Below, piece by piece: positions 1 to 26,827 of a DNA stretch of 26,827 nucleotides. This DNA comes from a virus. How positions within the stretch are numbered: the first letter of the stretch is position 1; each line of letters starts with the position of its first letter. A program made the position numbers and the translations under genes. Location of the stretch: IMG/VR virus record IMGVR_UViG_3300002460_000144, positions 1 through 26,827 of that record; one strand, written 5' to 3'. A model generated the notes under the pieces. That model was not told where the DNA came from, made no database searches, and was given only the letters and a program-made list of their open reading frames with translations.

Positions 1-297
1 AATAGAATATACATCAACATATTGTCCGGGACAAAGGATTGCAGTCCCTTCAACTCTTAATGGATTATTTAACCAGTATAATCCGGGGTCAGTTGTGATC
101 TTCCACTGCTGGCAGTAAAGTTTATGATCGGCTAGATAAGCACAATAAAGAGTATCATTAAATTCATTGATAGTATCACTGCTTGATCTTATCCCGATGA
201 TGTTCAGCTTATAGTCTTGAAAATAGAACTCATAACCCAACTTCATCATTCTTTCTTTCAGAATGGTATATAAAGAGATTACTCCTTCATTTAACAT
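1..297 (-). CDS. Probable endolysin-type protein, N-terminal 99 residues (cut by window edge)
   Basis: The frame stays open from the ATG at 297 to the window edge, so the C-terminal part is missing. The ATG overlaps the stop of the upstream gene by one base (TAATG), implying coupling. The visible part has the phrases NIIGIRSS, TTDPGLYWL and VEGTAILCPGQY. I remember these from a family of Bacteroidota phage proteins whose unseen C-terminal half carries a His ... SAGC signature like that of YkuD-type peptidoglycan-active enzymes. That recall was not checked by search, and the catalytic half lies outside the window. Position at the end of the lysis module next to a spanin-like pair supports a cell-wall role. 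No signal peptide is visible. Confidence 0.6.
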   Translation of the reverse strand, partial: MLNEGVISLYTILKERMMKLGYEFYFQDYKLNIIGIRSSSDTINEFNDTLYCAYLADHKLYCQQWKITTDPGLYWLNNPLRVEGTAILCPGQYVDVYSI

Positions 298-689
298 TAC
301 AATTGTCCCGCTAAATAAATTGAGCCCGCAGTGCCGATCACTCCGATTGCTATTCCAAACCAAACCGATTTATACCAAACATTCTCCTGATAGTATGCTT
401 TCTTCCAGAATATTATTTCATTAATCTTCATATTCATTAAATCATCGCTTGCACCCTTGATCATTTCCACATCCATCTGGTAAAGAAGATAGTTACTCTG
501 CAGATCCACGTAAGCACGGCGGAGCTGCCCAAGTTCGATGAGCAGATCTATTGCATCCGGTAAAGCTTTATTAACTTCACCTTGTAAGGGGTGAAGGTTC
601 TGACTGTAGCTTTCGGACGTAGTAAAGAAACAAACTATCAGCAAGCTCAGGATGAAGATTGAGCAGGCTGTCTTTCCTTTGTTGTTCAT
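297..689 (-). CDS. Secreted/anchored lysis-module protein, possible outer spanin partner
   Basis: 130 residues starting at the ATG at 689; a longer reading from 872 would only translate the neighbour's other frame. An N-terminal signal peptide (about 1-29) ends in SYS followed by Gln. A helical middle section follows and a C-terminal hydrophobic span (roughly residues 107-128) ends at the stop. The first 113 bases lie inside the 3' end of the gene at 577-912 in another frame, the layout of Rz/Rz1 spanin pairs. A true outer spanin would be a lipoprotein; here the Cys context is poor and a C-terminal membrane span is present, so the spanin assignment is inference from layout only. Confidence 0.6.
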   Translation of the reverse strand: MNNKGKTACSIFILSLLIVCFFTTSESYSQNLHPLQGEVNKALPDAIDLLIELGQLRRAYVDLQSNYLLYQMDVEMIKGASDDLMNMKINEIIFWKKAYYQENVWYKSVWFGIAIGVIGTAGSIYLAGQL

Positions 690-912
690 ATTTGTAAACC
701 GTTGAATAATAATTATTAATTGTTTTAATGCTGTCAAGCTCTTTGAGATGCTCAAACATAGCGTCAAGCTTTTCAAGTGCAAGCTCGCTTTTATCTGCCA
801 ATGCTTTGCCCTCCAGTTTGGTAAGAGTATCCTGCTCATTGCAGAATGCAAGATAAAGCACCATCCCGACAAACAGGATGAATAAGATCAGATGCAGCTT
901 GTCAAACTTCAT
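577..912 (-). CDS. Inner-membrane spanin-like protein (Rz-type)
   Basis: 111 residues from the ATG at 912 (MKFDKLH...), preferred over the ATG at 945 because the longer form only adds a charged stretch overlapping the upstream gene. One N-terminal membrane span (about residues 6-22) is followed by roughly 85 charged, helix-prone residues, with a C-terminal stretch LHPELADSLFLYYV. This topology (single anchor plus periplasmic coiled coil) matches inner spanins that join the two membranes at lysis. It overlaps the upstream holin-like gene by 11 bases and the next gene by 113 bases. No family motif can be proved by eye. Confidence 0.6.
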   Translation of the reverse strand: MKFDKLHLILFILFVGMVLYLAFCNEQDTLTKLEGKALADKSELALEKLDAMFEHLKELDSIKTINNYYSTVYKYEQQRKDSLLNLHPELADSLFLYYVRKLQSEPSPLTR

Positions 913-1144
913 TCTGCTTTTCTTCTTTCTTTTTAGAGAATACATTTCTTAAACCACCCGCATCAGAAATGTTTTCTATTGCCATAGCACCGCCTAAAAC
1001 AGAAGTGCCAATCATTAACCAGAAAATAATACTTTGAAAATCATTACCACTTAGTATGACTCCCCACTTGATTGCAAGCGCAGTTAATAAAGGAACAATT
1101 ATCTCAAAGATTATTGTTACGATGAATTTCCTTTTACCTTTCAT
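902..1144 (-). CDS. Small two-span membrane protein, holin candidate
   Basis: 80 residues. A basic N terminus (KGKRK) precedes two hydrophobic segments (about residues 8-30 and 38-57) and a charged C-terminal tail (KKKEEKQ). Length, two spans and a polar tail fit class II/III holins, and it sits directly upstream of the spanin-like gene. A clear Shine-Dalgarno, AGGAG, lies about seven bases before the ATG in a leader nearly identical to that of the gene at 1162-1359. Several other small membrane proteins are nearby, so which one is the holin is undecided. Confidence 0.55.
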   Translation of the reverse strand: MKGKRKFIVTIIFEIIVPLLTALAIKWGVILSGNDFQSIIFWLMIGTSVLGGAMAIENISDAGGLRNVFSKKKEEKQNEV

Positions 1145-1161
1145 TTTATTCTCCTGTTATT

Positions 1162-1359
1162 TTAGTTGGTTAAATAATGCTCAGTTTTGCCAAATCTCCA
1201 CTTAAAATATTTTCTAAATTGTTTCCTATTGCCCAAAATGTATTTGATATAATTCCAAAGAAAATATCTTATCTCTAATCTGCCTTCGTTATACCAACAT
1301 ACACCCTTCCATCCATCATTGTTTATAAATCCAAATTCTAACCAAAGTTCATTTTTCAT
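1162..1359 (-). CDS. Small hypothetical protein rich in aromatic and basic residues
   Basis: 65 residues, unusually rich in Trp, Phe, Tyr, Lys and Arg (for example WLEFGFINN, KYFKWRFGK), with no membrane span and no signal peptide. It has a strong Shine-Dalgarno (AGGAGAATAAA then ATG) and compact spacing to both neighbours, which supports translation. I do not recognise a family. The composition suggests a small folded nucleic-acid or membrane-surface binding protein, but that is a guess. Confidence 0.5.
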   Translation of the reverse strand: MKNELWLEFGFINNDGWKGVCWYNEGRLEIRYFLWNYIKYILGNRKQFRKYFKWRFGKTEHYLTN

Positions 1360-1368
1360 TTTATTCTC

Positions 1369-1599
1369 CTATCTATAATTTGATGGATTACTTATCCACT
1401 GTTTAATATACCAGATGTCATCATCTTTTAATTCTCTTATTTGCTGTTTCAATGATTCTATCTTTGTCTCTTTAATCTGTAAATCATTTTTAATATCGTG
1501 CTGAGCAAAATAAACCCCGACAATAAAGCTGGCGATCGCTATCACCAATCCGAAAGCTGTAAATGATTTACCTAAATTTTCTTTTATCCAGTCTTTCAT
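1369..1599 (-). CDS. Small membrane protein with C-terminal coiled coil
   Basis: 76 residues: a short amphipathic start (MKDWIKENLGKS), one hydrophobic span (about 13-32), then a charged coiled-coil stretch with Lys/Glu heptad character (about 36-60) and a Trp-containing tail. The ATG overlaps the stop of the upstream 55-residue gene as ATGA. Topology resembles XhlA/haemolysin-type lysis helpers or inner spanins, so it is a second candidate for the lysis machinery. No family can be asserted. Confidence 0.55.
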   Translation of the reverse strand: MKDWIKENLGKSFTAFGLVIAIASFIVGVYFAQHDIKNDLQIKETKIESLKQQIRELKDDDIWYIKQWISNPSNYR

Positions 1600-1763
1600 T
1601 TACTTTTCATTAGTCCTCTTATTAATGCGCCAAGTAATGTATTAAACATCCCAAGAATAACTCCATCTTTACCACCTATAACAAGAAATGTTAAAAGAAA
1701 CATTGCGATGATTATCATTATATCAATAGGCTCAAATTTTTCAGTTATATTTTTCCAACTCAT
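1596..1763 (-). CDS. 55-residue membrane peptide, holin candidate
   Basis: An ATG at 1763 opens a 55-codon frame ending in TGA at 1596-1598. The product begins MSWKNITEKFEPID, then a hydrophobic span (about residues 15-30), GGKDG, and a second weakly hydrophobic/amphipathic segment, and ends LMKSK. The start lies 23 bases inside the upstream gene and the stop overlaps the next ATG (ATGA), so it closes an otherwise empty gap in a tightly coupled chain. Size and topology fit a phage holin or lysis accessory peptide. The product is inferred from topology alone. Confidence 0.6.
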   Translation of the reverse strand: MSWKNITEKFEPIDIMIIIAMFLLTFLVIGGKDGVILGMFNTLLGALIRGLMKSK

Positions 1764-2019
1764 CTATTTTACCTTCCAGCTTTCTGATATAAATTGCAAT
1801 TAAGAAAAAAGTTATTCCGATAACCACAAAAAGAATCGAAGTATTAAGAGCCATCCCAACATCAGTTGACCATTTGTAATAATTCTCTCTATGTGCTATA
1901 TATCCTGCTAAAGAATAACTGCCAACAGACAGAACACATAACCCCATAAATTGGATAAGCTGAAATATCAATAAATTATGCCCTATGAACTTTATTATTT
2001 CTATAAGTATTTTTCTCAT
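1741..2019 (-). CDS. Two- or three-span small membrane protein of the lysis region
   Basis: 92 residues. Two long hydrophobic segments are clear (about 15-40 and 57-79), separated by a polar loop (HRENYYKWSTD), with a charged C-terminal tail (KLEGKIDELEKYN). It is the third of several consecutive small membrane proteins. The tail with a charged helix after the last span is like many holins. The 3' end overlaps the next gene by 23 bases. Confidence 0.5.
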   Translation of the reverse strand: MRKILIEIIKFIGHNLLIFQLIQFMGLCVLSVGSYSLAGYIAHRENYYKWSTDVGMALNTSILFVVIGITFFLIAIYIRKLEGKIDELEKYN

Positions 2020-2027
2020 TTCTACCT

Positions 2028-2450
2028 CTATTCGTTTTTCTTTTCTAACAGTTTACCAAATACAGGGATTAAGTAATACCACAATGGTTTAACCTTCAAA
2101 ATAACGTGCATAAACATATTGCGAATCCAAAACATATACGCCCAAAAAAGTATTGGCAGTATCAATAAAAAATACCATTCTAATTTCAATGCAAAGTATA
2201 AAACAAAAGTTAGTGCTATTGCCATCATAGCATACAGAGCACCTTCTGATATATGAGCAGAATCATAAATGCTTTTACTTTTATCATTTTGGTCTGTGAA
2301 CCAATACCATTTCTTTTTATAATCAGCCCATTGCCAGGAAGTCCAAGCCCTTTCATCTCTCGTCTGCTCACATAATACCTGCACTTCCATATATCCTCCG
2401 ATAGAAGCAAACAGGGTTGCAATTACTATCACTAAAATTATTTCAATCAT
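2028..2450 (-). CDS. Membrane protein of unknown function
   Basis: 140 residues. Hydrophobic stretches at the N terminus (about 2-20) and two adjacent ones near 71-108 flank a polar region rich in Trp and Lys (TSWQWADYKKKWYWF). It starts at the ATG at 2450, eight bases inside the end of the secreted gene upstream. It is well spaced into the same co-directional chain. I do not recognise a family; being multi-span and next to lysis candidates, it may be a lysis or superinfection-related membrane protein. Confidence 0.5.
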   Translation of the reverse strand: MIEIILVIVIATLFASIGGYMEVQVLCEQTRDERAWTSWQWADYKKKWYWFTDQNDKSKSIYDSAHISEGALYAMMAIALTFVLYFALKLEWYFLLILPILFWAYMFWIRNMFMHVILKVKPLWYYLIPVFGKLLEKKNE

Positions 2451-2751
2451 TAATTGGCTCTACAAGTTTTTGATATTTCCTTTTTACAAACTCTCTGAAT
2501 CCTGCAAAGTCTGGTTCTTTATGAACGTATGTATAGTGAGATGAATCTTCGCAGGCTAATTCATTATAATATCCATCTTCCTGATTCCCCTTCTGGGTGA
2601 CACAACTTCTGTCATACCATTTAATAATATGTGTGTGCTGCAACGAACTATCATTAAAACATTCCTGTTCATACTCAATAATTAAATCGTAAGTATTATA
2701 CTGTGCGAATACTATCGAGTAAAGGAACAGAAAGATTATTATTGTTTTCAT
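2443..2751 (-). CDS. Small secreted protein
   Basis: 102 residues with a short, strongly hydrophobic signal peptide (residues 1-16, MKTIIIFLFLYSIVFA) and a predicted cleavage that leaves Gln at +1. The mature part is about 86 residues, rich in Tyr, Asp, Glu and His, and contains three Cys. The ATG follows AAAGGA almost directly, so the ribosome site is atypically close. It is the last of six consecutive signal-peptide genes. No family recognised. Confidence 0.55.
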   Translation of the reverse strand: MKTIIIFLFLYSIVFAQYNTYDLIIEYEQECFNDSSLQHTHIIKWYDRSCVTQKGNQEDGYYNELACEDSSHYTYVHKEPDFAGFREFVKRKYQKLVEPIND

Positions 2752-2759
2752 TCCTTTAC

Positions 2760-4622
2760 CTATTCAACTATTATAATTCTTGTTTTAATCGCAAGTGTCG
2801 CTTTCGTTGTTACTACAAAATTTTGTGATTGTCCACCAGCTAATATTGTCTCGGTATAAGCAGTTGAATAACTCCCGCCAGTTGTATTTTTAACAAACAC
2901 AGTATCGGTCTGGTCAGCAGTTTTTTGTGCAGTAGAATATGTGCCAGCATAGTTAATCTTGAAAGAAGCCGATGTTGTAGTCCATACGCTAAAAGTTGAA
3001 TCTGCATTATCAAAAGCAGAAGAAGCGATATATTCCGTACTCAACTCTGCATTATTAATCGCAGTAAAACTAAATGAAGGAATTGTATCTGCTATGCCTT
3101 GCTGATATTCCAACGCACCTAAATCCCAACTTCCGGTTCTCGGATTGCCAAGTATATCATAAGCTATATCAGGGAATAGTTCTAATAAATGAGGATATTC
3201 TTCCGCTATGTTAGCCCCTAAATCCCTCCCCGTTTCAGTATAATAATCTGTAATATTACTACCATACTTTTGCACAAAAGAAACGTCAGTTGAATTACCT
3301 GTTAATGAATTAGCATCATACAAATCACCACCAAATAAACTTGAATCCCGCCATTGTGCATAAGTATATGTCCCAAATCCCTCACCTATATAAAATGGAT
3401 TAGAGAGTCCGCCATTTTCAAAATACCCGTTATTATCTACTTCTCTGAAATATGTATAATCAAAAAAATACTGGAATCTTAACCATAAAGGGACTGTTGA
3501 ATCTGCAACTATTATATTATTCTTAAAAATTAAAGTATCTAAAATACTTCCTTCTATCCCTATCGGTATTGTAGTATTTAATCCATCATCAGCAAAAAGA
3601 AAAGTGTTATTAAATACATACCACTTTTGATGATAAACATAAGGAGAGTCCGGGAACTGGTAGGCAAACACCGGGTTCATATCAGAAAGATCATTGCGGG
3701 CAACGATAAGGTTATTGTATATATAATAATTGATTGAACTGAATGCCCCCGAAGTGTATAGAATTGCATTCCATCCTATACCCGAAGAGGTTGCAATCAA
3801 CACATTGTTTCTTATTATTAAGTAAGATGTCTCTAAAGAATCTTTGTTAGCAAATCCACTTATTTGTATAAAGTCAATATGTTGGGGTGTTTCAACCGCG
3901 ACGTTTTCAATAATAAAATAGTTATCTTCAATAGTATGAAAACCCCTGCCATCGGATATACCAATGGGGTCTAAAGACGTGGCTCTATCTTTACCAATAT
4001 GAGTATAAGTGCAACCTCTGATAGTGCCCCTCGTTCCTGCAAGATAGAACCCCCCTGTCAAACCTGCGTTATGTATTACGCAATTTTCGATTGTATTATC
4101 ATTGCCATATATATATATCAATCCATTATCAACAGTAGTAGAATCTGACCTTGTGTCGTAAAATGTAACCCCTGTTATCTTTACATTATTAATCCCCATA
4201 AGAACAAATAAGTTATATGTATCATCATTCTTTGTAATAACATAAACATCGCCGTCGTGCCCTGACTGCCAGGCAGGAGCTATTACTACTTCTTCATTGA
4301 AGGTAGGAATAAATTCTCCTTCACTTGCTTCCCTTCTAATACCATTATAAAGATTATTAGATAAAGGGTAGTAACAAGTTGAATCAGCACCGCCCGAAAC
4401 ATAAATAGTATCACCATCACCAATTATAGCCCAATTTACACCTTGATTACCAAGCCAAACAGATGAATCCAGAGTATTCCACGCATCAGTCCAGCTTCTA
4501 CCTGTATTAGCACCAGTTGCATCTCTATCTACATACCAAACATTCTGTGCGTTAAGAGTTATTGCTAATAATATGAATATGAGCCATAGGCTCATCAGCC
4601 TTTGGTTGAAAAGATATTTCAT
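2760..4622 (-). CDS. Secreted right-handed beta-helix protein, adhesin or depolymerase candidate
   Basis: 620 residues. A signal peptide (about 1-25) ends LNA before Gln. The body (about 90-470) shows repeated short strands with Asn/Ile ladders (NNTIENCVIHNAG, YLIIRNNVLIAT, LIFKNNIIVADS), the signature of a parallel beta-helix such as pectate-lyase-like and phage depolymerase folds. A DLGALEYQQG phrase near 500 is typical of the end of such helices in Bacteroidota secreted proteins, followed by a Thr/Ser-rich 110-residue C-terminal domain. The ATG abuts the stop of the LamG gene with no clear Shine-Dalgarno, implying coupling. Part of the signal peptide is encoded by a dispersed double-hairpin repeat (4581-4611). 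Enzyme activity cannot be read from the sequence. Confidence 0.65.
   Translation of the reverse strand: MKYLFNQRLMSLWLIFILLAITLNAQNVWYVDRDATGANTGRSWTDAWNTLDSSVWLGNQGVNWAIIGDGDTIYVSGGADSTCYYPLSNNLYNGIRREASEGEFIPTFNEEVVIAPAWQSGHDGDVYVITKNDDTYNLFVLMGINNVKITGVTFYDTRSDSTTVDNGLIYIYGNDNTIENCVIHNAGLTGGFYLAGTRGTIRGCTYTHIGKDRATSLDPIGISDGRGFHTIEDNYFIIENVAVETPQHIDFIQISGFANKDSLETSYLIIRNNVLIATSSGIGWNAILYTSGAFSSINYYIYNNLIVARNDLSDMNPVFAYQFPDSPYVYHQKWYVFNNTFLFADDGLNTTIPIGIEGSILDTLIFKNNIIVADSTVPLWLRFQYFFDYTYFREVDNNGYFENGGLSNPFYIGEGFGTYTYAQWRDSSLFGGDLYDANSLTGNSTDVSFVQKYGSNITDYYTETGRDLGANIAEEYPHLLELFPDIAYDILGNPRTGSWDLGALEYQQGIADTIPSFSFTAINNAELSTEYIASSAFDNADSTFSVWTTTSASFKINYAGTYSTAQKTADQTDTVFVKNTTGGSYSTAYTETILAGGQSQNFVVTTKATLAIKTRIIIVE
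4581..4611. repeat. Diverged double-hairpin repeat inside a signal-peptide coding region
   Basis: gagcc ata ggctc is followed by a second imperfect hairpin with a ttt loop (tcagcc ttt ggttga). Base by base it matches the double hairpins at 8935-8964 and 22781-22810 apart from a few substitutions. It encodes residues NQRLMSLWL of the signal peptide of the beta-helix protein. Confidence 0.65.
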
Positions 4623-5411
4623 TTAGTAAGTAGTCCCGATTAAAACTTGGTCTGCTGTTGTTACGTTTGTCCCTGTTAAATCATTCCCGCTTGCTGAATG
4701 GTCATTTAGCATTTCTGCATCGGTAGCCCCACTCCATTTATACCAAGCTACTACTGTTCCGCCTAAGTATGAAGCGTTTAGAGTTCCACCTGTATTATAT
4801 AAAGCAGTTATTTCATCTGCTGTTAAAGCATACCCGCTTACAATTTGAACTTGTCCTATTAAACCGGGATAATACCAACCTTGAGAATAACCATCTTGCC
4901 CGATTGTTAATTTAGAATCGCCAGAACTTGTATTGCCTTGATTTAAGGTTGTATAAGCCGCATTATTATCTCTATATATATTGTAATCAGATACGCCTCC
5001 TGTCAAATCAGAACAAGTTATGACAACTAACATCCACGTATCCGCCTCTGTTTCTACCACCCCACTACCCACACTACCTCCCGTTCCATTATCATAAACA
5101 AATGTCCAAACCTCAATAGAAGTTAATACAAGTACCCACCCCCTTGTGGGGTTAGCATCAGTTGAAATTATTGTTCTTTGACCTCCATCTATCGTGCTTG
5201 GCGTTTTCACCCAAGCTATGATTGAAAATGTCTTGGCAGACAGATCAACATCCGTAGGTGATGTTTTTGTTGCGTATTCATTTGAACCGTTCAGGTCAAC
5301 AGCGTAAACATCTTCTGCGACAACTTCATCATCAAAGAGTAATCCAAATTTACTCTGTGCTTGAAGTGTAAAAGATAAAAGTAAAAAACCTATTGCTAAA
5401 TATTTTTTCAT
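4623..5411 (-). CDS. Secreted LamG/concanavalin-like lectin domain protein
   Basis: 262 residues from the ATG at 5411, chosen over 5423 because GGAGAG sits just upstream and the ATG overlaps the tail-spike stop (TAATG). A signal peptide (about 1-19, ending TLQA) leaves Gln at +1. The mature protein has the LamG/Laminin_G_3 pattern: AVDLNGSNEYA, then FSIIAWVKTP, WVLVLTS, DTWMLVVITC, YNIYRDN, GLIGQVQIVSGYALTADEITALYNTG. This jelly-roll usually binds sugars, so it likely helps the particle or cell surface bind glycans. It lies between two beta-helix proteins in the adhesion module. Confidence 0.75.
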   Translation of the reverse strand: MKKYLAIGFLLLSFTLQAQSKFGLLFDDEVVAEDVYAVDLNGSNEYATKTSPTDVDLSAKTFSIIAWVKTPSTIDGGQRTIISTDANPTRGWVLVLTSIEVWTFVYDNGTGGSVGSGVVETEADTWMLVVITCSDLTGGVSDYNIYRDNNAAYTTLNQGNTSSGDSKLTIGQDGYSQGWYYPGLIGQVQIVSGYALTADEITALYNTGGTLNASYLGGTVVAWYKWSGATDAEMLNDHSASGNDLTGTNVTTADQVLIGTTY

Positions 5412-8371
5412 TATTCTCTCCAATAAATTTTGTATCTTAAATAAGTTAAGTCATCACCTATATAAGTGAAGTAAAAATAAACTTCATTACCCGCAGGGAT
5501 TGTGGCATCGTTAAAAGTTGTGATTGTATTCCAACCAGAAACATTTGTATAGGCATTAAAACAAGTTGTGCCTAATCCCAAAGCTCCGAATGTACCAACC
5601 ACCGTTATGGAATCATCAGTCCTGACTTGAATTGAATCTATTGTTATCGCACTGTGTGTATAAAAATTACTTATAGTATCAGCAGTTGTGGGGTTTAATA
5701 TCTGGTCTGGTCTTTGTGGTGCGTGAATATAAACGGGTGCTTGTAAAGCCCCACCAGTTTTTTGCCATATTCTAAAATCATCTATATAATAACTCACGTC
5801 GTTATCTTCATTTCTTATTCCTACTTGGTCGTATGCCGAACCAGATGATGTGAACGTACCACTATAAGTGCCAGCGGTAGTTACGTTGATATTATATCCC
5901 CCACTTCCTATAATTATGGTATCATTGGCGGAACAAGAATCTATTCTAAAAGAATATCCATAAGCAACATTACTGTCCATTACACCAGTTTGTGATATAC
6001 TCCAAGCGTGTGTATTACCGTCAGTCACAAAATGTAATGTGCCCGTTGGGCTTTCTTCTACATAATTCCCTGCATCTTCCAAAGAGACATTCCAGTTATC
6101 AGGGTTGTCCCCAGTCCAATCCGTGAAGTTACCGTTAAGAAGAAGATTTTCTCCTATGGCGACACTCAAAATGCCTGAATTTGGGTTAGCATAAATATCA
6201 TTGGCATTTAATCCAATGCTATTAAATTGCACTCCAGAATAATTTAACAGTCCTAATCTCGTTATATCATAGTTATCCATATCAATGTTAGTCGCAACAG
6301 CACCAATGAACGAAGGAGTGTAAATTCTTTTTACCGTTAAGTTTTCTACTGGTGTTGTCGAAGTAATTGAAAACGGTGCAGTCCCAGTGGTTAGAACAGA
6401 AAACAATCTCCCCGCATTTACGTACAGAAGATTATCCTGTCCCAACCATACCGAATTAGAACCACTTGCCTTTAACCGCAAATTACCACTTGATGCACTT
6501 ACATACCCCTCATTGCCTAAAATTAAATTTGTCAAAGTGTTAGGATAGTATTGTATAGACAAAGGCATGTAAGCCGTACCCGAATCATTAAAGGTAGTGT
6601 TAAAATAATAAGGACTTGATGAACCCAATATCCCATATTGCCAATATCTATATGTATCTGTGTTATAAAACCTTAAAGGATAATTGTTATAATAGTAATT
6701 CCCATTATAGAATGATGTTACGCCTGTGAATTTTGTTGGGCTGTTGGCATCGCCAGTTATAGCCGTATTCTTATTTAGAGATGAAACATCTTCACTAATC
6801 GCAGTAGCAATCCCCTGATAACCATATTGAATTAAATTATAAGTTGAGTTGGTTTCAAATCTGTAATAAGCATAAACATCGGCGTCATCATAAAGATTAT
6901 TCCCTATAAATGAGTTATTATTTGCATAAGTCCCTTTAACAAAATAATCATATCCGACCATCTCTACTAAGTTGCCAGCGATGTAATTACCTACATCCGC
7001 ATTAGAAGAACCACCTACAATTTCGATAGCACCAACCGAATCAATATTGCTTCCACAGGTAAGCCACCAAGTATTATTCACGATTTGAATACCATTGGCA
7101 TATCTTCTTAAATAAAGCCCTCTCCTGATTCTATAAAAATAATTCTCTGAGAAAATAGAACCATACCCCTGGAATGGAGAATTACCATTTGCAAAAGCCG
7201 TAGTATGAGTGCCTCCACAAACAATAGCATCGTTTGAAGCATTACTTGTCGCACCCGAACCAAAGAAAGTTGTGTTACGAATATATGAAGTAGTCGCAGT
7301 GGTCTTAAAAAAACTCTTATTAGCAACCTGTGTATAAAAAGTAAGATTTTCTATTGCTAATGTTCCAAGCCCCATAGTTAGAATGAAGACACTATCACCC
7401 CCATCATAAGTAAACTCTACAATAGTCCCCCCTAATGGTTCGGTAGTTGTCCCAGCCGTTTTTGTAAAATTACCAGAACCGCTTATTATTATCGGAACAT
7501 TTGTATAATACCCGCTTGAAGTATCAGAATTATGCGGTATAAGCCATTGAGAACCATCTATGTAATGTTTATCTGACAATCTTAACTCACCACCACCTAT
7601 TGAATATAAATAAGCAAAAGCTAAATCAAATGCCGTTGAATCATCTGTCGAACCATTACCAACCGCACCAAACATTTCTGGTATAACTATATAAGAAGTC
7701 TTAGTGTAGAGAGAATCAAAGTTTGCGTTTACGGTTGTGGTGTCGTCTGTAATATTTAATATGGTTCTGGTCTGGTCAACTGTTTTTCTATACCAAACAT
7801 TATCTGAGTCTTGTCCGACTATAAAAGTATTAGTTGCATTGGGTGTATCTAAAGCAACTGTGTAATAAGGTGTTGCTGTCGGTACCCCATCCGTTGGAGT
7901 CTGCCCATTCAGCATCAAATTAAAATTGCCGGATGTAACCCAGACCGTATCAGGTCCGTAAGCATAAATTGAATAGTAATATTTTGCCGCATTAAAGCTT
8001 GCAGTTTCATCCACATAAAGCGTGCAGGTTAATGTTGTGTAAGGTGCGCTGTAACTTACAGTAGTTGGTTTTTGTATTAACCTGTTACAAGTATTGGATG
8101 TGCAGGGCTTAACTACAAAGTAAAGACTATCATAAGCAGAATAATCACCGGCTGCTTTCCACGTTAAAGTTGTTGTGGATCCCCGTTCGACGAATACGTG
8201 GTTGTCGACTTGCGCGGCGGTTGTAGCAACAAATAAAAAACATACAACCATACAGACATACTTCCATACGCCCATACAACCATACAACCATATCCGCGAT
8301 TGTATGAATGTATGAATGTATGACCTGCCTACCGGACAGGCAAGTTGAATGATTGTATGAAAAGCTTTCAT
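5411..8371 (-). CDS. Tail-spike protein with beta-helix domain and an N-terminal signal peptide
   Basis: 986 residues. After a long, odd signal peptide (cleavage near residue 54, TTAA before Gln) comes a beta-sandwich of about 100 residues (TLTWKAAGDYSAYDSLYFVV ... AKYYYSIYAYG) resembling the N-terminal module of baseplate upper proteins. Around residue 235 it has FGAVGNGSTDDSTAFDLAF, the classic phage tail-spike/pectate lyase 3 motif, then beta-helix repeats to about 500. The C terminus has a jelly-roll-like part and a final module ending YLRYKIYWRE. It probably binds or cleaves host surface polysaccharide. The ATG overlaps the upstream stop (TGATG), with AGGAG about ten bases before it. The signal peptide is built largely from an 8-bp tandem repeat. 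Confidence 0.75.
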   Translation of the reverse strand: MKAFHTIIQLACPVGRSYIHTFIQSRIWLYGCMGVWKYVCMVVCFLFVATTAAQVDNHVFVERGSTTTLTWKAAGDYSAYDSLYFVVKPCTSNTCNRLIQKPTTVSYSAPYTTLTCTLYVDETASFNAAKYYYSIYAYGPDTVWVTSGNFNLMLNGQTPTDGVPTATPYYTVALDTPNATNTFIVGQDSDNVWYRKTVDQTRTILNITDDTTTVNANFDSLYTKTSYIVIPEMFGAVGNGSTDDSTAFDLAFAYLYSIGGGELRLSDKHYIDGSQWLIPHNSDTSSGYYTNVPIIISGSGNFTKTAGTTTEPLGGTIVEFTYDGGDSVFILTMGLGTLAIENLTFYTQVANKSFFKTTATTSYIRNTTFFGSGATSNASNDAIVCGGTHTTAFANGNSPFQGYGSIFSENYFYRIRRGLYLRRYANGIQIVNNTWWLTCGSNIDSVGAIEIVGGSSNADVGNYIAGNLVEMVGYDYFVKGTYANNNSFIGNNLYDDADVYAYYRFETNSTYNLIQYGYQGIATAISEDVSSLNKNTAITGDANSPTKFTGVTSFYNGNYYYNNYPLRFYNTDTYRYWQYGILGSSSPYYFNTTFNDSGTAYMPLSIQYYPNTLTNLILGNEGYVSASSGNLRLKASGSNSVWLGQDNLLYVNAGRLFSVLTTGTAPFSITSTTPVENLTVKRIYTPSFIGAVATNIDMDNYDITRLGLLNYSGVQFNSIGLNANDIYANPNSGILSVAIGENLLLNGNFTDWTGDNPDNWNVSLEDAGNYVEESPTGTLHFVTDGNTHAWSISQTGVMDSNVAYGYSFRIDSCSANDTIIIGSGGYNINVTTAGTYSGTFTSSGSAYDQVGIRNEDNDVSYYIDDFRIWQKTGGALQAPVYIHAPQRPDQILNPTTADTISNFYTHSAITIDSIQVRTDDSITVVGTFGALGLGTTCFNAYTNVSGWNTITTFNDATIPAGNEVYFYFTYIGDDLTYLRYKIYWRE
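8241..8344. repeat. Octamer tandem repeat plus palindrome, copy A, coding
   Basis: Degenerate tandem copies of an 8-bp unit (acaaccat on the plus strand), then gtatgaat copies, then an imperfect palindrome gcctaccggacaggc. It encodes most of residues 10-45 of the tail-spike signal peptide. Nearly the same array occurs at 8807-8894. Confidence 0.8.
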
Positions 8372-8907
8372 CAGAACCCACTCCTGATCAACGGAATCAA
8401 CTTCCGGTCTGCTGCTTCAGTTTCCCAGGCATCGCCGCTGGTGTAACATCCAAACCTTATGTATCTTTTAAGCGCATAAATCAATTGCGGTTTTAAGATA
8501 TTTATCCCCGCAACTTCCGGTGTGAATGTGTAAAGATCACCTTCGTAATGCACAGGCTTCCAATCGTAAGGCGTTCCGCCGGATGTATCTGCAGCCGAGT
8601 TATATGTTGCAGAAGTTTGTATGAAAAACTTTGCGGCTGTAAATGCAGCGGTTGTATCAAAATCCACCCCAACAAGTATTCTACCGTTAAGATCGTAACC
8701 TGCGGTTGTATCACCATCTTCATAATAGTATGTTGTGGAGTCGCCCGAAAGGATTACAAGCGTGTCGCGGTCGGTGGTGAATTGTGCAAGCGCAGGCAAT
8801 GCAAAGCATACAACCATACAACCATACAACCATACGCGGTTGAATGAATGTATGAATGTATGACCTGCCTGCCGGACAGGCAAGATGTATGAATGTTGTT
8901 TTTTCAT
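8371..8907 (-). CDS. Small secreted protein of the tail-fibre module
   Basis: 178 residues. The start at 8907 has AAAGG seven bases upstream, so the unusual N terminus is truly part of the reading frame. The first 41 residues form an extended signal peptide: LPVRQAG from a palindromic repeat, VWLYGCMVVC from an octamer repeat, then FALPALA before Gln. The mature part (137 residues) is Asp/Thr/Tyr-rich, predicted beta, with FDTTAAFTAAKFFIQTS echoing the FNAAKYYYSIY stretch in the N-terminal domain of the tail spike, suggesting a related baseplate or fibre adaptor module. Function not proved. Confidence 0.6.
   Translation of the reverse strand: MKKQHSYILPVRQAGHTFIHSFNRVWLYGCMVVCFALPALAQFTTDRDTLVILSGDSTTYYYEDGDTTAGYDLNGRILVGVDFDTTAAFTAAKFFIQTSATYNSAADTSGGTPYDWKPVHYEGDLYTFTPEVAGINILKPQLIYALKRYIRFGCYTSGDAWETEAADRKLIPLIRSGF
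8807..8894. repeat. Octamer tandem repeat plus palindrome, copy B, coding
   Basis: Three clean copies of the 8-bp unit catacaac, a short linker, gtatgaat copies, and the palindrome gcctgccggacaggc (8867-8881). It encodes most of the n- and h-regions of the signal peptide of the gene at 8371-8907. It is a second copy of the array at 8241-8344. Confidence 0.8.
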
Positions 8908-8934
8908 TTTGTTACCTTTATGTTGTTAATTTTT

Positions 8935-8964
8935 TCAGCCATAGGCTGATCCGCCTCAGGCGGA
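8935..8964. repeat. Double-hairpin dispersed repeat, intergenic
   Basis: tcagcc ata ggctga is followed at once by tccgcc tca ggcgga. It sits in the 71-base gap between the tail-fibre gene and the next gene. An almost identical copy is at 22781-22810. In the transcript neither hairpin is followed by a U run, so it is not a clear terminator on the coding strand. Confidence 0.85.
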
Positions 8965-8978
8965 AATTTTTAATTGCT

Positions 8979-9911
8979 TTAATTATTACTTCTCGAAACT
9001 TCTACCCAAGCCAATGCGGGCTCCTCTGCAATACACATCAAGGTTATTATATCATTGTACCCCATCGTAAAATTGCCTGCTAAATATAAATTGTCATCAC
9101 CGCTAACATAATCTTTTAACAAAATCGTATAAGGAACTGTCGCATTTCTTAAAACAATTATTTGCCCGTTAGTAAATGCCGTACCCGTTATCCTGCTGAT
9201 ACCATCCGTTAAGTTGCCAGGTAAAATAAACGCTGCTATTGGGACTTGTCCCACCGGGAAAGTTATTATCGTATCTGCGACCGTTATAGGAGAGTACGCA
9301 TCAACACCCAACACGAAAGTATTAAAGACCGTGCCTGAATCCATAGTAAAGGATTCGCTAATATTTATATTTGGCACTGAAACATTTTTACTAAAAGTTA
9401 TAGTAGAATCATTATACTTTATAGAAGCCGAATCATTACCGGCGTCATTTATTATCGTAAATGTATTTGCATAAATATTAAAAAACGGCGCTGTGTTCCT
9501 GCCGATAATGGATGATGCTTGTGTTCTTTGTATTCCGTGTGTCCACATTTGTGTGGTGCAAACAACACTATCACCGTTAAAGAAAACTTTCCCGTGGCTT
9601 CCTGCATTAAAAGTTGCACCGTCAAAATTATTTATTCCGTTCCAACTGTTAGAAGCATTAAGCAAGGTTGTAATGCGGGCTTCGGTTGTGTCTCTTGCTT
9701 GTAACCAAAAATTAGAGAAAATCATTTTTCGCCAGGCATATTTGTTAGCCACCTTTGTTTGAAATCCGATTATATCATTTGCCCCGAATGTAGTTTTGCT
9801 CGTAAAATTAGCGGTGGAATCATAAGTAACCTGTGCATTTATATTTTCGGGCATTAAGCTGTAAGCAACAAGCATTAAGCCAAACAAAATTATTCTATTT
9901 AAAATCTTCAT
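8979..9911 (-). CDS. Tail-fibre-like protein with signal peptide
   Basis: 310 residues. A signal peptide of about 26 residues (MKILNRIILFGLMLVAYSL ... NINA) leaves Gln at +1. The mature sequence is Asn/Thr/Ser-rich and beta-prone, with LLNASNSWNGINNFDGATF like the repeating strands of trimeric fibres. The C terminus (GNFTMGYNDIITLMCI ... AWVEVSRSNN) has the look of the closing module of Bacteroidota phage tail fibres. The ATG has a good Shine-Dalgarno (AAGAGG). It follows the tail-tip genes directly, as fibres do, but the export signal is unusual for a virion protein. Confidence 0.65.
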   Translation of the reverse strand: MKILNRIILFGLMLVAYSLMPENINAQVTYDSTANFTSKTTFGANDIIGFQTKVANKYAWRKMIFSNFWLQARDTTEARITTLLNASNSWNGINNFDGATFNAGSHGKVFFNGDSVVCTTQMWTHGIQRTQASSIIGRNTAPFFNIYANTFTIINDAGNDSASIKYNDSTITFSKNVSVPNINISESFTMDSGTVFNTFVLGVDAYSPITVADTIITFPVGQVPIAAFILPGNLTDGISRITGTAFTNGQIIVLRNATVPYTILLKDYVSGDDNLYLAGNFTMGYNDIITLMCIAEEPALAWVEVSRSNN

Positions 9912-9959
9912 TTCTAATTCCTCTTTCTATTTATTGTTTATTACTTACCATTTACTTTT

Positions 9960-10481
9960 TTAATCCGTTTGTGCCGTTTGATCCGTATCTGTTTCAACTA
10001 CCTGGTCCGAATCCATTTGAACTATTCCTTCGCCCGATGTAACCTGCAGACTCCCGAGGTTAACCGGCTTCTTGCTTTTGAATATTATTCTGAAAGTATC
10101 ATAAGCCCAGGGTGTTTCCAGCGGGAAGAGTTCCGTTATCTGCATCCTGAATTTTACATAGCCACCATCTTTATCTACAAAATAATCTGCATTCTGACTC
10201 GGTGATAAAGCAGTAACTTCCGTTTTGTTATAACTTGAATAAAAATTTTTAAACCACGTTAAAGAGTTGGTTAAGTTTTTATGCAGCCTGCACAAAACAG
10301 TAACGGTGATATGATCGTAGTCTGCTTTGTTGGTCCAGCTGCGTGTTGTGTTGATAATACTTTCGTGCTCAATATCCCTGCTTTCAAGCTCGATAGATTC
10401 AATAAAAGATTTTTCAATGCTGATTTCATCCTCATCAACTACAAATTTTGGAACTCCCGTGCCGAATAAATAACTTTCCAT
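9960..10481 (-). CDS. Tail-tip or baseplate protein, unknown family
   Basis: 173 residues, no signal peptide or membrane span, starting at an ATG that overlaps the upstream stop by one base (TAATG). Predicted beta-rich core (DYDHITVTVLCRLHKN, GGYVKFRMQITELFPLETPW, YDTFRIIFKSKK) with an acidic, Gln/Asp/Thr-rich C-terminal tail (MDSDQVVETDTDQTAQTD). Position directly after the hub-like gene and before the fibres suggests a small tail-tip subunit. It is the last cytoplasmic-type protein before the signal-peptide block begins. Confidence 0.6.
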   Translation of the reverse strand: MESYLFGTGVPKFVVDEDEISIEKSFIESIELESRDIEHESIINTTRSWTNKADYDHITVTVLCRLHKNLTNSLTWFKNFYSSYNKTEVTALSPSQNADYFVDKDGGYVKFRMQITELFPLETPWAYDTFRIIFKSKKPVNLGSLQVTSGEGIVQMDSDQVVETDTDQTAQTD

Positions 10482-11644
10482 TACAGCTCCTGCACTATTT
10501 CTACAGTGAGGCCGTCAATATCCATCGAAACCTCTTTAACTCTTACCGGCACCTGCTGTGTGGTTATATCCCTGGTGCCGTTAAATGAACCAATTTTTGC
10601 CTGCGCATCATTATAAACAAACGCCAGGTTCGAATAATTATTTACCGGCCACAAGCCCAGCCCGAATGTGTTGCCTGCGGCTTCCCAATATTTTTCATAC
10701 ATAATTATAAAAGATGCCGGCCAGTCAATTAAGTTTTTACCCAGGCCGGTAGAATATTTGTGACTTGCAAGAGATGATCCTGTAATCTGCGCGTAAGCAC
10801 TCCTCGCCGCGAATTCTGCATCAAAAGAATATCCTTCAATATCATTTTCCACATCATAAGTTTCTTTATTGAATGTCAGATCGTCAGTTATGGGGAAGCT
10901 CAGATTATTCCTTACAGAAACAATAAGCTGTTCCGGCACACCGGTCTGGCTCCAGCTTATATCGAAGCCCATATTGTTGGTCGGGATTGTTCCAATTTTA
11001 TTGCAGAACCATTGAAAGAAATCCCAGAAGGTAGGCGTTAAAAGTATTTTTGCAGGGTCTGCTATTATATTTGTTCTGTTACAGGCAACTGATTGGTTAA
11101 TACAGTAAAACATATTTTCATCAACACGCAGATGCTCAAGATTCATAACCCTGTCCACTCCGCCGAATGATATTGTCTGGATATAAGTAGTGCCCGGGGG
11201 AAGAGAAACGTTAATACCTAACTGGTTAAATATCTTTTCTATAATCCACAGAATTTGGACGGAAGGAAGCCCTTCATTGTCTGAAGCCCTATACTGCTGC
11301 GGAGTTGCACCGGAAGCAAGGATGCCCGATAGTTCTGTAATCAGGCGGTCTTTCATAACTGAAAGCGAAGAAATTATTTTTAAGTTCCAGGCTCTGTTTT
11401 GATAATCATATCTTCTTTCAAAAATTTTTCCTTTGTAAAAAGGATAAAATGATGATGCAGCAAAAGCAATTTTAATTTGATTTCCTTTGGCAATAAGCGC
11501 GGTTGGTATCTTGCCGGAAACAGCCATATCAATTTCGCCTAATATCGGAGTCCTGTCGCGGTTGCGATAAATTATCGGAACATCGCTGCTTCCTATAACG
11601 TATTCACTTATATCTGTTGCACCGATTTTAACTATCAGACTCAT
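10481..11644 (-). CDS. Tail-tip/baseplate hub-like protein
   Basis: 387 residues. The start overlaps the tape-measure stop (ATGA), the usual place of the distal tail or hub protein. The beginning MSLIVKIGATDISEYVIGSS and IKIAFAASSFYPFYKGKIFERRYD look like the split-barrel/Ig-like start of baseplate hub proteins that describe a path then a plug domain. The rest alternates beta strands and loops, with no visible enzyme motif. Assignment rests mainly on position and size, so the exact class (hub, distal tail, tail-associated) is undecided. Confidence 0.6.
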   Translation of the reverse strand: MSLIVKIGATDISEYVIGSSDVPIIYRNRDRTPILGEIDMAVSGKIPTALIAKGNQIKIAFAASSFYPFYKGKIFERRYDYQNRAWNLKIISSLSVMKDRLITELSGILASGATPQQYRASDNEGLPSVQILWIIEKIFNQLGINVSLPPGTTYIQTISFGGVDRVMNLEHLRVDENMFYCINQSVACNRTNIIADPAKILLTPTFWDFFQWFCNKIGTIPTNNMGFDISWSQTGVPEQLIVSVRNNLSFPITDDLTFNKETYDVENDIEGYSFDAEFAARSAYAQITGSSLASHKYSTGLGKNLIDWPASFIIMYEKYWEAAGNTFGLGLWPVNNYSNLAFVYNDAQAKIGSFNGTRDITTQQVPVRVKEVSMDIDGLTVEIVQEL

Positions 11645-13371
11645 CTAAAATCCCCAACGTTTTTGCCCGACCTGGTCATATTATTTATTTCTTTTTGGAT
11701 TACGGCTGCAATCACTTTGCCGTCTAAAGAAACCTGCACAACTCCTCCTCCGCCCTTACTCTTCCTGCTTACGTGGAGATTGGTTGTAAGTATTGCATTC
11801 CTTATCTGGTCGAGCTTATTTTCCATACGGGAAGTCTGCCCGGCGTTATAAACATCCAGCGTTTCATTTTTATGAACCATAACCGGGTAGCCGCCGCCAT
11901 AAGCAGGGGTAGTGTAGCTGCCGCCCATAGCAAAAGATGGAATCTTTGTATGTGAAATATTCCCGCCCAGGTTGGTAATCCTTCCGCCCTTTTCCAGACC
12001 GATAAGCGAAAGTAATCCGCCGATTCCAAAACCACCGCCTCCGCCAAACATTGAAGCAATAACTAAAATCATATTTGATATTGAATCAACCATTGCAATT
12101 GCCTGCGAAAGCTGCCCAACAAACGTATGTCCTGCAAAAGAAAAATTGCTCGCCATTTGGTTTGATAATGAAACAAGCGCGTTCATTGGGCTTACGGCGT
12201 TTTCGATCTCCTTATCCAATTCCTCCCAACGTTTTTCGCGAGTTGATTTTCTGCCGGTCGGGGCCTGCGTTAATTTTTTATTTAACCAATCTTCGGCACT
12301 CTGATAATCAGGGAGTATCTCCATTTCCTCATCCATATCGCGCATACGTTCATAGATATCGCTCATTATGTCATATTGCTCTTTTAACAATTCAATTTCT
12401 TTTTCTTTTTTAAGAGTCAAAGAATCTTGTATTTTTGCTTCTTCTTTTTTCAAATCTATGTATTGAGCCTCTGTAAGATTTCCACCTTCTATGGTTTCTT
12501 TTATTTCCTGAAGCCGGTCCTGCTGCTGCTTAAGCCAGGGAACGGTAGCCGCCACTAAAGAAGTGTAGGTTTTCATTGCTTCTGGTTTTTCCGGTTCTTC
12601 ACCAGGAAGCGGCATCCACATTCCGGTTTCAAAATACTGCCTCAATAGCTTACCCGAATCAACTAAGCTTTTCATAGAAAAATTAAGAGCTGTAAAAAAG
12701 CCAAGCCAGACGGGTGCCAATTTTTCGCCAATTTCTTCCTGCTGATCATTAATTTCATTGTTTAATCTTTCCATTTGCCCCGTTAAAGTTTTACCCTGGG
12801 CTTCTGCCTGCCCCATATAAATTGTCAACGCTTTAAGAAGACTATTATATCTTTCAGTGGAACCAGCTGCCCCCTCGACTTTAATTCCGTAACGTGCCAA
12901 AGCATTTGTAGATGAGGCGAAGGTTTTTGTAACAAGATCGGCTGCACTGGAAAGATCGACTCCCTTTGCAGTTGCAAAGTCCTGAGTAACTCTTATCAAT
13001 CCCTTTATTTTGTCTTCCTCTTTTGTAAAGGCAGCAATCAAACTCATTGCTTCAATGGTTGCATCATCGCTAAAGGTCGTTATTTTTTGCAAATCTTTTG
13101 CATAGTTCTGAAGTGATCTTGAGTTTTTACCGAGTGCGGTGTCCAGCTTTTTAATAGCAACTTCACTTTCCTTAAAAGCATCAATTGAGCTTCTCATAAA
13201 ACTTAAAACCTGTTGCGCAGAAAAAGCAGCAACCAAAGCCACACCAATTCTATTCATAGCTTTTTCCATCCTGCCGGATGATTTTAATACCCTACCCTCA
13301 ACCTGGTCAATCTTTTTTAATGCGGCTTCGTTACGCGCATCTAATTCAATTATATAAACTTTTTTAGGCAA
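11641..13371 (-). CDS. Tail tape measure protein
   Basis: 576 residues. It begins with a helical, charged section (LDARNEAALKKIDQVEGRVL), has a hydrophobic segment (about 41-60), the tape-measure-type phrase AADLVTKTFASSTNALARYGIK followed by QMERLNNEINDQQEEIGEKLAPV, long coiled coils (about 270-370), and a Gly-rich hydrophobic stretch (about 430-470). All are typical of TP901/lambda-type tape measures, which set tail length and deliver DNA. At about 1.5 angstrom per residue this predicts a short tail near 85 nm. The start is TTG at 13371, separated from its likely Shine-Dalgarno by a hairpin. Confidence 0.85.
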   Translation of the reverse strand: MPKKVYIIELDARNEAALKKIDQVEGRVLKSSGRMEKAMNRIGVALVAAFSAQQVLSFMRSSIDAFKESEVAIKKLDTALGKNSRSLQNYAKDLQKITTFSDDATIEAMSLIAAFTKEEDKIKGLIRVTQDFATAKGVDLSSAADLVTKTFASSTNALARYGIKVEGAAGSTERYNSLLKALTIYMGQAEAQGKTLTGQMERLNNEINDQQEEIGEKLAPVWLGFFTALNFSMKSLVDSGKLLRQYFETGMWMPLPGEEPEKPEAMKTYTSLVAATVPWLKQQQDRLQEIKETIEGGNLTEAQYIDLKKEEAKIQDSLTLKKEKEIELLKEQYDIMSDIYERMRDMDEEMEILPDYQSAEDWLNKKLTQAPTGRKSTREKRWEELDKEIENAVSPMNALVSLSNQMASNFSFAGHTFVGQLSQAIAMVDSISNMILVIASMFGGGGGFGIGGLLSLIGLEKGGRITNLGGNISHTKIPSFAMGGSYTTPAYGGGYPVMVHKNETLDVYNAGQTSRMENKLDQIRNAILTTNLHVSRKSKGGGGVVQVSLDGKVIAAVIQKEINNMTRSGKNVGDFR

Positions 13372-13380
13372 AATTATTTA

Positions 13381-13412
13381 TGCTGTCCCGATAAGTCGGG
13401 ATTATTTCAGCA
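13381..13412 (-). promoter_or_regulatory. Hairpin between Shine-Dalgarno and TTG start of the tape measure
   Basis: On the mRNA a strong AAAGGAG (13420-13414) is followed by TGCTG, a six-base bulge, TCCCGA, loop CTTA, TCGGGA and CAGCA. Folding removes 32 bases and leaves 10 bases between the Shine-Dalgarno and the TTG at 13371. No other Shine-Dalgarno precedes the TTG. Confidence 0.6.
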
Positions 13413-13607
13413 TCTCCTTTTCTTTGTTTCTAATAAATCACTTAGCAGTTCACCTATTTTATCGCAATGCTGTTTTGCTTCAATATTATTCCACTCAGGA
13501 ATTAGTTCTGCAAGCTCCTCATACTCAGAAACCAAATCCGCAATCTTATCCAATACTTTGTTTGGATCTTTTAACTGAACATCTATTATTAACTCTTTCA
13601 TCGCCAT
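13407..13607 (-). CDS. Small acidic protein between chaperone and tape measure
   Basis: 66 residues, mostly helical, with Leu/Glu heptads (KVLDKIADLVSEYEELAEL, KIGELLSDLL) ending KKRRC. It lies between the frameshifted chaperone and the tape measure, where small tape-measure helper proteins occur. The ATG at 13607 has only a weak upstream AAAG. Its last codons contain the AAAGGAG that probably serves the tape measure. Confidence 0.6.
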   Translation of the reverse strand: MAMKELIIDVQLKDPNKVLDKIADLVSEYEELAELIPEWNNIEAKQHCDKIGELLSDLLETKKRRC

Positions 13608-13616
13608 AACTTTAAG

Positions 13617-13637
13617 ATCCTGAAACGAGTTCAGGAT
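13617..13637. repeat. Hairpin repeat at the end of the frameshift extension
   Basis: atcctgaa, five-base loop, ttcaggat: an 8-bp perfect stem. The TGA stop of the -1 frame lies inside its first arm. It belongs to the group of short hairpins found at several gene junctions here and is not followed by a U run in the transcript. Confidence 0.7.
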
Positions 13638-14337
13638 AAATTTTTCAACTCTTCCTGTAATCTTTTTTGTTTATCCCAGAATGTTTCCATTTCAAGTTTG
13701 CCACTAAGCTTAAAGCCCACAATGTTGAAGCATTGGTTGAGCAGTGCGTTGTATTTTCGTTGTGTTATTTTATTCAAATCAAGTCCCGGATAAGTATTCA
13801 GCATCAAAGCTTCCGCAACTTCAATGCTTATCCTTCCTTCTTTTTTTTTATCACCACATTATGTTTTAGAAAATCGTAAACGTGCGGCTGTGCTTTTTTA
13901 ATTTCGATCAATTTATTCTTATTGATTTTCAATTCAGAACAAACCTGGTCATCGGTTAAACCCTCATCATCTTTTTCAAGATTGATTAACATCTTAAAAA
14001 GCTTGCGGACAAGTGATTCATCCACAAGCTTCTTGAATTGTTCCGGAGTTATTTCTTTGTTTTTTGTTTTGAAGGATTGATAGACAAGCTTTTCAACTTC
14101 TTCGATATGCCCGAGTATGTATTGCCAGACTTCGACATCGTTAAAAGTTGCTTCAAATAGTTTTAGGATTATACCATCACGCAGCACTTCTTCTTTGATT
14201 AACTGGTATACTTGTTCAACTCTGTCTTTTCGTAAAAGAGCCTGGACATAATAAAGACTTACATCTTCTCTTAGCCTTTCGCAAAACTCATACTGCTTAC
14301 CGTCCTTAAGCTCGTAGAAAAATGATTTTGTTTCCAC
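13631..14337 (-). CDS. Tail-assembly chaperone, -1 frameshift product (GT-type)
   Basis: Translation starts at GTG 14337, reads 166 codons in the zero frame, slips back one base at A AAA AAG (13840-13846), and continues for 69 residues to TGA at 13631-13633, giving 235 residues. The extension begins EGRISIEVAEALMLNTY and contains a helical, Lys/Leu/Glu-rich end (FWDKQKRLQEELKNLS), with no start codon of its own and no Shine-Dalgarno, which supports recoding. This parallels lambda gpG/gpGT, where the T extension recruits the tape measure during tail assembly. Its place between tail tube and tape measure is exactly that of G/GT. Confidence 0.8.
13828..14337 (-). CDS. Tail-assembly chaperone, zero-frame product (G-type)
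   Basis: 169 residues, helical and charged, starting with GTG at 14337 preceded by AGGGAG and seven bases. It ends HNVVIKKKKEG. Contains helical stretches such as WQYILGHIEEVEKLVYQSFK and the phrase LTDDQVCSELKINKNKLIEIKK. Lies after the tail-tube pair and before the tape measure, where siphophages encode a chaperone whose short form is the abundant one. The last codons run through a nine-A stretch that forms the frameshift site. Confidence 0.8.
   Translation of the reverse strand: METKSFFYELKDGKQYEFCERLREDVSLYYVQALLRKDRVEQVYQLIKEEVLRDGIILKLFEATFNDVEVWQYILGHIEEVEKLVYQSFKTKNKEITPEQFKKLVDESLVRKLFKMLINLEKDDEGLTDDQVCSELKINKNKLIEIKKAQPHVYDFLKHNVVIKKKKEG
13840..13846 (-). other. Programmed -1 ribosomal frameshift site (A AAA AAG)
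   Basis: On the mRNA the run of nine A then G contains the heptamer A AAA AAG in the correct phase (X XXY YYZ) of the zero frame, with four codons remaining before its TAA. It is the same heptamer used by E. coli dnaX. The next codons in the -1 frame stay open for 69 residues. Confidence 0.8.
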
Positions 14338-14348
14338 TGTTCATCTCC

Positions 14349-14861
14349 CTATGCACTTGAATCGGTTAATGTAAGACCGCCGTTCACTGTAAAATTGTAT
14401 GTGGTTATTACAACGCTGTCGCCTTCGACATCAACACTTTTTCCTTTTGATGTGAGGATGATGCTTCCGCTGTAGTAAACTTCATCTGTGCTTGTATCAT
14501 CCATACCAAGATGCGCTTCATACTCATTCCCAACAACCAGATCAACATCGCCATACCTGGTTATGTGATCGAATGAACCGGTTACGGTTATCGCTTTGCC
14601 TGCAACGTGCGGAACTGCTATGCCGCTATCACCGGAATCTTTTGCCGGAATTGCAGAACCCTGTTCGCTGAAACTCCAGTTCTTAATTCTGAAAGCAGTT
14701 GCACTTGCATAAGCTACATTGCCCTGTTTCAGATGCCCGTTTTTGCCGGAGATAACACCCGTAAGTGTGCAATACATTTCGGCACGACTCCATACAAGAG
14801 CAAGTGCGATCTGCAAAGATCTCCAGATGATTTTTAACGATTTGAATATTTTATAAATCAT
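14349..14861 (-). CDS. Tail tube protein, paralogue 2
   Basis: 170 residues. Core pattern ISGKNGHLKQGN ... RIKNWSFSEQGSAIPAKDSGD ... GSFDHITRYGDVDL ... YYSGSIILTSKGKSVDVEGDSVVITTYNFTVNGGLTLTD is the TP901/HK97-like tail-tube fold. It is clearly a duplicate of the gene at 14882-15373: many motifs are identical. Both have an extra N-terminal segment of about 25-30 residues before the first core strand; the GAGG before the ATG supports this long start. Forms the tail tube with, or in alternation to, its paralogue. Confidence 0.75.
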   Translation of the reverse strand: MIYKIFKSLKIIWRSLQIALALVWSRAEMYCTLTGVISGKNGHLKQGNVAYASATAFRIKNWSFSEQGSAIPAKDSGDSGIAVPHVAGKAITVTGSFDHITRYGDVDLVVGNEYEAHLGMDDTSTDEVYYSGSIILTSKGKSVDVEGDSVVITTYNFTVNGGLTLTDSSA

Positions 14862-14881
14862 TTAACTACCTCAATATTTTT

Positions 14882-15373
14882 CTATACTTGTGAATTATCG
14901 GTCAGTGTAAGCTCACCATTAACTGTAAAGCTGAAAGATGTCATTACAACACTATCACCTTCAACATCAACAGACTTTCCTTTCGATGTAATGAATATTG
15001 TGCCTGTGTAATACATTTCATCGCCGCTTGTATCATCCAGAATGAAAAGAACCACGTAAGATGTATGCAGTGCAAGCTCGGTTGCCTGTGCGCCGTATCT
15101 TACAATCTGGTCAAATGAGCCGGTTGTGGTTTTAGCTTTGCCGGGAACGTGAGGAACATAATCATCTGCATCACCCGAATCTTTGCAGGGTATTGCAGAA
15201 CCCTGCTCCGAGAATGACCAGTTTTTAATTCTTACCTCGGTCCCGCCCAAAGCTGTTAATTGTATTGTCCCGTTTTTGCCGGATACTACTCCTGCCAGAG
15301 TGCAATAAATTTCAATGCGACTCCATAATAGAGCGAATGTAATTCTTAAGTGTTTAATAATTTTTCTTATCAT
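14882..15373 (-). CDS. Tail tube protein, paralogue 1
   Basis: 163 residues with core SGKNGTIQL ... RIKNWSFSEQGSAIPCKDSGD ... TTGSFDQIVRYG ... YYTGTIFITSKGKSVDVEGDSVVMTSFSFTVNGELTLTD, the same fold as the paralogue at 14349-14861. It begins with a basic, partly hydrophobic extension (MIRKIIKHLRITFALLWSRIE). A strong AAGGAG before the ATG shows that the extension is translated. The 5' flank holds an 8-bp tandem repeat. Confidence 0.75.
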   Translation of the reverse strand: MIRKIIKHLRITFALLWSRIEIYCTLAGVVSGKNGTIQLTALGGTEVRIKNWSFSEQGSAIPCKDSGDADDYVPHVPGKAKTTTGSFDQIVRYGAQATELALHTSYVVLFILDDTSGDEMYYTGTIFITSKGKSVDVEGDSVVMTSFSFTVNGELTLTDNSQV

Positions 15374-15414
15374 TTTAATACTCCTTCCATACGTTCATAC
15401 ATCCATACAAGCGC

Positions 15415-15454
15415 GTATGATTGTATGATTGTATGATTGTATGATTGTATGATT
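15415..15454. repeat. Five tandem copies of gtatgatt, intergenic
   Basis: Five exact copies of the 8-bp unit gtatgatt with degenerate gtatg/catac copies extending on the left to about 15388. It fills the 107-base gap between the tail-terminator and tail-tube genes. It is the same repeat class as the coding arrays at 8241-8344 and 8807-8894. Confidence 0.9.
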
Positions 15455-15480
15455 GTATGATTGTTATTTTTATAATAATT

Positions 15481-15945
15481 TTAATATACTGTCTCATCTA
15501 ACTCCCACTTCTCACCAAACTTATGCTGAAGCTGCATTTCAATTGTGCCCCTGCCTATTTCAAATTCTTTTTCTTTTGTTATGTCTATCGTTTCATTAAC
15601 AGCAAACCATCTTGTGCCGTTCTCGCTTATTGCAGTTCCGAGTGCTGCAAGATTATCTTTAAAACATTTCTGCACATCGTGGATCATATTTGTAATTGTT
15701 GTGTAAGTGCTTGCTGATTTGCATCCGAGCTCAACGGTTATGTTTAACGTTTCAATGTGTCCGGGCTCGTGAGTGTTCTCGCCATCTTTTAAGTTAAGCC
15801 ACATACCATCTGCATCATCACGCGGAACGATCTGCGTTGCCCAATGGAAAACACTCACCCCGGCGTTAGTCAAATAACCATTCACCGTAGAAATATCTTC
15901 AAGATAACCTTTCAGTAGAGTTGATATTTTTTGTCTGCGTGTCAT
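15481..15945 (-). CDS. Tail terminator/completion protein candidate
   Basis: 154 residues. N-terminal helix (RRQKISTLLKGYLEDIS), then a strand-rich core (GMWLNLKDGENTHE, HIETLNITVELGCK), a central helix (ITNMIHDVQKCFKDNLAALG) and a strand-rich end (EIGRGTIEMQLQHKF). This alternation of helix, strands, helix and strands fits gpU/gpZ-type tail terminators, as does its place just before the tail tube. Assignment is by fold pattern and position. Confidence 0.55.
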   Translation of the reverse strand: MTRRQKISTLLKGYLEDISTVNGYLTNAGVSVFHWATQIVPRDDADGMWLNLKDGENTHEPGHIETLNITVELGCKSASTYTTITNMIHDVQKCFKDNLAALGTAISENGTRWFAVNETIDITKEKEFEIGRGTIEMQLQHKFGEKWELDETVY

Positions 15946-16608
15946 TTACATAGCCAGCTTAAATTGTGATCTGAATTGTTCTAATCTTTTACAAGCTGCT
16001 TCATAGTAATCTTTGTCAATCTCAAAACCCACATAATCAAAACCCATATCTTCACAGGCGATTAAAGATGATGCACTGCCAACGTGTGTATCTAATATTT
16101 TATCATTTGGTTTTGCGTATTTGGTTAGAAGCCATTTGTAAAGGGCAATTGGTTTTTGAGTTGGATGGATATTAACAAACGGTCTATCAGTATCTAAAGA
16201 TTTGGGAGCGAAACCGCTTTCACTTCCCCTTCCATAATCAAATATTCTCAAAGCAATGTCAAAAGAAGTCCAAGCCAATTCACCATCTGAAAAAGAAAAT
16301 CCACGCTGAATTTTATTCCAGACAACCCATCCCTTATGAATAGGTAAACCAAAATAATTTCCACCCCACACAATTTGATTTTTACTTACCCTGCTTAACT
16401 CATTAAAATATTCCTGAGTTGGTATTTGTTTATCCCAATCTTTATCAAGATGTTTTTTATATCCATTAGCCTCGCAGCTTATCCCTCTTTTATATAACTC
16501 TTGGCTCATGTCCAATCCATACGGCGGGTCAACAATAGCAAGGTCGAAGTATTTATCAGAATACCTTTTCATTCCTTCCATACAATCTATGTTTTCAAAT
16601 AATCTCAA
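15946..16608 (-). CDS. DNA methyltransferase, beta class, orphan
   Basis: 220 residues. DLAIVDPPYGL has the catalytic DPPY (residues 27-30), followed by a target-recognition section, then IHPTQKP (about 148-153) and the AdoMet-binding motif LDTHVGSASSLIA (about 172-184) and YVGFEID. Catalytic motif before AdoMet motif is the order of the beta class, which methylates adenine N6 or cytosine N4. No restriction enzyme is adjacent, so it likely protects phage DNA. Starts at TTG 16608, inside a dispersed repeat; a TAA lies just upstream in frame. It sits between head and tail genes, an atypical place. Confidence 0.85.
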   Translation of the reverse strand: MRLFENIDCMEGMKRYSDKYFDLAIVDPPYGLDMSQELYKRGISCEANGYKKHLDKDWDKQIPTQEYFNELSRVSKNQIVWGGNYFGLPIHKGWVVWNKIQRGFSFSDGELAWTSFDIALRIFDYGRGSESGFAPKSLDTDRPFVNIHPTQKPIALYKWLLTKYAKPNDKILDTHVGSASSLIACEDMGFDYVGFEIDKDYYEAACKRLEQFRSQFKLAM

Positions 16609-16638
16609 TTCTTAATTCTTCATTCTTAATTGTTAATT
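16608..16638. repeat. AT-rich dispersed repeat at gene junction
   Basis: The plus strand reads attcttaattcttcattctt then aattgttaatt. Units of aattc and ttaatt recur. It supplies the stop codon of the FII-like gene (TAA at 16626-16628) and the TTG start of the methyltransferase. Such runs are stock intergenic repeats in Bacteroidota-like genomes (recalled, not searched). Confidence 0.6.
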
Positions 16639-16940
16639 GACAACGGCATATAAACCCATCCATCATCTGTTTCATATTTATCTTCGATGTTATAATCAAC
16701 ACCGCCGACTGCAAGTGTGTCATTTTGTTTTGCATCTGTAAACTCAGAGGCAAGCCCTTTGGCCGTAAAAGCGTAAGAACTCCAGTCAACATCACTCCCA
16801 ACGTCCGTTGGATCGTAATCTTTAGTGAAAATAACGCGAACATCAACAGTGCCGGGAGGCGAGGCAATTGTTAATGTCGCGTTACTTCCAACTTCACCAT
16901 TAAGAATTTCTGTTATTTCACTGCTGAGATCGAGATCCAT
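16626..16940 (-). CDS. Head-tail joining protein, lambda FII-like
   Basis: 104 residues. Its end, KQNDTLAVGGVDYNIEDKYETDDGWVYMPLSI, lines up by eye with the lambda gpFII pattern 'DTL-x-IG-x-x-x-F/Y ... V/I ... DDGG/W-x-x-L'. The preceding VDVRVIFTKDYDP also fits the family's strand pattern. It probably docks the completed head to the tail. It starts at the ATG overlapping the stop of the upstream gene. The last residues and stop are encoded by a dispersed repeat. Confidence 0.65.
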   Translation of the reverse strand: MDLDLSSEITEILNGEVGSNATLTIASPPGTVDVRVIFTKDYDPTDVGSDVDWSSYAFTAKGLASEFTDAKQNDTLAVGGVDYNIEDKYETDDGWVYMPLSINN

Positions 16941-17275
16941 TATTTCTCCTTGTCACCCTGAGCCTGTCGAAGGGTTGCTTTCTTGCTTTTCTTTGGTCCG
17001 AGTTTCTTTTCACTGATAACAATAGTCTCAAGCGTTTGAACATTTGAGCTATCCATCATAGTTGTTTGCTTTTCTTTTATTTCATCAATGGCGGGATCGT
17101 ATCTGCGCACCTTACCAAGCCGGATGCAGGAAATAAGTGCATCGCCGGTTAAAGTTATTTTATCACCCGGTAAAACGATTGTTCCGTTTGTGCTGAATCT
17201 TTTAAGAACTACAACCTTATCCTGGTATAGTTCATTAGTGCCTTTCTTAAAACCTTTTGAATCTAATTCCAACAT
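16940..17275 (-). CDS. Small unknown head-region protein with repeat-derived C terminus
   Basis: 111 residues, starting after a strong AAAGGAG. N-terminal half has basic and hydrophobic strands (KVVVLKRFSTNGTIVLPGDKI, LGKVRRYDPAIDEI); the end reads KKATLRQAQGDKEK. The last part is produced by a dispersed repeat (16952-16977) read in frame. Lies where lambda has FI or similar head-completion genes, but no family can be recognised. Confidence 0.55.
   Translation of the reverse strand: MLELDSKGFKKGTNELYQDKVVVLKRFSTNGTIVLPGDKITLTGDALISCIRLGKVRRYDPAIDEIKEKQTTMMDSSNVQTLETIVISEKKLGPKKSKKATLRQAQGDKEK
16952..16977. repeat. Dispersed repeat, coding for C terminus
   Basis: The plus-strand core accctgagcctgtcgaaggg is a known stock repeat of many Bacteroidota and related genomes (recalled, not searched). 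Here it is translated as the LRQAQGD end of the 111-residue protein. Confidence 0.65.
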
Positions 17276-17300
17276 CTTAACTCCTTTTTGTTTTATTAAA

Positions 17301-17323
17301 GCGGGCAGTTATTAACCGCCCGC
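17301..17323 (-). other. Intergenic hairpin after capsid gene
   Basis: On the mRNA GCGGGCGGTT-AAT-AACTGCCCGC makes a ten-pair stem with one G-U pair and a three-base loop, about 26 bases past the capsid stop and before the Shine-Dalgarno of the next gene. No U run follows, so it looks more like a stability or processing element, or an attenuator, than a terminator. Confidence 0.55.
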
Positions 17324-17348
17324 ATATTTATTTTCAATCAGGACTTAA

Positions 17349-18689
17349 TTAGTCAAGATCGCTTGCATAATAGAAAGCTTCATCGTGCCTTACTGTGGTA
17401 TCTGCAAGCTGATTAAAGGTTATTCTTACCTGGTGGTAAGTTGCAAGTGTAAACGGATCAATAACAACATCAAGCGCATCCCACATAGCATAGTATGCCT
17501 GGTTAAATGCACCAAGGAAAATATATTTTTCAGTTATTGATTCAGTGAACTTTGCCATTCTTCCTGCAAGTCGGTCATCGTCACCCATCAAATAAACAGG
17601 ATAACCGGATGCTTTTTCTCTTCCTCTCAAAACAGCTTCGCCATAAGCATTTGTAACAAAGCTTAATGGTCCTAAAGCAGCCTTATCACTCTTAATGCTT
17701 TTTATAGCACCAAGAATAGTTGCCCAGCTTGCAGAAGCCTGAGATGAATTGTTAATTGAAGTAAGATTCACGAGACCTTTGAACTGACCGCTCGCACCCG
17801 AACCGTGGAAGAAACCAGCCTGAAATCCGAGAGCCATTACCTGCCTTCCATCTTCCTGCAGAACAATATCAAGCGCAGGATCTGACTGGATGATAGCTTG
17901 CTTGCTTATATCAACAAAGAAACCGCCTCTTTTTGGGGTCATCGTGATTTCAGTTGTTGCAGGATCACCTTCAAGCACTGCAGCATTTTCAGTTGCAGCC
18001 CAGCCGAAAGCATTTCCGGTTGTCAGTTTTGGAATTTTAATATCGCCTTTTCTTCCCGGGAGCATTCTCAATCCCAACTGGTCAAGAATCATTTCTGCTC
18101 TCAGGGCATCAATCCACTCACCGCCAATGTGATCAGTTCCAACAAACTCACCGCCGGTTGTTGCGGTTGTGTTAACATCGGTTGCAAACCTTTGCATTCC
18201 TCTTCTTTTCATAAAGCGATGATCAAGAACTGAGTGAGGCATAAAGAAACTCAATCCTTTTTTGCTTTCGCCTCTCTTGCCGGTTACTTTTGCATACTCT
18301 TCAGAAATATCAAGCTCAGGTGAACTATCACCATTCAGCATTGCAGAGATTGCACGGCTTAAACTGTAACCTTCAACTTGTTTTTGGGTAAGCTGAATTG
18401 TCGGCTTCTGAGCTGATTCTTTAAGCTGACTGGTTGTTACATTCAAAATGAATTCTGAAAAATCAGTTGCCGGTCTGCCAAGCTTTATGTGATTATCTTT
18501 CACATCGGCAAGCTTAACACTGGCAGGCACTTTGTCTTTCCACTCATTGTAGAAAGCTTCGATGTCGGCTTTTCTTAGCTTTTCAGAATTTTCACGGTCC
18601 TCAGAAAGTTCAATTTTAACTTTCTTTTTTGCTTCGTCAAGAACTACATTCTGATCTTCCTGGCTTAGTTCATTTAATTTAGTTGGCAT
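17349..18689 (-). CDS. Internal-start capsid precursor (scaffold plus major capsid protein)
   Basis: Within the protease-capsid ORF, ATG 18687-18689 (residue 221, MPTKLNE) is preceded by AAAAGGAG (GGAG at 18697-18700) with seven bases spacing, one of the strongest ribosome sites in the window. It would give a separate 446-residue product with delta and capsid domains but no protease. This would supply many capsid subunits per protease, like lambda Nu3 made from inside gene C. Confidence 0.65.
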   Translation of the reverse strand: MPTKLNELSQEDQNVVLDEAKKKVKIELSEDRENSEKLRKADIEAFYNEWKDKVPASVKLADVKDNHIKLGRPATDFSEFILNVTTSQLKESAQKPTIQLTQKQVEGYSLSRAISAMLNGDSSPELDISEEYAKVTGKRGESKKGLSFFMPHSVLDHRFMKRRGMQRFATDVNTTATTGGEFVGTDHIGGEWIDALRAEMILDQLGLRMLPGRKGDIKIPKLTTGNAFGWAATENAAVLEGDPATTEITMTPKRGGFFVDISKQAIIQSDPALDIVLQEDGRQVMALGFQAGFFHGSGASGQFKGLVNLTSINNSSQASASWATILGAIKSIKSDKAALGPLSFVTNAYGEAVLRGREKASGYPVYLMGDDDRLAGRMAKFTESITEKYIFLGAFNQAYYAMWDALDVVIDPFTLATYHQVRITFNQLADTTVRHDEAFYYASDLD

Positions 18690-19349
18690 TTCATTGCTCC
18701 TTTTATTAATGTTTAAATTGTAATTAATTTTTTGGTCAAACTTTATGGGCAGGCCAAACTCATTAGCAAACTTTATTATCTCTTCTTTTTTCTGAAGATC
18801 AAAATAATCTGCACTGAAAACTCCCACGGTCGGCACTTCACCCATCCACGCGGAAGAACCTTCAACCGGTTTCCAGTTAAAAATTTCATAGACAGGCATT
18901 TGTGTTAAGATTGCAAGATTTTTTTCTTCGTCGTTCATTTCTTCAAGAGGCAGTTCGCGGTATTCAAGTATTTCAAAACCAACGGATGAATAAGGACGTA
19001 TGCCGTCAATAACATCATTCATCAATTCTTCACCAAGCCCGCTTTTACTGAACTTTACATCTCCGCCAAGCACTTCATCAGTCAAATATCCGTTCAGGAC
19101 CATACCGCGTTGATCTTCAATATTATGATTCATCAGAAACGGTGCACCCTGTTTTTGTTTCCATCGTGATAGTTCAACATTCTTTGGTTTAGCAAGAACT
19201 TTTAAGTTGCCCCACCATTTGGAAACAAGCGCAGGTTTATAAAATGTCATCGGAATAATTCTCTTGTCTGAATCGAAATTCACCGCGTTGTGCTCTATTG
19301 TAAAGCAATGCGGATTTTCTTTAATATATTTTGCTAATTTTTCGTCCAT
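17349..19349 (-). CDS. Prohead protease - scaffold - major capsid protein polyprotein (HK97 type)
   Basis: 666 residues. The N-terminal domain (about 1-190) matches HK97-type prohead proteases: FLMNHN with His75, and GIRPYSSVGFEI around Ser121/122. A charged helical region (about 221-375) with Lys/Glu-rich repeats resembles the scaffold/delta domain. From about 375 the HK97 capsid fold is seen: GGEFVGTDHIGGEWIDALR, DIKIPKLTTGNAFGWAATENAAV, TMTPKRGGFFVDISKQAI, SFVTNAYGEAVLRG and a C terminus ending DEAFYYASDLD. In most phages protease and capsid are separate genes. The ATG has GGAG about nine bases upstream. Confidence 0.85.
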   Translation of the reverse strand: MDEKLAKYIKENPHCFTIEHNAVNFDSDKRIIPMTFYKPALVSKWWGNLKVLAKPKNVELSRWKQKQGAPFLMNHNIEDQRGMVLNGYLTDEVLGGDVKFSKSGLGEELMNDVIDGIRPYSSVGFEILEYRELPLEEMNDEEKNLAILTQMPVYEIFNWKPVEGSSAWMGEVPTVGVFSADYFDLQKKEEIIKFANEFGLPIKFDQKINYNLNINKRSNEMPTKLNELSQEDQNVVLDEAKKKVKIELSEDRENSEKLRKADIEAFYNEWKDKVPASVKLADVKDNHIKLGRPATDFSEFILNVTTSQLKESAQKPTIQLTQKQVEGYSLSRAISAMLNGDSSPELDISEEYAKVTGKRGESKKGLSFFMPHSVLDHRFMKRRGMQRFATDVNTTATTGGEFVGTDHIGGEWIDALRAEMILDQLGLRMLPGRKGDIKIPKLTTGNAFGWAATENAAVLEGDPATTEITMTPKRGGFFVDISKQAIIQSDPALDIVLQEDGRQVMALGFQAGFFHGSGASGQFKGLVNLTSINNSSQASASWATILGAIKSIKSDKAALGPLSFVTNAYGEAVLRGREKASGYPVYLMGDDDRLAGRMAKFTESITEKYIFLGAFNQAYYAMWDALDVVIDPFTLATYHQVRITFNQLADTTVRHDEAFYYASDLD
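18687..18703 (-). promoter_or_regulatory. Internal ribosome binding site in the protease-capsid ORF
   Basis: On the mRNA AAAAGGAGCAATGAAATG. The Shine-Dalgarno and spacing are better than those of most annotated starts here. Confidence 0.7.
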
Positions 19350-19350
19350 A

Positions 19351-20964
19351 CTAATTCTCCACTAATTTTTTGTAATGTCCGTTGCCGTGTTTTTTTATGA
19401 GCAAAGCCATATCTTTTAATATCAGATGATTTCCTTCTTTTTTATTTTCAACTTCATCATCATCTTCATCATCAACCATTTTATTGTTAGTATTCACAGA
19501 ACCAGAGAAAGTAATGCCAGCCTCTTTAAGTTTTTGGTTTTCTCTTGCCAGCTCGTCAATAATATCATCAAAATCATAACCCTGCCGTTTAAGTTCTTTG
19601 GTTCTTGTAGATAGCCCGTTATTAATTGCATCGTTCGCGGCCTGGATATCTTTATAAGGATCAACCCACGCCCATCTGCGGCCAAGAAATTCGGGTTTGT
19701 TTATTCTTTCAAGCTGTGAGTAAGGAAGCTTTAAAACTCCGTTCATTATAGCCGCCTTAAGCCATTTTGTAAAGATGATATTGAGAAATGATTCGATGAT
19801 AAAATTCTGATCAACAAGCCACTGGTCGCGCTCGGTAAGCAAGCCGGAACGCATCGAAGAAAAGTTTACACTTTCAAGATCGCTTAGCCAGGCATTGTAG
19901 CTCATACCAAGAGCAACAGCAATTTTCCTGTAAAAAGCTTTTACAAAAAACGGATATTCTCCTGTAGGATAACTCGGAGCCCAATTGGAAACATCCTCGC
20001 CGGGATTAAGATAAATCGTTTCGCCGTTTGAAGCATAATTGATTAAGTTACCGCTTGCATCTTCCGTGTCACCCTGCATCTCGGTATCTCTTTCCCTTTT
20101 TACAATCATAGATTTCATTGCACCGATTCTTGCATTTATTACTGCAGCTTCATCATAGCCGTGAAGCTGGCGCATTTCCATCATCACGGGTGCAAGATGC
20201 GAAATACCTCTTACCTGGTTGCTGTGTTCAATATCATAAATATGATTAATGTATTCAGCATCGATTGCAATTCTTTTTCCGCTGCCGGAATTTCCAAGAA
20301 AAGAATACATCCCGCTTACTTCATCCTGCGGATTATATTGCCTGAAATGATACCGCACCCGTTTATTCCATTCGTTCAATTCGACACCCATTATTATCGC
20401 ATTGCTGCCGCGGACTTCGTTAAAACTTTCATCCAGCAGATCAGGCTCAATCAAATCCAATGAATAGCCGAATTTGTTTACAGATTTATCGGGGTAATAA
20501 TCACGCGCAATAAATTCACCATCACGTTTATATTGTTCGATAAGAAGCCAGAGCACCTGGGTAAACGTCAGAGACCCGCTCATTGTGCAAAAATCTTTTT
20601 TCTTCCATTCTTCCCAGGCGTTCTCAATTAAATCATTAATATTTTTATCAGGCGTGCCGTCTGCTTTCTTTACCCTCATCTGGAGTTTAAAACCATCGGG
20701 ACCTATTACATCGCTTATAAGTCTTTTTCTGTAAGCTCTGATAAGAGGATTATTCTTCCACATATCGCGTGCACGCTCACGCACTTTGCGCATATCATAT
20801 TTAATCTGCCTGTTTATGGTAGCGGTATCACTTATCCAATCGGCAACCCAGCGATTATTTTGCCCGCCGGAATAACCGAACTTCTGCAATTTTTTAAACT
20901 GCTCGCTTGCCGCCTTCCTTATAAAAGGAATTTTGAATACAATATTTCGGAAGAATTTATTCAT
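19351..20964 (-). CDS. Portal protein, lambda gpB family
   Basis: 537 residues. The sequence follows the lambda portal layout: early ARDMWKNNPLIRAYRKRLISDVIGPDGF, then GEFIARDYY, DLIEPDLLDE, YINHIYDIEHSNQVRGISHLAPVM, VNARIGAMKSMIVKRE, then GEDVSNWAPSYPTGEYPFFVKAFYRKIAVALGMSYN. The portal forms the dodecamer ring through which DNA enters the head. The start at 20964 has no Shine-Dalgarno; a dispersed repeat fills the upstream gap. The stop is one base from the ATG of the protease gene. Confidence 0.9.
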   Translation of the reverse strand: MNKFFRNIVFKIPFIRKAASEQFKKLQKFGYSGGQNNRWVADWISDTATINRQIKYDMRKVRERARDMWKNNPLIRAYRKRLISDVIGPDGFKLQMRVKKADGTPDKNINDLIENAWEEWKKKDFCTMSGSLTFTQVLWLLIEQYKRDGEFIARDYYPDKSVNKFGYSLDLIEPDLLDESFNEVRGSNAIIMGVELNEWNKRVRYHFRQYNPQDEVSGMYSFLGNSGSGKRIAIDAEYINHIYDIEHSNQVRGISHLAPVMMEMRQLHGYDEAAVINARIGAMKSMIVKRERDTEMQGDTEDASGNLINYASNGETIYLNPGEDVSNWAPSYPTGEYPFFVKAFYRKIAVALGMSYNAWLSDLESVNFSSMRSGLLTERDQWLVDQNFIIESFLNIIFTKWLKAAIMNGVLKLPYSQLERINKPEFLGRRWAWVDPYKDIQAANDAINNGLSTRTKELKRQGYDFDDIIDELARENQKLKEAGITFSGSVNTNNKMVDDEDDDEVENKKEGNHLILKDMALLIKKHGNGHYKKLVEN

Positions 20965-20967
20965 TAG

Positions 20968-20999
20968 ATTGCTTCGTTACACTCGCAATGACAGCGAGG
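20968..20999. repeat. Dispersed repeat in portal leader
   Basis: The plus-strand attgcttcg ttacactcgcaat core with attgc/gcaat ends is a stock repeat in many bacterial genomes (recalled, not searched). It fills the gap between the secreted protein's stop and the portal start, where a Shine-Dalgarno would be expected. Confidence 0.6.
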
Positions 21000-21503
21000 T
21001 TAAGAGCCAAAAAATGTAATTGTCACCTTACAATTATTTGGGTCTGTTGGATCGTTGCCTGAGACTGCGCCGCGTGTTCTAAAATTAAATCCTTCATAAC
21101 CTCTAAAGCTTGCAGCTACAATACCGTGATTGGCCACATATAATATTTGCGTTCCGGTTGCAGCCGCCGCAACGTCTAATGTAACTATATAAGTTATAAC
21201 AGATCCCTGGACTGCAGTTCCGCTCGAAGTCCAGTTTACAGGATACCAGTTGAGTGTATCAACATCCGTTTCATTCTGAACGGTCATAGAAAATACCATA
21301 GAATCTATTTTGGTGCATCCGAATTCTTTTAACAGCCCCGCAAAATTTCCAACCTGGTAAGTTTCCCAAACTGTATTAGCGATGGTCCCGAGGTTGTAAG
21401 ATTTTACGCCAACTATTCCCTGCGCCTGTCCTTCGACTCCGCTCAGGATGACGAATGATAATGCAATCATAAAAATTGCTAAGAAAGATTTTAATTTTTT
21501 CAT
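21000..21503 (-). CDS. Secreted protein inserted in the head-gene cluster
   Basis: 167 residues. A clear signal peptide of about 27 residues (MKKLKSFLAIFMIALSFVIL, ending GQA) leaves Gln at +1. The mature part is Thr/Ser/Val-rich and predicted beta, with two Cys (GCTKIDS, NNCKVTI). It lies between the gpW-type joiner and the portal, where lambda has no such gene, so it could be an inserted 'moron' or a decoration protein. The last part of the signal peptide is encoded by a dispersed repeat (21430-21452). Shine-Dalgarno AAAGGAAAAC precedes the ATG. Confidence 0.65.
   Translation of the reverse strand: MKKLKSFLAIFMIALSFVILSGVEGQAQGIVGVKSYNLGTIANTVWETYQVGNFAGLLKEFGCTKIDSMVFSMTVQNETDVDTLNWYPVNWTSSGTAVQGSVITYIVTLDVAAAATGTQILYVANHGIVAASFRGYEGFNFRTRGAVSGNDPTDPNNCKVTITFFGS
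21430..21452. repeat. Dispersed repeat inside a signal-peptide coding region
   Basis: The plus-strand core cttcgactccgctcaggatg is a stock genome repeat. It is read as VILSGVEG, the end of the hydrophobic core and the polar c-region of the secreted protein at 21000-21503. Confidence 0.7.
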
Positions 21504-21521
21504 TTTGTTTTCCTTTTGTTT

Positions 21522-22049
21522 TTAATTGTTATCAAATTGATTTAAAACTCTTTGTCTTTTTCTTTTACCGGCTTTGCGTTCCCAGTAGTTAAGCCGTTCG
21601 AGAAGCTTGTCTTCATCTTTATAAGTGTAGGTGTGCCCCTCAATGCTAACGGATGACATTGTTTTTTGTGCAAGCGCATAAATTGATGTTTCAATAGCAT
21701 CGATCATTTTCATTGCGAAGGAACGCGGATCAGGTTTTGTATTAAGATCAGGAAATATTTCTACAAGAAAAGATTCACCAAGATCTGCTATATCGGCGGC
21801 GTCGGATCTATTTACAATAATGGGCTGGCAAACATACCAGCCGGAATTATTACTGTATGCTGCAGTTTGTATTACCGTCTGGGTGATAACGTGGGAGTCG
21901 CCGTTAGCAGTTGCGGCAAGCTCAATAGTAGTAATGTTGGGTTTTTTAAGAAGGTATTTTAATTGATGAGTTGATGCGGGGTAATCGGCGACTGATTCTT
22001 CCCAGTTCCACAAAGTTCCGGCAACAAGTTTTTGTTTTTCTATTTGCAA
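21522..22049 (-). CDS. Head-tail joining protein with gpW-like C-terminal domain
   Basis: 175 residues, TTG start at 22049 with a weak GGAAAA before it. N-terminal beta domain (LVAGTLWNWEESVADYPAST, LKYLLKKPNITTIELAAT, then HVITQTVIQTAAY) is followed by KPDPRSFAMKMIDAIE and a C-terminal SVSIEGHTYTYKDEDKLLERLNYWERK. The last part fits lambda gpW; the whole matches a common family of joiner proteins in lambda-like phages with a beta N-domain plus gpW tail. It seals the portal to connect the tail. It lies just before the portal, as lambda W does. Confidence 0.7.
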   Translation of the reverse strand: MQIEKQKLVAGTLWNWEESVADYPASTHQLKYLLKKPNITTIELAATANGDSHVITQTVIQTAAYSNNSGWYVCQPIIVNRSDAADIADLGESFLVEIFPDLNTKPDPRSFAMKMIDAIETSIYALAQKTMSSVSIEGHTYTYKDEDKLLERLNYWERKAGKRKRQRVLNQFDNN

Positions 22050-22142
22050 TTTTCCGAGCAGTAAAGTTTTATAAATCTTTCTGCTGGAAATTTGGGCTAT
22101 TTGTGGATGCTAATCCACTTCATTTTAGTTCATTTTACTTCA

Positions 22143-22178
22143 TAGATTAGTAGAGAGTAGTTAGTATTGAGTGGTTAG
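22143..22178. repeat. Low-complexity dispersed repeat between genes
   Basis: Degenerate tagtagagagtagttag-type repeats on the plus strand, with ttcatttta copies just left (22128-22142), fill the gap after the zinc-ribbon gene. No gene or terminator is visible here. Confidence 0.5.
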
Positions 22179-22346
22179 TTACCTATCAAAATAAATATCA
22201 TCATCGTCTTCCACTTCAATAAGATTTTGGTTCTCGTCATACTTCCATTCCGTATCACAGTTTTTACAATAAGTTGTTTTTTCGCAATCAATTTCAGGAA
22301 CTGCATACCCACATTTGGGGCAAATCAGATTTTTATCATCACTCAT
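22179..22346 (-). CDS. 55-residue zinc-ribbon protein
   Basis: ATG at 22346, TAA at 22179. Two Cys pairs, CPKC (residues 9-12) and CKNC (27-30), make a rubredoxin-like zinc ribbon with a 14-residue spacing; the end is very acidic (EVEDDDDIYFDR). Small ribbons of this kind bind nucleic acid or protein partners. The ATG overlaps the TGA of the upstream 44-residue gene, and the Shine-Dalgarno (CGGAGG) is identical to those of the two upstream genes. Confidence 0.75.
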   Translation of the reverse strand: MSDDKNLICPKCGYAVPEIDCEKTTYCKNCDTEWKYDENQNLIEVEDDDDIYFDR

Positions 22347-22477
22347 TTTTCCTCCGTTGGTTTTGCGTTGGTTTTTGCTTTCTTCTCTGCTATTAACAAA
22401 GCAATAAGTGCGTGTAAATTATACCCCATCATCAACCCCACGCAAATTCCGCCCAAATATAAAATCGTGCAATTCAT
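22343..22477 (-). CDS. 44-residue single-span membrane peptide
   Basis: ATG at 22477, TGA at 22343-22345 overlapping the next start (ATGA). A hydrophobic span with glycines (about residues 4-30, ILYLGGICVGLMMGY ... LIALLIA) is followed by a basic tail ending EEK. Preceded by the same CCAACGGAGGAAAA leader as the flanking genes. Unknown role; peptides like this can act in membrane anchoring or immunity. Confidence 0.6.
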   Translation of the reverse strand: MNCTILYLGGICVGLMMGYNLHALIALLIAEKKAKTNAKPTEEK

Positions 22478-22492
22478 TTTTCCTCCGTTGGT

Positions 22493-22723
22493 TTATAATC
22501 TAAATATTGATTCGTTACTCAGGCGGTTAGCTTTTCCATATAAAGCCGAATCCTCCCGACTAATGTTTTTTGCACTTATAATAACTTCTTTCAAGTCGTT
22601 CATTATAGAGGGAGGAATCAAAAAATATTCTCCTGCCGATAATTTCTCTATCTGATAAACGGCTTCATCAACCGTTATTCTTGATTCTAAACACTCTTCT
22701 ATAATCTGTCTTATGGTTTTCAT
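22493..22723 (-). CDS. Small hypothetical protein
   Basis: 76 residues, helical and mixed charge (TIRQIIEECLESRITVDEAVYQIEKLS ... NDLKEVIISAKNIS). The strong CGGAGGAAAA leader and placement in a chain of three tiny genes support translation. No family recognised. Confidence 0.6.
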   Translation of the reverse strand: MKTIRQIIEECLESRITVDEAVYQIEKLSAGEYFLIPPSIMNDLKEVIISAKNISREDSALYGKANRLSNESIFRL

Positions 22724-22746
22724 TTTTCCTCCGTTCTCCCGGCGTA

Positions 22747-22810
22747 TCCGGCAATTGCCGGAGAAGCCGGATTAATTTTTTCAGCCATAGGCTGATCCGC
22801 CTTTGGCGGA
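22747..22810. repeat. Three consecutive hairpin repeats between genes
   Basis: tccggcaattgccgga (22747-22762), then tcagcc ata ggctga (22781-22795), then tccgcc ttt ggcgga (22796-22810). The last two form the same double hairpin as at 8935-8964. They lie between the 112-residue gene (stop near 22825) and the next start at 22723. Confidence 0.85.
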
Positions 22811-22824
22811 AATTATAAATTAGT

Positions 22825-23163
22825 TCACTCGTAATCCGTTATCGGGTTACGTTTAGCAATCTTATGCTTAATTGTTTTCTTCTTCTGATCCAGAGTAATA
22901 CGGATCTTAGGAGTTTCCTTCACGTCAAATTCAAACGGTTCCAGTGCATCGTTAACCGCCTGGCTGAATGTGGTTTTCATCTGCCCTGATATAGATTTTA
23001 TTTTATTAAAATTTTCTTCATTTAGCTCTACCAATTTACCAAAAAAATATTTTTCAAGCATAGCATTAACAAAGGGCTGCAAAGATATGCCGTCCATCCT
23101 ATCCATAAACAGCTTTACATTGTATTCGTTAATTACTATGTGTTTAGTTTGGTAGCCGGACAT
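22825..23163 (-). CDS. Small basic protein with terminase-like C-terminal tail
   Basis: 112 residues, mostly helical, basic at its end (KKKTIKHKIAKRNPITDYE). The last residues, NPITDYE, resemble the terminase's C-terminal NPITNYG. It lies directly downstream of the terminase and a 46-residue membrane peptide. The pattern of small helical genes here is typical of packaging accessory proteins, but no family is recognised. Confidence 0.6.
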   Translation of the reverse strand: MSGYQTKHIVINEYNVKLFMDRMDGISLQPFVNAMLEKYFFGKLVELNEENFNKIKSISGQMKTTFSQAVNDALEPFEFDVKETPKIRITLDQKKKTIKHKIAKRNPITDYE

Positions 23164-23166
23164 AAG

Positions 23167-23307
23167 CTAATCTTTGCTTATTAAAATTACAAATGCTACA
23201 ACTGGAAAAACTAAAACCATTAAAGGATAAAAAGTTATTTTGCCAAATAAATTCAGATCACCCCACAACTCTTTATAAACATCAATAAAATCATTGAATT
23301 TGTTCAT
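23167..23307 (-). CDS. 46-residue single-span membrane peptide
   Basis: ATG at 23307 (MNKFNDFIDVYKELW) preceded by GGAGG about seven bases upstream; TAG at 23167. A soluble helix is followed by one hydrophobic span (about residues 24-42, FYPLMVLVFPVVAFVILI). It fits in the gap between the terminase and the next gene. Unknown function. Confidence 0.65.
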   Translation of the reverse strand: MNKFNDFIDVYKELWGDLNLFGKITFYPLMVLVFPVVAFVILISKD

Positions 23308-23348
23308 CACACACCTCCATTTTATAATTTATAATTTTTAATTGCTTC

Positions 23349-25457
23349 TCACCCATAATTCGTAATCGGGTTCACGCTAGGCCTGCGAATTACATTTTTA
23401 TTTTTAGTTTTTACTTTAGTTAACTCAAGCGGCGCAGCAGGCTTCATCCTGCGCATCACTAAGTTCGTCATCGAAGTGTCAGCAGTAGTTTCCTCCTGAT
23501 TACTCAGCGCACCGACCTTTGCATCAACAGAGGCTTTATACTTGCGCCAGTTAACATTCAGCGACTTCATCATAGCATAAGCACCGCACCAGATATCAAT
23601 CGCTTCGTTTGCAAGTCCAGATTTCTTTTTTTGAAATACATAATGTGTTTCGTTTTGCCTGATTATCGGGACCGCGTGCTCTGCAGTCAATTGTTCAAAA
23701 TAATCTAAATCACAAAAAAGTTTTGTATGGTGGATTTTTGCGATAAATTCTTTTTTTTCTTCTGTTTCTTTGTCTGTTAAATTTGGTTTTATATTAATTT
23801 CTGTTTCGTCTATTTCCTGTAATCTTAAAAATAAAGTGTGCTTTGCAGCTTGTGTCCCAACATTAATCAAAACGCTTTTATCATTATTTACCAAACTAAT
23901 TTTTCTTGGGAGCAAAGATGCTCTTATATTATTAGAACCCTTGGTTGCGCACCACTTATCCCATCCACGCTCAACCAATTCATAAATACTTTGTGATGCC
24001 CAGCCGGCGTCAACCCCTATTCTTCTTATTGTTCTTTTCAATCCATCTTTACGAACATATTCGAGCGAATTTAAAAAGTTTTTAAGTTTATCCCGCACAT
24101 TGCGGTCCTCCGGATTCCCTTCAATCTTAAACCTGTCAACCATCCAGCACTCTTCCCCAACACCCCAGCCCCAAACCTCACCCTCATAACGCGCAGGCTT
24201 TGTCTGGCTGCCCGCCTGTGCATCAACAAATGCAGTTAAAATCAAAACACCATTAGGAATAATATTTTTCTTTTCGGGATCTATGTAATCCTCCCTGCGG
24301 TCAATTAATTTTCTTGCATCTATTTCTTTTATAACAATTTTTTTGTAAGGAAGGCCCTTTTCATTATTCATATAACTTTCATAAAGGGAATCATCACCAT
24401 TCTCAAATGCTTTTTCTGCAAGATATTTTTGTTCAGCAATAAACGAAAGAGAAGCAATAGTGCTTGATGCTTTACCTAATTGATATGAAAGATGATCAGT
24501 CCTGCTCGGATATTTATGTATCCACCTTCCCTTAAGAAGCATCTCCATTCTTTCTGCTTCAGATATTTGATATTCACATTTATCACATTTAATTCTTGCA
24601 GTCTTAAAATCATTATGGAATTCTGTTTTTAATAAATCAATCGGTTCTTTATCCCAAACGATTCGATCTTCATCCAGCACCAATTCTTTTTTACAACCGG
24701 GGCAAACGACATACCAGTTTGCCTGGCTTCCTTCTTTAAATTCTAACTGAATATAAGAAGATCCATCTCTGCGTGGAGTGCTGCCAAAATAGTGCTGGTA
24801 ATTATATTTGTAAGCAGTTACCCTTCCTTTAAGATTTGAATGAGCATTCCCTTCACTTCCCAACGTTATTTTTATTTCATCCATATCATCATCAACTGTT
24901 TTGCGTGCAGAACGAAACCTTGTTTTGCCAGGGGAAGCAAGGGAGATCATTTCTTTCCATCCGCCTGGGTAAATTTTCCATCTGGTAGAAGACTCGTCCG
25001 TGTTCCCCCTTCTTTTTTTAGCAATCACAGTGTTTAGTATAGGATTACAATTTATTATCGGTTCTAATTTTTGCAGAGCATATTTTTTTACTCCGTCGTC
25101 AGTAGCATTTGCGTAAAGATAGGGGCAGGGATCGTTAACAACATCATAAGCCCAAACACAGATGAATAAAAGTGTTTTACCCATTTGATTTCCACCCATA
25201 AGCGCAAGACTTCTTACTTCCGGGTCAAGGGCTTTGCGTAAAGGCTCCTCCAGGTGAGGCGAATTCCTTATCCTGAACGGTCCCGGAATCGGAAAGCTGT
25301 CAGGCAATATCAGGTTTTCCTCCAGCCAGTTGATGATATCAGGTCTCAACCGTGGTCTTAAGAACGTCTGGCATTTTAATTTTACCTCCTTAAAATTTTT
25401 AAGAAGATAGAATTGCTCCAGCCTATCCAGGGATGATATGTTAGTTTGTTGTATCAT
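23349..25457 (-). CDS. Terminase large subunit, lambda gpA family
   Basis: 702 residues. Packaging ATPase domain with Walker A GGNQMGKT (88-95) and acidic Walker B-like DDDMDE (189-194); zinc-ribbon-like cysteines CPGC (252-255) and CDKC (291-294); nuclease domain from about 390 with TAFVDAQAGSQT (near 410). Cuts and pumps DNA into the prohead. Length and order match lambda gpA. The C terminus ends VNPITNYG. The start codon ATG at 25457 has a poor Shine-Dalgarno; a hairpin repeat lies just upstream. Confidence 0.92.
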   Translation of the reverse strand: MIQQTNISSLDRLEQFYLLKNFKEVKLKCQTFLRPRLRPDIINWLEENLILPDSFPIPGPFRIRNSPHLEEPLRKALDPEVRSLALMGGNQMGKTLLFICVWAYDVVNDPCPYLYANATDDGVKKYALQKLEPIINCNPILNTVIAKKRRGNTDESSTRWKIYPGGWKEMISLASPGKTRFRSARKTVDDDMDEIKITLGSEGNAHSNLKGRVTAYKYNYQHYFGSTPRRDGSSYIQLEFKEGSQANWYVVCPGCKKELVLDEDRIVWDKEPIDLLKTEFHNDFKTARIKCDKCEYQISEAERMEMLLKGRWIHKYPSRTDHLSYQLGKASSTIASLSFIAEQKYLAEKAFENGDDSLYESYMNNEKGLPYKKIVIKEIDARKLIDRREDYIDPEKKNIIPNGVLILTAFVDAQAGSQTKPARYEGEVWGWGVGEECWMVDRFKIEGNPEDRNVRDKLKNFLNSLEYVRKDGLKRTIRRIGVDAGWASQSIYELVERGWDKWCATKGSNNIRASLLPRKISLVNNDKSVLINVGTQAAKHTLFLRLQEIDETEINIKPNLTDKETEEKKEFIAKIHHTKLFCDLDYFEQLTAEHAVPIIRQNETHYVFQKKKSGLANEAIDIWCGAYAMMKSLNVNWRKYKASVDAKVGALSNQEETTADTSMTNLVMRRMKPAAPLELTKVKTKNKNVIRRPSVNPITNYG

Positions 25458-25488
25458 AATTTAATTACGCTCAGGATAACTACCGCTC

Positions 25489-25507
25489 GATCCGCCGATA
25501 GCGGATC
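25489..25507. repeat. Hairpin repeat upstream of large terminase
   Basis: gatccgc cgata gcggatc, seven base pairs with a five-base loop, in the 59-base gap before the large terminase start. Same general class as the other junction hairpins. No following U run in the transcript. Confidence 0.7.
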
Positions 25508-25516
25508 AGCTTTTTG

Positions 25517-26092
25517 TTAGGTTTTTTCGTCGCTTGCATTTTTCATTATGTTTAATAATCTGCCATTACAAATTTTTGCCCAAGCCTTCACCATACCTTC
25601 TCGCTTTCGTTTTCTCTTTACCGGGTAATTTTTTTGAAACGTTATCATCCAATTTTCAAAGTTTTCCAAAAGAGGGAAAACTCCGCACGGAAACATTTGC
25701 ATAACTTTTAACTGCAAATCCTTTCTCTCATTTCTGAAGTTCAATGCCCAATCATTTTTATGTGCTAAAATATAACACCACCAACCGCCGCAAGGGAAAA
25801 TTGATCCGTTGTCAAATACCCAAATGAAGCAAGGTTTAATTTCTATTTTATCAGAAAATCTTTTATGCTCTAATTCAATTATTTGGCGTTCTCTTCTTTC
25901 TTGTAGCACTTCATCCCAAGTAACTAATTTACGTTCCGGTTCGCATCCAATAAACTGACCATCCTGAATATCTACGTAAGCTATGTTTGATGGCAATGGC
26001 TTTCTCCCGTCTCCCAATGCCTCTCCCCACCACTCATAAGCTTTTCTGAGTAGTATCAAAAGTCGCTCCTCAAAAGCTAACAAAAAACTCAA
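25517..26092 (-). CDS. Hypothetical protein between terminase subunits
   Basis: Up to 191 residues; the start is uncertain because the only near-start codons are TTG: 26092, or the TTG just after GAGGAG near 26056. Trp/Cys-rich (AYEWWGEALGDGRKPLP, FIWVFDNGSIFPCGGWWCYI), with a basic end (KRKRKREGMVKAW). It sits between small and large terminase genes. No catalytic motif of an HNH or other nuclease is visible. Two very short frames just upstream (near 26093-26190) could be leader peptides. Confidence 0.55.
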   Translation of the reverse strand: MSFLLAFEERLLILLRKAYEWWGEALGDGRKPLPSNIAYVDIQDGQFIGCEPERKLVTWDEVLQERRERQIIELEHKRFSDKIEIKPCFIWVFDNGSIFPCGGWWCYILAHKNDWALNFRNERKDLQLKVMQMFPCGVFPLLENFENWMITFQKNYPVKRKRKREGMVKAWAKICNGRLLNIMKNASDEKT

Positions 26093-26191
26093 CCGGACTG
26101 CTTTTACAGTTTCGGTTGATATTATTTATTTCAATTTCTTTATCCATAAAAGTTTAATTTCTATTCCGGGCAGCCGGTTAGTTTCCATCCG

Positions 26192-26725
26192 TTATCCTTC
26201 GCTTGTAATCTCATCAGCATCTTCAATTATTTTTTCTTCATCAATAATATATTTCTCAAGCTCAAGCTTTGAGATATATAATTTGTATGAGTTAACAAGC
26301 TTTTCAATAATGCCGGTAACCTTTTTCCTCAACTCTTTTGGTATATGGTGTATGACATCACGCTTCAAATCCTCTTTAAGCATCTCGGTTTTACTGCCAA
26401 TAATGTTATTCTGGTTACCCCAGGCATCAAGAATATCCCGCTTCCGCACATACTGGTTCAGTTCATATTTTAATTTTGTCATCATCAATTTATTTTTAAT
26501 TTTATCACCCTCCGTCTGCACCTTGTAACGGGATACATCACCGCTTGTTTTAAGAATTTCATTCTCAGCCTCAAGCTTATCAAGCCGCCACTGAAAACAT
26601 TTTAATAAATCGTAAACGCCACGCTTCTCACGCGGCATTCCATCTCTTACCCACAACTGGATAGTTCGTTCATCTCTTCTAAAGCGTTGCGCAAGAGTTT
26701 CAACATTTACAAAAGTATTTTTCAG
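26192..26725 (-). CDS. Terminase small subunit, Nu1-like
   Basis: The frame opens upstream of the first usual start; translated from CTG 26725 it reads LKNTFVNVETLAQRFRRDER, then TIQLWVRDGMPREKRGVYDL. This is the winged-helix motif of lambda Nu1-like terminase small subunits, which bind the packaging site. It is followed by a long coiled-coil section (RLDKLEAENEILK) and a C-terminal helical part that likely binds the large subunit. 177 residues if CTG is used. There is no in-frame ATG or GTG before the motif; a TGA ends the frame at 26735-26737, so CTG or TTG must be used, or the start is outside the standard set. Confidence 0.75.
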   Translation of the reverse strand: MKNTFVNVETLAQRFRRDERTIQLWVRDGMPREKRGVYDLLKCFQWRLDKLEAENEILKTSGDVSRYKVQTEGDKIKNKLMMTKLKYELNQYVRKRDILDAWGNQNNIIGSKTEMLKEDLKRDVIHHIPKELRKKVTGIIEKLVNSYKLYISKLELEKYIIDEEKIIEDADEITSEG

Positions 26726-26737
26726 TTTACCAGCTCA

Positions 26738-26827
26738 GTTTTAATTATTTATTTCTAATCTCCATACGAAACGAAATACCTCTATTTTAACCCAACAACA
26801 AAACAAATTTTGCGAGTCAGCGAGACC
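26738..26827 (-). other. Non-coding stretch at the window edge
   Basis: 90 bases upstream of the small terminase. A short open frame runs in from the edge (starting GLADSQNLFCC) and ends in TAA 28 codons later. It resembles a stock repeat-encoded peptide rather than a gene. A packaging (cos) site would be expected near here for this terminase type, but nothing in these bases proves one. Confidence 0.4.

What the first reader, a model, noticed from the sequence alone, without database searches (positions are those of the whole stretch)
2443..21503. Eight predicted exported proteins of this phage all have Gln at +1
Seen: the products at 297-689, 2443-2751, 2760-4622, 4623-5411, 5411-8371, 8371-8907, 8979-9911 and 21000-21503 each have a signal peptide whose best cleavage leaves Gln first (for example NA|Q, LA|Q, TAA|Q, QA|Q). 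Known: in Bacteroidota many signal-peptidase I substrates have Gln at +1 and are cyclised to pyroglutamate (the 'Q-rule'). The rule being met in all eight argues that the signals are real and selected for export, not chance hydrophobic starts. It also places the host in this group.
Basis: partly seen in the sequence, partly recalled or inferred. Interest (0 to 1): 0.85.

Follow-up and report, generated by a model that had tools for sequence, protein, structure and literature searches.

The report
Phage tail-end proteins tagged for export
Nearly every protein that this uncultured phage encodes just after its tail-tip genes starts with a bacterial export signal cut in front of a glutamine, which is unusual because tailed phages normally build their tails inside the cell, so either these tail-end proteins reach the virus from outside the cytoplasm or they are a secreted toolkit used around lysis.

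Summary
A signal-peptide finder that ignores the +1 residue cuts seven of the eight proteins before Gln (window Gln 3.4%; P about 7e-7 for 7 of 17 candidates); the eighth (297-689) only as SYS|Q. Two related phages keep the pattern. In orthologues, near-identity begins at Ala|Gln while the signals in front are unrelated; one signal is shared by two different passengers. So the leaders look like real, interchangeable, cleaved export signals.

The eight are three things: a coupled block between tail-tip and lysis genes (2443-9911: beta-helix, LamG-like and fibre-like proteins); a single-gene cassette beside the portal gene (21000-21503); and a spanin-like lysis protein (297-689). Seven phages of Bacteroidia hosts examined have 0 or 1 such gene each.

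The host claim needs correction. The phage uses Shine-Dalgarno sites (50% against 9% background), unlike Bacteroidia and their phages; the host is probably an SD-using Q-rule lineage such as Ignavibacteria.

Single Q-rule phage proteins are known from Porphyromonas phages. A whole exported tail-end block was not found in the papers searched. Best reading: late-made, Sec-exported adhesin or glycan-active module, joining virions after export or acting free; which is unresolved. New variant of a known kind.

The parts
8979..9911 (-). Exported protein 1 of the block, 310 aa, signal ...PENINA|QVTYD
   Evidence: blind finder; sibling L010:4880-5800 is 56% identical when mature and keeps IQA|Q
8371..8907 (-). 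Exported protein 2, 178 aa, signal ...ALPALA|QFTTD; mature part 87-93% identical in relatives, signals unrelated
   Evidence: DNA homology with G008 begins at 8787, the Ala -1 codon
5411..8371 (-). Exported fibre-like protein 3, 986 aa, signal ...ATTAA|QVDNH; conserved N-terminal Ig-like domain, exchanged C-terminal parts
   Evidence: start overlaps the previous stop (TGATG at 8371); model residues 55-156 form a beta sandwich at modest confidence
4623..5411 (-). Exported LamG/concanavalin-like protein 4, 262 aa, signal ...FTLQA|QSKFG
   Evidence: PF13385 E 6e-13; blind finder; 82% identical mature part in G008
2760..4622 (-). Exported beta-helix protein 5, 620 aa, signal ...AITLNA|QNVWY; its signal is shared with a different passenger in G008
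   Evidence: PF13229 E 3e-5, just under the curated cut-off
2443..2751 (-). Exported small protein 6, 102 aa, signal ...SIVFA|QYNTY
   Evidence: blind finder
21000..21503 (-). Exported single-gene cassette beside the portal gene, 167 aa, signal ...GVEGQA|QGIVG
   Evidence: 79% identical in G008 although portal, MCP and TerL are 25-31% identical; DNA match limited to 20997-21539
297..689 (-). Lysis-region protein with signal (SYS|QN) and C-terminal membrane segment, start nested in 577-945: spanin-like pair
   Evidence: in G008 the orthologue lies before a muramidase (PF11860)
577..945 (-). Partner gene with N-terminal membrane anchor, overlaps 297-689 (inner-spanin-like)
1369..1599 (-). Holin-like small membrane protein, VYFA|QHD (ninth Gln+1 candidate, more likely an anchor)
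   Evidence: phrog_4237 holin E 7e-4
9960..11644 (-). Two presumed tail-tip genes (9960-10481, 10481-11644) without signals, upstream of the block
   Evidence: function by position only, no family match
11641..13371 (-). Tail tape measure protein, no signal
   Evidence: PF06791 E 0.003, below cut-off; position; relatives
17349..20964 (-). Major head protein with protease (17349-19349) and portal (19351-20964), no signals
   Evidence: phrog_617, phrog_21

Best explanation
The gene block between tail tip and lysis genes (2443-9911) encodes adhesin or glycan-active proteins, made late in one translationally coupled operon. Each carries an N-terminal Sec signal. The host exports them; signal peptidase I cuts at Ala|Gln; host glutaminyl cyclase probably turns the Gln into pyroglutamate. 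With no known type IX sorting domain they should collect in the periplasm and be freed at lysis. There they most likely act at the cell surface, either by docking on tails as fibres added last, outside the cytoplasm, or as free surface-clearing proteins. The 21000-21503 protein is a separately moving exported cassette, perhaps a superinfection-exclusion protein. 297-689 belongs to lysis. Shown: the signals, Gln at +1, conservation, module breakpoints, operon layout. Inferred: export, cleavage, pyroglutamate, periplasmic pool, docking.
For: Blind cuts before Gln in 7 of 8, 6 of 7 in sibling G002, and at least 6 of about 10 in G008. Mature parts are 87-96% identical while signals are 14-45% identical in two orthologous sets, with homology starting at Ala|Gln. 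DNA homology to G008 begins at 8787 and 8205 and ends at 4557, within 12 bases of the Gln codons at 8784, 8212 and 4547. Only 0 or 1 Gln+1 gene was found in each of seven Bacteroidia phages and none in two proteobacterial ones. The block genes abut or overlap each other. The fibre-like protein has a 93-96% conserved N-terminal domain and exchanged C-terminal parts. A distant form of that domain lies in a prophage tail region without a signal. No T9SS domain was found by NCBIfam.
Against: No SignalP run and no protein data. The cleavage model is my own heuristic. Nothing shows that these proteins are in the virion. G008 has a non-exported protein matching phrog_11439 (tail fibre) just before the block, so the exported proteins need not be the receptor binders. 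The beta-helix, choice-of-anchor and LamG domains are also common in ordinary bacterial secreted proteins. Not every member obeys the rule: FA|TNW and TA|ALP occur in relatives.
Confidence: 0.6

Rival explanations
1. Secreted cargo, not virion parts: the block modifies the host envelope or its surroundings (lysogenic conversion or late surface clearing), and the phage uses non-exported tail-tip proteins for adsorption.
For: Every member has a signal; domains resemble bacterial surface proteins (LamG, beta-helix, choice-of-anchor Q); G008 carries a separate non-exported tail-fibre-family protein; the P. gingivalis phage authors read their Q-rule proteins this way.
Against: Tight coupling to tail and lysis genes on one strand argues for late, not lysogenic, expression; conserved N-domain with swapped C-terminal parts is typical of tail fibres; a distant N-domain relative sits in a prophage tail region without a signal.
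Confidence: 0.3
2. The signals are kept but not cleaved: the hydrophobic N termini act as membrane or tail anchors during assembly.
For: Some starts are long and odd (5411-8371 and 8371-8907 have 40-53 residue leaders built partly from DNA repeats).
Against: Gln at +1 and homology starting exactly at Ala|Gln make sense only if cut there; an anchor that touches other proteins should be conserved, yet it is the least conserved part.
Confidence: 0.06
3. Chance: hydrophobic starts with incidental Gln.
For: Short hydrophobic starts are common and my finder is permissive.
Against: P about 7e-7 in the window; recurrence in relatives with different signals; 0-1 such genes in each of nine comparison phages.
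Confidence: 0.01

Closest known systems
Bacteroidetes Q-rule substrates of signal peptidase I (PMC5837995, PMC10653852)
   Same: Sec signal, Ala at -1, Gln at +1; pyroglutamate expected
   Different: Those are host proteins; here they are phage genes, in a phage whose SD usage points away from Bacteroidia
Q-rule proteins of Porphyromonas gingivalis Nixviridae phages (PMC10367356)
   Same: Phage-encoded proteins with signals that expose Gln
   Different: Five genes of unknown function there; here a contiguous tail-end block plus a portal-side cassette and a lysis gene, with module breakpoints at the cleavage sites
Tail fibre / receptor-binding modules of siphophages
   Same: Position after the tail tip and before lysis genes; conserved N-domain, exchanged C-terminal parts; beta-helix and lectin-like domains
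   Different: Such proteins normally carry no Sec signal; no block of signal-bearing tail-end genes was found in the nine comparison phages
Phage superinfection-exclusion proteins exported to the envelope (such as Cor of phi80/N15, Llp of T5; recalled, not tested)
   Same: Small exported single-gene cassette that moves between phages (21000-21503)
   Different: No sequence relation tested or found; function unknown

Membership tests
Q-rule SPI substrate | n-region charge, hydrophobic core, small residues at -3 and -1 | tested here: met
   home-made finder, 8 of 8 with a core, 7 of 8 with the expected site; SignalP not available
Q-rule SPI substrate | Gln at +1 | tested here: met
   7 of 8 with Gln at +1 ignored; the eighth as an alternative site
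Q-rule SPI substrate | cleavage and pyroglutamate formation in the host | not testable with these tools
   needs N-terminal mass spectrometry
Q-rule SPI substrate | host belongs to a lineage with high Q-values | tested here: inconclusive
   genomes of the class with related head genes show Q of 18-67% in small samples against 8% in unrelated contigs; host itself unknown
Phage tail fibre / receptor-binding module | gene position between tail tip and lysis genes | tested here: met
Phage tail fibre / receptor-binding module | conserved attachment N-domain with exchanged C-terminal parts | tested here: met
Phage tail fibre / receptor-binding module | cytoplasmic protein without export signal | tested here: not met
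   so not filed as ordinary tail fibres
Phage tail fibre / receptor-binding module | present in the virion | not testable with these tools
   needs virion proteomics
Type IX secretion cargo | C-terminal sorting domain | tested here: not met
   no T9SS model up to E 0.1 in NCBIfam for the exported proteins; a diverged domain could be missed
Lysogenic-conversion moron | single-gene insert absent from close relatives of the head module | tested here: met
   21000-21503 only: absent in prophage L090 and phages Alexa and CRP-811 between the same neighbours
Lysogenic-conversion moron | own promoter and expression in the lysogen | not tested
   no expression data

The most novel reading that the evidence does not exclude
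A tailed phage whose adhesion proteins are sent through the host Sec pathway, cut and capped with pyroglutamate in the periplasm, and fitted to the tail only outside the cytoplasm: tail assembly finished after export.
Probability: 0.35. Interest if true: 0.85.

Novelty: new variant of a known kind. Interest (0 to 1): 0.55.

Why it matters
Tailed-phage tails are thought to be completed in the cytoplasm. A whole tail-end module with working export signals, kept through recombination with breakpoints at the cleavage sites, would mean either a late assembly step outside the cytoplasm or a secreted phage toolkit active around lysis. Both are testable by simple proteomics, and the Gln+1 mark makes such modules easy to find in uncultured phages. 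The Shine-Dalgarno comparison also gives a cheap way to split Q-rule hosts into Bacteroidia and other lineages.

Tried and rejected
Structure prediction of 21000-21503 gave mean pLDDT 50 and was not used. The fibre N-domain model (pLDDT 63) matched many Ig-like folds with no stand-out match, so it does not identify a family. No relative of the five exported proteins searched was found in 50,697 phage records beyond a chance-level hit, so function by homology failed. A GTDB genome scan with the capsid protein found nothing. The 29-base palindromic repeat proved widespread, mostly in Patescibacteria and Omnitrophota, so it does not tell the host; it only supplied genomes used as search centres. 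The class searched is not named by the tool; centres titled Ignavibacteria and Bacteroidetes drew the same genomes. A11 hits in that class were noise. Further viral-contig scans found no fourth relative. Literature searches for exported tail proteins gave nothing relevant beyond PMC10367356. PMC6199706 states that DGR-target proteins of phages lack signal peptides, which agrees with the contrast drawn here.

Full report
What is there. The window is a 26.8 kb linear viral record without taxonomy. All long genes are on the minus strand. Head genes are clear: terminase 23349-25457, head-tail joining 21522-22049, portal 19351-20964, major head protein with protease 17349-19349, head closure 16626-16940. 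A tape measure protein (11641-13371; PF06791 at E 0.003, below cut-off) and two presumed tail-tip genes (9960-11644) follow. Then come the exported block 2443-9911 and a set of small membrane and lysis genes.

The observation. A finder that does not look for Gln at +1 cuts seven of the eight named proteins before Gln. Given 3.4% Gln in the proteome, 7 of 17 candidate starts has P about 7e-7. The eighth, 297-689, needs the weaker site SYS|Q, which its relative shares. Gln-aware scanning adds holin-like 1369-1599 and a false hit in the tape measure.

Relatives. Portal searches brought a near-identical contig (L002) and a sibling, G002, with portal and capsid 95-96% identical. The fibre N-domain brought a third phage, G008 (37.7 kb, with integrase). 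In G002, six genes after the tail tip and the gene before the portal have signals; 6 of 7 cut before Gln, the other reads FA|TNW. In G008, eight consecutive genes after the tail tip and the gene before the portal have signals, most with Gln.

Why the signals are real. In 8371-8907 and in the N-domain of 5411-8371 the mature parts are 87-96% identical among the three phages, while the leaders share 14-45% and differ in length; the alignment becomes near-invariant at Ala|Gln. At the DNA level, homology between window and G008 begins at 8787 and 8205 (Gln codons 8784 and 8212). For 2760-4622 it ends at 4557 (Gln codon 4547): here the leader is shared (83%) and the passenger is not (27%). Leader and passenger are therefore exchanged at or within a few codons of the predicted cleavage site, in both directions. 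The simplest reason is that the leader is a removable unit.

How unusual. The same Gln-aware scan gives 0 or 1 gene in each of seven phages of Bacteroides, Croceibacter, Flavobacterium and Nonlabens hosts and none in two proteobacterial phages with related heads; the three phages here have 7 to 11 hits each, including a false hit in the tape measure in two of them. Single cases exist: Hankyphage has one beside its lysin (TFA|QTG) and FCL-2 has one adhesin-like gene (STYS|QVG).

Three groups. (1) Block 2443-9911: fibre-like, LamG-like and beta-helix proteins; genes from 8907 to 2760 abut or overlap by one base, and 2443-2751 overlaps the next gene, so they should be made late with the lysis genes. 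(2) 21000-21503: 79% identical in G008, whose terminase, portal and capsid are only 25-31% identical to the window's, but about a third identical in the sibling whose head is 95% identical; the DNA match covers just this gene. It moves alone, always beside the portal, which fits an exchangeable envelope-acting protein such as superinfection exclusion (inference). (3) 297-689: overlaps 577-945 and precedes a muramidase in G008; a spanin-like pair.

How it may work. Step 1, shown by sequence: Sec-type leaders with Ala|Gln. Step 2, inferred: export and cutting by signal peptidase I, pyroglutamate by host glutaminyl cyclase. Step 3, inferred: no type IX sorting domain was found, so the proteins should wait in the periplasm until lysis. 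Step 4, open: they dock on tails, or act free on glycans. For docking: gene position, the conserved N-domain with swapped C-terminal parts, and a distant relative of that domain in a prophage tail region without a signal. Against: G008 has a separate non-exported tail-fibre-family protein, and the domains also occur in ordinary secreted proteins.

Host. Half of the window's gene starts have an SD-like motif against 9% background; G002 and G008 are similar; sampled genomes carrying related prophages show 24-42%; all seven phages of Bacteroidia hosts are at or about background. Bacteroidia ribosomes are reported not to use SD (PMC9976891; PMC6847099). The Q-rule is also strong in Ignavibacterium album. 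The host is thus more likely an SD-using Q-rule lineage, Ignavibacteria being the best guess, than Bacteroidia. The searched class is not named by the tool, so this stays an inference.

Known or new. Q-rule phage proteins were reported for Porphyromonas phages, five genes of unknown function. A whole tail-end block was not found in the papers searched. I rate it a new variant of a known kind.

Noticed in passing
window 8292-8356 and 8832-8896, with octamer runs at 8241-8292 and 8807-8834: The same compound DNA repeat (a CCTGCC...GGCAGG-type palindrome plus runs of an 8-base unit) lies inside the signal-coding part of two neighbouring genes and lengthens both leaders without breaking them.
   Followed up: partly
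window 15388-15470: Array of 8-base repeats GTATGATT between genes, of the same kind as those in the signals.
   Followed up: no
window 4571-4620, 8926-8975, 22772-22821: 50-base double-hairpin repeat; its core occurs exactly in 59 contig stretches of many uncultured phyla, mostly Patescibacteria.
   Followed up: partly
window 14349-14861 and 14882-15373: Two adjacent paralogous genes (about 74% identical over 143 bases), matching one gene in prophage L090, probably tail tube proteins: a tandem duplication also present in the sibling.
   Followed up: no
L126:45363-45806 (Flavobacterium phage FCL-2); L129:20053-20439 (Hankyphage): Single unannotated Gln+1 exported proteins in known Bacteroidia phages, one adhesin-like and one beside the lysin.
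   Followed up: no
L011:1-11717 (strand as in the window): A near-identical contig extends the phage about 3.9 kb beyond window position 26827, with a primase-like gene 86% identical at DNA level to G008.
   Followed up: no

What the first reader, a model, noticed from the sequence alone, without database searches (positions are those of the whole stretch)
2443..9911. Six consecutive tail-fibre-region genes all carry Sec signal peptides
Seen: fibre-like, spike-like, LamG-like and beta-helix products after the tail-tip genes each start with a signal peptide. Phage fibres normally assemble in the cytoplasm. Inference: either the fibres are exported and added to the particle in the periplasm or at the surface during lysis, or these are exported adhesins/depolymerases that act from the lysogen's surface. 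I know of no described phage with a fully Sec-exported fibre module.
Basis: partly seen in the sequence, partly recalled or inferred. Interest (0 to 1): 0.85.

Follow-up and report, generated by a model that had tools for sequence, protein, structure and literature searches.

The report
Phage tail fibres with export signals
In this virus of a Bacteroidota-type bacterium every gene of the tail-fibre block encodes a protein with a genuine-looking export signal, and in cultured Cellulophaga phages similarly placed, similarly signalled proteins are recorded as parts of the virus particle, which suggests that some tailed phages send their fibres out of the cytoplasm and attach them to the particle afterwards.

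Summary
All six ORFs at 2443-9911 (minus strand) begin with a Sec/signal-peptidase-I type signal peptide, and all six have glutamine at +1, the "Bacteroidetes Q-rule". The tail-tip genes just upstream have none. Two related viral contigs (L005, L012) keep signal peptides in the same slots. For proteins B and C most of the signal-peptide DNA is no more alike than random sequence, while the mature parts are 87-93% identical, so different signal peptides have been fitted to the same proteins. Eleven other Bacteroidota phages have none in the fibre genes I read; one of 411 ORFs has a signal peptide with Q at +1. The same architecture occurs in cultured Cellulophaga phages of three families. There, eleven signal-peptide proteins of the fibre slot are annotated as found by virion MS/MS proteomics (phi10:1, phi19:1, phi18:3). 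Best reading: a virion adhesion module that is exported, cleaved, folded outside the cytoplasm, and mounted on tails at lysis. Export and late assembly are inferred, not shown. I found no publication describing it in the library searched, which lacks most subscription journals.

The parts
8979..9911 (-). A: 310-aa fibre-like protein, signal peptide MKILNRIILFGLMLVAYSLMPENINA|Q; first gene after the tail-tip genes
   Evidence: Signal peptide; homologue with its own signal peptide in L005 10531-11451; distant homologue with signal peptide in L012 8790-9863, hhalign 90.9% over 154 columns of the mature part
8371..8907 (-). B: 178-aa protein, mature part of about 137 aa, long repeat-derived signal peptide ending ALA|Q
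   Evidence: Signal peptide; mature part 92-93% nt identical to L005 and L012, signal-peptide DNA 46-54% against a random level of 48%
5411..8371 (-). C: 986-aa spike-like protein, long repeat-derived signal peptide ending TAA|Q, conserved N-terminal domain of about 120 aa, variable remainder
   Evidence: Signal peptide; N-terminal domain conserved in three phages; signal-peptide nt identity 31-68% against 87-89% in the mature part
4623..5411 (-). D: 262-aa LamG-like protein, signal peptide MKKYLAIGFLLLSFTLQA|Q (ORF also opens at a TTG at 5423)
   Evidence: Laminin_G_3 E=6.6e-13; signal peptide; homologue with signal peptide in L012 12720-13514
2760..4622 (-). E: 620-aa beta-helix-like protein, signal peptide ending LNA|Q
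   Evidence: Beta_helix E=3e-05, below the curated cut-off; signal peptide; L005 homologue with a different signal peptide; L012 reuses the signal-peptide segment on an unrelated body
2443..2751 (-). F: 102-aa protein with signal peptide MKTIIIFLFLYSIVFA|Q; not recognisably a fibre
   Evidence: no family above cut-off
9960..11644 (-). Two tail-tip genes (9960-10481, 10481-11644) without signal peptide; upstream boundary of the exported block
   Evidence: L005 counterparts
11641..13371 (-). Tape-measure-like protein (context)
   Evidence: TMP_2 E=0.003, phrog_28 E=0.028
297..2450 (-). Small membrane proteins and probable lysis genes (holin-like 902-1144; overlapping spanin-like pair 577-945 and about 297-683); downstream boundary of the block
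   Evidence: ORF reading; in L012 the same neighbourhood ends in an N-acetylmuramidase, E=1.6e-57

Best explanation
The block encodes the phage's receptor-binding and depolymerase (adhesion) module, and its proteins are made as Sec precursors. Signal peptidase I of the Bacteroidota-type host cuts them before a glutamine, which the host's glutaminyl cyclase would turn into pyroglutamate. The mature fibres fold and wait in the periplasm, since no type IX secretion domain was found. When the holin opens the inner membrane at lysis, tails that were assembled in the cytoplasm meet the fibres and become complete, infectious particles. Shown here: the signal peptides, the Q-rule, conservation of the signal despite replacement of its sequence, the sharp boundary between tail tip and block, and the record-level evidence that comparable proteins of Cellulophaga phages are in virions. 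Inferred: actual export and cleavage, waiting in the periplasm, and docking at lysis.
For: (1) Six of six signal peptides, all with Q at +1; across the fibre slot of window, L005 and L012 17 of 20 have Q by my reading. Bacteroidetes signal-peptidase-I substrates average 71% Q (PMC5837995). (2) Selection on the property rather than the sequence: B signal-peptide DNA is 46-54% identical (random 48%) beside mature parts at 92-93%; C 31-68% against 87-89%; E shows the reverse, with a shared signal-peptide segment on unrelated bodies. (3) The exported block starts right after the tail-tip genes and ends at the lysis genes in the window and L012. L012 has the same block behind a different tail module. 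(4) Cellulophaga phages phi10:1 gp091-094, phi19:1 gp101-104 and phi18:3 gp085-087 have signal peptides (nearly all with Q) and are annotated from virion MS/MS; neighbouring tail proteins without signal peptide are MS/MS-annotated too. (5) In the Cellulophaga fibres the signal peptide plus about 38 mature residues is near-invariant while the rest falls to 33-37% identity. The first 42 residues also head otherwise different proteins. This is the usual layout of conserved virion-docking end plus variable receptor end, here directly behind a signal peptide. (6) No T9SS C-terminal domain hit in the block.
Against: No experiment shows export, cleavage or particle location for the window's proteins. 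The Cellulophaga proteins share architecture and gene position with the window's, but no sequence homology was found. MS/MS notes do not show whether the signal peptide was removed, and exported proteins could co-purify with particles. Most other Bacteroidota phages examined lack the feature, so it is not required by the host envelope. Both structure predictions were too poor to identify folds. The signal-peptide caller is a home-made rule set.
Confidence: 0.62

Rival explanations
1. The proteins are exported but are not virion parts: adhesins or depolymerases that act from the surface of the infected cell or lysogen, or in the medium (decoys, superinfection exclusion, capsule removal at release), in the way of morons such as lambda Lom.
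For: Signal peptides are real; LamG, beta-helix and SGNH-like domains would fit exported enzymes or adhesins; T4 Spackle is a proven exported phage protein (PMC7650644).
Against: Eleven comparable Cellulophaga proteins are annotated from virion MS/MS. In the window no signal-peptide-free fibre genes are left to serve as receptor-binding proteins. A-type proteins carry a short fibre-like N-terminal motif. No T9SS or lipoprotein anchoring was found that would hold them on the surface.
Confidence: 0.2
2. The hydrophobic N-termini are not export signals in practice: the fibres stay in the cytoplasm, and the segment serves as a docking or membrane-contact element, or is removed by a phage protease, as has been suggested for capsid proteins of P. 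gingivalis phages.
For: Fibres of tailed phages normally assemble in the cytoplasm; the virion MS/MS fits this route too.
Against: A docking element should conserve sequence, but in B and C the sequence is replaced while charge, hydrophobic core, -3/-1 residues and Q at +1 persist. Q at +1 is a signal-peptidase-I feature of Bacteroidetes (PMC5837995) and has no role in docking. In the Cellulophaga tail fibres the near-invariant stretch runs on past the cut site.
Confidence: 0.13
3. Artefact: wrong start codons or chance hydrophobic leaders from repeats and AT-rich DNA.
For: The leaders of B, C and E overlap interspersed repeats, and my predictor is not SignalP.
Against: Relatives without those repeats have other, equally good signal peptides at the same point. 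Control rate of signal peptide plus Q is 1 in 411 ORFs. B has no downstream ATG start.
Confidence: 0.03

Closest known systems
Fibre modules of Cellulophaga phages phi10:1, phi19:1, Nekkels (Assiduviridae), phi18:3, phi46:3, phi19:3, phi13:2 (Pachyviridae) and Ingeline (Duneviridae)
   Same: Runs of 3-5 consecutive signal-peptide proteins with Q at +1 in the fibre slot, with beta-helix or pectate-lyase-like members
   Different: No sequence homology to the window's proteins found; there several members are annotated from virion MS/MS; the export signals are not remarked on in the records
Five Q-rule genes of Porphyromonas gingivalis prophages ('Nixviridae'), PMC10367356
   Same: Phage proteins with Q-rule signal peptides
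   Different: Reported as unknown function with potential to modify the host outer membrane; not described as a fibre module or as virion proteins
Canonical tail fibres and spikes of Caudoviricetes, e.g. Flavobacterium phage 11b, B40-8, immuto
   Same: Gene position after tape measure and tail-tip genes, before lysis genes
   Different: No signal peptides in the fibre genes
T4 Spackle gp61.3
   Same: Tailed-phage protein exported to the periplasm with proven cleavage that binds a tail component (gp5 lysozyme domain)
   Different: Inhibitor of gp5 lysozyme, not a fibre; single gene (PMC7650644)
Lambda Lom (from memory)
   Same: Exported product encoded in the tail-fibre region
   Different: Single outer-membrane protein, not a fibre; not tested here

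Membership tests
Bacteroidetes Q-rule signal-peptidase-I substrates | Positive n-region, hydrophobic core, -3/-1 rule | tested here: met
   Six of six
Bacteroidetes Q-rule signal-peptidase-I substrates | Glutamine at +1 | tested here: met
   Six of six in the block, eight of eight in the window
Bacteroidetes Q-rule signal-peptidase-I substrates | Cleavage and pyroglutamate in the cell | not testable with these tools
   Needs N-terminal proteomics
Tail-fibre / receptor-binding module of Caudoviricetes | Location between tail-tip and lysis genes | tested here: met
   Window and L012
Tail-fibre / receptor-binding module of Caudoviricetes | Conserved N-terminal part with variable remainder | tested here: met
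   C N-terminal domain; Cellulophaga fibres
Tail-fibre / receptor-binding module of Caudoviricetes | Presence in virions | tested here: inconclusive
   Record-level MS/MS for comparable Cellulophaga proteins; none for the window
Tail-fibre / receptor-binding module of Caudoviricetes | Made without signal peptide and assembled in the cytoplasm (usual, not strictly defining) | tested here: not met
   Signal peptides present
Type IX secretion cargo | C-terminal T9SS sorting domain | tested here: not met
   No Pfam or NCBIfam hit
BppU-type baseplate protein (considered for C) | Detectable similarity to the BppU N-terminal domain | tested here: not met
   No Pfam, PHROG or PDB sequence hit; model pLDDT 43

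The most novel reading that the evidence does not exclude
Several lineages of tailed phages of Bacteroidota use a two-compartment assembly route: head and tail are built in the cytoplasm, the whole receptor-binding module is exported by Sec, matured with pyroglutamate ends and folded in the periplasm, and particles are completed only at lysis, with signal peptides exchanged freely between fibre genes.
Probability: 0.5. Interest if true: 0.92.

Novelty: new variant of a known kind. Interest (0 to 1): 0.8.

Why it matters
Tail fibres of tailed phages are taken to assemble in the cytoplasm. If a whole adhesion module is exported first, particle completion becomes a post-lysis step, fibres mature under periplasmic conditions, and periplasmic fibres might be shared between co-infecting phages. 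It also explains why such genes are easily mistaken for host adhesins or morons in annotation, and it can be tested at once in cultured Cellulophaga phages and possibly by re-searching existing virion mass-spectrometry data.

Tried and rejected
Structure prediction of the C N-terminal domain and of B (pLDDT 43 and 35) gave nothing usable, so fold searches were not run. PDB sequence searches with A, B and C gave nothing above noise. tblastn of mature B, the C N-terminal domain and the 10481-11644 tail protein against 50,697 phages gave no match. Two genome-contig scans found no relative, so the host is not identified. Relatives cannot be drawn for a virus record. I considered that C is a BppU-type baseplate protein and rejected filing it so. 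I considered T9SS export and found no sorting domain. My rule-based caller rejects B of L012 (LKA|Q, Lys at -2); I read it as a signal peptide by eye. The Cellulophaga virion proteomics paper (Holmfeldt et al. 2013, identified from memory) is not in the library, so the MS/MS claim rests on the record annotations.

Full report
What is there. The window is an IMG/VR virus fragment with terminase (23349-25457), portal (19351-20964), a 666-aa major head protein with a protease-like part (17349-19349) and tail genes on the minus strand. After a tape-measure-like gene (11641-13371) and two tail-tip genes come six ORFs, 9911 down to 2443, followed by small membrane proteins and probable lysis genes. 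A rule-based scan found a signal-peptidase-I type signal peptide in each of the six, all with glutamine at +1; the tail-tip, head and terminase proteins do not score at that level. Over the whole window 8 of 28 ORFs pass, all with Q at +1.

Is it more than chance. In 11 other Bacteroidota phages (B40-8, P2559S, 11b, 6H, RAP44, immuto, Panino, phi18:1, phi38:1, P12002L, P12024L) 17 of 411 ORFs pass a looser cut-off, mostly small membrane or lysis-type proteins, and one has Q at +1. Fibre genes read one by one in seven of them have no signal peptide. In Bacteroidetes, signal-peptidase-I substrates expose Q in 71% of cases on average, and Ignavibacterium album reaches 77% (PMC5837995), so the eight of eight here fit a host of that kind.

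Relatives. L005 (IMGVR_UViG_3300031949_000719; portal 95% identical) has A, B, C, an extra SGNH-like protein, a LamG-like protein and E in the same order, all with signal peptides. L012 (IMGVR_UViG_3300009285_007418) has a different tail module followed by an A homologue, B, C, D and four more signal-peptide proteins, and then a muramidase. For B the signal-peptide DNA is 46-54% identical between the three phages, the level of random sequence (48%), while the adjoining mature DNA is 92-93% identical. For C the figures are 31-68% and 87-89%. E shows the opposite: window and L012 share 82% of the signal-peptide DNA but have unrelated bodies. So the property of being a signal peptide is kept while its sequence is replaced and exchanged. 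Part of the raw material is repeats: a 65-nt repeat lies in the leaders of both B and C, and an element in the leader of E resembles two intergenic copies.

Cultured phages with the same architecture. Cellulophaga phages of Assiduviridae (phi10:1, phi19:1, Nekkels), Pachyviridae (phi18:3, phi46:3, phi19:3, phi13:2) and Duneviridae (Ingeline) have runs of three to five signal-peptide proteins in the fibre slot, nearly all with Q at +1, directly after tail proteins without one. In the GenBank records phi10:1 gp091-094, phi19:1 gp101-104 and phi18:3 gp085-087, eleven proteins, are annotated from experimental MS/MS proteomics. In six aligned tail fibres the signal peptide plus about 38 mature residues is near-invariant while the remainder is only 33-37% identical to the first, and the first 42 residues also head otherwise unrelated pectate-lyase and tail proteins. 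A conserved docking end and a variable receptor end are what tail fibres have; here the docking end sits directly behind an export signal. Flavobacterium phage 11b, whose portal is 50% identical to that of phi10:1, has no signal peptides in the fibre genes read, so the exported block appears to be an exchangeable module rather than a trait of the lineage.

Mechanism. The best-supported account is export of the adhesion module by Sec, cleavage before Q, folding in the periplasm, and docking onto tails when the inner membrane opens at lysis. The presence of signal peptides and their maintenance are shown by sequence. Presence in particles is supported only by record annotations of comparable, not demonstrably homologous, proteins. 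Export, cleavage and the time of docking are inferred. No T9SS sorting domain was found, which is why I place the waiting fibres in the periplasm.

Literature. Searches of the held open-licence library found no report of exported virion fibres. The nearest are Q-rule genes of unknown function in P. gingivalis prophages (PMC10367356) and T4 Spackle, exported but not a fibre (PMC7650644). The North Sea flavophage paper, which defines the three families, does not mention signal peptides (PMC8776804). The library lacks most subscription journals, so novelty is provisional.

Noticed in passing
window 8292-8356 and 8832-8896; 4571-4620, 8926-8975 and 22772-22821: Interspersed repeats form part of the signal-peptide coding sequence of C, B and E and also occur between genes; repeats seem to supply or reshuffle signal peptides.
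   Followed up: partly
window 21000-21503: A seventh signal-peptide protein with Q at +1 (167 aa) lies beside the portal gene, far from the fibre block; its leader contains ILSGVEGQ, which looks like the translation of a repeat element.
   Followed up: no
window 297-945: Overlapping ORFs resembling a spanin pair: 577-945 with an N-terminal membrane helix, and an out-of-frame ORF (about 297-683) with signal peptide ending SYS|Q and a C-terminal hydrophobic segment; an unusual outer partner if it is one.
   Followed up: no
window 15407-15470: Tandem 8-nt repeat (GTATGATT) in the stretch between two tail genes, same family as the repeats in the B and C leaders.
   Followed up: no
window 14349-14861 and 14882-15373: Two adjacent paralogous tail proteins (61% identical), both kept in L005.
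   Followed up: no
window 15946-16608: ORF resembling a DNA methyltransferase (motif DPPYG) among the tail genes.
   Followed up: no

Follow-up and report, generated by a model that had tools for sequence, protein, structure and literature searches.

The locus analysed here raises a question of dose. A limited number of protease copies is needed inside a shell of about 415 subunits, and fusing the protease to the capsid protein seems to impose a one-to-one ratio. The window, which is the whole 26,827-base stretch of a virus record (IMG/VR record IMGVR_UViG_3300002460_000144), contains such a fusion. Its minus strand carries the terminase large subunit, portal, capsid and head-tail genes, and a single frame joins the protease, the scaffold and the major capsid protein. 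Comparison with relatives makes it very likely that translation also starts within this frame, and that internal initiation is real and conserved across the fused family. The fusion of protease, scaffold and capsid in one gene is already known. What would be new is that the nesting of a structural product within a protease gene, known from lambda C/Nu3, here extends to the major capsid protein.

The fused gene and its domains

The portal stop codon ends one base ahead of the ATG of the fused gene. The features of the locus are as follows.

19351 to 20964, minus strand: portal gene (PF05136, E 5.7e-82), directly upstream of the fused gene
19357 to 19360, minus strand: GGAG ahead of the upstream ATG, duplex -6.4, inside the end of the portal gene
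17349 to 19349, minus strand: fused gene for protease, scaffold (delta) and major capsid, 666 aa, read from 19349 down to 17349
18849 to 19349, minus strand: S78-type prohead protease domain, residues 1-167, boundaries from the structure model
19125 to 19127, minus strand: codon of H75, invariant in a 43-sequence alignment, putative catalytic His
18984 to 18986, minus strand: codon of S122, invariant in the same 43-sequence alignment, putative catalytic Ser
18690 to 18848, minus strand: low-confidence linker, residues 168-220 (pLDDT below 50 at 169-188 and 202-225)
18697 to 18704, minus strand: internal Shine-Dalgarno (SD) sequence AAAAGGAG, duplex -7.9
18687 to 18689, minus strand: internal ATG, residue M221, with a homologous start codon in relatives
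18195 to 18689, minus strand: scaffold (delta-like) region, residues 221 to about 385, helices in the model, right boundary approximate
17352 to 18155, minus strand: capsid domain matching the R4C virion chain (8gta_A), residues 399-666
17349 to 18689, minus strand: predicted nested gene for delta and major capsid, 446 aa, proposed from the comparison of relatives

The fused chain is a full-length member of phrog_617 ('major head protein'), with protease and capsid in one frame: its residues 24-663 align with positions 20-622 of 626 (E 3.1e-65). The capsid part matches Pfam PF05065 (Phage_capsid) at residues 411-661 (E 6.8e-25). In a phmmer search against the PDB at E 0.01, the sole sequence match is 8gta_A, the virion chain of phage R4C (E 9.9e-12 over residues 399-646). 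The same R4C capsid is the closest match in a Foldseek search with the whole chain (E 8.8e-17). HK97 structures are also among the matches listed in that search, and these consist only of capsid-type shells. By family profile and fold search, the capsid part of the window gene is an HK97-fold major capsid protein.

The window protein itself has no match to the PF04586 (Peptidase S78) profile at E 0.01. This profile is matched by 38 of the 43 aligned relatives, and the domain is therefore called S78-type on the basis of the relatives and not of its own score. H75 and S122 occupy the putative catalytic places of the S78-type domain and are conserved in 43 of 43 aligned sequences, which points to a catalytic role. 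When the protease domain is modelled alone (pLDDT 84), its best PDB match is T4 gp21, the capsid assembly protease of T4, with a weak E value of 7e-3. The fold matches below T4 gp21 are much weaker and include herpesvirus proteases.

In the whole-chain model, a confident protease is followed by the low-confidence linker and then by a long helix at residues 230-270. Scaffold-like helices are found at residues 223-227 and 230-270, with more up to approximately residue 356. M221 is positioned directly ahead of the first scaffold helix. The minus-strand location, PF05065, phrog_617, the S78-type relatives and the model helices together confirm the 666-codon frame of protease, scaffold and capsid that the original prediction had described.

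Elsewhere on the minus strand, two adjacent and similar open reading frames (14349-14861 and 14882-15373) both contain the pattern ..E.YCTL..GV.SGKNG.. and have no PHROG match. They look like a tandem duplication of a tail-type protein. A DNA methylase frame (15946-16608, minus strand, PF01555, E 5.3e-16) lies within the head-tail gene block.

The probable internal start site in the fused relatives

In the window gene, AAAAGGAG is separated from the internal ATG by seven bases (CAATGAA). Reading the sequence bears out the original prediction on this point, which had placed AAAAGGAG plus seven bases before an in-frame ATG at 18689. In the relative L002, AAAAGGAG is retained although the flanking bases differ. 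Of 32 listed starts in the window phage, 15 have an SD at -5 or stronger versus a background of 14%. Taken by itself, the window gene gives no signal beyond chance: 3.6% of its positions attain the duplex energy of M221 (-7.9), and GTG175 of the same gene has a slightly better duplex score. This single-gene test is not significant, and relatives were therefore compared.

A tblastn search with the window protein returns 59 phage records, 42 of which have at least 80% query coverage. These records include VP882, ep3 and phiHAP-1, as well as partial matches such as S-CBS1. The first-round set contains 101 genes (the window gene, 20 named fused phages, L002 and 79 of 80 viral loci). The remaining locus, L097, was left out because the frame at the start of its match is not the fused one. 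As a natural split, L097 is ruled out, as it is also fused.

In the first-round alignment, the linker between protease and delta is a highly variable part of the protein. An in-frame ATG is nevertheless present within this linker in all 101 genes. Linkers are not enriched in Met across these genes (0.0252 versus 0.0268 per codon). The median duplex energy is -6.4 kcal/mol for the best linker ATG and -2.1 for 1346 other in-frame ATGs of the 101 genes. Throughout the sets, the linker value is that of the best of one to five ATGs per gene (up to four in these 101 genes) and is corrected for this choice only in the draws from 51 representatives. Because the best of several linker ATGs was taken, random stretches of equal length were drawn from elsewhere in these representatives (<70% identity). 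A linker ATG with an SD at -5 or stronger occurs in 42 of the 51, whereas the 201 draws average 11 and never exceed 19. A small residue after the linker Met is enriched in the full set of 101 genes (p 1.5e-6) and is no longer enriched in the 51 representatives (p 0.19).

The larger set consists of 226 loci from three scans, in which the protease and capsid domains were located with profile HMMs. Both domains fall in one open reading frame in 214 loci, and 213 of these have a linker ATG. The single exception, L135, has a GTG behind AAGGAG (duplex -8.8), so that all 214 fused loci have a start codon in the linker; these loci are not independent, and many are close relatives or the same phage counted twice (L098 and VP882; L174-L177 and L226). 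Linker GTGs with a strong SD are also found in L224, L229 and L230, and in the last two the GTG stands where relatives have ATG. The best linker ATG reaches -5 or stronger in 74/80, 51/53 and 66/80 loci of the three sets, compared with 15-17% of other in-frame ATGs. An SD core of at least 4 nt, located 3-14 nt upstream, precedes 174 of the 213 linker ATGs and 244 of 2989 (8%) other in-frame ATGs. In several loci, including L065, L076, L078, L099, L145, Mica and Murka, the SD is weak or absent and there is no clear substitute.

When synonymous codons are reshuffled, the linker SD weakens: the observed median is -6.4 and the reshuffled value -4.2 (213 sites, p 1e-29). The same procedure at control ATGs, one per gene, has no effect (214 sites, p 0.98). 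The linker SD is therefore not merely a by-product of the amino acid sequence. In all three sets, RNA structure is weaker at the linker site than at other ATGs (p <=4e-14). As shown by comparison of the relatives, the internal start codon and its signals are under selection, and the fused frame is kept.

The SD-like runs sit between two domains, and this position would also suit an elongation pause, in which the run delays the ribosome, giving the protease time to fold ahead of the rest of the chain, and no initiation takes place. A pause requires neither a start codon nor a narrow spacing from SD to ATG nor open RNA structure, and all three are seen. A pause without initiation is a very improbable reading of the linker site.

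Two minor observations concern individual loci. The linkers of L111, L116 and L171, which are binned as Sphingobacteriales, Flavobacteriaceae and SAR86, are nearly identical, and these loci probably represent a single phage group assigned to the wrong metagenome bins. The marine loci L007, L018, L019, L020 and L021 contain a long extra N-terminal region ahead of the protease, in which a stretch resembling EGFSQGEDGYPSNGRIAWALWGGDAG is conserved.

Unfused relatives and the cyanophage-like branch

Twelve of the 226 loci do not have both domains in one open reading frame. In four of these (L138, L153, L161 and L168), the S78 protease is encoded by a gene of its own (PF04586, E 7.5e-17 to 2.6e-50), and the capsid gene (PF05065) comes next in a different frame. 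One locus is split over several frames; the remaining loci run into a contig end, are fragmentary or have no recognisable protease. In L141, L169 and L172, no recognisable S78 protease is present in the same open reading frame. Among loci with both domains intact, 214 of 218 are fused.

In three of the four loci with separate genes, the capsid ATG overlaps the protease stop codon (TAATG twice, ATGA once). In L168, the capsid ATG starts 8 nt past the first base of the protease stop. The capsid SD lies within or across the end of the protease gene in all four, and their separate capsid genes start at the same place as the linker ATG of the fused genes. The fused genes look like the unfused layout with the stop codon removed, the frames merged and the capsid start kept. 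Adjacent genes could thus merge yet keep separate translation.

The cyanophage-like set contains 80 loci found with three Synechococcus phages as query, and both domains are in one open reading frame in 79 of them. At the homologous linker codon, 65 loci have ATG, 14 have GTG and none of the 79 has any other codon. None of the 65 loci with a linker ATG has an SD at -5 or stronger. The fold energy at the linker start of this branch is -4.8 versus -14.5. An exchange of Met for Val that is always ATG for GTG is the pattern expected of a start codon; it supports rather than proves such a role, because GTG makes up half of the Val codons in this branch and the 14 loci are not independent. This branch retains the start codon and loses the SD, which also argues against an elongation pause. 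A working internal start, as the original prediction had proposed for the window gene, thus gains strong support from its relatives, through the conserved linker start codon, the SD, the exchange between ATG and GTG and the starts of the unfused capsid genes.

The internal site could instead be a relic of two ancestral genes, in a single polyprotein of which only the full-length chain is translated and all copies are cut by the protease. In agreement with this, the accessible part of PMC10892653 describes the Murka product as a single propeptide of 684 aa. Virions of the roseophage R4C, which is a member of the family, contain the capsid domain alone (the virion chain begins at residue 362 of a 629-aa open reading frame), and this is compatible with a single polyprotein too. 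Among all in-frame starts of R4C, the linker codon M189 has the strongest SD. The sequence and length of the linker vary freely, and a relic there would decay; the start codon is nevertheless present in 214 of 214 and 79 of 79 loci. Further points against a single polyprotein are an SD maintained by codon choice and, in the cyanophage-like branch, an ATG exchanged for GTG only. Taken with this evidence, an exclusively full-length product is improbable.

The opposite reading, that only the internal product matters and that the protease part is poorly translated or decaying, is a very unlikely one. Some members, for example CRP-831 and S-CBS3, have a weak upstream SD, which would fit this reading. 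H75 and S122 are invariant in the 43 aligned sequences, the fused frame is intact in 214 of 226 loci and four of the other 12 have a separate protease gene, all of which speak against this reading.

Proposed products and comparison with named phages

The reading favoured with high confidence is that of one gene with two in-frame starts, a shared stop codon and two products, the internal start being family-wide. Initiation at 19349 would yield a protease-delta-capsid chain of 666 residues, and initiation at the ATG at 18689, behind the SD at 18704-18697, a delta-capsid chain of 446 residues. Both products are likely made, since neither the fused frame nor the catalytic residues have been lost. 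The unfused relatives show that the frame could be broken with neither protein being lost, yet 214 of 218 loci are fused, which implies the long product. Of the two chains in the original prediction, the short one draws on conservation of the internal start, while the long one is suggested by the kept frame and the invariant catalytic residues. The capsid-only chain had also been predicted to be abundant. This is plausible, yet it is not favoured by SD strength, as only 13 of 22 genes have an internal SD that exceeds their upstream SD in strength (p 0.48).

Long and short chains could co-assemble because the scaffold and capsid domains are common to both. The long chain would be the minor form and would bring the protease inside the prohead as a domain added to the N terminus of a shell subunit. 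The delta region of HK97 faces the prohead interior, and an N-terminal protease on some subunits would therefore be carried inside. After assembly, the protease would cut away the delta regions and itself, and the mature capsid domain would remain. A conserved internal start removes the paradox of a one-to-one ratio of protease to capsid, and protease dose could be controlled simply by the ratio of the two starts.

Judged by sequence comparison, the window gene appears to be a nested in-frame capsid gene of the lambda C/Nu3 kind, with a conserved internal start codon accompanied by initiation signals. In lambda, as proposed here, an in-frame internal start within the protease gene gives a protease-free product with the same C terminus. 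Unlike the window family, lambda has a separate gene for its capsid protein E, its nested product is scaffold only and its protease is annotated as S49 rather than S78. As a check of the method, lambda C was scored, and codon 309 (L107:1343) ranks first by far for SD. The best SD-led in-frame ATG of lambda C is thus codon 309, whereas nu3 is annotated to start at codon 239. Experiments reportedly placed the Nu3 start near codon 309 of C.

Herpesvirus UL26/UL26.5 similarly provides 3'-coterminal protease-scaffold and scaffold-only products, but UL26.5 has a second transcript and the major capsid gene is separate. HK97 gp4/gp5 contain the same parts as the window gene, namely an S78 protease, a capsid protein that begins with a delta scaffold, and the HK97 capsid fold. 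HK97 encodes its protease and capsid in two genes, whereas the window has one frame with an internal start. The HK97-type delta domain is described in the accessible part of PMC8508860. The accessible part of PMC10276861 gives the R4C capsid as T=7 with 415 copies.

In MD8-like phages, protease, scaffold and capsid are in a single gene, according to the accessible part of PMC8508860. Murka (PMC10892653, accessible part) is a member of the fused family studied here. An internal start is not mentioned in the accessible parts of the MD8 (PMC8508860) or Murka (PMC10892653) descriptions. No report of an internal start in this fused family was found in the literature searched, a search whose reach excluded most subscription journals. 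The internal start is also unmarked in the phrog_617 family name and in the annotations of relatives that were inspected.

The proteases of MD8 and F10 are of the ClpP type, unlike the S78-type protease of the window family. A junction Met behind an AGGA- or GAGGA-type run is found in 18 of 18 F10-type sequences, which were hand-chosen from 81 (F10 and 80 loci). An internal start in F10 is only a weak lead, because the SD-like run falls within a conserved peptide.

A broader proposal is held with moderate confidence. Internal initiation would be universal in a very large phage capsid family, the internally started chain would be the true major capsid precursor and the annotated 'major capsid protein' would be a minor, protease-bearing form. 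How much protease each prohead receives would depend on the ratio between two starts on one message. The layout may have recurred with a ClpP-type protease in the F10 lineage and may work SD-free in cyanophage-like members. The capsid genes of many records would then carry the wrong main start.

The family phrog_4523 combines parts of both types. Its first half matches the S78 proteases of phrog_617-type proteins and its second half matches the F10-type capsid, and mosaic swapping of protease and capsid halves is therefore suggested.
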